DNA of 64,000 bases, from NCBI GenBank assembly GCA_036320915.1, contig JAXBDG010000009.1, positions 186,001 to 250,000 on the forward strand, given 5' to 3'. Origin of the DNA: Linnemannia elongata (taxonomy: Eukaryota > Mortierellomycota > Mortierellomycetes > Mortierellales > Mortierellaceae). Position 1 is the stretch's first letter; each line of letters begins with the position of its first letter. Shown piece by piece: positions 1 to 64,000 of the stretch. The position numbers and the translations under genes are program-made. The notes below the pieces were generated by a model. The model was given only the letters and a program-made list of their open reading frames with translations. It was not told the origin of the DNA and did not search any database.

Positions 1-1150
1 TTTTTGTTTCTTTTATTTTTTCGTTGTGGTTAATTGCATGTTTGTTTGTATGCTTGAGCATAGGGCGACAAAACAAAACACATACGTACAGTGGCGTGCT
101 GCTCAATTCTTCGTCTCTCTTTAGTTCTTTTGTTGTGTATTCGCAATGTTGTTTAAGTGTGTTCGCGATTGCTTTTACTAATCGCAGATCGAGAAAGAGA
201 AGAGGAAAGAGGGCAGAGCAAAGTCAAGGTCCCTCTTTGAACCATGTCAGCCAAGTACGCAGACACATCGCGATCAAGTATTATTTTTATAATATCTAGG
301 CGTGCATTCTCACATTGTGGTCCTGCCCCTTAGGGCGTTGTCACTCTTCCTCTTTTGCTCCTGTTTTTTTGCGCGTGTGAGTAAGAGTGCGATCAAAAAA
401 GCAAAAGGTTAATGAGAAGGAACATTTGCATTTCTCAAAAATCAGACTAGTCTTGCATGCGGTACTTCATTTCTTCGTTTTTGAGGGCACGAGCGTTAAG
501 GCGCGTTCGTAATCAGATAGGAGACAATGGAAGGAGGGGTAAGAGCAAGACAAAGGAAGGGGCGCAACAAGGCGATGGGATCTAATGACTTTTCTTGCGC
601 AGACGATGGACCAACAGAAGAAAAAGAATTAAAGGGGGCGGAGGACTGAGCCTTATACTGCCTCACGCCTACGCCTGGCGTACTCGGTAACTTTCTAGGC
701 GCCGGGAATAGAAAAGTATGCATCAAACGTCTCTTCTCAGAAATGCCTCATCCCTATCTTCTTATTAAATCACGATGCTCCTTGTGATCTTTCACGGATG
801 CCATTACAGTTTTCCGGACGTCTTTTATGCATGATGTTTTCCTAGGCTTACTACCAGAACGACAAGCGCCGACGGATAAACCATAACGCCCATTGCGGAT
901 ACAATAAAAAGACATGATAAAGTTTTGGTGATTCTGGCCAGGGAAAAACAGAAGGGGAAACAAATTAACGCCGTTGCTGGGTAGAGGTTTAGTATAAAGC
1001 TATTGGGGGCATTTCACATCAAATATTTTGTTTTGGCTACTAAACCCCAATTAGCCAGCTATTCAGGACAACATTTTTGTTCCACACCCATGCAAACCCC
1101 GCTCACAGCTGGATTAGGGGTTAATTTTTTACTTCTTTTTGGTTGAAGGG
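1..1150. other. intergenic, no gene recognised
   Basis: No convincing gene. Short open frames on both strands lack recognisable motifs. T-rich and mixed-composition sequence leads up to the truncated 3' flank of the first F-box/LRR copy, whose shared sequence begins near 1150. Confidence 0.5.
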
Positions 1151-1261
1151 CTACTAAAAGCTCATAAAGTGTGTGGATAGGAGTTGGTGAGTAAGAAAGT
1201 AGGGGGGATCTTGACTGATATCGCTATAAACTATATATACTTTCTCTCTTCATCTCTCTTA

Positions 1262-2349
1262 TTAAGGCATAGACAGTCGCTGAAGCACGATACCTTCAAT
1301 GGTCAGAGTCAAGTTAACGCTGCATGCTTCAGACAGTGCCTGAACTACATTGTCTCCGAGCGAGTCGAGTCCCATATGTAAAATGGTGAGAGTTGAGTTG
1401 GACTTGAGTGCTTCTGACAGCGCTACAGCTCCCTTCTCCCTGATCGAGTTGTTCTGCAAATCCAAAGCGGTGAGAGTCGAGTTGGTCTTGAGTGATTCAG
1501 AAAGGGCTATAGCTCCGTTGTCCCCGATCGAGGTCCTGTCCAAGTCTAAAGTGTCAGGGTAGAGTTGGTCTTGAGTGCCTCACACAGCGCTACAGCTCCG
1601 TTCTCCCCGATCGAGTTGGCGTACAAGCTCAAAGTGGTGAGAGTCGAGTTGGTCTTGAGTGCCTCTGACAGCGCCACAGCTCCGTTCTCCCCGATCGAGT
1701 TGCCGTTCACGTTCAAAGTGGTGAGAGTCGAGTTGGTCTTGAGCGACTCACACAGTGCCACAACTCCGTAGTTTCCGATCCAGTTCTCTGTTAAATCCAA
1801 AGTGGTGAGAGTTGAGTTGGCCCTGAGTGCTTCAGACAGCGCTACAGCTCCGTTCTCCCTGATCGAGTTGTTGTGCAAGTCCAAAGTGGTCAGGGTTGAG
1901 TTGGCCCTGAGTGTCTTAGACAGCGCTAAAGCTCCGTTCTCCCCGATCGAGTTGTATCCCATATTCAAAGTGGTGAGAGTCGCGTTGATCTTAAGTGCTT
2001 CTGACAGCGCCACAGCTCCGTTCTCCCCGATCGAGTTGCCCGTTGAGTCGAAGGTGGTGAGATTCGAGTTGGCAATAATGCTAGAAACTACTTTGTACTC
2101 TCCAGATGTCCATAGTTTTCCATCGGTAGCTTTCTTAATCGTCAGGTGTTTTATAAGACGCTTGTTTTTCTCGACAGATCCCAGGCTAAGGTAATGCTTC
2201 GATAACACGACATAGTTGTAGAGTGGCGGTGTAAATGAGACGTTCCAATCCTGACTCACACGCGCACAGGACGCGAGGTCTCTAAGGCCAAGACTGCTGG
2301 CAATTCTGGACCGAATCTCGTGTAGATCGAGGGGATGCGTCTGGAACAT
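1262..2349 (-). pseudogene. F-box/LRR family copy A1, frameshifted
   Basis: This is a member of the window's F-box + LRR family. It starts with MFQTHPLDLHEIRSR and the F-box-like head, then carries five complete 28-residue repeats. In the sixth repeat the frame breaks at about 1551-1554, where one G is missing from a track that other copies read as gtggtcagg. The reading continues in the next frame for about two more repeats and the conserved cap ending QRLSMP. Without the missing base it would encode roughly 360 residues. The protein as written stops 267 residues after the start. It may be a pseudogene, a truncated but expressed allele, or an assembly error, since the site lies in near-identical repeats. 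The 3' flank (about 1150-1261) matches that of the other copies but is cut short. Confidence 0.8.
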
Positions 2350-3438
2350 ATTGGTCTTGCAAGAGGAGGAATATGAATTGTGTGACAGGGTTGATGGTGT
2401 GATGGATGACAGGAAGGGCGGAAGGGGATGAGGAGGAATGGAGTAGGATTAGTGGAAGAATGGAATAAGATGAGAGAAAGAATGGGATGGGATTACAAAA
2501 AATACTGTTAGGACAGACATACCGTTCGCGCCACAAAACTTTATTTCTCTCTGCCCTCACCCTGCGGCGCTCCATTTTTTTTCTCTGCTGTTCTAAATCT
2601 GCTCCGCTTCCGTATTTTACACCACAGTATGCTCGTCGTTGCGCGTGTGAGCCCAACTAGATAATAACCACGGCTTCGCTCCGCAGAGGGAGATGAAAAG
2701 AACAAATCAGGGAAGCATTGGAGGTGTCCATTCATCCAAGACAGTACTTGGATAGCCGAGGAAGGATTCTGTATTGCCACAATCTGTGTGGCTGGTGCAA
2801 CTTGTATTAGTGGCTGTAAACCAACATACCACCTTTGCAAAGGAAGCCAATTGACCCGCCAAAGGATTTTTTCTACATAGGCAACTTTGTCTTTTCTTTC
2901 CTTTCCATCCCTTCGCAGGCACCACACACAAACTGTTAGCCCTAAACTTTGCTTTGACCTATATATTCCTGTGCTGCTCGCCTGCGTTCTGTTGGCGCAA
3001 TTGAAGTTGAGTAATTTTTTTTGGACTTCTTTTATTTTGGTTCCGTAATCCTGCAAATACCCGGAGAGACAATTTGGCTATGGCGATTCGTTCGAAATAT
3101 TTGAAAGTAAAGAGACAGGATATGGAGAATACAAGTAGATGTTTTGGATCATTGGAATTAACTTGAGATAAATATTTCCTCTTGATTTCTAGGAGATCCA
3201 CTAGATTCCTATAGCTAGGCCATAGGAGGCTCTCTTGATACAGTATATATGATTTAGATCTGCATCATGACGACAGGGGTTTTAATATCAAGTTATCAAT
3301 CTACTACAAACTCATTGAGCTAGGGAATGCAATAAGTAAACAGAAGTGTGTGGATAGGAGTTGTGGAGAAAGAAGATAGAGGGGATCTCGACTGATATCG
3401 CTATAAAATATATATACTTTCTCTCTTCATTACTCTTA
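2350..3438. repeat. conserved intergenic block of the F-box/LRR duplicon (A1/A2)
   Basis: This stretch holds the 5' flank of copy A1 and the 3' flank of copy A2. It contains recurrent landmarks in order: a C/T-rich run directly before the start codon (written here on the minus strand), a stretch around atacggaggcggagcagat, a segment reading as S-C-T-S-H-x-D-C in one frame, a track around gtgtggtgcctgggaagg, and a 3' stretch with tatatactttctctcttc. The same order recurs in clusters B, C and D, so the block duplicates together with the gene. It presumably includes promoter and 3' UTR. Confidence 0.75.
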
Positions 3439-4779
3439 TTAAGGCAGAGACAGTCGCTGAAGTACGATGCCTTTGATGATCACAGTCAAGTTAACGCTGC
3501 ATGCCTCAGACAGTGCTCGGGCTCCATTGTTTCCGATCGAGTTCCTCTGTAAGTCCAAGGTGGTCAGGGTCGAATTGGTCTTGAGTGTCTCTGACAGCGC
3601 AACAGCTCCGTTGTCCCCGATCGAGTTGTAGTTCAAGTTCAAAGTGGTGAGAGTTGAGTTGGTCTTGAGTGCCTCGGACAGTGCCTCAGCTCCGTTGTCC
3701 CCGATCGAGTTGTCGTACAAGCTCAAAGTAGTGAGAGTCGAGTTGGTCTTGAGCGCCTCCGACAGCGCTACAGCCCCGTTGATTCCGATCCAGTTGTCCT
3801 GTAAGTCCAAAGTGGTCAGAGTCGAGTTGGTCTTGAGTGCCTCACTCAGCGCTACAGCTCCGTTCTCCCTGATCGAGTTCCTGCTCAAGACCAAAGTGGT
3901 GAGAGTCGAATTGGTCTGGAGTGCCTCTGACAGCGCCACAGCTCCGTTCTCCCTGATCGAGTTCCTGCTCAAGTCCAAAGTGGTGAGAGTCGAATTGGTC
4001 TGGAGTGCCTCCGACAGTGCCTCAGCTCCGTTGTCCCAGATCGAGTTGTCGTGCAAGTTCAAAGTGCTGAGAGTCGAATTGGTCTTGAGTGACTCAGACA
4101 GCGCTACAGCTCCGTTCTCCCCGATCGAGTTGCAGATCAAGTTCAAAGTCGTCAGGGTCGAATTGGTCCTGAGTGCCTCTGACAGGGCTATAGCTCCGTT
4201 CTCCCTGATCGAGTTCAGGGACAAGTACAAAGTGGTGAGAGTCGAGTTGGTCTTGAGTGCCTCAGACACTGCCACAGCTCCGTTCTCCCCAATCGAGCTG
4301 CCTCCAATATTTAAAGTGGTGAGAGTCGAGTTTGTCTTGAGTACTTCAGACAGCGCCACGGCTCCGTTCTCCCTGATCGAGTTGTCGTACAAGTTCAAAG
4401 TGGTGAGAGTCGCGTTTGTCATGAGTGCCTCTGACAGCGCCATAGCTCCGTTATCTCCGATCCAGTTGCCCGTTAAGTTGAAGGTGGTGAGAGTCGAGTT
4501 GGCCATTATGCTAGAAATTACTTTGAGTTCTGCAGATGTCCATAGTTCTCCATAGGTAGCCCTCTTAATCGTCAGGTGTTTTATAAGATGCTTGTTTCTC
4601 TCGGCAGATCCCAAGCTGAGGTAATGTTTCGATAACACGACGGAGTTGTAGAGTGGCGGTGTAAATGAGTCGTTCCAATCTTGACTCACACGCGCACAGG
4701 AAGCGAGGTCTTTAAGACCAAGACTGCTGGCAATTCTGGACCGAATCTCGTGTAGATCGAGGGGATGTATCTGGAACAT
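3439..4779 (-). CDS. F-box/LRR protein, copy A2 (11 repeats)
   Basis: The predicted protein has 446 residues and a single exon. Residues 1-50 resemble an F-box (LHEIRSRIASSLGLKDLASC, then ARVSQDWNDSFTPPLYNSV), the motif that binds Skp1 in SCF ubiquitin ligases. Residues of about 90-415 are eleven 28-residue LRRs of ribonuclease-inhibitor type. Each has the framework GAVALSEALKTNSTLTTL, then (D/N)L, two variable residues, NS, and I plus two variable residues. A partial twelfth repeat leads into the constant cap SVNLTVIIKGIVLQRLSLP. The start was chosen because the Met of MFQ.HP is the only one shared by all copies. The variable pairs here include YD, GG, SL, IC, HD, SR, QD, NY and QR. The likely role is target recognition for ubiquitylation or another scaffold function; the target is unknown. 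A long antisense frame is a by-product of the repeat. Confidence 0.85.
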   Translation of the reverse strand: MFQIHPLDLHEIRSRIASSLGLKDLASCARVSQDWNDSFTPPLYNSVVLSKHYLSLGSAERNKHLIKHLTIKRATYGELWTSAELKVISSIMANSTLTTFNLTGNWIGDNGAMALSEALMTNATLTTLNLYDNSIRENGAVALSEVLKTNSTLTTLNIGGSSIGENGAVAVSEALKTNSTLTTLYLSLNSIRENGAIALSEALRTNSTLTTLNLICNSIGENGAVALSESLKTNSTLSTLNLHDNSIWDNGAEALSEALQTNSTLTTLDLSRNSIRENGAVALSEALQTNSTLTTLVLSRNSIRENGAVALSEALKTNSTLTTLDLQDNWIGINGAVALSEALKTNSTLTTLSLYDNSIGDNGAEALSEALKTNSTLTTLNLNYNSIGDNGAVALSETLKTNSTLTTLDLQRNSIGNNGARALSEACSVNLTVIIKGIVLQRLSLP

Positions 4780-5869
4780 ATTGGTCTTGCAAGAGGAGGA
4801 ATATGAGATGTGTGGCAGGGTTGATGGTGTGATGGATGACAGGAAAGGTGGATCGGGATGAGGAGGAATGGACTAGGATGAGAGGAAGGTTGGAATGGGA
4901 TGAGAGAGAGAATGAGGTGGGATTACAAAAAAAAAAAATGTAGGGACATGTAGTTGACACTTCGAAACTTTATTTCTCTTTGCCACTGTCCGTCTCTTTA
5001 ATTTTTTTTCTCTGCTGATCGAAATCTGCTCCGCCTCCGCATTTGCTTTACAGTATGCTCGTCGCTGCGCATGTGGACCCAACTAGATAATACCCCCGGC
5101 TTCGCTCCACGGAGGGAGAAGAAAAGAACAAAACAGGGAAGCACTGGAGGTGTCCATTCGTCCAACACAGTACTTGAATAGCCGAAGAAGGATTCTGTAT
5201 TACTACAATCTGTGTGGTTGGTGCAACTTGTATTAGTGGCTATAAACCAATATGCCACCTTTGCAAAGGAAGCCAATTGAACCGCCAAAGGGTTTTCTAC
5301 ATTAGTAATTTGGTCTTTTCACTCGTTTCTCTCCCTTCCCAGGCGCCAATCACAGACTGTAATCCCAGTACTTTGCTTTCACCTATCTGTGCCTGTGCTG
5401 CTAGCTTGTGTAGTAATTTTTTTTTGGAATTCTCTTTATTTTGGCTCTGTAACCCTTCAAGATACCTGTTGAGATAATTTGGCTATAGCAATTCGCTCGA
5501 AACATTTGAGAGTTTAGTAAGATAGAGGATATGAAGAATACAAGTAAATGTTTTGGATCATTGGAATTAACTTGGGCTAAATATTTCCCCCTTGATTTCT
5601 AGGACATCCATTAGATTCCTATAGCTATGCTATAGGATGCTTTCTAGTTACATGATATGTGATTTAGATTTGTGCCACGAAATTAGGGGTCTTAGTATTA
5701 AGGCTAATACATTATCAGTTTACTAGAGTTCATTGTGATAGGAAATGCAATAAGTAAACGGAAGTGTGTAGATAGGGGTTGTGAGAAAGAAAGTAGGAGG
5801 ATCTTGACTGATATCGCTATGAAGTATATATACTTTCTCTCTTCGTCACTCCTATTGAGGCATAGACAG
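4780..5869. repeat. conserved intergenic block of the F-box/LRR duplicon (A2/A3)
   Basis: Second full-length copy of the flank unit, between copies A2 and A3, with the same order of landmarks as 2350-3438. The small upstream frame (about 4998-5288, minus) is open here and reads T-N-T-S-C-T-N-H-T-D-C. A short A-run interrupts the C/T-rich segment near 4927. Confidence 0.75.
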
Positions 5870-6943
5870 TCACTGAACTTCGATGCCTCTAATGGTCACA
5901 GTCAAGTTGACGCTGCATGCCTCAGACAGTGCCTGAGGTCCATTCTTTCCGATCGAGTTGCGTCCTATATTTAAAGTGGTGAGAGTTGAGTTGGACTTGA
6001 GTGCCTCAGACAGTGCAACAGCTCCGTTCTCCCCGATCGAGTTGTAGTCCAAGCTCAAAGTGATGAGAGTCGAGTTGGTCTTGAGTGCCTCTGACAGCGC
6101 CACAGCTCCATTGTCTCTGAAGGAGTTGCCGTTCAATTTCAAAGTGGTGAGAGTCGAATTGGTCTTGAGTGCCTCTGACAGCGCCACAGCTCCGTTGTCC
6201 CAGATCCTGTTGTAGCTCAAGTCCAAAGTGGTGAGAGTTGAGTTGGTCTTGAGTGCCTCAGAAAGCGCTACAGCTCCGTTCGCTCTGATCGAGTTACTAT
6301 TCAAATCCAAAGAAGTGAGAGTTGAGTTGGACTTGAGTGCCTCGGACAGGGCAACAGCTCCATAGATTTCGATCGAGTTCCACCACAAGTTCAAAGTGGT
6401 GAGAGTCGAGTTGGCCTTGAGTGCCTCAGAGAGCGCCATAGCTTCGTTCTCCCTGATCGAGTTGCGCCACAAGTTCAAAGTGGTGAGAGTCGAGTTTGTC
6501 TTGAGTGCCTCAGACAGTGCCACAGCTCCGTTGATTCTGATCGAGTTGCCTCCCATATTCAAAGTAGTCAGAGTCGAGTTGGTCTTGAGGGCCGTAGACA
6601 GCGCCACAGCTCCGTTCTCTCCGATCCAGTTGTCCGTTAAGTCGAAGGTGGTGAGAGTCGAGTCGGCCATAACGCTAGAAATTACTTTGTGTTCTGCAGA
6701 TGTCCATAGTTCTCCATAGGTAGCCCTCTTAATTGTCAGATGTTTTATAAGATGCTTGTTTCTCTCGATAGATCCCATGCTGAGGTCATGTTTCGACAAC
6801 ACGACAGAGTTGTAGAGTGGCGGTGTAAATGAGTCGTTCCAATCCTGACTCACACGCGCACAGGACGCGAGGTCTCTAAGGCCAAGACTGCTGGCAATTC
6901 TGGACCGAATCTCGTGTAGATCAAGGGGATGTGTTTGGAACAT
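5870..6943 (-). CDS. F-box/LRR protein, copy A3 (8 repeats)
   Basis: The protein has 357 residues from the shared MFQTHP start, with the F-box-like head and eight complete 28-residue repeats. An in-frame Met ten codons upstream (MSYSPSCKTR) exists but is not shared by all copies. Repeats 3 and 4 deviate from the family framework (IRENEAMAL, IEIYGAVAL), and the seventh starts with Phe instead of Ile. The C-terminal cap stops early at RGIEVQ: the codon that is CGA in sister copies is TGA here, so the last few residues (RLS.P) are missing. This is the shortest of the intact copies. Its upstream block is truncated at about 7165, so the promoter may differ from that of its neighbours. Confidence 0.8.
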   Translation of the reverse strand: MFQTHPLDLHEIRSRIASSLGLRDLASCARVSQDWNDSFTPPLYNSVVLSKHDLSMGSIERNKHLIKHLTIKRATYGELWTSAEHKVISSVMADSTLTTFDLTDNWIGENGAVALSTALKTNSTLTTLNMGGNSIRINGAVALSEALKTNSTLTTLNLWRNSIRENEAMALSEALKANSTLTTLNLWWNSIEIYGAVALSEALKSNSTLTSLDLNSNSIRANGAVALSEALKTNSTLTTLDLSYNRIWDNGAVALSEALKTNSTLTTLKLNGNSFRDNGAVALSEALKTNSTLITLSLDYNSIGENGAVALSEALKSNSTLTTLNIGRNSIGKNGPQALSEACSVNLTVTIRGIEVQ

Positions 6944-7165
6944 CCTAGTCTTACAAGATGGGGAATATGACATGTGTGACAGGGTTGATGGTGTGAGGGA
7001 TGACAGGAAGGGTAGAATGGGATGAGGAGGAATGGACTAGGATGAGTGGAAGAATGGAATAGGATGAGAGAAAGAATGGGATGGGATTACAAAAAATAGT
7101 GTTAGGACAGATATACCGTTCGCGCCACAAAACTTTATTTCTCTTTGCCTCCATTTTATTTTTTT
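6944..7165. repeat. truncated 5' flank of duplicon, end of cluster A
   Basis: Only the gene-proximal part of the shared upstream block is present: the C/T-rich tract as read on the minus strand, then caaaactttatttctctttgcc. Similarity ends around 7165, where unrelated sequence begins. This marks the outer edge of cluster A. Confidence 0.65.
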
Positions 7166-8169
7166 CTCTGTTGTTCTCACTTGTTGTGACCCGTTAGTTT
7201 CCTGAGCCTCGTTCGTCTGGTGGTAAAGGGTGTTACTCAGGGGAGAGGTCCTGGCCAGAGTGATAGGACCGCTGTTAAGTCCTCAATTGGTACGGGGGGG
7301 ATGGAGGGGTTGTGGTAGCGTAGTAATAGTGGGATCCTAAAATAATACACGACTGCAGGGCGCCAACGAGACTCTTGTCAATTCTGCTCTTGTGTAAAAG
7401 GACCTTGTATTAATAATATTGATGGGGGAAGGGTTAAATACCTGTAGAGCGCCAACGAGACTCTTGTCAATTCTGCTCTTGTGTAAAAGGACAAGGAGCA
7501 GACGAAAGAGCTCGGCGCACTACTAATACTAGTCTGCTAGGAATGACTGCTGATCTAAAGCCTCGCCGCCACTGCCTAGCCACCACATCTTTTTGTAACA
7601 AGGGGAAAAGAATTGATTTTTCCCCACTTTGAGTTTTTCCCCCTCCTTTTCCCTCCTTTTCCACTTGAGGGGCGTTCTTTGCAATTCCGCCGCGAATCAC
7701 CCAGTATCAATTGACAAATGGATGCTCATTTCCTCTTTCCATCTTACCTCACCACTTCTTCTTACACTCCATTTTATCTATCAAGCTTTCATATCTTCAT
7801 TAATGTTATATTCGCCTCCTTCTTATTTCGATCATTATCAGTTTCTCTCTGCAATGTCACTCAGACTTACCCCAAAGGAGAGTCTTATTGCCAAGTTCAT
7901 ACGAGACATTTTAAATCATTACACGACTATAATGTAGCAAAACAACGAACGGGTACGATACCTCCTTTTCCCACATCCATCTTTGTCTACCTTGCTACTA
8001 TCAAGTGGCTGTTGGAAACCCGATACCTGGCTCCTCGTGTTCCCATCCCCTTCTCGATTGAACTGCGGGATAACGTCTTGAACGAGTACAACAGTGACCG
8101 GTTTCGGGTAAGGGTGTAAGTCACCAGTCGATAAACCCGACTGCATTCAAATGATGAAGAAAAAAAGCC
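7166..8169. other. intergenic, no gene recognised
   Basis: No recognisable coding gene. A stretch at about 7200-7230 resembles the 5' half of a tRNA but no 3' half follows. A 44-bp direct repeat lies at 7360-7492. Open frames at 7700-8120 on both strands show no known motif. Confidence 0.5.
7360..7492. repeat. 44-bp direct repeat, spacing 89 bp
   Basis: The segment starting gcgccaacgagactcttgtc and ending aaaaggac occurs at 7360-7403 and again at 7449-7492, without mismatches as read. The intervening 45 bp are different. It could be a local duplication or the remnant of a terminal repeat. Confidence 0.8.
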
Positions 8170-9579
8170 AGTCGACTGAAAAAAATTGGAGTCGACTGAC
8201 ACCTTCTCTATTTTAGAGTCTCAGATTCACAAACATTTGTGGAGGACTCAAGCAACTCTTGCAGGAGGCACCACGCAGTCTCAACTAGACTGGCAAAGAA
8301 GGGGAAGAGGAAGAGAGGGTGATCACAACTAGATCACAGCTACAGTTCAAGGAGACAGAATGTGGATCTTCGGCGCAAACAAGGGGCAACGGGTTCGAAG
8401 TTCTCAACCTAGAGTGGTGTAATTGACAGTGGGGGAAGATACTGTTCAACCAACCATTCTAGGTGCCCTTTTATACTATCTGGCTAAGCTACTACTTGTA
8501 GGGGCACTGAATGAGATAGACTATAAAAGAAGATGAAAAAAAGAACTGGCTCGGGAATCTACTACTAATTGGTGAACAGCCTCGCTGTTCATCAATAAGG
8601 GAATATTGGGGTTGCCTTGTACGAAAGAAAGTAGGAAGGGAAATTCAACAATCTGGGGAAGGGTTTGAACAATGAAAGGGTAGAAAGAATGTTAAGGAAC
8701 AAAGAGGAAAAAGAAAGGTGACCCGGGGGCGGGTGAGAGCAAGTAGAGTGGTGATGGGGATGGATAACAACTAAGAAAGTGTAGGTGGTGGTACGAGTTG
8801 GATAGGAGTCGTGTTTGAAGGTGAAAAGGGATTGCAACAAAGAGAGCGGAAAGGAGGGAGGAAAAGGTAGTGTTGAACTTAAATAGACGTGGTTTGGTGG
8901 CGTTGGTGGGTGGCTTTGGTGGCGTTGGCCCAAAGTGGTGAATAAACGGGGGGGAATTCACGACACATTCGCAGGAAATGACGATGGAGAAGCCGGAACC
9001 CTGGTACTTAGTGAAACAATTATACAGGTTCAAGCTGGGTAATGGATGTTTTGTTTTTGAAACAGAGTGCCAGCACGCGTTCCTTGTGAGAGGCGGTGCA
9101 GAGATACGAAAAAATGAACCATTGCCCAGCAACCGCCTGGCGCAAAATTTTCGTTCTCTTCCTTTTTTTTGCCTTTGCGACAAGTAAACTTATTGCTCTG
9201 TACGCTTGTTACTCTCCTCGTGATAGTTAGAATGACATGTATCTCACCGCTACAAAGTGCTCATTGATCCAGTCACTAACGGGATAGGTACAGCATGTCC
9301 TTTGAACTGTCACTGAATTATGCATGGTTATCATTTTCATTTTGCGCGTTAGGCGATGGAGGCCCGACTGTGTTATCATGCTTCTTTTCCCCCTTCAAAG
9401 ATGAAGAAGGAGAGCTTGATAGTTAAAATATATATGATCAAAAGAATGCGTATTGCCGAAGAAAAAAAGAAAGTTAGAACCCAAACACCATGGCTACCAC
9501 GCTGCAGAGGAGCTTACACTACGCATAGTATCACCTATCAGTCGACTTTCAGTCGACTAGTCCCGGCCGTCAGTCGACT
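8170..9579. repeat. cluster of AGTCGACT palindromes bounding a 1.4-kb segment
   Basis: The 8-bp palindrome AGTCGACT occurs at 8170-8177, 8190-8197, 9540-9547, 9551-9558 and 9572-9579. I found no other copy in the window. Two sit at the left end of the segment and three at the right, several continuing as AGTCGACTGA in opposite orientations, as in inverted terminal repeats. Inside are a perfect hairpin at 8573-8591 (8-bp stem tgaacagc, 3-nt loop) and no recognisable transposase. Proposed to be a non-autonomous mobile element or its remains. The right end lies about 30 bp beyond the 3' end of the decayed F-box gene. Confidence 0.45.
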
Positions 9580-9609
9580 TAAAATTTTTTGGCAAGTTAA
9601 CATCCTTAA

Positions 9610-10101
9610 TTAATTATTCTCCTCTAGTCTCCTTAAATGCTCCACAATACGCGGTGAGATCTGGGTTTCAAGGAGGACAGTCGAGAACCCTGTGGGATCA
9701 ACGTATCGAATATGCACGGTTTAATCCAGCGCGGAAATTGTTTCGTCGCTTGTATCCTTAGACAATCGATAGACAAGATCCAGAACCTTGCACTCCCACG
9801 CTTTAGAATTCCTCTTTAACTACTGTCGCGTCGGGTTCACAAATCCCTCATCCAACAAAGGAGGCAGACTCCTACGTTTTGGCCAGTACAGACGACGGTA
9901 CGGGGAATCGTATATCAACGAAAGAGTCGTGTGGGCGAGGTGTTTGGAGACGCAGAGGATAGGGAGGAGAGGGTGGATAATTCTGAGGAGCTAGTGGAGG
10001 GGAACGGGGAGGAGTAATAGGATCCGGTGCAGGATTTCTGGAGGTAACTTGGACAGGTATTCTTTGTCGGCAGTGGTATTATAGGGTGGAGTGGATTTCA
10101 T
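9610..10101 (-). pseudogene. decayed F-box protein gene
   Basis: From an ATG at 10101 the minus strand reads an F-box (LPPEILHRILLLLPVPLH), then, after a TAG, LRIIHPLLPILCVSKHLAH and IYDSPYRRLYWPKR, the usual continuation of fungal F-box proteins. The same frame holds for 163 codons to a stop at 9612, but is interrupted by TAG (9991-9993), TAG (9820-9822) and TAA (9721-9723). No frameshift is needed. All three stops are one C-to-T change from a glutamine codon. This F-box is different from that of the LRR family, so it is a separate F-box gene. Related full-length fungal proteins are usually longer, and nothing downstream continues the frame, so the 3' part appears lost. Confidence 0.7.
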
Positions 10102-12060
10102 TGTGGTTGGTGGGGGAGATGAGTAAGTGTTGGTCATGAGTGAATGGATCATTGTTCCCGGACGTAAGCAATAATAAAAAGCTGTTTTGGTAGTGGCTGA
10201 GTTGATTGAAAGAAAGAAAGCGAATAGGAAAACCTCCCGTTGCGACGGATTTCCAGACTCTCTCTCTCTCTTTCTCTCTTTCTTCTTGTTTCCTCTCTTT
10301 CTCTAATTCTTCTCGCTTTATCCATATTTTATTCGTTATAACTTTTCAAAAGTGAATAAAACGAGTGAAGACTGAAGAGTTGCATGCTTACCTCATCTAT
10401 TTCGTTTTAGTAGCCAGAACCGGTCAGGGGAGTTATTTTATTCTGTTCGGTTTTTGAACGGGGGTGTTTTTTAATGCCAGGTTTTGTGGAGGTGGTGGTG
10501 GTGGTGGCTGCGGGGGATATCATCTTTTCATTTTTTGACCAGCAGCGTTTTTCTCTGCTCGTTTTTGTGGGGAGGATACAACATTTTCAAATAAAACAAC
10601 CCTTGTAGGAGCAAGGACGATAGAACGTTCTCATCAAAAAAGTAGAGCTCTGGGCTGTACGAAACTACGGAGGATAGAGAACCTTCATGAACAAGTAGAG
10701 CGTGTGGATGTGCTAAAGTGAGGGAGAGGGGAGGAGGGGGGGGGGGGGGGGGGGATGGGCGATTTTTAAAAACAGTTGAAGAGCTACGCGCTTCAAATTA
10801 GAGGATGAGAATGATTAAGGTATTATGATTAGACATTTAAAAGAGCAGGCAGGCGAGACGGGGAAAAAAGAGCGAAAGAAAGGGGTGAAGAATAACTCCC
10901 TCACGCAGCCGTGCAAAATAATAGAAAGCAAGGATAGGAGAAAACCAAAGTGAAAGAAGAGCCTATTTTATTAACAGGTCAGCTGCGATGGTGCAACCCA
11001 TCACTGCCCATTGCCTCTTATTCACAGTAACAGCTTTACATGGCGAGAGAAACATAAGCCATAGTTTGTATCATGTTTGATTGTGATATTGATACGATGC
11101 GAAAAGAAAAAAATATGCACAAACATCAGTAATCCTGGACAAAGTTTTTATTCTTTTCAACGCGTCGTACTCTTCAACGAAATACCGTGTGTTATGGATT
11201 CCTTTTCCTTTTCACTCTTCGTACGAAATGAATTTTTGCATCCTTTATGCACGCCACACCTTTTCTTTTACAGCCGCGTCGCATTTACATAGGACTAGCA
11301 AGCAATTCATCTATCCTCAGCTCTCTTCCTTCACTTCAGCTCACTCACACCAATCTTTCCATGCATACAACCCATATACGCACATTTATCGGCCTTATTG
11401 CGTTTCTTTGGCAGTGATTTTTTATTTCCTATACTTTGTTCTCTTGTCCTCTTCATTTCGTCCGCTTTTCTTGTTCTCTTTGACCTATTTTCCTTTTCTT
11501 CATCCATTTTCAGACTTTTGTTCTCCTTGTTCTCTTTTCTCCTCCACTTCTTGTTCCCGCTTCCCAAATTTTCCTTCAAACGACACAAAAAAAAAGTTAT
11601 CGTAACGAATAAACCATCATGCTCAACGATGAATAGCCGCCATAATCAACAACATCCTATCCGCCTTCGTAACTAGGATGCAATCGATCCAATTATTCAC
11701 CTCGCCGACTAGATGTATCTTGCAAAGAAGGATCAGAGCAAGAGTACATGTCATTTTCAGATGCCGGCTCAATCTCATTCACGCCATATCCACTCTTTAT
11801 TCTCATTCAAGTTTTTCAATCATCAATAAACAAGAAAAAAAAAATGATATGAAGAAACGTTGGGTAAGAAAAATATGGGAGGGGAGGGATTTTTATTAGA
11901 TGGCTCGCTGTCTGTCTATGGGCTCCCACTTCAAGAACCTACAATCCAGGGCACACCGCGAGGAGGTCGCGAGCCGGGTGCCCCAAAGGTTGGTAGTTTG
12001 ATAGTTTTAAAAAAAAAAGAAATCAAAAAAAGCAAACCCTCAATTGTCTCAATGCCACTA
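10102..12060. other. intergenic, low-complexity, no gene recognised
   Basis: Contains a TC-rich stretch near 10257-10310, a GGT-type run near 10490, a run of 19 G at 10736-10754, and several pyrimidine-rich open frames (11190-11680) that encode only Ser/Phe/Leu-rich peptides. Nothing here supports a protein or RNA gene. Confidence 0.5.
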
Positions 12061-12790
12061 TAATAAAGAAAGCTGATAGTGGACACTTGCAGCAGGTGTC
12101 ATTAGACTTGGAGCAGATGTCATCATCCGCAACGTTTTGTGCCCTTAGTTATGCCAATGCCACACCAACAAAGAAAAGTCGATAGTGAAAACTGCGTCAG
12201 ACTTGGAGCATGTTTCATCATTCGCAACGTATTGTACCCTCAGTCGTGCCAATTATTCCAACAAAGAAAAGCCGATAGTGGAAGAAGATGCGTCAGACTC
12301 GGAGCAAGTGTCATTACTTGGAGCAAGTTTCATCATTCGCAACGTATTGTACCCTCAGTTATGCCAATAATCCCAACAAAGAAAAGCCGATAGTGGAAGA
12401 AGATGCGTCAGACTCGGAGCAAGTGTCATTACTTGGAGCAAGTTTCATCATTCGCAACGTATTGTACCCTCAGTTATGCCAATAATTCCAACAAAGAAAA
12501 GCCGATAGTGGAAGAAGATGCGTCAGACTTGGAGCAAGTGCCATTAGACTTGAACCAAATTTCATCATCCGCAACGTTTTGATCCCTCAGTCGTGCCAAT
12601 TATTCCAACAAAGAAAAGCCGACAGTGGAAGAAGGTGCGTCAGACTTGGACGAAGTGTCATTACTTGGAGCAAGTTTCATCATCCGCAACGTTTTGTGCC
12701 CTCAGTTGCCTCGGTACCACTCCTACAAAGAAAGGCCGATTATAGAGACTGCCTCAAACCTCAGTTTGAGTATTATGATAGGTTAATTGA
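12061..12790 (+). repeat. tandem repeat array, unit about 115-117 bp
   Basis: About six units run head to tail. Each contains acaaagaaaagccgatagtg, then a segment on cagacttggagcaagtgtca, then ttcgcaacgtattgtaccct. The acaaag landmark falls at about 12168, 12261, 12376, 12491, 12608 and 12725. Spacings are therefore 93, 115, 115, 117 and 117. The second and third units are almost identical; outer units are more diverged. Open frames crossing the array shift from unit to unit, so it is probably a noncoding minisatellite. There are no CRISPR-like features. Confidence 0.85.
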
Positions 12791-14469
12791 GCCCGCGTCC
12801 CCATACAGCACAAATTTATCCCTCGACCCAACAGTAACCCGCGATGCCATAGTGAGCCCTCAGATTGCCGTAATAGCCCTCAGAAGCCCATATTAGCCCG
12901 CGACCCCATCCTAAAAAAAAATGATTAGCACCCCCATAACGTCTTCCTCCAACAGCGTATGCCAGAGCTGGGAGGGCCAGACGCCCCCCAAGGTCACCAC
13001 CGTGCCGGCGCACCCACTCCCTTGACATAGTCGCAGGCCGATGACCATGTCAAGCCGGGCTTGCGGACACTTAGGTATGAGGGGGAGGGGGGTATTGACT
13101 CCTCTTGACCCCGTCTTGGCACCTCCTTGTCACTAAATTGATATATATGAAGACAAGGAAATTTTGTGATTAGCTAAAAGGCATGCGCCACCAAAATTGT
13201 GTGCAGATGTTCCTGAATATTAATGGCAGATCACTGATCAGCTTGAAATGATGTAATCAATGAAGATCAATTCAACGCGAAGAAGGCGAGAGAGTGAGGG
13301 GAAGCAGGGTGAGGGGGAAAGAAGAGAGAAGGAAATAAAAGGGAACGAAGCAACAACAACAACGGGGACACGCACTCCCCACAGAGAAAAAAACAAAGAA
13401 AGGGGGCGAAGATAGAAAAATGGGGAGGGGAAGAGTGGAACATGGACACGCACGTGCACTCTCTTTCCTTTTCGTGTTGCTTGAAGGGGAAGGGAGAGGC
13501 AAGGGTAAGGGAGAGGAAGGGGAAGGAAGGGGAAGGAAGGGGATGGAAGGGAAGTGTCATCGTACCAGACCTCCCATAGCCAGGGAACAGGGTCCAAAGC
13601 GGTAGAGTCGGGTGTGAGGAGGAGGGTCTCGACTCGACTCACACCCATTCATCTCGGTAGATCCAAGTCTCAGGGTGAGGAGGGGGTCAGTCCCTCGCAG
13701 CACCCTCACACATCACATCCCTATAATAATACGGATGACAATAGTTAAAACCCACTGATGATCAGTACAAAGTACACGCGACCCAATTTGACTGTATGTG
13801 TTTTTGATCAATTTTGATCAGTGTGATAATAACGTAACCACTGATGGGGACTTCACTTAATAAAGAAGGAGGCGGGTGAGCGTGGGAATCGTATAGTTGT
13901 GTAAAGGAACGAACAAAGAAACGCGGACTCAAGACACACACCCTCAGAAACACGGAGAGGGAATAAACAAGGAACGAGAAGACAAAAGCAAACACACACC
14001 CTCGCAAACAATAGGAAGGACCCAAGGATAGGTGAAGGAGGAGCGAAGCAGTGACCTCCAAAAAAACGCGGTGGCAAATGAGATACAACGACAAGCGTAC
14101 GCACACACGCACACCTTCAGTCGTTTCTTTGCTTATTCAGGAAGGAAGGAAAAGGAAGAGAAGGGAGTTGGTTATCTTACCAGGTGTCCAATAGCCAGGG
14201 AGCGGGGTCCAAACGGTAGAGCTGGTGCCAAGAAGAGGGGCCAAAGAGGAGTGAAGAAAAGAAAAAGAAAAAAGAAACAGAAGTTTTCGCGAGAAAACGA
14301 CTTTTATACCTCCCATGGCACGTGCACATCAACAAGGACGATCTTTTCCTTCCTTCACCTTCGCGTTCGCGCGTTATATTAACCCACAACTATCTCTCAG
14401 CCTTATCAGCATGCAGGAATCAGTACAGATAAAGCAATGACACCACTTATTCAACGATCCCCCGATGTA
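12791..14469. other. intergenic, purine-rich, no gene recognised
   Basis: Contains a G/A-rich tract around 13270-13560 with simple ggaagg repeats, giving Pro/Ser/Phe-rich frames on the opposite strand. A dispersed 33-bp motif occurs twice (listed separately). A minus-strand frame at 12816-13028 has normal composition but no recognisable motif. Confidence 0.45.
13575..14221 (+). repeat. dispersed motif in two copies about 615 bp apart
   Basis: The string atagccaggga followed by g/acag-or-gcgg, gggtccaaa and cggtagag occurs at 13575-13607 and 14191-14221, with three or four differences. Both copies are preceded by a short pyrimidine/purine transition (accagacctcc and accaggtgtcc) and by similar G/A-rich sequence. 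It may be part of a degenerate dispersed repeat or a duplicated exon. Confidence 0.6.
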
Positions 14470-15557
14470 GGTTTAGGGGGAAAAAAAGTAAATCCCTCCC
14501 TAACTTACGTCTTTTGTAGCTCTTGTTGCTGACGGATCTAACTGAGGCTGAGAGGTTGATACGCGCTTTAGGGGTGGTCGAGACAAGGAAAAGTGTGGAG
14601 GTACCATTGCAATCAAATTAGGTATGCCCGCAACAATAGATATTTGATCAGTGACGAATGCTTTTTCATGTTTGACCGGGAGGAGGAGAGGGATACAGAT
14701 GCTAATCGAGCAAATACAGCAGCAGGAGTTTAGCTAATGACAAGTTAATCTGTGACACCGTAACGTAACAGTTCAAAAAAAAAATAGCTTACCAGGGGCT
14801 AGTTCCTTGAGGTCTGGCTCGTTAAGAACAAAGGTTGCTCGGCCCGGAGTTGCTGAATCGCGAAGATTGTTGTTGTTGTTGTTGTTGTTGTTGTCGTCAC
14901 CGTTATTGTTGTTGTTATTGCTATTGGCGCTGGTGTTGGTTTTGGTGTTGTTGTTGCTGGTAATGACGCGTCAACTACCGCCTCTACCACTGCCTTTACT
15001 ACTGCCGCTTCCGCTTCCATTTTTCTGCCTCTTGTTGTTGTTGCCATCGTTGAGGGCGTCGTTTAACTCGGGGAACAGTAGCCTTGTCTCTCTATCCAGA
15101 ATAGATGAAAGGACGCTGCCCGACTCAGGATCCGTGCCTTGTTTGGGTCGCTTTTCATTAGACCTGATAACTGTGGGAGAAAGAGACGGAATCGGAGTGG
15201 GGGCGATGAAACGGAGATGGCCGGGGGAAGTGGAGCTCTGCATGGGATTATGTTGAAAAGGCGGACGCTGTGAAGGTTGCGACGGGTAGTAGAGTTGTCC
15301 TTGAGGATAGTGTTGATATTGAGTGGGCATAGAATGTAGTTGAAGCTGGACCATCATCATCATTTGAGTAACAAACGGATGCTGAGGGTGTCGAGGGTGT
15401 TGGAGGTGTCAATGCGGATGAGGCTGTTGTGCCAGCTACTGATGGATGGCCTACTGCTGTGGGGTGATACAAAAGCGAGCATGGGGCGAGGGTGGAGGCG
15501 ATGGGGCTGGCGAGGCAAAAGGAATTCCTTGGTTGATGTTGTCGTTGTTCATCGAAA
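14470..15557 (-). pseudogene. decayed Gln/Asn-rich protein gene
   Basis: From an ATG at about 15557 one minus-strand frame reads MNNDNINQGIPFASPAPSP, a Gln/His-rich stretch, then QYQHYPQGQLYYPSQPSQR, a passage with RSNEKRPKQGTDPE and LLFPELNDALNDGNNNKRQK, then a poly-Asn tract and LNEPDLKELAPG, ending at a good splice donor (gtaagc, about 14786). A possible next exon at about 14580-14480 ends at another donor (gtaagt). The frame contains four stops: TAG, TAG, TGA and TGA. Each could derive from CAG, CAA or CGA by C-to-T. The composition suggests a transcription-associated disordered protein. It could instead be a functional gene with introns I did not resolve, so the extent is approximate. 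Confidence 0.4.
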
Positions 15558-15755
15558 AGTGTTTTGGTGTGTGGCAAGTGTGCGAATTTTTATGAGTGAG
15601 AGAGTTGAAGAAAAAAGAAAGGCTACTCCTCGTTTTTTTTTCTTTTCCCTTTTTTGTTCTTTCTCTGGGCTGGAGGGGAAATGAAATAGACCAATCAGAT
15701 TTCAAACAATACTTTCCCCTTTCCCCTCTCCCCACTTGAACTAGGCTCTGGTTGT

Positions 15756-16125
15756 CAAATCTGCTCCGCCTCCGTATTTTGCTTGACAGTATGCTCGTCG
15801 TTGCGCATGTGAACTCAACTAGAAATTACACACGGCTTCACCTGCGTAGGGAAATGAAAAGAACAAAACGGAGAAGCATTGGAGGTGTCTATTCCTCCAA
15901 CACAGTACTTGGATAGCCGAGGAAGGATTCTGTGTTGCTCTAATCTGCATGGCTGGTGCAACTTGTATTAGTGGCTGTAAACTAATATACCACCTTTACG
16001 AAGGTTCCCAATTGACCCGCCAAAGGGTTTTTTTCTACATTAGTAACATTGTTTTTTCTCTCCTTTCCTTCCTTTCCCAGGCACCACACACAAACTGTTA
16101 GCCCTGATCTTTGCTTTGACCTATC
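15756..16125. repeat. orphan upstream block of the F-box/LRR duplicon
   Basis: The sequence matches the upstream blocks of the minus-strand copies, from ctgctccgcctccgtatttt through the caacttgtattagtggctgt segment to the caggcaccacacacaaactg segment, but no F-box/LRR gene lies on its lower-coordinate side. The gene it once preceded has been deleted, or the block moved alone. At its distal edge the sequence changes to ctagagctgagagggactga, the same junction seen at about 21212. The 3' flank of copy B1 follows at about 16260-16457. Confidence 0.75.
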
Positions 16126-16457
16126 TAGAGCTGAGAGGGACTGAGATGACTGAGGGCACCTGAGCAAGCTACACCTAGCGAACTCAGCCTCTCTTATCTA
16201 ACCCTCGCCCTCCCACGCGTTCTTTTGTCTGATTCTCATTAACTGCAAATAATAACATGGCAGGATATATGATTGAGATCTGCGCTATGACGACATAGGT
16301 TTTATTATTAAGTTATCAACCTACTAAAAGTTCATTGTGATAGGAAATGAAATGAATACACAAAAGTGTGTAGATAGGGTTGGTGAGAAAGAAGGTAGGG
16401 GTGATTTTGACTGATATCGCTATACAATATATATACTATATAACTTCCTCCCTCTTA

Positions 16458-17882
16458 TTAAGGAATAGACAGTCGCTGAAGTACAATGCCTTCAATGTTC
16501 ACAGTCAAGTTAACGCTGCATGCCTCAAACAGTGCCTGAGCACCCTTGTCCCCGATCGAGTTGTATCCCATATATAAAGTGGTGAGAGTCGAGTTGGACT
16601 TGAGTGCCTCAGAGAGTGCAACAGCTCCGTTATCCCCGATCGAGTTGTGGTTCAAGTTCAATGTGATCAGGGTCAAGTTGATCTTGAGTGCATCAGAGAG
16701 CGCCACAGCTCCGTTCTCTCCGATCGAGTTGTTGTACAAGTTCAAAGTGGTGAGAGTCGAGTTGGTCTTGAGTGCTTCTGACAGTGCCTCAGCTCCGTTG
16801 TCCCCGATCAAGTTGTAGTCCAAGGCCAAAGTGGTCAGGGTCGGGTTGGTCTTGAGTGCCTCTGCCAGGGCTACAGCTCCGTTCTCCGTGATCGAGATGT
16901 CCCACAAGCTCAAAGTGGTGAGAGTCGAGTTGGTCTTGAGTGCTTTAGACAGTGCAACAGCTCCATAGTCTCCGATCGAGTTGTGTCCCATATTTAAAGT
17001 GGTGAGAGTCGAGTTGGTCTTGAATGCCTCAGACAGCGCTACAGCTCCGTTTTCCCCGATCGAGTTGGCGTACAAGTTCAAAGTGGTGAGAGTCGAGTTG
17101 GTCTTGAGTGCCTCAGACAGCGCTACAGCTCCGTTGATTCCGATCGAGTTGCTCTGTAAGTTCAAGGTGGTCAGGGTCGAGTTGGTCTTGAGTGCCGTAG
17201 ACAGCGCCACGGCTCCGTTCTCCCTAATCGAGTTTCTGCTTAATTCCAAAGTGGTGAGAGTCGAGTTGGTCTTGAATGCCTCAGACAGGGCCACAGCTCC
17301 GTTCTCTCCGATCGAGTTGTACCGCAAGTTCAAAGTGGTGAGAGTCGAGTTGGTCTTGAGTGCCTCCGACAGTGCCTCAGCTCCGTTGGCTCCGATCGAG
17401 TTGGAGTTAAAGTTCAAAGTGGTAAGAGTCGAGTTGGTGTTGAGTGACTCAGACAGGGCTACAACTCCGTTGTCCCCGATCGAGTTGTCGTACAAGTCCA
17501 AAGTAGTGACAGTCGAGTTGGTCTTGAGTGCTTCTGCCACGGCTACAGCTCCGTTCTCCCCGATCGAGTTGTTGAGCAAGCGCAAAGTGGAGAGAGTCGA
17601 GTTGGCCATAATGCTAGAAATTACTTTGTGTCCTGCAGATGTCCATGGCTCTCCTTCGGTAGTTCTCTTAATCGTCAGGTGTTTAATAAGATGCTTGTTT
17701 CTCTCGACACATTCCATGCTGAGGTCATGTTCCGACAACACGACAGAGTTGTAGAGTGGCGGTGTAAATGAGTCGTTCCAATCCTGACTCACACGCGCAC
17801 AGGACGCGAGGTCTTTACGGCCAAGACTGCTGGCAATTCTGGACCGAATCTCGTGTAGATTGAGGGGATGTGTCTGAAGCAT
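16458..17882 (-). CDS. F-box/LRR protein, copy B1 (12 repeats)
   Basis: The protein has 474 residues from MLQTHPLNLHEIRSR; it is the only copy with Leu at position 2 and Asn at position 8. An open frame extends 82 codons upstream, but only through C/T-rich flank, so the shared Met was used. The F-box-like head is followed by twelve repeats and a cap ending QRLSIP. Repeat 1 has AVAEAL instead of ALSEAL. Repeats 6 to 9 (ending LYANS, MGHNS, LWDIS, then starting ITENGAVAL) closely match repeats 5 to 8 of the distant plus-strand copy at 30630, suggesting exchange between clusters. Confidence 0.85.
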   Translation of the reverse strand: MLQTHPLNLHEIRSRIASSLGRKDLASCARVSQDWNDSFTPPLYNSVVLSEHDLSMECVERNKHLIKHLTIKRTTEGEPWTSAGHKVISSIMANSTLSTLRLLNNSIGENGAVAVAEALKTNSTVTTLDLYDNSIGDNGVVALSESLNTNSTLTTLNFNSNSIGANGAEALSEALKTNSTLTTLNLRYNSIGENGAVALSEAFKTNSTLTTLELSRNSIRENGAVALSTALKTNSTLTTLNLQSNSIGINGAVALSEALKTNSTLTTLNLYANSIGENGAVALSEAFKTNSTLTTLNMGHNSIGDYGAVALSKALKTNSTLTTLSLWDISITENGAVALAEALKTNPTLTTLALDYNLIGDNGAEALSEALKTNSTLTTLNLYNNSIGENGAVALSDALKINLTLITLNLNHNSIGDNGAVALSEALKSNSTLTTLYMGYNSIGDKGAQALFEACSVNLTVNIEGIVLQRLSIP

Positions 17883-18995
17883 CTTGGTCTTGCAAGAGGA
17901 GGAATATGAAATGTGTGACAGGGTTGATGGTGTGATGGATGACAAGAAGAGTGGAATGTGAAGAGAGAAGGAATGGACTAGGATGAGAGGAAGAATGGGA
18001 TGGGATGAGAGAAAGAATGGGATGAGATGAGAGAAAGAATGGGATGGGTTTACCAGCAATAAAGTAGGGACGTGTAGTTCACAACATAAAACTTTATTTC
18101 TCTTTGCCCTCACTCTGCGGCGCTCCATTTTTTTCTCTGTTGTTCTAAATCTGCTCCGCCTCCGTATTTTACACTACAGTATGCTCGTCGCTGCGCATGT
18201 GAACCCAAATTGAAATTACCCACGGCTTTTCTACGCGGAGGGAGATGAAAAAAAACAAAACGAGGAAGCATTGGTGATATCCATTCGTCCAACACAGTAC
18301 TTAGATAGCCGAAGAAGGATTCTGTATTGCTACAATCTGCGTGACTGGTGCAACTTGTGTTAGTGGCTGTAGACTTACATACCACCTCTGCAAAGGATGC
18401 CAATTGATTCGTCAAAGGGTTTTTCTACATTAGCACCTTGGTCTTTTCTCTTTTTTCAATCCCTTCCCAGGCACCACACACAAACTGTAGGCCCTGAACT
18501 ATGCTTTGATCTATCAATGCTTGTGCTGCTCGCTTGCGTTCTCTAGGTCCAATTGAGGTAGAGTATTTTTTTAAGACTTCTTTTTGTTTTGGCTCTGTAA
18601 TCCTGCAGAATGCCCTGCGAGATAGTTTTGCTATGGTGATTGCTGAAACATTTGAGAGTTCAAAAAATATAAATAATACAAATTATACAAGTAAATGTGT
18701 AGGATCATTGGAATTAACTTGGGCTAAATAATTCCCCTTTGATTTCTATGAGATCCATTAGATTCCTATAGTTAGACTGTGAGAGGCTCTCAAGATACAG
18801 GATATATGATTTAGATCTGTGCCCTGACGACAGGGATTTTAATATTAAGATATAAATCTACTAAAGCTGATTGCGATAGAAAATGAAATGAATAGTCAAA
18901 AGTGTGTGGATAGGACTTGGTAAGAACGAAGGTAGAGGAGATCTTGATTGATATCGCTATAAAATAAATATACTTACTTTCTCTCTTCGTCACTC
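17883..18995. repeat. conserved intergenic block of the F-box/LRR duplicon (B1/B2)
   Basis: Full-length flank unit between copies B1 and B2. The C/T-rich segment has an extra internal duplication (the gaatgggatgagatgagag type track at about 17995-18045). The upstream small frame is open as 18110-18415 on the minus strand. Confidence 0.75.
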
Positions 18996-20603
18996 TTAAT
19001 ACGCAGACAGTCGCTGAAGTTCGATGCCCTCAATGGTTACAGTCAAATTAACGCTGCATGCCTCAAACAGCGCTTGAGCTCCATTGCTTTTGATCAAGTT
19101 GTGTCCCATATCCAAATTAGTGAGAGTTGAGTTGGCCTTGAGTGCCTCTGACAGCGCTACAGCTCCGTTGTCCCTGATCCTGTTGTCGTACAAGTTCAAA
19201 GTGGTGAGAGTCGAGTTGTTATTGAGTGCCTCGGACAGCGCCACAGCTCCGTTACCCCCGATCGAGTTGTACTTCAAGTTCAAAGTGCTCAGGGTCGAGT
19301 TGGTCTTGAGTGCCTCAGACAGCGCTACAGCTCCGTCGATTCCGATCGAGTTGTTCTGTAAGTCCAAAGTGGTCAGAGTCGAGTTGGTCTTGAGTGCTTC
19401 TGACAGCGCCACAGCTCCTTTCTCCCCGATCGAGTTGCCTCCCATATTTAAAGTGGTGAGAGTCGAGTTGGTCTTGAGTGCCTCTGACAGGGCCACAGCT
19501 CCATTCTCCCCGATCGAGTTGCCGTTTACGTTCAAGGTGGTGAGAGTCGAAGTGGTCTTGAGTGTCTCAGATAGCGCTACAGCTCCATTGATTCTGATCG
19601 AGTTGTAGTTCAGGTCCAAAATGGTCAGGGTAGAGTTGGTCTTGAGTGCCTCTGACAGGGCCACGGCTCCGTTCTCGATGATCGAGTTCCTGCTCACGTC
19701 CAAAGTGGTGAGAGTCGAATTGGTCTGGAGTGCCTCAGACAGCGCTACAGCTCCGTTAATTCCGATCGAGTTGCTCTGTAAGTTCAAGGTGGTCAGGGTG
19801 GAGTTGGTCTTGAGTGCCTCAGACAGCGCTACAGCTCCGTTGGCTCCGATCGAGTTGTCGTACAAGTTCAAAGTGGTGAGAGTCGAGTTGGTCTTGAGTG
19901 ACTTAGACAGCGCCACAGCTCCGTTTTCCCTGATCAAGTTGCTCTGCAAATCCAAGGTGGTCAGGGTCGAGTTGGTCATGAGTGCCGTAGACAGCGCCAC
20001 GGCTCCGTTCTCCCCGATCGAGTTGTACCGCAAGTTCAAAGTGGTGAGAGTCGAGTTGGTCTTGAGCGCCTCAGACAGCGCTACAGCTCCGTCCTCCCTG
20101 ATCGAGTTCTTGTACAGGTTTAAAGTGGAGAGAGTCGAGTTGGTCTTGAGAGCCTCCGACAGCGCCACGGCTCCGTTGATTCCGATCGAGTTCTCGTTCA
20201 AGTCCAAAGTGGTCAGGGTCGAGTTTGTCTTGAGTGCCTCCGACAGCGCCACAGCTTCGTCCTCTCCGAACGAGTTGTCCATTAAGCCGAAGGTGGTGAG
20301 AGTCGAGTTGGCCATAATACTAGAAACTACTTTGTATTCTGCAGATGTCCATAGTTTTCCATAGCCTAGTTTTCCATAGGGAGCCTTCGTAATCGTCAGG
20401 TGTTTAATAAGATGCTTGTTCCTCTCGACAGATCCCATGCTGAGGTAATGCTTCGACAGCACGACAGAGTTGTATAATGGCGGTGTAAATGAGTCGTTCC
20501 AATCCTGACTCACACGCGCACAGGACGCGAGGTCTTTACGGCCAAGACTGCTGGCAATTCTGGACCGAATCTCGTGTAGATCGAGGGGATGTGTCTGGAA
20601 CAT
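18996..20603 (-). CDS. F-box/LRR protein, copy B2 (14 repeats)
   Basis: The protein has 535 residues: F-box-like head, fourteen 28-residue repeats, and a cap ending QRLSAY instead of the usual QRLS.P. The head carries a four-residue duplication (YGKLGYGKLW) caused by a duplicated 12-bp segment at about 20356-20378. Repeat 1 starts with Phe and has an acidic variant (FGEDEAVAL). The other repeats keep the framework, with variable pairs including NE, YK, RY, QS, YD, SR, NY, NG, GG, QN and KY. Repeat 9 has an unusual TTST in place of TNST. The upstream flank is nearly identical to the 110 bp kept before the copy at 30630, pointing to a recent common origin. Confidence 0.85.
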   Translation of the reverse strand: MFQTHPLDLHEIRSRIASSLGRKDLASCARVSQDWNDSFTPPLYNSVVLSKHYLSMGSVERNKHLIKHLTITKAPYGKLGYGKLWTSAEYKVVSSIMANSTLTTFGLMDNSFGEDEAVALSEALKTNSTLTTLDLNENSIGINGAVALSEALKTNSTLSTLNLYKNSIREDGAVALSEALKTNSTLTTLNLRYNSIGENGAVALSTALMTNSTLTTLDLQSNLIRENGAVALSKSLKTNSTLTTLNLYDNSIGANGAVALSEALKTNSTLTTLNLQSNSIGINGAVALSEALQTNSTLTTLDVSRNSIIENGAVALSEALKTNSTLTILDLNYNSIRINGAVALSETLKTTSTLTTLNVNGNSIGENGAVALSEALKTNSTLTTLNMGGNSIGEKGAVALSEALKTNSTLTTLDLQNNSIGIDGAVALSEALKTNSTLSTLNLKYNSIGGNGAVALSEALNNNSTLTTLNLYDNRIRDNGAVALSEALKANSTLTNLDMGHNLIKSNGAQALFEACSVNLTVTIEGIELQRLSAY

Positions 20604-21224
20604 CTTGGTCTTGCAAGAGGAGGAATATGAGTTGTGTGACAGGGTTGACGGTGTGATGGTTGACAGGAAGGGTAGAATGGGATGAGGAGGAATGGACTAG
20701 GATGAGAGGAAGAATGGAATAGGATGAGAGAAAGAATGAGATGGGATTACAAAAAATAATATAGGGACATAGAGTTCACGCCACAAAACTTTATTTCTCT
20801 TTGCCCTGACTCTGCGGCGCTCCATTTTTTATTCTCTGCTATTCTAAATCTGCTCCGCCTCCGTATTTTACACTACAGTATGCTCGTCACTGCGCATGTG
20901 AACCCAACTAGATAATACCCACGGCTTCGCTCCGCGGAGGGAGATGAAAAAAACAAAACGAGGAAGCATTGGAGGTGCCCATTCGTCCAACACAGTACTT
21001 TGATAGCCGAAGAAGGATTCTGTATTGCCACAATCTGTGTGGTTGGTGCAACTTGTATTAGTGGCTGTAAACCAATATGCCATCTTCGCAAAGGATGCCA
21101 ATTGACCCGCCAAAGGGTTTTCTACATTAGTAACTTTGTCTTTTCACTCGTTTCCATCCCTTCTCAGGCACCACACGCAGACTGTAGGCCCTGAACTTTG
21201 CTTTGACCTCTCTAGAGCTGAGAG
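20604..21224. repeat. 5' flank of duplicon, outer edge of cluster B
   Basis: Shared upstream block of copy B2. It ends at the junction ctagagctgagagggactga (about 21212-21231), followed by tttgtctgattctcatta, which is the sequence that follows the orphan block near 16210-16235 after an extra insertion of about 80 bp there. The two edges therefore derive from one ancestral junction. Confidence 0.75.
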
Positions 21225-21514
21225 GGACTGAGTTGACTGAGGATTTGTCTGATTCTCATTAATTGCAAATATAACATGGCCAGCTCAACACCGCCCCCTG
21301 AATTATCTCATGCATCCTTGGATCCCATACACAGTCACGCCTTTTCTTCTCCTTCGGCTCAAGGGGCAATCGGGCAAACTGTCGGGGGGTACGGATACCA
21401 TATATCTTTCTATACCTTCTTCACCCTCCCCACTCATCTCTTCCCCTCTTTTAATCCCCATCGCATCACATTTCATTCCTCACCCTCCTCGCAGCCATCA
21501 ACAACAAACGAAAG

Positions 21515-22198
21515 ATGGCGCCTACATTCTTCGCAATTAACCCAAAACTAGTTGACGGCACACCCTTCGACCCTCTCACCGTCACCACCACCACCACCAA
21601 TGACCATCCATCCCCAATCGTCATTTGGCACCTCGTCCTCCCATCCTTTCCATCCCTCTCCCTTTCCTTCTCCTACCCAACAACAACAACAACAACAACA
21701 GTAATCCCCCTCGAAAGCGATCAAGTAACAACAGCACTAGACGCGCTTTATCCACAACTATCTACCCGCTGCTCAGCCGGTCCGTCACTCGACCGTCTCA
21801 ACACCTGTCTAGCAAACCACGAAACTTTCTCCCTCTTCCTCGCCACAGAAGTCTCCTCCACCTCCACCTCCTCTTCTACCAGCCCACTACAAGAACCAAG
21901 TGGGGTTCGCATCACAAAAATAGTCGGCGCATTAACACTCGTCACCTTAAACCTTCTCATGAAATCCTGCGCCCACATCGAAGACGTAGTAGTCGACGGC
22001 TCATGCCGCGGCCGAGGCCTAGGTAAAGGCTTAATGCGTCGCGCCCTCGATGAGGCCGTTCATACCCACAGCTGTGTGATGGTCGATCTGACTAGTAACC
22101 CGAACAGGATCGAGGCCAGGACACTCTATCAGTCCTTGGGATTTGAGCTTCGTGACACCGGAGTCTTCCGCTACACCGTCCCACAATACCGAAAATAA
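21515..22198 (+). CDS. GNAT-family N-acetyltransferase
   Basis: The predicted protein has 227 residues and a single exon. GNAT enzymes transfer an acetyl group from acetyl-CoA to an amine. The acetyl-CoA binding loop is visible as RGRGLGKGL at residues 165-173, after the strand HIEDVVVDGSC. The C-terminal part DLTSNPNRIEARTLYQSLGF (residues 191-210) followed by RDTGVFRY is the typical last strand and helix of the domain. The N-terminal half contains Thr- and Ser-rich insertions (residues 24-30, 56-63, 113-123) that are probably disordered. The substrate cannot be told; the C-terminal motif resembles small-molecule or general bacterial-style GNATs. The gene is convergent with DDB1, whose stop codon lies 116 bp away. 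The ATG at 21515 lies in aaagATGG and is the first in the conserved frame. Confidence 0.8.
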   Translation: MAPTFFAINPKLVDGTPFDPLTVTTTTTNDHPSPIVIWHLVLPSFPSLSLSFSYPTTTTTTTVIPLESDQVTTALDALYPQLSTRCSAGPSLDRLNTCLANHETFSLFLATEVSSTSTSSSTSPLQEPSGVRITKIVGALTLVTLNLLMKSCAHIEDVVVDGSCRGRGLGKGLMRRALDEAVHTHSCVMVDLTSNPNRIEARTLYQSLGFELRDTGVFRYTVPQYRK

Positions 22199-22313
22199 AA
22201 AATAAATAAAAAATCGCCATGGTTTGTTCACTGTACATAAAAGTGTATATTGGCAGAAGCCCTAAGATCTGCTGATGTTCTACAAGTCCTCAAGAGTTTG
22301 GCTGCCCATTTGT

Positions 22314-25300
22314 TTAGTGAAGGCGGGAGAGCTCCTCGATAAGCTTGGTTACCTCAACGACAGGGACCTCAATCGCCTCGCCTCCGTCAGCTCCCATCAT
22401 GACCTTGTTCACCTCGTCCTCTGTCAGATCCAAGAACAGCTCAATCAAATCTCCATCAACAAAGTTGGTCGACGGCAACGTCCTCTGATCGCTCCTGAAC
22501 TGTCTCCACCTATTTTTGTTGTTATGTTGGGTGGCAATGATGAACATTAGTATCTGAGCCAGATGGTAACACGGAGACCTAAGATAAACAATCGCAACGA
22601 CAATAAAAGAGGGCGTACTTGGAGTGGTCAAGGCCGCCGACGCCACGAATGACTTTAGACAGGTTGGTTTCAAGCCTGTGGAGGAGCTCGTACTTGTCCG
22701 CGGTAAGCGTTGCAATTACACCGATGGCTCCACTGACAGTCGCAAATAACAACTTGGGGATCGCAGGCGCATCACCCTCCTGGTTCGCCATCACAAGCGA
22801 TCCATGCTTGAACCGGTTGATCTGGTCGCCCAAGTGCCATCCTCCAGACCACTGCAACCTCTTGGCCTCATCTTCGCTCGTTGTCTCCGTGTTCTTGACA
22901 AGCGTAAACAGACTTGACGCATTGTCAGATGCAATAAACGTCTCGTCATCGATCGCTTCCAGCGCAGTCAACATATCCATTGACGAATCCCTGGCAATCT
23001 CAGTAATCTTCTTGTCCGTGTACCGGAGCAGCGTCATGCTCATAAGCATATCGCCCGCAACAATAAACTCGCCATGAACCGCAAGCGACAGAACCAGGAT
23101 GAATCCACGATGTGTGCATTCCAATGTCAGGTTGTTGTCGCTCGTTCCCTCCTCCGAGATCTTCCATGCATAGAGACAGATCCGATGGTTGACACCACAG
23201 AGAAGCTTGCCCTGGAATTCCTTGACCGCCATCACACCTCCCTGCACCTCCAACTCCGTCACCAACTTGAGTTTGCTGGTCTCTGACACTTCCAGAATCA
23301 AAATACGACCCTTAGTGGGGACACCTTCCGAAATCGTGTCTGCTGTTCCAACCGCAATGTAGCTCGTTGGATCGCCTGCGAACGTAACAGCCGTGATGCA
23401 CTGAGGTGCCTCATCCCTCTGTAGCTCGTACGAATCCAGCACTAAGCAAAAGCGCAAATATGAAATCCAGTTAGCATAAGGAATCGGCGTAACAACTACG
23501 AGATAAAGTCATCGAGGAAGAAAGAGTAGCGCTTACCATCAAAGGTCTGGTCATCGAAGAGACGGACGAACCCAATCTCTTCCTCATCACAGGCAACAAT
23601 GCGGGTAGTTCCAAAGGTCTCAGGCTCCTCGCATACAATCTGGGTAGTAAGGACTCCAAAGCACTTTCGTGACGACATGTACGCAATGCGTCTGGCACTC
23701 TCGTGGACAGGAACTGTGCGGACATGCAACTCCTGGAACTCGTCGATGCTTCCGATCCGAAGGACACTCTCCTCATCCGACCCAACAAGCGCCAGCGCAT
23801 TCGGGAAAGCCGTACAGTTGAATGAGGCAACCGTGGCGACCTGCTTGAGATTGACATTGGAGTAGAGGATCTTGCGGTTGGAACTGTAAATCACAGTAGG
23901 TCGGTCACTGCAAGCAAAGACATGGTCTGACTTTCCCGCAGTAGATGCAGTTGCGGGGGCCAAACCATCCTCGACCTGAGCTGCCGAAATCTGTCGAAGC
24001 ATGACAGGCTGCGTACCAAGCGAGATCTTTTTAGGAGATGGCAAGCTGCTGAGGGTTGCATCCAAAACAAACGTCAACAAATTTCCGTCGCCTATTTTGT
24101 GGGTTAATCATGCAGTTAGTTGTAAAGATAACTACTTGGTGGGATAATTCGAAGAGTCTAAAGTACTTACCGAGGCCGACCAAGAGGTAGGGTACGCCTT
24201 CAAATCTTGACAGGAGCAGCGAACGAGGAAGGATGTCTCCTGGCAGGTCGTGGGAAGCAAGGATCTCCATGGTGGGCAAGCGGACCAAAAGAACCTTAAT
24301 ATCTGTCCACAGTCCAACTGCGCACACCTGCGAGGCATGTCGATCCCCGCCGTCGATCGCGTTGACATCAATACAGGCTATTTCGTTCTCAAACGTAGTT
24401 TGGCTATTACGATAAGTAAAAGATAAAAGGCAGGCAGCGGCACAGTAAGTAAATTTGGTAGACAATCATTCACGCAGTAGCCTTTCAGGCCACACCTCAA
24501 GGACCAATTATAACCTTACCCGACTTTTTTGACGACTTCAGATCCAATGTCTAGGTAGACGAGGGTCTTACCGCCGACAGCCACCAGACACTGGGTGCCG
24601 TTCATGGATGCAATCGAGATCAACTCTCCTGCTGGGGGTTTCCACTCCGAGATCAATCCGGCTTGGATATGTTGAGGAGGCGCAATCAACCGAACTGAAT
24701 CCTCAGTCACTTGAATGAGGAGACCTGCCTGCGCATTTCCACAAAGCAACGTGGCTGTGTCGCTCAAGAATCCTTCAAGCTCCTCCTGAACCATCTCAGA
24801 GTCGGCTGTAACACGGACCACGCGCGTCGAGTTCAAAAAGCTCATCACAAGGGTGTCTTCCGTGCTAGAGTGGCGAAAAATGAAGAGTTGACCGAGAATG
24901 TCAGAAAATCCGCGAGTGACATATCCTTCCTCGTTCAATACCGCTTTCCCATATGCAATGTTCACTTACGTAGCATCCAAGTTCTCTTTCAGTGACCAAA
25001 GTCCCTTGATACCAGGGAGCTCAAGGACAGCCCTATCATTAATACCGACACCATTTCGGACAATTCTCAGCGACCCGTCCTTGAATGCTCCTGAACATGC
25101 CACAATTTGACCCTATTTAAACATAAAACAAAAACATAGTTAGAGGCGATATCAGATCCCCGGAGGATTCAAGCAACTCGCAATAGACAAAAGAATGAAA
25201 GAGTACCTGGCCTTGTCCCTCCAAATCGACGACCTCAAAATCGAGGACGGGTGCAATGTTGGTGAACGTCTCCATAATCTCCACATATTCGCCCTGCTCA

Positions 25301-26817
25301 TCAGGGTTCTCGTGCAGCTGGACCAATTGCGAGTCACCCAAATGTGATCCAACAAAGGCGTGGTCGTTGTCAAGATATACGAGCGCCTCGGGAATCGAAA
25401 TAGTGCCCAAACTTTCCAACTTCAGTCCTGACACTGGTATGAATCGGTTCGAAGATGATCCTGCATTGTTGTTGATTTCCAGGACCAAGATGTACAGCAT
25501 TCCCTTGTGGTCGCCGAGGAGGTATCGGGTTCCTTGGTCGATGTGATTGTAGCACTGCATGATCGTAGCGTTCATGGTGATCGAGATTGCTGTTGTCTGT
25601 GCTGGGTTAAAGTAAGAAATCGAGTACTCGCCGACAACCAAAAAGCCGCCTAAACATGAAAATATGAAAACATAATATTAGCGTAGACCATGAAATAGCT
25701 CCGAGGTGAATATAATGGGCACGAGCATTGGGCGGCACTTCTTACCAATAGGAGCTGGGACAGCAATACAAGTCCTCGCTCCGCTCAGCCCACTTTGAGC
25801 CCATCCAGTCTCTGACTTGTCTTTGTTCTTGAGGTCGAACTCGTACGTCTTGACATGGCGAACCTCTTTCTTATCCTGGTACAACAGCGCAAGGGTGGGT
25901 CGTTGGCATCCGTGCAAAAACACCATCGACATGATGGTCACCTCGTCGATGGGAAGGTCAAATGGATCCAAGAAAGTCGAATCGATAGATCTAGTGCTGG
26001 GTCGAGAGGGGTTTGTTGGGCGACCTGTACTCTGGCCGCCGCTTGTGCCAGTGCGCCCACTCGGCACAATGGGCGAGTTCGGATTGACAGGGATGCACTT
26101 TAAGAGGCCTTGGTAGAGATGACAGCAGATCAGTGAGGAAGTTGGATCCATGATGACTATCTGTCCTGCCTCTGAGGGTCTAGCATGACGATCCTGGAGA
26201 TCTGTGTATGTATCGGATAAAATGCTGAACTGCGGAGCAATTGTCGCCATTGCCCCAGCACCACTTGGGGACGAAGACAGACGCAACGACAGCGTCAGCA
26301 TTTGATAATGAGTTGTAGTTAAAAGGAGCATATCCATATTATGCCCCTAATGAAAAAAGGGTGAATGTGCGCAGATAGGCCAGATTAATTGCGCGGTCAG
26401 ATAACGTGCTATTTCAAGCGCTCCCACGTACGTGAGAGTGAGAAACGCGGAAGTTTTGATGATGATAAGAACGTACTGGAGGTCGGAAGGGTTCCAGGCA
26501 TGCAATCTCGCCGTATATTCCAAACTCCTTGACCATCTTGAGGCCATCACTCGAGACCAGATACACCTCGACCCTCGTTCCTTTGCTATGATATTAAAGC
26601 CCGATTTTGGTCAAATGAAGAAAAAAAAAAAAAAAACCCCCCCAAGAAACGTGGGAAGTGTTAGGGCTTTACCTTTGAAGAGATAGATTGCGTTGTTTGA
26701 TATCGCAAGAGATAGCTCTTACCCAAGAATGAGGTTGAGATCATCCGGTCCAGTAAAGTTTCCCTTGATCGCATGAAAGACTGCGCTCGACTTGCGAGCA
26801 GTAAAGACGATGTTCAT
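22314..26817 (-). CDS. DDB1: DDB1-like CUL4 ubiquitin-ligase adaptor
   Basis: Ten exons join in phase into 1180 residues (human DDB1 has 1140): 26723-26817, 26477-26585, 25746-26346, 25207-25649, 24970-25112, 24520-24864, 24171-24403, 23537-24091, 22619-23441 and 22314-22509. All introns are about 80-140 bp with GT-AG ends. Recognisable DDB1 passages in order are [98 protein letters not shown] and, at the end, [13 protein letters not shown]. The family folds into three beta-propellers and links CUL4 to substrate receptors in DNA repair and chromatin control, in the nucleus and cytosol. A Gly/Ser/Thr-rich insertion of about 30 residues (near residue 160) is absent from animal DDB1. The related CPSF160 and Rse1/SF3b130 fit less well because these motifs are DDB1-specific. 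Confidence 0.93.
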
Positions 26818-27196
26818 GAGAGGGTGTGCGGGGTGGTTTTTTTCGTGTTTGTTGTCTGTTGTCGTGATTGCGAATGGGAGAGTCAACAACGAGGTGACTA
26901 CAGGGTTCGTGGTTGAGGAAGTTAGTCGATAACGGCGGTTTGTATGTCGAGGCTGACGCGTGTGCGTATAGTAATGGCTGATGGCGGTGGTACTGAGAGG
27001 GTAAGGGAGAAAGAGAGGAAGGGGTGAAGGTAGAAGTGCGATTCTGGTGGGCTTGCTTCCTTTTCTTGAGCTAAGCTGACTGACCCCTTTCTACAAAGAA
27101 ATGGGTTCTGTCGCGCAGAGGCAGAGGACTTTTTTTTTGGAACGTCAAAGTTTTAATCCGAAAACGGAAGTCTAAGTGTAGCTCATGCGAGCACGG
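26818..27196. promoter_or_regulatory. 5' region of DDB1
   Basis: Upstream sequence of DDB1 with G/A-rich stretches (27000-27050). It includes the 17-bp string gcgcagaggcagaggac at 27113-27129, which recurs at 30274-30290 in the LINE-like fragment. No gene is seen. Confidence 0.4.
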
Positions 27197-29539
27197 TATT
27201 CTACGTCGTTATCCCTTCTCCTGTATTCGACACAATATTGTGTCGAAAAATGTTTTTTTTTCAATTTACGCAGGTTATCTCGATAACGGGCTAGGAGACC
27301 CCCCTTGACCTTCTTAATAAAAAAGAATCAGAATACAACAATACATAGATCGAGCTCGTTTGGTTGTCTGAGTCATTATGATCATCGTCGTCAATTCTGA
27401 ATTCATTCATTTCCCTCTTCATCCCATTCCATTCTCTCGACCCCCATCCTACTTCGCCCAATCCTTCAATGAGCGTCCCTTCCACCAACAACTTTGACGA
27501 AGAGGACGACGACGACGAGAGCCCTTTTACTATCACTCGCACAACAACCGGTACGGAAAACGACGATAACAACAAAAACGAGGAAGAACAAAGAGCTACC
27601 CCATCCGCCCCTGTCACTCGTCGATCAAAAAAGCAAGGGCCCAAACTGAAACTGCCTCCCGCAGCCGACTTTGAGGAGCATGTTATGCCTTACTCCAGGA
27701 AGCCACACACAGCACAAGCAACAATCCCACCACATCTTCAATTCGGCGAACCTCTACCACCCTATTCTCTTTTCTCTCTCTTCTTCTCGGACTCAGCATT
27801 TGAGGATATTGCCGTGAACACCAATGCCTATGCAACAATAAAGGATGCAGGGAAATCTGGATCTCGCGTTTGGACCCCAGTAACAAAGCACGAGCTCCGT
27901 ATCTTTCTCGGTATCATCATCTACATGGGCGTGTTCGGCAAAACATCACTCGATGACTACTGGTCAACTTCCGAAAAGTACCCTCAACACTTCATCAGCA
28001 AGTACATGAGTCTCTATCGTTTCCAACAGATCAAACGTTATCTCCATGTGTCGCCCCTCAACGATGACCATCTTGACTGGCACACCAAATTGCGTCCCCT
28101 CTCCTCCAAGCTACAGCAAGATTTTACCCGACTCTTTCTTCCCTCCACCAATGTCTCTGTCGATGAAATGATTGTTCGATTCTCTGGGCGAAGCAAGCAT
28201 ACCGTCAAGATGAAGTGTAAGCCAACCCCCGAAGGATACAAGATCTTCGCCCTTTGTCAAGCCGGATACACCTATTCTTTTCTCTTCTACTCCCCCTTCG
28301 ACTCTATCATCGGTGTGACTAAACTTCCCAACATGAGCATCACTTCCTCTGCCGTTGCCCACCTGGCTAAAACGCTTCCCCATTCCAAATACCGATTCAA
28401 CATATACATGGATAACTATTTCTCCAACGTCGGTCTTTTCAAGTATCTTCGCTCCCTCCAGATTGGCGCTTGTGGTACCGCCCGTGTCAGTTCAAAAGAC
28501 TTTCCCAAGGCCCTAAAGGTCGACAAGACTGACGATCACGAGTGGAACACCCTTTCCGGTGTCGTTGTCGATAATGCCGTCCTTGCCGCCGTATGGATTG
28601 ACAATGCCCCAGTCAACTTGCTCACTACTTTCCACACTATCACAGGCGACTGCCGTGTCCCACGCACTCGATGGCGCCCTCGTATCACCAGCAGCAATGG
28701 AAAAGCCATCCGAGAGCACTTTCAAGATGCACCCTCAGCAGCTGTCAACATCCCCAAGATCATCGACGACTACAACAACCACATGAATGGCGTCGACATC
28801 AGTGACCAGTACCGATCATACTACAGCACCCAATTGCCAGTGCGCAGAACATGGATGCCACTCTTTTTCTGGATCTTGGATACCACGATTATCAATGCCT
28901 ACCTAATCCACCAAGCACAAGGAGGAACGCTCTCACACAAGGAGTTTCGAATCGAAGTAGCATGGGCACTCATTCACGAAGGCACCAAAGGCGCTTCCTC
29001 CCAGCAAAAACGAACTCGCCAGCACCACGAGGATCCCACCAAAAAAAAAAAGGAATACTCCAGTCCATATGTCACTGAAAAAACCGAGTTGCCCTCATGC
29101 CGCTTTCAGCCAGGTCCCCACGTTCCCAAGAAGATTGAAGGACGACCAAAGTGCTTTCTCTGTCGATACAATGCGGTCCCGGACGGAGAGGATGTCAGAG
29201 CAACGACTGGTTGGAAATGTAAAACTTGTGACATCCCATTGTGCCTGACTGGTACACGCAATTGCTTCGAAATTTTTCATGAACTTCCATAGCTTCCCTC
29301 TCCTTTTCCCTTTAGGAGACCCCCCCACCATAAAAAAGTGCAAGATACAATTGAATATGAAGAAATAATAAAAAAAAGAACTGGAGCCCTATGGCTTGTG
29401 TGTAAAGAATGGGACTCGAACTAAGTAACCTCTTTTTTTGTAAGTTATCATATGGGAGTGCATGAGCCCAGCACACAAAAATTTTCGACACAATATTGTG
29501 TCGAAAAAAATACAGGGGAAGGGATAGCAAAGCAGAATA
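27197..29539 (+). mobile_element. piggyBac-type DNA transposon, apparently complete
   Basis: An intact transposase gene lies between inverted terminal repeats of about 50 bp. The left end (27197-27250) starts tattctacgtcgttatccct and the right end (29481-29539, opposite strand) starts tattctgctttgctatccct; both then read c-c-t-g-t-a-t-t and run into the same 22-bp perfect palindrome built on cgacacaatattgtgtcg (27226-27247 and 29484-29505). A direct repeat taggagacccccc lies inside at 27292-27304 and 29313-29325. The outer limits are uncertain, and I do not see the TTAA target duplication usual for piggyBac at these ends. Confidence 0.7.
27469..29292 (+). CDS. piggyBac-family transposase (DDE_Tnp_1_7)
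   Basis: The protein has 607 residues in one uninterrupted exon. The family cuts and pastes DNA at TTAA sites through a DDE/DDD RNase H-like domain. Candidate catalytic Asp residues are D232 (VSVDEMIVRFSG), D315 (IYMDNYFSN) and D443 or D446 (NGVDISDQYRSYY); D378 (AVWIDNAPVNLL) is also conserved-looking. The N-terminus is acidic and disordered (residues 1-45). The C-terminus ends in a Cys-rich domain of piggyBac type (CFLCRYN, then GWKCKTCDIPLC and CFEIFH). The absence of stops or frameshifts suggests a recent or still active element. It may alternatively be a domesticated gene, but the flanking inverted repeats argue against that. Confidence 0.92.
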   Translation: MSVPSTNNFDEEDDDDESPFTITRTTTGTENDDNNKNEEEQRATPSAPVTRRSKKQGPKLKLPPAADFEEHVMPYSRKPHTAQATIPPHLQFGEPLPPYSLFSLFFSDSAFEDIAVNTNAYATIKDAGKSGSRVWTPVTKHELRIFLGIIIYMGVFGKTSLDDYWSTSEKYPQHFISKYMSLYRFQQIKRYLHVSPLNDDHLDWHTKLRPLSSKLQQDFTRLFLPSTNVSVDEMIVRFSGRSKHTVKMKCKPTPEGYKIFALCQAGYTYSFLFYSPFDSIIGVTKLPNMSITSSAVAHLAKTLPHSKYRFNIYMDNYFSNVGLFKYLRSLQIGACGTARVSSKDFPKALKVDKTDDHEWNTLSGVVVDNAVLAAVWIDNAPVNLLTTFHTITGDCRVPRTRWRPRITSSNGKAIREHFQDAPSAAVNIPKIIDDYNNHMNGVDISDQYRSYYSTQLPVRRTWMPLFFWILDTTIINAYLIHQAQGGTLSHKEFRIEVAWALIHEGTKGASSQQKRTRQHHEDPTKKKKEYSSPYVTEKTELPSCRFQPGPHVPKKIEGRPKCFLCRYNAVPDGEDVRATTGWKCKTCDIPLCLTGTRNCFEIFHELP

Positions 29540-29654
29540 GATAAAGTGTACTGCGCAAAACCGAGGAAACACAATCCGTAATCTGCGCCAGGCGCACCTG
29601 CGCATACCTCCGGATGACCCTTGCTGCCCTTCGGGGGCGGTTCAAGGGGTAAGA

Positions 29655-30320
29655 CTAGGTGTCTTCCGTCTCGAACTCTTTAACTGTCATCGCTCCTCTT
29701 TTTTCCATAATATCCATTCTCCTCCGACCTAGTAAGGCCTCGATCACCGCTCGGTCGGCTGCATGTGTATCATTCTGAACGCCAGGGCATCGTCCCTCCT
29801 CGTGCTCCGCCAGAGGCCGCCCGCACTCGCATTCATTCGCTCGGGGTTTCCGTCCATATATTTGTTGCCATTGGGACCTGGGCCGCTCCTCCGGGGGTTT
29901 GTGCTTCCGTCTTTCTGTGATACCCTGCTGTTTCTCCCATTCGACGGTTCTCTCGCATCGCGGTTTCCATATTTTTTCTCGGCCCTCCTTCTCGATGTAC
30001 TTGCAGAATAGTCGGCTGACGTGTTCGGCAACGCTCTTGGGCATCTCCTTGAAGACTTTGGCCCACTCAGTGGCAAGAGCCTTGGGTACGAGTCCTCTGA
30101 GTATGTGGCAGACCGTCCACTCCTCATCGCCCGTGTATCCTTCATTACGGTCCTCCGTGCTTGGCCATTGGACGATCCTCCTCAGCGCCGCTTTGCATGC
30201 TCTGACGCTCGTCGCTACCCACCCAATCTCCTTGGGCTCTGTTTCTCCCTCCTTCCTTCTCTTCTTCCTCTCTGCGCAGAGGCAGAGGACAAGCTGCCAG
30301 CAGAAAGTACAAGCAGTCAC
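29655..30320 (-). pseudogene. C-terminal fragment of a LINE-like retrotransposon ORF (probable)
   Basis: An open frame of 221 codons runs to a TAG at 29655. It contains EEWTVCHILRGLVPKALA, KYIEKEGREKIWKPRCERTV and EWEKQQGIT, a pattern I associate with the region after the reverse transcriptase in fungal non-LTR elements, then a putative zinc-binding CECGRPLAEHEEGRCPG. No reverse transcriptase domain lies upstream; the frame begins abruptly next to the F-box/LRR copy C1, whose upstream block is itself cut off at about 30519. This is read as a 5'-truncated insertion. The family call is from memory of the motif style only. It could instead be a small unknown gene. Confidence 0.4.
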
Positions 30321-30518
30321 TTAGATCAGGTGACCATTTGAGGCAAAGGCAGGGAGCCGCTGGCCAATTTTTTTTACCTCGCAAAACTTGACCATTTCGT
30401 TTCGTGTCGAGAGGGCATATCGTAGCCGTTTGATAGAATTGCGGGTAATCGCAACAAACAATCATTAAAGTCGGCACGACGCGTACTGGTAAGCGACCCA
30501 TACGTGCAAAAGACGGCA

Positions 30519-30629
30519 TTCTTCCTCTCATCCTAGTCCATTCCTCCTCATCCCATTCTACCCTTCCCGTCAACCATCACACCGTCAACCCTGTCACACA
30601 ACTCATATTCCTCCTCTTGCAAGACCAAG
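30519..30629. repeat. truncated 5' flank of duplicon, start of cluster C
   Basis: Only the last 110 bp of the shared upstream block remain, starting at cattcttcctctcatcctag. They are almost identical to the flank of copy B2 (20604-20720, opposite strand). The break adjoins the LINE-like fragment. Confidence 0.7.
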
Positions 30630-32138
30630 ATGTTCCAGACACATCCCCTCGATCTACACGAGATTCGGTCCAGAATTGCCAGCAGTCTTGGCCTTAAAGA
30701 CCTCGCGTCCTGTGCGCGTGTGAGTCAAGATTGGAACGACTCATTTACACCGGCACTCTACAACTCTGTCGTGCTGTCGAAACATGAGCTCAGCATGGAA
30801 TCTATCGAGAGAAACAAGCATGTTATAAAACACCTTTTGATTAAAAGTGCTATCGATGGAGAACCATGGACATCTGCTGAATACAATGTAATTTCTAGCA
30901 TTGTGGCCAACTCGACTCTCACCACTTTGCGCTTGTTCAAGAACGCGATCGGGGAGAACGGAGTTGTAGCGCTATCTGAGGCACTCAAGACCAACTCGAC
31001 CCTGACTACCTTGAACTTGTACAGTAACTCGATCGGGGAGAACGGAGCTGTGGCGTTGTCAGAGGCACTCAAGACCAATTCGACTCTCACCACTTTGAAC
31101 TTGTACAACAACTCGATCAGAGCCAACGGAGCTGAGGCACTGTCGGAAGCACTCAAGACCAACTCGACCCTGACCACCTTGAACTTGAACAGGAACTGGA
31201 TCGGGGAGAACGGAGCTGTGGCGCTGTCTACGGCACTCAAGACCAACTCGACCCTGACCACTTTGGACTTAAAGAACAACTCGATCGGAATCAACGGAGC
31301 TGTGGCGCTGTCAGAAGCACTCAAGACCAACTCGACTCTCACCACCTTGAACTTGTACGCCAACTCGATCGGGGAAAACGGAGCTGTAGCCCTGTCTGAG
31401 GCATTCAAGACCAACTCGACTCTCACCACTTTAAATATGGGACACAACTCGATCGGAGACTATGGAGCTGTTGCACTGTCTAAAGCACTCAAGACCAACT
31501 CGACTCTCACCACTTTGAACTTGCCGCACATCTCGATCACGGAGAACGGAGCTGTAGCCCTGTCAGAGGCGCTCAAGACCAACTCGACCCTGACCACTTT
31601 GGACTTACAGAACAACTCGATCGGAATCAACGGAGCTGTAGCGCTGTCTGAGGCACTCAAGACCAACTCTACCCTGACTACTTTGGACTTGAACTACAAC
31701 TCGATCGGGAACAACGGAGCTATAGCCCTTTCTGAATCAATCAAGACCAACTCGACTCTCACCACTTTGGACTTGAGCGAGAACTCGATCGGAATCAACG
31801 GAGCCGTGGCGCTGTCGGAGGCACTCAAGACCAACTCGACTCTCACCACTTTGAACTTGGACTACAACTCGATCGGGGAGAACGGAGCGGTAGCGTTGTC
31901 TGAGGCACTCAAGACCAACTCGACTCTCACCACTTTGGACTTGACCAGCAACTTGATCGGAATCAATGGAGCTGTAGCGTTGTCTGAGGCTTTCAAGTCC
32001 AACTCAACTCTCATCACTTTAAATTTGAGATACAACTCGATCGGAAAGAATGGAGTTCAGGCACTGTCTGAGGCATGCAGCGTTAACTTGACTGTGATCA
32101 TTAAAGGCCTCGCAAATCAACGACTGTCTGAGCCTTAA
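30630..32138 (+). CDS. F-box/LRR protein, copy C1 (13 repeats)
   Basis: The protein has 502 residues starting at MFQTHPLDLHEIRSR with the F-box-like head (LKDLASCARVSQDWNDSF), thirteen repeats and a divergent cap (KGLANQRLSEP instead of KGIVLQRLS.P). The first loop differs from the family (RLFKNAIGENGVVAL). Repeats 5 to 8 are nearly the same as repeats 6 to 9 of copy B1 on the other strand 13 kb away. Repeat 10 has the variant ESIKTN. Most of the usual upstream block is missing, so expression may rely on a different promoter or be lost. Confidence 0.85.
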   Translation: MFQTHPLDLHEIRSRIASSLGLKDLASCARVSQDWNDSFTPALYNSVVLSKHELSMESIERNKHVIKHLLIKSAIDGEPWTSAEYNVISSIVANSTLTTLRLFKNAIGENGVVALSEALKTNSTLTTLNLYSNSIGENGAVALSEALKTNSTLTTLNLYNNSIRANGAEALSEALKTNSTLTTLNLNRNWIGENGAVALSTALKTNSTLTTLDLKNNSIGINGAVALSEALKTNSTLTTLNLYANSIGENGAVALSEAFKTNSTLTTLNMGHNSIGDYGAVALSKALKTNSTLTTLNLPHISITENGAVALSEALKTNSTLTTLDLQNNSIGINGAVALSEALKTNSTLTTLDLNYNSIGNNGAIALSESIKTNSTLTTLDLSENSIGINGAVALSEALKTNSTLTTLNLDYNSIGENGAVALSEALKTNSTLTTLDLTSNLIGINGAVALSEAFKSNSTLITLNLRYNSIGKNGVQALSEACSVNLTVIIKGLANQRLSEP

Positions 32139-32995
32139 TAAGAGTAATGAAGAGAGAAAGTATATATCTTTTATAGTGATATCAATCAAGATCCCCCCTA
32201 CCTTCTTTCTCGCCAACTCCTATGCACACACTTTTGTTTACTTATTGCATTCCCTAACGTAATACTAAAACCCCTAACGTCATGGCACAGATCTAAATTA
32301 TATATCCGCTATCTAGAGACCCTCCTTTGGCCAAGCTATAGGAATCTAATGGATCGCAAGATAAGGGGGAAATATTTAAACCAATTAATTCCAATGATCC
32401 GAAACATTTACTTGTATTCTTCATATCCTCTCTCTTTACTGAACTCTCAAAGTGTTTCGAGCGAATCACCATAGCCAAACTATCTCAACGGTATTTGCAA
32501 GATTACGGAACCAAAATAAAGAGAAGTTCAAAAAAATACTCTACTTCAATTGGGCCTAGAGAACGCAAGCGAGCAGCACAGGCATAGATAGGTCAAAGTA
32601 AAGTTCAGGGCCTAGAGTTAGTGTGTGGTGCCTGGGAAGGGATGGAAAGGAGAGAAAAGACAAAGTTGCTAATGTAGAAGAAACCCTTAGGTGGGTCAAT
32701 TGGCTTCCTTTGCAAACATGGTATATTGGTTTACAGCCACTAATACAAGTTGCACTAGCCACGCAGATTGTAGCAATACAGAATCCTTCTTCGGCTATCC
32801 AAGTACTGTGTTGGACGAATGGAAACCTCCAATGCTTCCCTGTTTTGTTCTTTTCTTCTCCCTCAGCGGAGCGAAGCCGTGGGTATTATCTAGTTGGGTC
32901 CACATGCGCAGCGACGAGCATACCGTAGTGTATAATACGGAGGGGGAGCAGATTTAGGATAGCAGAGAAAGAAATAATTGAAGAGCCGCAGAGGG
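32139..32995. repeat. 3' flank of C1 joined to an orphan upstream block
   Basis: The 3' flank of C1 (taataagagtaatgaagaga onward) runs into a nearly complete shared upstream block in the same orientation, up to agatttaggatagcagagaa at about 32970 and gaagagccgcagagggt at 32979-32995. At that point, where sister blocks would continue into the C/T-rich tract and start codon, unrelated sequence begins. A second gene of this cluster has therefore been lost. Confidence 0.75.
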
Positions 32996-33141
32996 TCTGG
33001 GTCCGCGAAAGGGTCCATCACAAGCGGACACGATGCAGGCGCAAGTTCTCACGAAGAACGGCAAACTAATTGGTGGAAAAGAGAACTCCATTTCTCACGA
33101 GAGTCCAAAATGCATGAAGACCCTGTGACGGAAAACCCAAA

Positions 33142-33180
<39 letters not shown>

Positions 33181-34499
33181 AGAGCACGCCATGAGAATAC
33201 TGCCATCGGTCGAGCCATGACTTTCTCATGTCGTCTGAGGCGCCTCTTGCTGCCGCTGGTCGAGAGCATAACCCCTTCTACTGTGACGATAGTGAAAGCA
33301 GATGGACCCTGTCGCTGAACACCGATTGTTTATTTTGTTTTGTTTTGTTTTGTTTTGCTTTGTTCTTTTTTTTTTGGTATGGTGGCCTGGTCCCCTACTT
33401 CTCACGATCACATCCTTGGCTCGCCAATCATCGTATTCCAACAAGCACATAAAAAATATAAGCCCTCTTTATGCTCTCAACAGCAAAAGCAGATAATGTT
33501 AATGCATAAAAGGAAAAGTACGAACGATGTTTATTGCGGTCATGCAGGTCCTGTTTACTGTAGACACATGGATGTTGCAGCTAACAGGAATGACGCCAGT
33601 CGTTTATCTTTTGGACGGATTCTATTTCTTGCTTGTCGTTGTTTGCCCCGTCCCTGTTGAGGCGAGCCTCAACAGTCGCCCTGGCTCCTTCAACTGGTGT
33701 TAACAAAGGTGAAATGGGAACATAACTGATAAAACCTTTTTGCCAGGGTCTGGGTTTTGGAGTGTAGTGGTGTGCGGATATGAGGATGGGATGAGGGAAC
33801 GTGCGCATGAACTTTTTCCCCTGAAGAACCTTTGCCCTTTGCCCTCAGGTCCGGAATGGATGACCAATTCGATGGCCGTAGATGGATGAATTCACTGAGC
33901 GCAATTCTAGACTCTGGTTACTCTCTCTCACCGCTTGGCAATATTGGCATGGTCCTATGACCCCCCCCCCCCCCCTTTGTTTACATCCGCCCTACGAATG
34001 CAGCGTGTGTTTGTGCGCATACCTCCCCCGAAGTAGCTTCCCGGGCGCTCAACAAGGGTTAGAAGACAAGAGGTAAAAAGGACGCCTTACCATTTTAAAT
34101 GAGCACATGCCTTTCAACCTTTTGCATAGTAGTGGGACATATGTACCTGAGCTCTGACGTGATGCCATTGCGCCATGCTCTCTTCTCTCTCTGCATGCCT
34201 CTCACCTCTCTCTCTGTTTTGTTGACGACTTTTGCTTGTTGATGAAGGGATGATGTTCATTGTTGTGATTGTTTACCAATGTTGAAAGTAAGTTGCAAAG
34301 CGTGAGTGTTGACTTTGTTTATTTTTCTGTCTCCACCATACTCACAACAACAATCGCTAATCGGTTAGGATCTATTCTGACCTGGGTTGACAAGGAAAAT
34401 AGGAATATGGGCTATGATAGCATTCTGAATCTTCAAAAGACAGAGACAGACTGTTGTGGTTTTTGTTTATCCAACAAATAAAAAAAAGGATTGAAGTAT
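32996..34499. other. intergenic, simple-sequence rich, no gene recognised
   Basis: Holds a run of about 35 A at 33143-33177, a (TTTTG)n stretch at 33333-33356, and a run of 15 C at 33961-33975. A short inverted repeat gaggcgagcctc lies near 33660. No supported coding frame. Confidence 0.5.
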
Positions 34500-37252
34500 C
34501 CTGTTAGTGAGACTTGGTCGTTATGACAGACAAAGGTGTTCGTTGTCGAGTCCTCCTTTCCTTTTCCTTTTTTTTATTCGACCTCCCTCTCCTTACTTTT
34601 GTTCTTTCATCTTTCGTCTTCTCTCCTCTCCTCTCCTTGCACCTTGCTCGCTATTCTTTTCTCAATTTTCCTTTTCCCTTTTTTCTTCACAAAAACCTGT
34701 GCCAATCTCTCATCAATCGTGCAGACATCGCAACATATCACATCGAACCTGTGTAAAAGGGTGAGTAGTCTTCTTTCTGTATCTAGCAATTAAGTCCCAT
34801 AGCCACAAGAAACCACTCTTTCCCTCCATCACCTCACAAGACCACAATGGAGAAAGAGATGATTGATATTCACTCTCGTCTCCACCTCTCTTGCCCTGCG
34901 GAATTCATACTCTTCACCTCCGCACCTAATCGAAATCGAACTCGCACTTCATCTTTAAATCTTCCAGACATATAAGAACTCTCACTCTCACCCTTGCTCT
35001 CTGCTTTTCAATCATGCTCCGTCTCCTTGTCCCTTATCCTTTTTCTTATTCATATCCCAGATTCATTCACCATCTCGTTGATAATCATGTGTGATTCCTC
35101 TCCCCCGGTCCAGCGTAATCCTGGGACCAAAAAGCAGCAAGAAGAAAACAAGATTTACATTACTTTTTGTACTGAAAAAAAAAAAAGAAAAAAAAAAACG
35201 AGATGAAATGGGAGATGAGGTGAACGGTACGACGGAAGGAGGAAGTAGAGCGAAGAGAGTGATCAAGGTTTTACTATTCTACAGCCTCGTTATGATACTC
35301 GTTTGCATGCACCGCAACGCATTTGTCTATGTATACACACACAGTTCAACCACCTCAAGTACGCCCTTGCCATTCTATTTCTGATCATCGACACTCTATC
35401 ACTCCTCTTTCTTTGCTGATCCATGGATAATATCTTAACGTCAAACCCCAACCACAACGCGTCCTTTTTTGCGACCATCCGTTTCAACTATAATGATGTT
35501 TCCCCTTCCCCTTTTCTTCATTTGGTGTGCCCCTGGACACAGCTATGAGACAGATACACCCCTTTATTATGTTACTCTCCTATGTCTCCTAACCCCTAGC
35601 TCAAACCACTCCGGCTCCCTCTCTCTTCAAGTCAGACAGACACCTGGAGCAATTCAGACTCCTTTTTCTTCTCCTCTTTCTTGGCTCTCTGACAGTTGAC
35701 AGCGAGGAGGCAGAAGAGATGGATCTTGCGGTCTATTTTCCTTTTATTTTTTTATTTGGCACGAGCGATGTCTCATCGCATGGGGCATGCATGCATGCAT
35801 CTATGCATGTGTTTTGGGCAGTGTTCGTTGCTGTTATATAGGCGTTGACTTTAAATTGGCGTACCCCTACCAGCGGGAGTAAGGGAGTGAGTGGTCCTAG
35901 AGTGTGATACCCCTGGATGGCTCTACTTTCCATTTTCCAGGCCCCTCGAATTTTGTCAATTGAGCGCCCAATTGTGAGCTAGGGGTGGGTGGGTAGTGCT
36001 GGCACAACCACCACCATTGAATCAATTGAACGGAAGAATGGGAAGAAGAAGAGGTGGAAGATGAAAGGACGAGAATAAAGTTTCCTTTGGTGAAGTCATA
36101 TATCGATAATTGCATTAACGCTATCGCCCTCCGCCTTCTTTTCTTTTACTTTGTTCCGTTCTCTGCCTTCACTGTCTTTTTTTCTCTCTTCACTCATCCT
36201 CATTCATTCGCTCTCATTCTCACTCTCACTCTCATCAACACAACTGCATTACTCCCACTCTCACTTTCATTCACTCTCATTCACTCTCACTCTTTGCATC
36301 TCGACCTCCCTCTTGCTCACTCCTGCCTGGATCTCGTTCTTTTTCTTGTCACAGCCTTGAAGCAGACAAAACAAGCAAACAAACAACGATACTCGCTGAA
36401 CAGAAAGCACCGATCCGCTCCAAAAGGCAAGCACACACATCCAAAGAATGAACAGCCCAACAACAACCCCCTTATGCATTTCCTCTTACAATATCCATCG
36501 TCTCCCTATCTTTTTTTTTTCTTCGAACACCAACTACAAACGAGGAAACACTGTTCCCCCTCTCCTTTTTTTTTCTTTCCTTTTGTCCTGCTTCGACAGA
36601 GAGGGAGCCTTGACTTTTTTAACTTTTTTTTTGCAGCCTCCCCCTTGAATAATGCCCTTGCTTTGCACACCTTACTCTCCGCCCCCGCCTGCTTGCTCAA
36701 CACATACTTTGCATTATTGAAATTACTGTAAGCTACTCTGTCTGCAGGTGCGGAGACAGACAGACGGATGGACGGGGGCCAGTTTGGAAGGTCATGGCCC
36801 GCGCTTTTTTTCTTTTTCTTTCGCTATTAATCCTTTTTCGCAAAAGTACATTCAGCGATATAACAAGATTCTTATGCAGTTTTTTTCTCTTCTTGTTATT
36901 GTTGTTGTCCGCATAACAAACATCCAAACCTCCTCGCTCTTTGTTGGTTTGTTTTCTTATCCATCTCCAAGTTCAATCGCCTCTTTCTCAATTGTCTTGC
37001 CTTTGACCCCACACATCGCACCCTTGTTTCTTTTGTCTGATTCACAAACAATCCCCTTGTACTGTATGTGTCTGTTTGTACTCTTCCCTGGGCTAAAATA
37101 AGAAGAGTTGTCATTACACTCATCCATCGAGTCTTCCAAGGAAGACTTCTCCGCCTTCCGAAACTTGATTTCAAACACATATCTCGCGCAGTTGACTAAC
37201 AACATTTCCTACTTCTCTTTTCTCTTCTCTTTCGTTATATAACACACACACA

Positions 37253-37302
<50 letters not shown>

Positions 37303-37763
37303 ATTCTTCCTTCCGTCCTTCACCTCTTGCATCTCCTTGCTTCATTTTGCTCTCTCTCTCTCTCTTTTTTACGCTTTTTCCCTCTCTCTTCTCTTTTCAC
37401 TCTCTCCTTATATCCTTCTATGCACCTTCCTTCATCCTAACCGCCACTCACACATGCACATGGGATCGACACCTAATTTAAATTGCAAACGCCTTACCTA
37501 AAAATTCTAAATTCGACAGACGACAAACCAACTCCAACATCAACAACCACAACGGCAACAACAACAATAACAGCACAAACCCCAACAAAGAGCACGTTTT
37601 TACAACGTTTTTTTTTCCCGCCCTTTCTTTTTTATTTCTTATACAATCCATCTTATCCGATCTGCCGACTCACTCGCTCACTTTTTTATAAGCCGAACAA
37701 TTACTTGAACCCACTCACAATTAACTCACAACTACTCACAACCACCGCCAAACACCAGCCATT
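34500..37763 (+). other. long pyrimidine-rich upstream region of the Sec2-like gene
   Basis: More than 3 kb of C/T-rich sequence without a recognisable gene. Ser/Phe/Leu-rich frames are by-products of composition. A compound (AC)n-(TC)n microsatellite lies at 37242-37299. The last part (37500-37763), with caacaacaacaa-type tracts, is a plausible 5' UTR. A noncoding RNA cannot be excluded. Confidence 0.5.
37242..37299 (+). repeat. (AC)n(TC)n microsatellite
   Basis: About six AC units followed directly by more than twenty TC units, in the presumed promoter or leader of the Sec2-like gene. The length is likely variable between strains. Confidence 0.9.
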
Positions 37764-40085
37764 ATGTCAGCTACCTGCAATAACTGCGGGGCAGCTGTAG
37801 AGATCGACCCAGCAACACCATCATCACCAACAACAACATCTAAAACCCCCAAAGCTCTCACACACGACGACCCTCTTATCCCCTATGTCAAAGCTCAGAT
37901 CGATGACCTCACCGCCCAAAACTCCAACCTCGTCGCCGAGAACGACTCCCTCTCCTCAAAACTGGTCGAATCGACCGAGGGGCGAATGGATCTCGACCAA
38001 CAACTGACCATCACCCAGATGGAGTTACAGACGGCCCAGAGGGAGATCAAGTCGCTCCAGGGGAGTCAGAAGCATTATGAACAGTTGTTGGCCATGATCT
38101 CGACGGGCCAGTTGATTGAGAAGAAGGATGTGCAGCCTGTTATCGAGAATTTGGCTTATGAGTCTCAGAGGCGGTCCCAAGTAGAGTCCTCCAAGTTGAA
38201 GTTGGAGAGTGAGTTGGAGGATTTGAGCAAGAGTTTGTTTGAGGAGGCGAATCGGATGGTGAATGAGGAGCGGCAGGCGACTCATATGGCGGGCAAGAAG
38301 ATTGAGGCACTCGAGAGACAGTTGGATGAGGTGCTGGATCTTTGCAAGTCTGAGAGGGATCAATTGGTGGAGTTGAAGGTCAGGATGGAGAAGTTGTCCG
38401 AGGAGAAGGACACGGTCCAGCGGGAACGCGATGCATTTGAATTTGCTCTTGTCCAGCTGCAGAACCACCAGCAGCAGCAGTATCATCATGCTCAGATGCT
38501 CAGCTCTCCTTCGGCGTCGGCGTCTCATCACATGTCAAACTCTGCCGCCTTCCGTCGTGGCATGTCCTCGACCTCCAATTCTACCGCGGGCGTTACCAGC
38601 ACGGGCGGGAACAACTCACCTCCAGGATTGAACATTGAGATTTCGGGAGCACCAGGAGGATCTAGGAAGCCTTTCCAACAGGCCCTGCAGTACGACGGCC
38701 GTCAGCACCGGAGTTCAGCTTCTAGTGTGAAATCCAAGACAGACTCTTGCTACTTCTCTGATGGCGACCATCCTGGATCCAACCTGCCCAGCGACCCCAA
38801 CGAGGATAAGGTCCCTAGTCTCGGGTTCCATCTCTGGGACCCTTCTTTCATCGAGTTCAAGACCTACATGGAGTCTGTCTTTGGAACTGCAGCTGGATCC
38901 TCTGCCAAGGCGGGAGCCGACGGCAAGACGCTTCATACACCCAGCCCTTCGATTGCATCCTCGGGAATCACCTCAATGTACTCTTTCAATCTCATGATGA
39001 CCAAGGCAACAACACCCGCCCCCGCCCCTGCAGCCAATGCAGTCATCCCCATCAACACCTTGCTCTCCAACTGCAAGCTCCTCAAGAAGATGTCTGCCGA
39101 GGACGTCGAGGCGACTTTGAAGTTCGAGCCTGGAAACTTACTCTCGTGGACTCAGCGGAAGCGGCTCATGACCGCCGTCACCGACAATACCCTCGTCGTC
39201 GAGGCCGTCCCCATGAATCCCAACCACCACCATAATCACCATGGATCCCCCTCTCCAGTTGCCATCACCACATCTGGTCACTTGCTCGCCCCATCCAACG
39301 CCACCACACCTGCGAACTCTGTCCCCGGTAGTCCCACCACTGCCACCCCATCCTCGCGACCCAACTGCGCTCTCTGCGGACACACCATCACAACCCCACT
39401 TTCGTACCAGTACCGACTCACCGATACCGCCAACGAATCCAGAACCATCTGCCCATACTGTCGAACCCGTCTCACATCCGTTTGCACATTCTACAGCGTC
39501 CTTCGTATGATCTCCAAACGCATCATCTCAAGCACGACTACACCCGAGAAGTTGTACTTGGACTTTTTGAGGATCCGCCTCGGCATGTTTTTGGCGAGGT
39601 GTGGGGTTGGGATTGTCACAGGCGAGGAGCCAAAGCGGCGAGAAAGTGGCCCGATCAACGTTACTGCGATCAATGCAGCAGCAGCAGCAGCTGCAGTTGG
39701 AGTTGCGACTGCAAGAAACCAGGTTCTAATGTCTGCTGCCGCTGCCGTCGCCGCCACACATACGAACGCCAATACAGGTCTCCCACCGCGCGCACCTGAC
39801 AACTCTGCAGCCTCCTCCTCCCCCGCCGCTGTTGTGCCACCTCCAATCCCTGCTTCTGTCCGTGACTCAGTGCAATCACCTACATCTGCCACTATCATGA
39901 CAGCAAACATCATCCCAATTCACGCATCCATCCTCCTCCACCCTTCCAAGGACTATCGGCCTCAGCCCCTGATCTCCCCGTCCTTGCGCGAGACTGCGGA
40001 AGTGATCCAAGAGGAAAACACTGTTGATGATACATACCTAACTGCCAGCCCCATCCCCGAGAACATCCACATGATCCGGTCTTGA
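37764..40085 (+). CDS. SEC2: Sec2/Rabin3-type Rab guanine nucleotide exchange factor
   Basis: The protein has 773 residues in a single exon. A long coiled coil (residues about 40-235) carries the Sec2 signature LEDLSKSLFEEANRMV (residues 151-166), as in yeast Sec2 and animal Rabin3/Rabin8. These activate Sec4/Rab8 GTPases on secretory vesicles and drive polarised exocytosis, which fits hyphal growth. The C-terminal half has conserved-looking blocks: LGFHLWDPSFIEFKTYMESVF (about 352-372), FEPGNLLSWTQRKRLM, a Cys-x2-Cys pair (CALC, residue 535) and a second pair (CPYC), then VLRMISKRIISS and LYLDFLRIRLGMFLARCG. That order is seen in Rab3IP-like proteins. Gln/His-, Ala- and Ser/Pro-rich linkers lie between. 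The N-terminus has a CNNC pair. The gene is convergent with alpha-MPP. Confidence 0.85.
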   Translation: MSATCNNCGAAVEIDPATPSSPTTTSKTPKALTHDDPLIPYVKAQIDDLTAQNSNLVAENDSLSSKLVESTEGRMDLDQQLTITQMELQTAQREIKSLQGSQKHYEQLLAMISTGQLIEKKDVQPVIENLAYESQRRSQVESSKLKLESELEDLSKSLFEEANRMVNEERQATHMAGKKIEALERQLDEVLDLCKSERDQLVELKVRMEKLSEEKDTVQRERDAFEFALVQLQNHQQQQYHHAQMLSSPSASASHHMSNSAAFRRGMSSTSNSTAGVTSTGGNNSPPGLNIEISGAPGGSRKPFQQALQYDGRQHRSSASSVKSKTDSCYFSDGDHPGSNLPSDPNEDKVPSLGFHLWDPSFIEFKTYMESVFGTAAGSSAKAGADGKTLHTPSPSIASSGITSMYSFNLMMTKATTPAPAPAANAVIPINTLLSNCKLLKKMSAEDVEATLKFEPGNLLSWTQRKRLMTAVTDNTLVVEAVPMNPNHHHNHHGSPSPVAITTSGHLLAPSNATTPANSVPGSPTTATPSSRPNCALCGHTITTPLSYQYRLTDTANESRTICPYCRTRLTSVCTFYSVLRMISKRIISSTTTPEKLYLDFLRIRLGMFLARCGVGIVTGEEPKRRESGPINVTAINAAAAAAAVGVATARNQVLMSAAAAVAATHTNANTGLPPRAPDNSAASSSPAAVVPPPIPASVRDSVQSPTSATIMTANIIPIHASILLHPSKDYRPQPLISPSLRETAEVIQEENTVDDTYLTASPIPENIHMIRS

Positions 40086-40553
40086 AAATCCTACTTTCCT
40101 TTTCCTTTTCCTTTTCCTTCGCTTCCACGTTTTTTTACACCAACTTTTCTGGCTGGCCAAAAAAAAAGGTTTTTTCGACGATTTTAATGACTACCTAATG
40201 TACTTTTTTTTTTTTTTCTTTTTTTTTTTTTCAAACACACACACACACACACATCTAATGATCCCTTCCTACACTAATGCTTGTATCATTCCCCTAACTT
40301 TTCTGCGAAACCTGTACAATACCTAATAATAAAACCCCCTCCCTCCCCAACTCATACAGCCTCTATTCATTCCTTCACAAGAAAACATATCATTTTTGCA
40401 ATACGTACAAATCGACTCATACAGGAATTTGGATACATTGTGAAAAAAGAAAAGGGAAAAAAAAAAAAAAAAAAAAGGTCTAATAATAAAACAAGTGGCT
40501 AAAGGAAAAAAAAGAAAAGAAAAGAGTAACTAGAAAAGAAAAATAAAAAAGAA
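40086..40553. other. shared 3' region of convergent genes
   Basis: Lies between the ends of the Sec2-like gene and alpha-MPP. It holds T-rich runs, an (AC)n stretch near 40236-40251 and an A-rich tract at 40440-40480. Probably both 3' UTRs. Confidence 0.6.
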
Positions 40554-42377
40554 TTACCACTTGGCATTCTTGCCAAGACCGTACTTATCCAGAACCTTCT
40601 CAGCACCCTGCAAGTTCTTGGTCAATCCCTGCCCGACAATCGTCACCTCTCCGGATCCACCCGTCAAGGATGCCACCTGTCCACCAAAGACCCTACGCGC
40701 AACGCGAACCATATCCTGTCGTGTCACCTTCTCAATCTTGGCGCACAACTCCTCTACGGGGACCTTCGCCCCATGAACCTGGACTTGACGACCCAGGTCT
40801 TCGAGTTGAACCATCTTGGACTCGAGGTTCATCAACACGGACGAACGCAACTGGTTCTTAGCACGGTCCAACTCTCCCTGTGCGATCCCGCCCTTCCCAG
40901 TCCGGGTGGTCAATTCCAGTTCCCGTACAATGACTTCCAACAACATGGTCTCGTAACCAGGGTAGCACGATCCAGAGATTCCAAAGAGTCCCGAATCGGA
41001 ATAGCAGTGGTTGAAGGACATGCACGACTCGATCCAGTTATAGTGGTTGAGGACATTGCTAAACAGACGCGAGTACATGCCCTTTCCTGGTCCACCGGCC
41101 GAGAAGGATGATCCACCGCCCATCAACAACTGCAGCGTCGCCAAAGCATAGATATCGTCGTCGTGGATCGAAAGGCCCTCAAAACCGACAAAGAGGTGCG
41201 TGAAGGGTTGGGTATCATCCTCAATCAAGAGCGTGCCTCCAGTGTACTTGGCAGGCTGTCGGCTGAGCGTGTTGAAATCTGGTTTGAGGACCCCTGATGA
41301 TGTCGAGGAAGATCCAGTCTTTCCGAAGAGTGATTTGAAGATTCCTCCCTTGTTGGCAGAATCTGATCCAGAAGCCTCCTCCGATCCCGATCCCGATCCT
41401 ACTGCTGGTGCCAAGGACTTCATGTCGCCAAAGTACTTGTGGGTAAGATCTACAACCTTGTCATGATCAGCGCCCACAGCCGAGACGACAATCCGCTCAG
41501 GTCGGTACCAGGTACTAATATACTTCTTAATATTCTCCGTTGTCATCGTCTCCAAGTTCTCGACAGGACACAACAGCGGGTTGCCCAACGTGTTGTCCTT
41601 ATACGCCACCGTATGCAACAACTCGGGCAAGATCATCTCCGGCTTTGACCAGTACTCCTGAATCTCATGCCCCGCCGACACCCTCTGCTCCTCCAACTCC
41701 TCCTCCGTCACAGCCGGGTTCCGGATCGTGTCCGCCATAATCGCCAACATCTGGGGCAAATCCTGAGGCAAGAGTGCAGACTGGTACATGATGGATTCAC
41801 GAGAGGATGAACACATCACATTGCCACCAGCAGCTTCCAGATCAGCCATCATGGCCTCGCTGGTCCTGTTCTTGGTCGACTTGAAGGCGAGACGGTCAAG
41901 GATATGAGAAACGCCGCGGGTGGTGTCGTCCTCGTAGCGGGATCCGGCGTCGACGTAGACGCCCAGGGAGGCGAAATGACCTTGGCTGTCCTCGGTTGCC
42001 ACACGAACGCCGTTGGGGAGTTTTGTCACTCTTGAGGCGATGCTGCTGTTGTTGTTGGTAGTTGTTGTCGTTGAAGTTGAGGGGATGCTGCTCTTTGCCA
42101 CGACCTGCTCTGGTGCCTAATATTTTCATATGTAAAATATTCATTTGTGAGTTCATGCGGTTTCAGTAATGACTGCTGCATTATCTGAATGATATCACAG
42201 AGAGGCAAGGAATGCTTAACAGTTGCTTCGCAAAAATACCTTGATAAAGTCGTCAGACTGGAGGGAGGCCTGCTGATGCTTGTTCATGCGACTGATGAGC
42301 GGCATGGCAACGTTGTTGGCGCGCCTTGTGAAGGGCAGGACATGGCGCGCAATGGCGCTCGACAGCTGCTTTGACAT
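40554..42377 (-). CDS. MAS2: mitochondrial processing peptidase, alpha subunit
   Basis: Two exons, 42240-42377 and 40554-42116, give 566 residues (yeast Mas2 has 482). Alpha-MPP pairs with the catalytic beta subunit in the mitochondrial matrix to remove presequences from imported proteins. The glycine-rich loop that holds substrates is visible as MGGGSSFSAGGPGKGMYSRL (about residues 378-397). The inactive zinc site is GVSHILDRLAFKST (114-127), where beta-MPP would have HxxEH, so this is the alpha and not the beta subunit. The first exon gives a basic, Ser-rich N-terminus (MSKQLSSAIARHVLPFTRRA) fitting a mitochondrial presequence. A Ser/Gly-rich insertion at about 285-325 and a Thr/Asn-rich stretch after residue 60 are extra. 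It shares a divergent promoter region with SKI8. Confidence 0.93.
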
Positions 42378-43264
42378 TGTTGTTTATATGCGTTTGCTTG
42401 TTGATGTGAGGAAAGGGAGGAAGAAGGTGGTATGGGTAAAGCAAGGGCCTCTTTTTTTGTTGTGAAGACTAGCCCGTGTGTGTGTGTGACGGGGGGTCGG
42501 GGAAGGCGGGGAAGAAAAGAAAGAGAGAAAGTATGAGCGGAGGTGAGCAAATTGAATGACTCAGAGGAGAACAAAGAAGTGGGATGTGAAGGAAGGAAGA
42601 AAAGGAAGGGAAGGGAAAGGGAAGTGAACGAAGGAAGCGGGGTAATGAATGCGTGTGAAGAAATAGACAAAAAAAGGAAAAAAAGCGATGCAAAGGAAGC
42701 GGAAGGAAGGAAAAAAAGTTGGAAGTGACGACAACTGACTCTGCACAGAAAGGTTCAGACCCAGGCACGACTGACAGAGTCAATTCAAGGGCACCGAAAG
42801 GGGGAATAAATGCCTGCTGCGCTAAGCCGCAAGTAAACAGCCCGTGCTGGACCCATGTCAGCTACGAATCTGCAGTCACTCGGTCTGGTCGATTTGTTCT
42901 TCTCCAGAACGTCCTCGAAATAGCTCGCTCTCTCACGAATACCACTCAGGACATACACACTCTCACACAGGACACGCCATGGTAACCATGCTGGAATTCA
43001 CTTACTGGGGACACGCACAAGGAGCTTACACGCGAAATATTATAACGCGTTTAAGCATACATATTCGACAGGACACAACTCTTATCTCTCTGGCATCACG
43101 CTTCTTGTCTTTCCATCGTACATTTCTCATCCTATAGCCTACTCAATTCGTCACAAGCCTTACAAAGAACAACGGTAACAAGGCTTACACAGGAAAAAAA
43201 AAAAAAAAAAAACCGCATATCAAAGTGTTAGTAGGAACGAGAAACTAACGTTTTTCTTGTTTGC
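42378..43264. promoter_or_regulatory. divergent promoter region of MAS2 and SKI8
   Basis: About 890 bp separate the two start codons. The MAS2 side is purine-rich on the plus strand (42480-42720). An A-run of about 19 lies at 43194-43212, just before the SKI8 start. No conserved box could be assigned by eye. Confidence 0.5.
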
Positions 43265-45072
43265 ATGGCACCTTGCGGAAAATTAGCCCATGACGCTGGC
43301 ATCTGGAGCGCGGCATGGTCCTCCAAGAACGCTCTTGTGACTGGTTCGCTCGATAACACCGTCAAAGTCTGGTAAGCCAGGACACAGGCTTTCAAGGATA
43401 CTCATAGTATGCGTTTTTATTAACAGCGTGTACTGACAGATCTGTCTCGTTATTGCTCATAGGAACGCAGAGAACGGCGAGCTGAAGGGAACTTTGACGG
43501 GTCACCAGCTTGGCGTCAACTCTGTCGATACCAACGCTGAAGGAACATGTATGAGCGACGACTTACGGGACATTTATATTCAGCTCAGGAAGACCACGGT
43601 CAATTTTTCTCCTCAGGATTGAATCGTTCTGACACGGTGGTCTTTATTTTTTTTCTCACACTTAGTGGCTGTGTCGACTTCATTGGACAGCCAGATTAGG
43701 ATCTGGGACTTGGAGCAGCTCAAGCAACACAAGATCATTGACGCTGGAGCAAGTAAGGACTCATTGCTTTGTCAGGTCTTAATCGGTGATCCCACAGTGA
43801 ATATGAGAGAGCACTCGAATCACTAAAGTTGTTCTCGTTAATTACTAGTTCAAGCATGGACTGCAAAGTTCTCACCTGACTCGAAGTACATTGCCACAGG
43901 AACGGCTTCAGGAGATATCAACCAGTACAGCGTGGAAAGCGGCGAGAAAGTGCAGACATTCGAGGGCCGTGGCAAGTTTGCCATGAGCGTCGCCTATGTA
44001 AGTTTTCGAGTGTCAATTGAGCTCTAGAGGCGCGCGTGAACTATCTATCAGGAATGCAGTAGATCTGGACTATAACCTATCGGAACGTCGCCTTGTTCTA
44101 ATGTTCTGCTTCTAGAGTCCTAACGGAGAGTACGTTGCGTGCGGAACTGAGGCTTCGTCTGATTCGTCCACTGTCCTCTTGTTTGACGTTGCCACTGGCA
44201 AGCTTCGCCACACCTTCAAGGGTAAAGTTTGCTCCTTTACTGCGTCAACATTATTTTCACGGCGGACGACATTGTTTCTACTGTGGGCTAACGCGGTTAT
44301 TGATATTCATGTTAAAATAGGCCACGCCATGACTGTGCGCTCACTCGCCTTCTCCGCTGACTCAACAAAGCTGGTGACAGGGTCGGACGACAAGAGGATC
44401 ATGATTCACGATGCGTAAGGATCCTCTTTTTCTCTTCAGGATTGATCTTGGCAGTACAGAGACTATGGATGTTGACTAACAGGAACCTTTGCTTTATTAA
44501 TATGGACTTTTCTTTAGCGTACATGGAGATACAATCCGCACACTCTCTGGACACTCTGCATGGGTGCTGAGTGTTGCTGTCAGCAGCGATGGTGTTCATG
44601 TTTCTAGTGGGTAAGTACTATTGCTTGTTTTATTGTGACGAGGAACGTGAAAGGAGCGAGGATGTGGCTATCGGCATGCGGGAGATTGACATTCGTCAGA
44701 CTGACACTAACATTTGCGCATGTTTGTAAACAAATAGATCGAGTGACAACAAGGTCAAGCTGTGGGATTTGGTCGCTGACCAGTGCATTGACACCATGGA
44801 CGGACACAGCGATCAGGTAACGATGTTGTTTTCAAATCCACACACGAAGCGTGTGACACGCCGCAAATTACCTCAATGTCAATTGAGTCTGCTCCTATGT
44901 TGCTTTTGTATGTCTTGTTGTCTCAAGTAGTTCGAGCTACGGATACTAAAAAGCATTTTGTCGGCTGTGTTTGATATAGGTCTGGGGACTTGCCTGGAAC
45001 AAGCAGGGCAACAAGTTTGTGTCGGCATCGGAGGACAAATCGATCAAGTTCTACTCGACGACCTCTGCATGA
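43265..45072 (+). CDS. SKI8: SKI8/WDR61-type WD40 protein
   Basis: Nine exons join in phase to 297 residues (human WDR61 has 305): 43265-43371, 43463-43548, 43666-43752, 43849-43997, 44116-44221, 44321-44414, 44518-44610, 44738-44816 and 44980-45072. The WD40 repeats read, among others, AHDAGIWSAAW, LVTGSLDNTVKVW, GHQLGVNSVD, SLDSQIRIWDLE, AWTAKFSPDSKYIATGT, RGKFAMSVAYSPNGEYVACG, LLFDVATGKLRHTFKGHAM, TLSGHSAWVLSVA, and DNKVKLWDL. The spacing and the RGKF and DVATGKL signatures match WDR61. The protein is a scaffold in the cytosolic Ski complex that feeds RNA to the exosome and, in many eukaryotes, in the nuclear PAF1 complex. The start keeps only eight residues before the first conserved AHD motif. 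Confidence 0.92.
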
Positions 45073-46084
45073 GCCAATCAATGGTACGCTGGGCAGAACA
45101 ACAGAAAGTAGCAGAAAAAAGATACCATCCAGGAACGACTCACATTACAGGACAATTCAGTAGTGATAGATTAAAGTCGACCCAAAGCGGGGGATGAACA
45201 TATATGTGGCGGACCTAGACGAGACGAGACATGCCTTTTTTTTTTTTTTTTTTTTCTTTTACAGTTCAGTTTTGTGGCAACGAGGTGTTGTTTGGTCTGG
45301 GTTGACATGCAGCGGAGGCGATATGTGGTTATACCTGTGTATGTGAACATTGCAAGGAGGAATATTTAGGTGAATGCTCCGACTCGAAGTTTGAATGCTT
45401 GAAAGTTGAGAAAAGGGTGGCAAAAGAGAGCAAAGAGAGCAACAATAAAAAACAAAAGGCGGCGAGCATTTTGCGCAGGCTAGCTAAGAGGGAGTGAGAG
45501 AGAGCGATGCTGTTTAAATTGTAGTAAGAAATAAGAGCGATGATTGGAATGAGTGAGTGTACAAGTGTGTGCAATGGTCTGGAAGGAGGTGTCGCATGGT
45601 ATGGTTTGTATTTGAAAGAACAATAAGGAAGGGCGGACCTGAAAAAGAATAAAATTTGCTGTACCGCGGTACGGTGCAAGGGTGGGTGTCAAGTGACACA
45701 GCGTCAAGGGTCGATTGACTCCATTTCTTCTCAGCCTCTCATTTTCAGCCAAGCCCTGTCCTGTCAGTGCGCACCTCTTTAGACAACAATCAAACGATCA
45801 AACAATCATTATAAATGGGACAATTCCCCTGGAAAGAGAGCAGCCGCTTGCTTCTTCTTTCCCTTGCTGTGTCTCTTCTCTCCACTTTACTTCATACCAT
45901 ACCATTGCTTCTCTCCCTCTCTGTCTCCCTTACACTCCCTCTCTCTCTCTCTCACTCTCTCCCTCTCCCTTTCTCTCTCACCCTCTCACCCTTCCCTCTC
46001 ACCATCCTTCCAACTTCTCTCTCTCTCCATTCTCCTTCTACTGACATTCAGTTCATTCATCCCCTCTCTTCTCCCTTTACACAA
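45073..46084. other. 3' region of SKI8 and upstream region of the Ser-rich gene
   Basis: A T-run (about 20) at 45237-45256 probably lies in the SKI8 3' UTR. A TC-rich stretch at 45900-46070 is probably the 5' leader of the next gene; it creates an in-frame hydrophobic extension from an ATG at 45815 that I do not accept as coding. Confidence 0.5.
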
Positions 46085-48746
46085 ATGACTCAAACGAAGA
46101 CAGCATCCGCAACAACTGACCCCTTAGCGACAACAACGACAACAACAACAGGGACAGCAACCCCCGCAGGCACAGACCCAATTGGCCCATTCTCTCACAC
46201 CAACACCTCCACAGCCGCTCCTTCTTCAGTCAGTTCTGTTCAAAGTCCTGTCTCAGTCCATATGTCGTCCCCTCCCCACAAGCCAAGATTCACTCGCTCC
46301 CCTACGCCATATACCCTCCAGGACATGGACAGGGAGATGGACGGAGGTGGGGAGAACCATCAGTCGAGATCCTCTCCTCAGAGAAGCTCTTCTGCTACAA
46401 CCGAGAGTAAAATCAATCTCATTCCTAATTCCATCAGTCATACCACCACCAGCAACACGATCACCAGCCAGCACAGTTCTAATAACAACAACAGCGACAG
46501 TGAAATGAAGAACTACACCTACCTCGACAACAGCAACAACGACAGTAACAGAATGAACGCCTCTGGTCACCTCTCTCCTCCTTCGTCACTCAACACCATT
46601 CCTTCCAGCAATAATAACAATAATAATAATACTAATATCGACTACAAGAAGCCAACAGCTGGGTGGACGCTCTTCGCTCAATTGGCCAAGATGACCCCAG
46701 AGGAGGTGGAGTTGATCCGACTGACAAAGGCCAACACTGCAGCCAACAAGCAAATCTGCGCTGTGCCTGTCACCCTTATCCCCCCTGCTGTTGTTCAGTC
46801 CAACTCCAGCAGCGGTAGCAGCAGTTACGCCAGACCATCCGAAACCTTATCGTCTGTCATGTCCAGTTCCACCAGCTCAACGACGGAAGCAACTTTGCCC
46901 AATTCCTCGCCCAAGAGGACCAGACAACGCCGGAAAGAATTGTCCCCTTCCCCTCCTCCCATCTCTCTCTCCGTGGTATCCGAAACGTCAACCCTTGATC
47001 GGCAACACTCCTCCTCATCCTCGGAGGGAGACAAATCCCCCGATTCGAGATCGTCGCCCTCGACCAATGAACGGGGATCGCTCTCACCTCCGTCAGAATC
47101 ATCGCTGTCGTCGTCGTCTTTATCGTCCGTCCCTTCGTCTCAGGTACAACCATGAACATACGAATTCTTGGGAAAAATGGATTTTTTTTGCCACCAATTT
47201 CCTTCCTTTTAACACGAGACAGACGCTCTCCGCTCGCCGCAGTTGCCCCTAAAATCATAACATGCCTATCCACCCCCTTGCGCATCATTCAACCCTCGCT
47301 AGCCCCTAATTATCTCGTCCCTGAATCAAACTAACACTGGTCACCCTCTATTTTCTTTTCTGCACTTCAACTTCCCCCTCGCCTTTGCCCTCCTCACTTT
47401 CATAACCACAGTCGTCACCTTCACCAGAATCAAGTCCTCGCCGAAGAAAGAGATCAAAACTAGATCACCCCTCTTCCTCCATGCCACCCTCGGCCCTCTG
47501 GTCGTCCCACAGAAGAAAATCATCTATTTCACCGCCAAAGTCTGTCCTGATCGACGAGTCCAAGAACATGGTCTTTTCTTACCGATCCGGCTCCACCATT
47601 GAAACGTTCTTGCCCACGTCAACCACCAACAACCGCCTTTCCACACGAGATGACCCGGACCGAGATACCGAGGACTCGGAGGACTATGATCTTATGATGG
47701 ACGAAGAGACTTACAATCGTTTTTCCACACGAGATGTCCTCGACTGGGATCTCCCCTACTTGGGGTATGAGGGTTACAAAAAAGAATTCCTCTCCCAGAA
47801 GAACTTTACCAATACCACCGCATCCTCTTCAGTGCCTTCATCCACTTCGTCTTCCTGGTGGTCATTACCCTCTGCCACGGCTGCAACACCCCTCAGCTCT
47901 AACCATCCCGGATCTGTTGAAAACAACATCAAGTCATCATCATCGTCAAATCTAAGCCCAAGCCCGAGCAGTTGGACTCCAGAAGCAGGCGGGTCCTTGG
48001 ACAGCGTCCTCAGCGATAATGGACCCAACACGTTTGCGAACATTGCTTCCAGCCTTGATACACTCTGGTCTCCGCCCATGCTCCGTCGTACATTCTCGGA
48101 AGTCTCCTCTGCGAGAAGGGGTCCCAGATCTTCCCTCTCTGTAACTAGCAGTCCTGCAGGTGCTGCTGGTACTGGCGAGGGTAAGGAGTCTGTAACTCGG
48201 AGAGTCCCGGTACTGCGACGTCAGGCATCGATGCCCTCTTTGGAGCGCGAGATATCAGAAGAGAGCCCCTTCTTGGAGCAGCCGCCAGTCTGGAGCCCCG
48301 CCTTTTCTCAACCCCTGGAATCGATAGCGAAGATTGTCGCTACTCACGAAGTAAAGGAACCTATAGAGGCTACTGCTACCCTTGCCGTTCAAGAATCCAC
48401 TTCGACTGCTGATAGCGTAAGCAAAGAGGTTGTCATGATGGAGGTCGAACCTGAAGTCTCAGCTGATACCCTCACAGCTCCAGGAACAGCTACAACACCA
48501 GCCTCTGGATCGACCAAAGGTAGCAGGGGCGCCATTCGTCGACGTGACACGCGTCAGCTACACCACCCTTACCGACGACGCGTTCCAAGTACTACCTCTC
48601 AAGACGGATCTGTCGATGACTCTATCCTTCGCCTCCCTGCGCAATTCCGTCGATCCGCCTCGTTCTCTGGAACTACTAGCACACCTCCAGCGCAGCCTGT
48701 CCTTCGACGCGAGGCTTCTACCACGGCTTACATGGATATTCTGTAA
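46085..48746 (+). CDS. uncharacterised Ser/Thr/Asn-rich protein
   Basis: Two exons, 46085-47143 and 47412-48746, join in phase 0 through a 268-bp GT-AG intron to 797 residues. No known domain was recognised. Most of the protein is low-complexity Ser/Thr/Asn/Pro. Ordered-looking islands are WTLFAQLAKMTPEEVELIRL (about residues 195-215), VLIDESKNMVFSYRSGSTIE just after a basic SPRRRKRSK (possible nuclear signal), an acidic stretch with EDSEDYDLMMDEETYNRF, and VLDWDLPYLGYEGYKKEFL. The phrase (F/L)STRDxxDxD occurs twice about 30 residues apart. The composition suggests a disordered, probably phosphorylated signalling or transcription-related protein. An in-frame Met at 45815 would add 90 Leu/Ser-rich residues encoded by a TC microsatellite and was not used. 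Confidence 0.65.
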
Positions 48747-49338
48747 TTTCTTTCTTTCTTTTTCTTTTTCTTGTTAGCTCAACGGTGTGTGGAAGGTTAA
48801 CTGCCTATTGTTTTTTTAATTTTTTCTTTTCTGCTGTGCGATTGTAAAAACAAGAAGGGTGAAGAATCCCTGTGTAAATAAAAATGTACCAATAGCACCT
48901 TTGGTTTTTTTTGTCAACCACTTCAATCTCGGAATTTTTTTTTTTTTTCTTTTGTTGAGGCGAGAACAAAAAAATATGAGACAAAATAGCTTATTAGCGC
49001 AGCACATGTGCCATCCATCTTCGCCCCCACCCCGCCTGCTCTTTTATTTGACTATTTTATATGGAAAAAATAGTCCACTACTTTTAACGCGTCCTTTTTG
49101 TATGTGCTCGGGGCTTCGGAGTAGGGAGCAAATGATACATTACGGTAAGCTTCGTCACGATATGATGGAGGGAGAAGGAGCAGACAGGTTTCTGGGAGTG
49201 AGCATGGAGGTCAGATACTGATGGCTTCGGGGGGGGGGGGTCAAAGAGGATTTTTCTTGCAGAGGTATTGGAATAGTGTCCACGCAGGGTAGCAAGATAT
49301 GGTGGTCAAGGACCAATGAGGCGTGTTTTGCTATATTA
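48747..49338. other. intergenic, no gene recognised
   Basis: Starts as the T-rich 3' end of the Ser-rich gene. A run of 12 G lies at 49229-49240, about 100 bp before the F-box/LRR cluster D. No coding frame is supported. Confidence 0.5.
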
Positions 49339-49806
49339 GTGTATAGCCACTAATACAAGTTGCACCAGCCATGCAGATTGTAGCAATACAGAATTCTTCC
49401 TCGGCTATCCAAGTACTGTGTTGGACGAATGGACACCTCCAATGCTTCCTCGTTTAGTTCTTTTCATTTCCCTCCGGGGAGCGAAGCCATGGGTATTATT
49501 CTAGTTGGGTTCACATGCGCAGCGACGAGCATACTGTAGCGTAAAATACGGAGGCGGAGCAGATTTAGAACAGCAGAGAGAAAAAAAAAATTAAAGAGAC
49601 GGACAGTGGGCAAAGAGAAATAAAGTTTCGAAGCGTCAACTAAATGTCCCAACATTACTTTTTGGTAATCCCATTCTTTCTCTCATCCCATTCCATTCTT
49701 GCTCTCATCCTAGTTCATTCCTCCTCATCCCCTTCCACTCTTCCTGTCATCCATCACAACATCAATCTTGTTACACATGTCATATTCCCCATCTTGTAAG
49801 ACTAGG
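49339..49806. repeat. 5' flank of duplicon, start of cluster D (truncated)
   Basis: The shared upstream block begins abruptly at gccactaatacaagttgcac and continues to the start codon of copy D1. The distal half found in other copies is missing. Confidence 0.75.
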
Positions 49807-51567
49807 ATGTTCCAGACACATCCTCTTGATCTACACGAGATTCGGTCCAGAATTGCCAGCAGTCTGCGCCTTAAAGACCTCGCGTCCTGTGCGCGTGTGA
49901 GTCAGGATTGGAACGCCTCATTTACACCGGCACTCTACAACTCTGTCGTGTTGTCGAAAAATGACCTCAGCTTGGGACCTGTCAAGAGAAACAAGCATCT
50001 TATAAAACACCTCACGATTGAGAAGCCTACCTATGGAAACCCATGGACGTCTGCAGAATACAAAGTAATTTCTAGCATTATGGCTAAGTCGACTCTCACC
50101 ACCTTCGACTTAACGGAAAACTTGATCGGGGAGAACGGAGCTGTGGCGCTGTCCGAGGCACTCAAGACCAACTCTACCCTGACCACTTTGAACTTGAACA
50201 GCAACTCGATCGGGGAGAAGGGAGCTGTGGCGCTGGCAGAGGCACTCCAGACCAACTCGACCCTGACCACTTTGGACTTGAACTGCAACACGATCGGAAC
50301 CAACGGAGCTGAGGCACTGTCGGAGGCACTCAAGACCAACTCGACTCTCACCACTTTGCATTTGTACGCCAACTCGATCGGGGACAGAGGAGCTGTAGCC
50401 CTGTCTAAGTCACTCAAGACCAACTCGACTCTCACCACTTTGAGCTTGTACGACAACTCGATCGGAGCCGACGGAGCTGAGGCACTGTCGGATGCACTCA
50501 AGACCAATTCGACTCTGACCACTTTGAATTTGTACGCCAACTCGATCGGAGAGAACGGAGCCGTAGCGCTATCTGAGGCACTCAAGACCAACTCGACTCT
50601 CACTACTTTGGACTTAACGGAAACCTCGATCGGAAACAGCGGAGTTGTGGCACTGTGTGAGCCACTCAAGACCAACTCGACCCTAACTACTTTGGACTTG
50701 TCCTACAACTCGATCGGGGACAATGGAGCTGAGGCACTGTCAGAGGCACTCAAGTCCAATTCGACTCTCACTACTTTGAGCTTGTACGAGAATTCGATCG
50801 GAGCCAACGGAGTTGAGGCACTGTCGGAGGCACTCAAGACCAACTCGACTCTCACCACTTTGAACTTGTACGCCAACTCGATCGGGGACAAAGGAGCTGT
50901 AGCCCTGTCAGAAGCACTCAAGACCAACTCGACCCTGAATATATTGAACTTGAACAGGAACTCGATCAGGGAGAACGGAGCTGCAGCGCTATCTGAGGCC
51001 CTCAAGACCAACTCGACTCTCACCACTTTGGATTTGCACGCCAACTGGATCGGAAACAACGGAGCTGTAGCGCTGTCAGAGGCACTCAAGACCAACTCGA
51101 TCCTAACCACTTTGAACTTGAGCAGTAACTTGATCAGGGAGAACGGAGCTGTAGCGCTATCTGAGGCACTCAACACCAACTCGACTCTCACCACTTTGGA
51201 CTTGCAGGACAACTCGATCGGAATCAACGGAGCTGTAGCTCTGTCAAAGGCACTCAACACCAATTCGACTCTCACCACTTTGGACTTACAGGACAACTCG
51301 ATCGGAATCGACGGAGCTGTAGCTCTGTCTAAGGCACTCAAGACCAACTCAACTCTCACCACTTTGAACTTGTACAAAAACTCGATCGCGGAGAACGGAG
51401 CTGTAGCGTTGTCTGAGGCACTCAAGTCTAACTCCACTCTCACCACTTTAAATTTGGGATACAACTCGATCGGAAAGAATGGAGCTCAGGCACTGTCTGA
51501 GGCATGCAGCATTAACTTGACTGTGACCATCAAAGGCATCGTACTTCAACGACTGTCTAAGCCTTAA
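49807..51567 (+). CDS. F-box/LRR protein, copy D1 (16 repeats)
   Basis: The protein has 586 residues from the shared MFQTHPLDLHEIRSR start and is the longest member here. The head has two unusual changes (SLRLKDLAS, QDWNASF). Sixteen complete repeats follow, then the cap SINLTVTIKGIVLQRLSKP. Repeats with an Ala/Glu variant (GAEALSEAL or GVEALSEAL) alternate with GAVAL types in repeats 3, 5, 8 and 9, and LYANS recurs at the ends of repeats 3, 5 and 9. The pattern SLY(D/E)NSIGA(D/N)G, NLYANSIG occurs twice (repeats 4-5 and 8-9), showing that blocks of more than one repeat have been duplicated internally. Repeat 7 has a Cys/Pro variant (VVALCEPLK). Confidence 0.85.
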   Translation: MFQTHPLDLHEIRSRIASSLRLKDLASCARVSQDWNASFTPALYNSVVLSKNDLSLGPVKRNKHLIKHLTIEKPTYGNPWTSAEYKVISSIMAKSTLTTFDLTENLIGENGAVALSEALKTNSTLTTLNLNSNSIGEKGAVALAEALQTNSTLTTLDLNCNTIGTNGAEALSEALKTNSTLTTLHLYANSIGDRGAVALSKSLKTNSTLTTLSLYDNSIGADGAEALSDALKTNSTLTTLNLYANSIGENGAVALSEALKTNSTLTTLDLTETSIGNSGVVALCEPLKTNSTLTTLDLSYNSIGDNGAEALSEALKSNSTLTTLSLYENSIGANGVEALSEALKTNSTLTTLNLYANSIGDKGAVALSEALKTNSTLNILNLNRNSIRENGAAALSEALKTNSTLTTLDLHANWIGNNGAVALSEALKTNSILTTLNLSSNLIRENGAVALSEALNTNSTLTTLDLQDNSIGINGAVALSKALNTNSTLTTLDLQDNSIGIDGAVALSKALKTNSTLTTLNLYKNSIAENGAVALSEALKSNSTLTTLNLGYNSIGKNGAQALSEACSINLTVTIKGIVLQRLSKP

Positions 51568-52616
51568 TAAGAGTAATGAAGAGAGAAAGTGTATATATAT
51601 TTTATAGCAATATCAGTCAAGATCCCCCCTACCTTCTTTCTCACCGACCTCTATCCACGCACTTTTGTCTATCCACGTCATTTCCTATCACAATGAGTTT
51701 TTAGTAGATTGATAACTTAATACTAAAATCCCTGTCGTCATGGCACGGATCTAAACCATATACCTTGTATCTAGCCTCCTATGGCCTAGCTACATGGATG
51801 TAATGGATATCCTAGAAATACAGCGGGAAATATTTACATAAAGTTAATTCCAATGATCCAAAACATTTACTTGCATTCTTCATATACCCTATCTTTCTGA
51901 TCTCTCAAATGTTTCGAGCGACTCACCAAAAAGCCGAACTATCTCAACGGGAATTTTGCAAGGTTACAGAGCTAAAATAAAAAGAAATCCGAAAAAAATT
52001 ACTACGCAAGCGACCAGCACAGGCATAGATAGGTCAAAGCAAGTGTGTGGTGCCTGGGAAGGGATGGAAAGAAGAGGAAAGACAAGGTTGCTAATGTAGA
52101 AAAAACCCTTTAGCGGGTCAGTTGGCATCCTTTGCAAAGGTGGTATGTAAGTTTACAGCAACTAATACAAGTTTCACCATTCACGCAGATTGAAGCAATA
52201 CAGAATCCTCCCTCGGCTATCCAAGCACTTTAATGGAAGAATAGACACCTCCAATGCTTCCTTGTTTTGTTCTTTTCATCTCCCTCCGCGAGTGAAACCG
52301 CGGGTATTATATGGTTGGGTTCACATGCGGTGCGACGAGCATACGGTAAAGCAAAACACGGAGGCGGAGCATCTTTTGAACTGTGGAAAAAAAAATGGAG
52401 TGCCGCAGAGTGGGGGCAAAGAGAAATAAAGTTTTGTGGCGTGAACTGTATGTCCCAACAGTATTTTTTGTGATCCCATCCCATTCTTTCTCTAATCCCA
52501 TTCCATCCTTCCTCTCATCCTAGTTCATTCCTCCTCATCCCCTTCCACCCTTTCTGTCATCCATCACACCATCAACCCTGTCACACATGCCATATTCTTC
52601 CTCTTGCAAGACGAAT
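51568..52616. repeat. conserved intergenic block of the F-box/LRR duplicon (D1/D2)
   Basis: Full flank unit in plus orientation between D1 and D2. The small upstream frame that is open in other copies is broken here by a stop (cacgcagattgaagcaatac) and other changes, which argues against a conserved peptide. Confidence 0.75.
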
Positions 52617-54041
52617 ATGTTCCAGACACATCCCCTCGAGCTACACGAGATTCGGTCCAGAATTGCCAGCAGTCTTGGCCTTAAAGACCTCGCTTCCTGT
52701 GCGCGTGTGAGTCAGGATTGGAACGACTCATTTACACCGGCACTCTACAACTCTGTCGTGCTGTCGAAACATGACCTCAGCATGGAATGTGTTGAGAGAA
52801 ACAAGCATATTATAAAACACCTCACGATTGAGAAGCCTACCTATGGAGAACTATGGACATCTGGAGAATTCAAAGTAATTTCTAGCATTATGGCCAACTC
52901 GACTCTCACCACTTTGGACTTGAGCAGAAACCCGATTAGGGAGAACGGAGCTGTGGCGCTGTCTACGGCACTCAAGACCAACTCTACCCTGACTACTTTG
53001 GACCTACAGAGCAACTCGATCGGAATCAACGGAGTTGTGGCGTTGTCGGAGGCACTCAAGACCAACTCGACTCTCACCACTTTGAACTTACACAATAACT
53101 TGAGCGCGGAGAACGGAGCTTTAGCGTTGTCTGAGGCACTCAAGACCAACTCGACCCTGACCATCTTGAACTTACAGAGCAACTGGATCGGGGACAACGG
53201 AGCTGTAGCGCTATCTGAGGCACTCAAGACCAACTCGACCCTGACCACCTTGAACTTACAGAGCAATTCGATCGGAATCAACGGAGCTGTAGCGCTGTCA
53301 GAGGCACTCAAGGCCAACTCGACTCTCACCACTCTGAACTTGCGGTACAACTTAATCGGGGAGAACGGAGCTGTGGCGCTGTTTGAGACACTCAAGACCA
53401 ACTCGACTCTCACCACTTTGGACCTGACCAACAACTTGATCAAAATCAATGGAGCTGTAGCGCTGTCAGAGGCACTCAAGACCAACTTGACCCTGACCAC
53501 CTTGGATTTGACGAGCAACTCGATCGGAATCAACGGAGCTGTAGAGCTGTCGGAGGCACTCAAGACCAACTCGACCCTGACCACTTTGGACTTGAACTAC
53601 AACTCGATCGGAATCAACGGAGCTGTAGCGCTGTCGGAGGCACTCGAGACCAACTCGACCCTTACTACTTTGGGCTTGAACTACAACTCGATCGGAATCA
53701 ACGGAGCTGTAGCGCTGTCGGAGGCACTCAAGACCAATTCGACCCTGACCACCTTGGACTTACAGAGCAACTCGATTGGAATCAACGGAGCTGTAGCGCT
53801 GTCTGAGGCACTTAAGACCAACTCGACTCTCACCACTTTGGACTTGAGCAGGAACTCGATCGGGGAGAGCGGAGCCGTGGCGCTATCTACGGCACTCAAG
53901 ACCAACTCAACTCTCACCACTTTGGATATGGGACGCAACTCGATCGGGGACAATGGAGCTCAAGCACTGTCTGAGGCATGCAGCGTTAACTTGACCGTCA
54001 CTATTAAAGGCGTCGTACTTCATCGACTGTCTACGCCTTAA
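52617..54041 (+). CDS. F-box/LRR protein, copy D2 (12 repeats)
   Basis: The protein has 474 residues: F-box-like head starting MFQTHPLELHEIRSR, twelve repeats, and the cap VNLTVTIKGVVLHRLSTP. In this copy the loop variant is mostly Ile (IGINGAVAL in repeats 2, 5 and 8 to 11, with IKINGAVAL in repeat 7). Consecutive repeats 8 to 11 are almost identical to one another, indicating very recent expansion or homogenisation. Repeat 3 starts SAENGALAL, unusual in lacking the Ile. An in-frame Met ten codons upstream (MPYSSSCKTN) is not shared by all copies and was not used. Confidence 0.85.
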   Translation: MFQTHPLELHEIRSRIASSLGLKDLASCARVSQDWNDSFTPALYNSVVLSKHDLSMECVERNKHIIKHLTIEKPTYGELWTSGEFKVISSIMANSTLTTLDLSRNPIRENGAVALSTALKTNSTLTTLDLQSNSIGINGVVALSEALKTNSTLTTLNLHNNLSAENGALALSEALKTNSTLTILNLQSNWIGDNGAVALSEALKTNSTLTTLNLQSNSIGINGAVALSEALKANSTLTTLNLRYNLIGENGAVALFETLKTNSTLTTLDLTNNLIKINGAVALSEALKTNLTLTTLDLTSNSIGINGAVELSEALKTNSTLTTLDLNYNSIGINGAVALSEALETNSTLTTLGLNYNSIGINGAVALSEALKTNSTLTTLDLQSNSIGINGAVALSEALKTNSTLTTLDLSRNSIGESGAVALSTALKTNSTLTTLDMGRNSIGDNGAQALSEACSVNLTVTIKGVVLHRLSTP

Positions 54042-54180
54042 TAAGAGTGACGAAGAGATAAAGTATATATATTTTATAACGATATCAGTCAAGATCTCCC
54101 CTACCTTCATTCTCATCAACCCCTAACTACACACATTTGTCTACTCATTTCATTTCCAATCACAATCAGCTTTTGGTAGA
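54042..54180. repeat. truncated 3' flank of duplicon, end of cluster D
   Basis: The shared 3' flank (taataagagtgacgaagaga onward) continues to about 54180, then similarity stops. Confidence 0.65.
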
Positions 54181-56665
54181 TAGATAGTGCATTATTAATA
54201 GTTCTATTCCTTATTCTTCCCTTGTCCCTGTTTCCTTCTTGTCCTGCCTCAAACGTTTAAATTCCCTGCCTTGCAGTCGCTTATTTTTCTTCTTGTCGTG
54301 CAGTAAAATAAGGTGCTCAGTACAAATGGTCATTCTTTTGCGATTTCGACTTTATTTTTGATATGCTCGTCCCCATCACTGCATTCATCCCGCAGATCTC
54401 TCCCTCTTTCTCTTTCATTCTTATGCCCTATCTTGATACCCATGTCGAATCCAACTCCGTTTTGGAAATGACATCAATTCATCTGATTTCTGAATTGCGT
54501 TATTGAACAACTGTGTCGAAATGAGAATCAGCCGGTTTGTCAAGCTCGTCATGATCGATCAATTCTTGGTGTATCATCCTCTGTTTCGTACCACCTCCCT
54601 CATGCGTCTGGGCAAGCTCTGGTATAGGTCATGCAGATGGTCCTCCTGGAAAGTTGCCCAAATATCCTGCACGTGTTGCCAGAGGTCGTTCATGCTTCTT
54701 GTAGCCAGCTCTTGGGCGAGTATTTGCATGATATAGTCCCCAGATATACTCGTTGACTTATCGTTGGATATGAAACTACGCGCACAGGACAGAAGGATGT
54801 ACTGGTTTTGTTATCCCATCTTTCAGTTCCCTTCATTATTTTTTTTTTTTTTTTTTTTTTTGCATGCGATCTATAAATGTTTCGGTGGACAGGAAAAAAA
54901 CACCTGGTATGCGAAAGGCGCTATATAATGAATGAAAAAAGAAAGAAAGAAAAAAGGAAACATTGACGCCACCAGGCGCTGCTATTTTACATCTTACGAA
55001 ACCACACCATCTATTACAATACTTCCTGGTATTCGACTATGTAACATGGTGGTGGTGGTGGTGGTGGTGGGGGGGGGGGGGGGGGGGATCAATAGCTCAT
55101 CATCAACCGCAGGATCGAATCCGATCTTGTCAGGTTTTCGAGATACAATCAAAATATGATCAATGGAAAGCACATTCGTCCAAAGATTCATTATCGTCAG
55201 ATGTCGACCTTGGACCAAATGGGTTCCTGGAATATTTACAATCATCGATAAACTCATAGAACACAAGGAGTCGATTATAAATAAGCGGTAGGATAAACAA
55301 CAACATCCATATCCTCACAATGGATCAACTGTACATATTTGCAAGGTGGGCAAGATCGACCTATATGGCGACCCTCTGGCTGCAAGTTCTACTTCTGTAA
55401 AGAAAAAATGAGCCATCGATCACCTTCGAATCCTCCAAGGTTGAAAACATAACGAAGAGTTGCAAAACACAGCCCACACCACTGCCATCGCCGCGTGTGG
55501 GTCGGGACAAAAAAAAACCTTGTCATCTACATCACTCCTTACATATCCCCAAAATAGGGATAAAGGGGAATGTCATAGGAGATGTGTCCATGTGGGCGTG
55601 TCGATCGTTGATCTCCCTTTACCTCTGATAATCTGTACATTTGGCCTTGCAGCGAATATAAAACATGACCAAGAGTGTTGACGTCAAGCAAAGCCAACTG
55701 AGATCCACATAGCATCGAATAGCAACGTAATGGGGAGAATAGGCCAATGGACGAACACCGTCTGGTATCATCATTTTTTTCCACCTCTCCATTTATTGAA
55801 AATAATAAAAAAAGAAAGGAAAAAAAAGAAGCGGCATAGAGGCAACAGCAATCCGCTATTCCCGTTTCTTCATCTTATCATGAGGCGATGCTAGAAATTA
55901 GAGGTCTAAGCAGCAGACTTTAGACCACATCCATCCGTACCTTCTATCACAACTCTTAGAATCAATCTACATACTCTTCATATATATTGTCCAATGAATA
56001 GCATCATCAACCATTCCTTTGTCAATCGAAGAAAAAAAAAAGAACAAAGAGCAACAGTTATTATCGCTGTAGAAGTATAAAAAAAAACGAGGGGACAAGC
56101 GAGGTGAGGTTTCCTCTGAAAGCAAAGCCCATCATCAAAAAAAATTGAAAACCAAAAATGATCTGATTACCCCAAATCCATGTTTTCATTCCTCAAAAAC
56201 ATAAAGGTGTCCAACAGCCAATCCAAGATCCTCGTTTGTCAAGAGAAAGTTCAAATCACGGCAACGAGTGTTGTACAAAAAATAAACAATAAGACTATAA
56301 TGGACCATGGCCATAACTAAACTATGAGATACAGGAGCTTGACGATACCAATACATATTGTCCTACCAACAAGAGTCAACAGAAATCCGAAACGTGATTA
56401 AGATCGCCCCATTACGCGTTCAGTTTATTGTCTCATGTAGCGATTGTGCACCTAATGACATAGAAGGATGGGCCAAAGGAAGTGTGCATCCTGAGGGCAT
56501 GCTATCTTATTGGAGGTATGGCACTAAGATAACTAAAACATTCTATGAGTGGCGATCATGGTACTCTAAGGGTTAAACCTCTTGATATCGCGACCTTGCC
56601 CAATGACATAGTAAAGAGATGAGGCAAGGAGAGGAAATAAAGACTTCCATTGTTAGATTTTTAGT
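54181..56665. other. intergenic apart from the Tc1 relic, no gene recognised
   Basis: Mostly AT-rich. A T-run lies at 54839-54860 and a (GGT)n-G19 stretch at 55048-55087. A minus-strand frame at 55539-55784 (LALLDVNTLGHVLYSLQGQM) and a plus-strand frame at 56358-56576 have protein-like composition, but I could not assign them. Confidence 0.45.
54574..54765 (-). pseudogene. Tc1/mariner transposase C-terminal relic
   Basis: A minus-strand frame ending in TGA at 54574-54576 reads LWQHVQDIW and LYQSLPRRMREVVRNRG, the typical C-terminal end of Tc1-type transposases. Only about 65 codons are recognisable. The catalytic DDE core is absent, so this is a 5'-truncated remnant. A downstream tgtcgaaatgag (plus strand, 54512-54523) could belong to the old terminal repeat. 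Confidence 0.75.
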
Positions 56666-59600
56666 TCACAACTTCTCGGGCTTCTCTTTGAACACGCACA
56701 GCACATCTGTTATCAAACAGTCCTATTCGTCATATTTTTTCTACATACCTTGCTCACGGAGTTGAAGTGGTTGCTTGTTCCGGATGGAGGGGGTCAGCAG
56801 CTCTTTCATCTTCTTGCTCAACCCAGAAGCTGGCGCCGAAGTCGAAGACGAGCTCGAGTTAGTCTGGCTTCTCGTCACTGTGGGTATGCTCATCGCACGG
56901 CGACACCGGTGCTTCGACAACTTCTCCTCTTCCTCCTCATCACTGATTAAAGTAACAACATGATTCCGTGAGAGGAATGCCTCCACATGAGAAGGCTCAT
57001 CATCACAACGGACACGCCTCCTCTTCGGCGTCGGCGATGTAGGTGGAGGGGTTGATCGCGGGGAAGGGGAGGGGAAGGGAGAGGGCGCTCTTCTTGATAG
57101 AACGAGATGTCGGAAGTAGTACTGCTCTTGGCTACGTCGTTTCTGGGCAAGTTCCTTTGCACGCCAGGCTTTGAACTCTGCGACCTTTTTGGATTTCTTT
57201 GTGGTAGCGGTCTCAGTGCGCATGGAAGGCTTCTTGGAGGAAGAGGCGTGGCAGTGCTTTTGTTTCTTGAAACGTCTGCGCCACTGCTGGTAGGCTTCGT
57301 CGTCCGATTCAAATTCCGAGTCCGAGTCCGAGTCGTATTCAGAATCAGAGTCGTCGTCGTGGGAAGAGGAGGATGACGAGTTACTGGAGTCGGATGGCGC
57401 GTCACAAGCGTCAGATACCGTCTCTTTCTATACTTGGAATTTTCGATCTTGCGAGATTTGACGTAATTTGCCGACCACTTGTCCTTCTTGCTCCTCCGTT
57501 GTGATGAGGTAGGTGCAGGAACAACAGCAGCTACGGGCGGAGGCGTCGGGGCAGGAACCGAAGACGAAGGAGTGGAAGGAAGAGAAGTAGACGCAAGAGT
57601 GTGTGGTGGTTGACTATTTTCTTGCGCAGGAGGAGCAATAGGCGGCGAGGGGGTGAACCCATACCTCGAGTGTCGAGAAGGTGTAGGATTGGTGCAAATT
57701 GAATTGCTAGGACTAGATGGCTGTTGCTGCTGTGATTGAGGTAGTTGATGTAGCTGTGATTGCTGCGGTGGCTGGATCTGGACACCACCATTAGGCACAG
57801 TCCCAAAGTTGAACACGTTCGAAACCGAAGGAGCCACGGGTGTTGGATAATTAGCAGTAGCAGCGACAGCAGAGGTCTCGGCGGCAATAAGTTCCTCCTT
57901 CCGCAATTTCTCAAGCCTCTCCTCCTCCTTTGGTATACATTTGTTCAAATGTATATGCCCCATCTTTTCCAAACTGTCACAGAACGAGAACCCGACCGTG
58001 GCACTCGCAGATAACATGTCCATATACGCTAGCGTCAGAGCCGCGCTTGGGTCTGAATGTTTTGGCCTGTAAACCCATGCCCGGATGGCTGCCTCACCGG
58101 CACGGGAGATGAGGGATTGTTTTGCGGGGTGGAAGAGACCGTTGAGGGGGAATAGTTGTGGGATGAGGAGGTGGTGGTTGGATGAGAATGAGGAGGAGGA
58201 TGGGCGGCCGAAAGGGGACTATCGCGGGGTGCAGGAGCCGTCGAGGACGCAGTGGTAGATGTGTTGATATCCATGATCGAGGTTTGCGCGGACAAGCGAA
58301 CAGGTGTTGTAGGCTGGGAGGCGTTTTATGGCGGCTTCGAGATTCATCGCGTCTAGGGTAGCTGCGATGCCCAGATTGGAATGGAGGGGGGTGTACTTGT
58401 ATTGGGCGATTGCAGTCTCGGGATCGTAGTCCATGTCTATGTCGTCGTCAGTGGCCTTTCGCGTGCGGGTTGTGATGAGTGGGTAGTTTGCCAGGGGGAG
58501 GAGGTTGTTTGAGGTTCTGCTGATGGGGAAGGGGGCGGTGGGTATGATGGCCTGGGGCGGGGTTATGATTATTGCGGGCTCTGCTCGGATCGCTGGCTGG
58601 ATTGCAATAGGTATGGGTGGTGCCGTTGGTGCTCCTAATATGTCGGCGCCTGCTTGTTGCACTGGCTGTCGGTGCTGTTGAACATGTACTTGATGTTGCT
58701 GCTGGTTATGGATTCTTTGTTGAAGTTGCTGCTGCAACTGCTGATTCTGCTGCTGTGCCTGAAGAATCTGCTGCTGAAGTTGAAGCTGAGCCGCGGGTAT
58801 CAAATGCTGTGAATCCTGGAGTTGCTGCATCTTTTGTTCGTTCACCCACTCCCCAAAAGCAAGCTTCAGACGGTTCTCTTCCACAAGAACCTTTGAGTGC
58901 TCGAGTTCCGTCAAGAAAAATAAAGCGTTCATCTCGTTTTCCACATCCTGTCGCTCCTGTTGGGTCCTCCGCTCCAGTTTCTCCATTTCTAGGTTACTCT
59001 TGTGCTTAATCTCAAGATTTCTGTCGTGAAACTGCGCGAGTCGGGCTTCGTATTCTTGGAATTGGGCTAAGGTTTGTTGGAGGGCAGCTTGTTGGTGTCT
59101 CCAGGCCATGACCGCGGGACTACACTCGTACAAAAGCTCTGAGACTGGGCAAGAGTACTCGGGGATCGGTGGGGCCATCGCAGCAAGCTCGGTGAGGGAT
59201 GGCGGATTCGGACGGATAAAGACCGTGCGGGACCATAGACGCATCTCTGCCAGCAGGTCTGGATCTTGAAGTCGGACGCGCCATCTCCATACCTCTTGAG
59301 AAAGATGGTGATGGACTCGAAGCTGCTCTCGTTCATACTGATGCCACTCCCACCGCTGCTTTGTCAAAAGTTCCCAACTATGACGGGAAAGGACTTGTTG
59401 CTGTGCGGTCTCTTCCAGCGCTTTCTGATGCATCGTTTGTTCATTCCTGTAAACTAACTGGATCTTGTTGTACAGACCTTGCAACTCGGGTGTCAACCAG
59501 TTAACACCGCCACGACGTCCTGGAGTAGACGGCTTGTGGAAATGCTTGATCATTCGGGCCATCAACCGGTTCATGTAATGCCTGTGTTCGTCCATTTGCT

Positions 59601-61136
59601 GTTCGATCGCGTACGACAGCGCAGACGCAAACCGGTCACGAACCAGCTTTTCGACGGCATAGCCAGCCTGTTGGTCGAGGAGTCCAAAGACCAAAGGACC
59701 GCGGAGACGGGACCGGATATCTGACCCCTGAGTGAGACGGTGCTGGAGTTTTGTCTTACTCCACCGTGCACGCTTCGATCCCAACTGCGTTCGAAACCGA
59801 TCCGCATCACGGATCCACCCTCTCACGTCCTTGACCCTATACGGCACACCCTCAATACTACCCTTCAAAGAAGTAGACTTTTGCCGGCCCTTAAGCTTCT
59901 CAGGAGACAAGAACCGGTCAGAAAAGATCTTCTTCTGAACCCGCTTGTTCAGTCTCAATATCCAAGACCCCGTCCCCAGGTTCTCGTTCAAAGTCGTGGA
60001 CAGCCGTGACTGGAACTGCCGCATCTTGGCATATCGCTCCTGCCGAGCATACATAAAATTACACACCGCCCTCCACTGCACAGTCATTTGTCTCTGCAAC
60101 TGCTGGTTCAAAGGTAGCGGAAGCTGCAAGATCTGATACTGCGCCACTGCCATTCTTCGCCGCTTCGAGTGCAACTTCGGTCGATGCTGCCTCGGAACAT
60201 ACAACGCATCAATTCGACTTCCCAGGTTTGGGGATTCATAAATGAATGAATACTCCTTAAATGGACAATCTGGGTCCCGTTCCAGAAGTAAAGGGGCCAA
60301 ACGCTCCACGGCGAGCCGTTCAGCCATTGTAGTTGCTTGGCTTCCAAGAACGGCTGGAGCAGTGGCAAGGGTTAGATGTTCTTGTAGAGGCGGTCGCAGA
60401 GCTTCAGCTTCTGCAGCTGTGACGGCGGTAGTGAAGGCGGAGAGGGCTATGGATTCGAGAGTCGAGAGGGTGGCATTGTTTTGGGAGGGGGTTGTGGCGG
60501 CGACGAGGGCAGTCATCATGCCTGCGACTAGGGATTTGGGTAATGGACCCCGTGCGGGCGGAGTGATGGCGATTGGTGGTGCGGCTGCTGGTTGAGTTTG
60601 AGCGGCTGCTGGTTGGACCTGACCTAGAGCAGATTGGACATGAACTGGATTTTGGATAGGAGCATTGGCAGAGGCCGCAAGGGCGACAGGGACAGCAGGA
60701 GCGATAGGGGCAACAGCTGGTTGAGCTTGAGCAAGATTTGGGGTAGGAGAAGTAACAAGTGTATGCGGTACACCTGGTGCGACAGGCACGGCAGGTGTAG
60801 TAACTGGTTGTGCTTGAACTGGTATTTTGGTAGGAGTATTGGTGGCGGCTACGGCAGCAGCAGGTTGAGCTTGAGCAACAGGCTGCTGAGGGTTGGGTGT
60901 TGAGGCGCTACCACCAGGAAGAGGTGGACCACCTGCATCTTGATTTCGAGTGAAAGGTAAGAGAAAGAAAAAAAGGGGGTAGGGTGTTAGTTTTAGTTCG
61001 TATTCCAATCGAGCAAAGTCTTTTCATTCTTGTGACACAGCACAATTCACCTAATCATCCGGGGATAAAGAGGTAGCATACTGGCATTCCGCTGCGCTGC
61101 TCCGAGCATGGCTTGTCCTAGAAGTGGGGATGCCAT
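56666..61136 (-). CDS. large uncharacterised Gln/Ala-rich coiled-coil protein, with an in-frame TAG
   Basis: Exon 1 (61082-61136, MASPLLGQAMLGAAQRNA) joins in phase to a long exon starting at 60938. An Ala/Pro/Gln-rich region is followed by ordered sequence (PFKEYSFIYESPNLGSRIDA, RAVCNFMYARQERYAKMRQF, RRGGVNWLTPELQGLYNK), then a coiled coil and a Gln-rich stretch. The frame meets TAG at 58219-58221, yet continues open in the same frame with convincing protein (LFPLNGLFHPAKQSLISRAG, AAIRAWVYRPKHSDPS, EKMGHIHLNKCIPKEEERLE). Near 57420 it must change frame to reach an acidic-basic segment (YDSDSDSEFESDDEAYQQWR) and a Lys/Arg-rich tail. It ends at a good donor (56749) and a last 41-bp exon (56666-56706, VLCVFKEKPEKL). 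Total about 1,425 residues. The TAG and frame change may mark unresolved introns, mutations or errors. No family recognised; a nuclear role is a guess. Confidence 0.6.
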
Positions 61137-62355
61137 TTTGTACGTTGTTTTTAGGTTGTGTTTTGATTGTTCTGTTCGTTTGCTTGCTTGGTTGGTTTGT
61201 TCAGGGTGTCGATTGGTTACGTGTGATATTGGGTTAAAGGCAATAAGAGAAGGTTTTGTATGCTAATAGGAGGCGGGTGTAGGTGATGACATAGGGTGAA
61301 AGGGTGAAGAGTAGCTTAAAAGTTGGAGGAAAAAAAGGGTCATTTGTCCAGAGCCCTTTTTATTTCTTTTTGTTCCTAGACAACAAAATCCGAAATCCAT
61401 GCTTTTTTTTCTTCTCCCCTCTCTCGTTCATAACGAGACGGCGCAGATCCTCTTTTGTGTAGATGGGTGTATTGTAGATCCGTCATTGGGGTTCCCGGGA
61501 TCCTCCATTGTCGTCAACGGTTACAAAAGTCTTGCTTTTTGTGCGACTGTCGTTCATTTTCACCTTTCACCTGCCTTTTCTACGTCGTTTCGGGCAAGGA
61601 AAAAAAAAGGCGCACATTTCCGCTCCTTTATTGTTTTCTTTCAGAACGTACTATACAAATGCTTTTGTGTGAGTGTTCAGGAACAGGTTCCACAGAGAAG
61701 GAGAAGAAAGGAAGCGAGAAAACCTTGATTGTGGCGCCCTCCGAGAAAAAGGAATAGAAAAAAAATTAATTTGTGGCAACAAAAAGAAAAGAAAAAAAAG
61801 GATCCGCAATAAAGGTCCACACCCAAATGATGCACAATAAACAAACACCAAGCAAGAAACCACACTTCACTATCCCCTGTTCCACCCAAATGTGTCCAAT
61901 CTGTCCCTTCTTTGTCACTACCTGGCCCAACTCCTCCTCTCATCCACCCATCCATCGTTCCTTTCATGAATAGGGTAATACTTTTAGCTATGCATTTATT
62001 ATTCAGCTTTTTTTTTTCTGTGTGTGTGTATGCTGTGTTGCTGTTATTGTTGTTGGTAGGTAGGTCATTAGAGATTCATCACAACCTAAAATAAGTTTTG
62101 GGTAGGTCATTAAAAGATTCTTTTCGAGGCTCGTAACAAAAAGGGTGCTGTGTGGGTGAGGGGAGAAGAGGTAAATACATATCCCCATTGATGGTGGTTG
62201 GTGGTTGTTGGTTGATTGTTGTTATGTTGTGTTGATGGATGTTGCAGTTGATGTTGGTTGAGAGAGGGTATAGGTATTGAAAAGCAAAAAAAAATGTTCG
62301 TCGGTTGTCAGTTGTCGGTGATCGATTCCCGTTCCTGCGGGCTATGATGGCTGGC
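61137..62355. other. intergenic, no gene recognised
   Basis: Lies between two minus-strand genes, so it should hold the promoter of the 56666-61136 gene and the 3' UTR of the coiled-coil gene. A/T-rich with short A- and T-runs. No supported frame. Confidence 0.5.
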
Positions 62356-64000
62356 TTAGCGTCTGGTGAGCTTCTTGACCTTGGCCTGGAATCGGCTCCA
62401 TTTTTTCTCTATTCCAATTTCAACAACAGCACGGGAGAAAAGTGTTAATATCCACGCACTGAAAGAGGCACCTCACTCTCACAATGACAAAACGAAACAA
62501 CTGGCGCCTACGATACATACCTTTGGTCTTGGTGCTGACGGTTTCGGAGCCATACTTGCCATCCTTGGAGTCAGGTACAGCAAGGTGTGTAGGAGCGACC
62601 TTGCCCTTGCCTTGGCCATTTCCATAGGCGTAGACGTTGCCGTTTCCGTTGCCATGGTTGCCGTTTCCACTGAATTTCGTCTCCTCCTTCAGCTCATCTT
62701 TGAGACCATCCAAATGCTCCAACGACTCCAATCTGAACGCCATCTCTTCCAAAGACCGGCGCTGCGTGACAATGACAGCACTCATGCTGACCTGTTTCCT
62801 GATATCCTCGAAATCTCTGCCCAAAGCATTCTGACGGTTCTGGAATTCATCTGGGATCGAGCGGGCAATGATCGCCAGAGCCGAACACAACTCTGACCAA
62901 GCCCTGTCTACATTAGGGCGGGACTCGGTTTCAAAGACTTCGACCTGGTCCTCGAACTCGATCACGGAGAGTCCCAGTCTGTCGACTTGGATTCGAGAGG
63001 CGGTGGTCTTGACAGAGCGGAGGGACATGTTGTCGTCGTCGCCTGAACGCTTATGCTTGGACTTCCAGCGGGATTGCTCACGCGCAAAGAGGATGACAGC
63101 CTTGGCGAAATCCTTGAACCACGACCGGGCGACCTCAATCTCCTTCTCCCAAGCCGCACGCTTCTCCAAAGCCAACAATTGCAACGACCGTGTCCTGATC
63201 CCCGTCTCAAGCTGCTGGATCCTACCCGTCAAGTTCTCAGCAAACCACTCCAACTCCATCCTGAGCTGCTTGGAATGCACAGTTGCGCCCAAAAGCGCAA
63301 CCTTGATATTCTCCTTGGTCTGCTCGAATCCCTGCTTCTTGGTCTGGACATGAGCAAATTCCTTCTCCATCTCGTCCATCAAGACATCCAGCTCGTCAAC
63401 AACAACCTGCTCGTCCACATCAAAGACCACCATCGACTCGTGGTTATGGTACTTGCGCTGCTCGAGCTCGTCTCCGGGCCAGGATGAGAACATCTGCTTG
63501 ATCTGATCATGAGTTGACTGGACCTTCTGGTTCGATTGTGTCACCCATCGGTCATGCTCGTTCAAAGTCTGGTATAGCTGACGGAGTCCGTTCTGGTACG
63601 TCAGCAGGGCCTGGAACCCGATGAGATGAGGATCCAAGTTCTTGCTCAGTTGCGCACTGCGTTCCAAACGAGACGTAAGCACCTTCTCCAAATGAGCCCG
63701 AGTACTCTGCTGGGACTCAGTATAGACCTCGGAGACCTTGTCGGCAGGCTTAGGCATCTTGACTACCGCTCGCTGTCTCTCCGTCAAGTCCGCAAGCTCC
63801 TGCCGGATAGCGTTCATTTTCTCGAGCGTCTTTGGGTTGGCCTCTCTCTCAGCCTTGAGCTCCGTCTCCATCCTTAGGAAACCGCTATCCATAACATCAA
63901 TCATCCGGACAAACGACGCGGTTTGGACCGCATGCTCGACTACCTGCCGGGCATACTCCAAATGATGATCCAACATGGCGTAGCGGGATTTGTACTCGTA
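62356..64000 (-). CDS. C-terminal part of a long coiled-coil (spectrin-like) protein, truncated by the window
   Basis: The frame is open to the window edge at 64000, so the start lies outside. The exon 62521-64000 joins in phase to a last exon 62356-62408, ending KEKKWSRFQAKVKKLTRR. The visible part has about 510 residues and is almost wholly helical heptad-like sequence, for example TLEKMNAIRQELADLTERQR and WEKEIEVARSWFKDFAKAV, with regularly spaced Trp (WVTQSNQKV, WFAENL, WFKDF, AWSEL) as in spectrin-type repeats. A Gly/Asn-rich linker (NGNGNVYAYGNGQGKGK) precedes the basic tail. Such proteins serve as cytoskeletal or nuclear-envelope linkers, or as kinesin/dynein regulators. Which of these applies cannot be told without the N-terminus. 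Confidence 0.7.

Follow-up and report, generated by a model that had tools for sequence, protein, structure and literature searches.

The question raised by this locus of Linnemannia elongata is what role is served by genes that join a constant F-box-like head to an array of LRR units. The original prediction had described eight such genes in the window, which is the whole 64-kb stretch of DNA analysed here, and had read them as a rapidly diversifying recognition repertoire tied to a ubiquitin-ligase adaptor. All eight head-plus-LRR genes were confirmed at the coordinates given below, gene 1 being frame-broken. Five heads lie on the minus strand and three on the plus strand, and a Pfam scan placed an LRR_6 array behind each of the eight (E 9e-24 to 3e-76, far beyond chance). 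No NACHT or NB-ARC domain was found in the eight window proteins by Pfam scan at E values up to 1. The features are as follows, with the cap unit counted in every number of units.

1262..2349, minus strand: gene 1, F-box-like head and LRR array, frame-broken
3439..4779, minus strand: gene 2, head and 12 LRR units
5870..6973, minus strand: gene 3, head and 9 units
16458..18128, minus strand: gene 4, head (M at 17882) and 13 units
17947..18048, minus strand: pyrimidine-rich 22-base leader repeat, upstream of the gene 4 head
18996..20603, minus strand: gene 5, head and 15 units
30630..32138, plus strand: gene 6, head and 14 units; its protein was used for the structure model
30630..30929, plus strand: gene 6 head and linker, F-box-like, residues 1-100 (F-box match at residues 10-49)
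30930..32105, plus strand: gene 6 RI-type LRR array of 28-residue units
49768..51567, plus strand: gene 7, head (M at 49807) and 17 units
52587..54041, plus strand: gene 8, head (M at 52617) and 13 units
2430-2485, 6998-7087, 20680-20747, 49671-49752 and 52473-52536: other pyrimidine-rich 22-base leader repeats

The open frame of gene 1 covers 1546-2349, and three further units and the cap follow in another frame down to 1262, so that its array consists of five units, one unit cut by the frame break and three past the break (cap unit counted). In gene 8, a 252-base period, equal to three units, was also found by a tandem-repeat finder.

A search of the whole genome with the head returned 150 matches, 137 of them at E <= 4.5e-26. 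No stop falls within the match in 139 of the 150; the other 11 hold stops, and five of these are decayed copies on five contigs. Linnemannia elongata, a soil fungus, seems to have well over a hundred F-box/LRR genes, a count in which 13 of the 150 matches are partial, weak or decayed and in which LRR arrays were checked only at the fetched loci. The 86 open frames found were reduced to 57 distinct frames, and to 50 once contained frames were removed. Some of the 50 are truncated where a locus ends (L036 and L037, for instance), and others are fragments. Arrays in the 50 hold between 0 and 19 units, so that some are short or missing altogether, and heads could be parsed in 41.

One protein search with the head, limited to proteins about 0.55 to 1.75 times as long as the query that share exact words with it, found nine database proteins, of which two belong to this genome project, and placed the head only in Mortierellaceae and two further sources. 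The L. elongata F5H01DRAFT proteins P0005 (416 aa) and P0121 (311 aa) are 100% identical to open frames in this study. Protein P0105 of L. elongata BGZ88 had a best match of 83% among the 50 open frames and no clear one-to-one orthologue among them. With so few of the genes found as database proteins, the family could readily go unnoticed; masking of repeats during annotation may explain the missing proteins. Among the open-access papers listed by the literature searches, no description of the family was found.

The head had been called F-box-like, and this description held. PF12937 matched all 13 heads chosen by hand for diversity (11 from the 41 parsed, together with P0123 and P0016), each of which has the N-terminal F-box domain expected of an F-box protein. 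At least four family heads passed the Pfam cut-off of 24.3 bits, the first member scoring 24.9, and the eight whole window proteins scored just below it, at 19.7-21.6 bits. The F-box portion of the head has evolved under purifying selection (dN/dS 0.41), with a ratio above 1 at 15 of 75 head columns, each on few events. A profile of the head gave six weak matches in the PDB (E 0.08-1.9), five of which were F-box proteins (KDM2B twice, Cdc4, FBXW8 and FBXL2); the sixth, Y3, carries the description of a TMV resistance protein and does not belong to the F-box proteins. Skp1 and cullin genes are present in the genome. The full model of gene 6 places head helices at 9-19, 25-35 and 40-45 with low pLDDT, and a model of the head alone, which was poor (pLDDT 42), places them at 9-20, 33-37 and 41-46.

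The unit length of exactly 28 residues was borne out by 522 of the 538 neighbouring unit pairs in the 50 open frames. This length agrees with RI-type LRRs, which have 28-29 residues and a beta-alpha fold, and the predicted ribonuclease inhibitor fold was recovered in the model of the gene 6 protein, whose best structural matches were ribonuclease inhibitors. Among the 98 window units, the commonest residue accounts for 77-99% at framework positions 11-28, and entropy is highest at positions 3 (3.41 bits) and 4 (3.34 bits), the two residues after (D/N)L where variation had been predicted. It is 2.27 bits at position 9, 1.94 at position 1 and 1.39 at position 8. Variation had also been predicted at the two residues after I; position 9 is indeed variable, but position 8 is so only mildly.

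dN/dS was obtained by counting, per codon of the 28-codon unit, on a tree of 587 units and 586 edges, restricted to the 334 edges with 1-10 differences. With units scoring <=60 (25 of 587) also left out, codons 3 and 4, directly after (D/N)L, gave a ratio of 2.58 (2.28-2.89) against pooled synonymous sites and 1.92 (1.57-2.41) against their own, and the 24 codons that remain when 1, 3, 4 and 9 are set aside gave 0.43. Disjoint open-frame pairs agreed with these values (2.56 pooled, 1.97 local). The ratio for codons 3 and 4 was lower in disjoint unit pairs with <=6 differences, at 1.88 (1.09-2.80), and in Q-type disjoint pairs with local synonymous sites, at 1.29 (0.84-2.03). The local point estimates exceeded 1 in all eight cuts, with one interval including 1 and two not computable. 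A mutational hot spot at codons 3 and 4 was rejected, since the local synonymous rate is just about 1.3 times the mean and the local ratios stay above 1. Codon 1 (1.66) was less robust than codons 3 and 4, giving 1.42 (0.90-2.07) on tree edges with <=6 differences, 1.23 (0.90-1.69) in disjoint unit pairs and 0.96 (0.41-1.70) in such pairs with <=6 differences. Of the two residues after I, codon 8 had no excess (0.84), and codon 9 had one only in some cuts and was not robust (0.75, 0.36-1.23), so the part of the claim concerning selection there was not supported. In the open frames read, the sequences place the LRR face under diversifying selection and nearly all the rest of the unit under purifying selection; a ratio above 1 is limited to the exposed binding face, exposure being assigned from the known fold and not from coordinates, which is the outcome that the original prediction had named as support.

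The arrays had been called near-identical, which is overstated at the DNA level. In 48 open frames, units within one gene have a mean identity of 0.78 in nucleotides and 0.70 in amino acids; single open frames go up to 83% in protein. As the units share only 78% of bases, selection and not recent copying maintains the framework. Concerted evolution or recent tandem duplication was likewise rejected as the source of the constant framework, because synonymous sites have diverged: unit identity at 4-fold sites is 0.743 within genes and 0.702 between genes. Median nucleotide identity is 0.774 within and 0.750 between genes, so units are barely more alike within genes than between them. Within single open frames, identity reaches 0.85-0.87.

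Some exchange of units between genes is real on the evidence of the sequences. Of 18 open-frame pairs, 5 show patchy unit identity (p < 0.05), two of them strongly (p 0.0005), and the three closest pairs are among the five. Unit insertions or deletions are needed in 5 of the 18 under cheap gap costs. A few of the 18 pairs, such as the two L054 frames, may derive from a single broken gene. The 40 listed open-frame pairs had no unit gaps under scoring that nearly forbids gaps, and the closest pair is collinear across all 16 units. Units 7-8 of gene 4 and units 6-7 of gene 6 have a DNA identity of 0.99-1.00. The description of the arrays as modular is partially supported by these results.

It is probable that the genes form a large lineage-specific family of SCF substrate adaptors in which the LRR face diversifies to bind changing protein targets. 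The head would dock on Skp1-Cul1, the concave LRR face would bind protein targets, and the bound targets would be ubiquitylated; as targets change, selection would keep altering the binding face. Gene duplication, point changes in the binding residues and unit exchange between genes may supply new specificities. The original prediction stands in this interpretation as to the head, the RI fold and selection at codons 3 and 4 (less firmly codon 1), in part as to modularity, and not as to near-identical arrays.

Three other explanations were weighed. The head might be an F-box-like remnant with another role than in SCF, leaving the LRR array to act by itself in binding or inhibition, perhaps of nucleases in the manner of vertebrate RI. 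The borderline F-box scores of the window proteins and the ribonuclease inhibitors among the best structural matches fit this explanation, but the conservation of the head, PF12937 in all chosen heads and the F-box proteins among its weak PDB matches make it quite unlikely. It is rather unlikely that the proteins are adaptors for many endogenous proteins, each paralogue having moved once to a stable target of its own within the cell by subfunctionalisation, without an arms race. What was measured is divergence between paralogues, and the collinearity of the closest pair suits such stability; against it stand the narrow occurrence of the head in one word-based protein search and, weakly, the lack of a clear orthologue of BGZ88 P0105 among the 50 open frames.

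The family might instead be a runaway or parasitic one, its copies multiplying without benefit and its surface variation reflecting relaxed drift, an idea that PMC5041008 takes up with regard to large F-box and NLR families. The many dispersed copies, the broken frame of gene 1, and the stops and decayed copies among the head matches are in keeping with it. However, drift predicts a ratio near 1, whereas codons 3 and 4 show 2-2.6 and the 24 others 0.43, and most head matches are free of stops; this explanation appears very unlikely.

Several known systems resemble the proposed family of SCF adaptors. Caenorhabditis F-box proteins use other substrate domains, and in 2006 Thomas reportedly described positive selection on the substrate domains of nematode F-box families. 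According to PMC8665587, the Caenorhabditis families share with the present one a large expansion, purifying selection on the F-box and a dN/dS above 1 in the C-terminal substrate region, and an immune role is proposed for them; unlike there, the selected sites here are defined positions in an RI-type LRR repeat and the host is a fungus. Podospora NLRs, as PMC4986451 describes them, carry WD40, ANK or TPR repeats that have a constant framework and undergo exchange, with the positions under selection predicted to lie on the interaction surface; they too are fungal. They are NACHT or NB-ARC proteins, whereas neither domain was found in the window proteins, and their WD repeats evolve in concert, the repeats of one gene agreeing at about 85% in protein, against a mean of 70% here. 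Since homogenisation within genes is only slight, the likeness to Podospora concerted repeats is a loose one. A separate large NACHT set is present in the same genome, and an immune LRR repertoire, if real, would stand beside it.

FBXL proteins such as FBXL2 have CC-type LRRs and are conserved single genes; FBXL2 (6o60, with Skp1) is an F-box and LRR protein that differs in this way from the RI-type family. Plant S-locus F-box paralogues collectively bind variable non-self proteins, and by analogy the present paralogues may bind variable targets too. The plant proteins have no LRR, and a mating role is not indicated for the present family. Ralstonia GALA/RipG proteins also combine F-box and LRRs, but they are bacterial and secreted, and their LRRs are assigned to the CC-LRR class in the available part of PMC2244805.

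Candidate targets would be proteins of endobacteria, viruses, competitors, or non-self nuclei following hyphal fusion; members of Mortierellomycotina host endobacteria, according to the accessible portion of PMC10507103. A repertoire for intracellular immunity or non-self recognition, used by an early-diverging fungus and acting through RI-type LRR arrays and ubiquitin tagging of bound foreign proteins rather than cell death, is a possibility that we put forward tentatively. Fast change beside the binding strand, seen in the open frames read, is the pattern expected for a family recognising changing targets, and with at least 137 strong head matches the family is a defined candidate for intracellular recognition in Mortierellomycotina. 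PMC4986451 reports finding no LRR among fungal NLRs and cites an earlier survey that likewise detected no fungal LRR receptors. If the immune reading is true, the RI-type LRR arrays would be the receptor scaffold that this text reports as missing from fungal NLRs.

The originally predicted excess of amino acid change at exposed repeat positions was borne out in a sample of 587 repeat units (28-codon, RI-type LRRs) taken from 50 open frames. Units were joined in a minimum spanning tree, and nonsynonymous rates on the 334 edges with 1-10 differences were divided by the pooled synonymous rate. By counting rather than by a likelihood site model, and on edges that are not fully independent, dN/dS was 2.55 at codon 3 and 2.56 at codon 4, the two positions right after (D/N)L, 1.64 at codon 1, 1.28 at codon 9 (the variable position after I), 1.18 at codon 6 (not significant) and 0.11-0.96 at the other 23 codons. 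Taken together, codons 3 and 4 gave 2.58 [2.28-2.89] by edge bootstrap, 1.92 [1.57-2.41] when divided by the synonymous rate of the same two codons, 2.33 [1.69-3.09] on edges with at most 6 differences, and 2.33 [1.83-2.86] in disjoint unit pairs (1.88 [1.09-2.80] at 6 differences). The value was 2.41 in V-type units (174) and 2.79 in Q-type units (275). Some cuts were weaker: disjoint pairs lowered codon 1 to 1.23 [0.90-1.69], and to 0.96 [0.41-1.70] at no more than 6 differences; codon 9 fell to 0.75 [0.36-1.23] at 6 differences; and for Q-type units, disjoint pairs set against local synonymous sites gave 1.29 [0.84-2.03]. When the same open frames were grouped into 18 disjoint pairs and each pair was aligned unit against unit, codons 3 and 4 gave 2.56 (pooled) and 1.97 (local), codon 1 gave 1.66 and 1.40, codon 9 gave 1.79 and 2.69, and the rest gave 0.47. 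Over 41 heads, the head, the constant F-box-like part, showed 0.41 for columns 1-49 and 0.76 for columns 50-75; 15 of its 75 single columns exceeded 1, each on few events.

Over 48 open frames, units of the same gene had a mean likeness of 0.78 for DNA and 0.70 for protein, hardly more than units of different genes, so it is mainly purifying selection that holds the framework constant, and not recent duplication or homogenisation. Single genes are more uniform, for example L007 (units 0.87 alike in nucleotides). In the closest pair 16 units are collinear and differ by point changes. Of 18 pairs, 5 had unit identity more patchy than chance would give (p < 0.05; two at p 0.0005), the three closest pairs among them, and 5 took unit gaps once gaps were cheap. 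Between two window genes, 4 (16458-18128, reverse strand) and 6 (30630-32138, forward strand), some units are 0.92-1.00 identical against a background mostly of 0.77-0.88, as would be expected from conversion or block exchange. By these sequence patterns units are exchanged between genes, which lends some support to the proposed modularity.

Genome-wide, the family was counted by heads, with LRR arrays confirmed in fetched loci only: the assembly of L. elongata, a soil fungus of the Mortierellomycotina (51.1 Mb, 32 contigs), gave at least 150 matches (279 candidates, 150 scored). E was at most 4.5e-26 in 137 of these, and the remaining 13 are weak, incomplete or decayed. No stop interrupts the match in 139, and 30 sit on contig C9. 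The window, positions 186001-250000 of contig C32, holds eight heads, and seven of its eight genes form a single open frame from head to cap, the terminal unit. The broken gene and other window features are as follows.

1262-2349: gene 1, frame broken near 1546
17947-18048, with similar arrays in five more leaders: tandem repeats of a pyrimidine-rich 22-base unit, so placed ahead of six of the eight heads
22579-26337, reverse strand: multi-exon DDB1/CPSF_A-like gene, between family genes
27469-29292, forward strand: transposase, 607-residue open frame, DDE_Tnp_1_7 with zinc finger, upstream of gene 6

The tandem repeats are possibly part of the 5' leader. The DDB1/CPSF_A-like gene is another ubiquitin-ligase adaptor or RNA-processing relative, probably placed among family genes by chance, and the transposase is one we take to be of piggyBac type.

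Five decayed head copies lie on contigs C1, C13, C17, C18 and C20; four share one score and all share the same three stop kinds. Those on C17, C18 and C20 are about 12 kb from the contig end, which together suggests a subtelomeric repeated segment. For NACHT, 100 of 204 candidates were scored, giving at least 100 genome matches that passed the family cut-off; the profile is not very specific, matching 11 of 14 control genomes (over cut-off in three). Many of these matches lie within open frames of more than 1200 residues and may form a second large recognition repertoire; NB-ARC gave one match genome-wide.

A head search of the protein database (E up to 1) returned nine proteins, five from L. 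elongata and the others from Dissophora ornata, Mortierella sp. AD032 and two further sources. Two F5H01DRAFT proteins of L. elongata match open frames of contigs C11 and C6 with 100% identity, over 416 and 311 residues, which identifies the host as L. elongata. One protein, P0123, carries the head without an LRR match among the matches listed. With a full-length query LRR matches dominate (at least 1184 proteins; 7995 candidates scored), and the best 120 of the 1184 include many from Mortierellaceae and others from animals and protists, e.g., NLRC3-like proteins. Two head-bearing models, P0005 and P0016, extend beyond the family part into unrelated tails, presumably expansin-like and retroelement-like, and thus database gene models of the family may be unreliable.

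In Caenorhabditis, F-box families are known that evolve fast and whose substrate domains are under selection (PMC8665587), a likeness to the present family. In fungal NLRs, the recognition repeats reported to be under selection are WD40, ANK and TPR, and that study found no LRR (PMC4986451), whereas the L. elongata repeats are RI-type LRRs. No description of a fungal F-box protein with RI-type LRRs and selection confined to defined repeat positions was found in searches of an open-access library; the combination is a variation on these known themes.

Skp1 and cullin genes were found in the L. elongata genome, and the family proteins are candidate adaptors of SCF, the ubiquitin ligase with Skp1 and cullin. 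The LRR face would bind targets, which the adaptor would probably deliver to ubiquitylation. The excess of change at defined LRR positions points to binding partners, foreign or own, that differ or keep changing. Mollicutes-related endobacteria live in Mortierellaceae and some carry LRR genes thought to be fungal in origin (PMC10507103), which makes them a reasonable first suspect as the source of targets, and no more.
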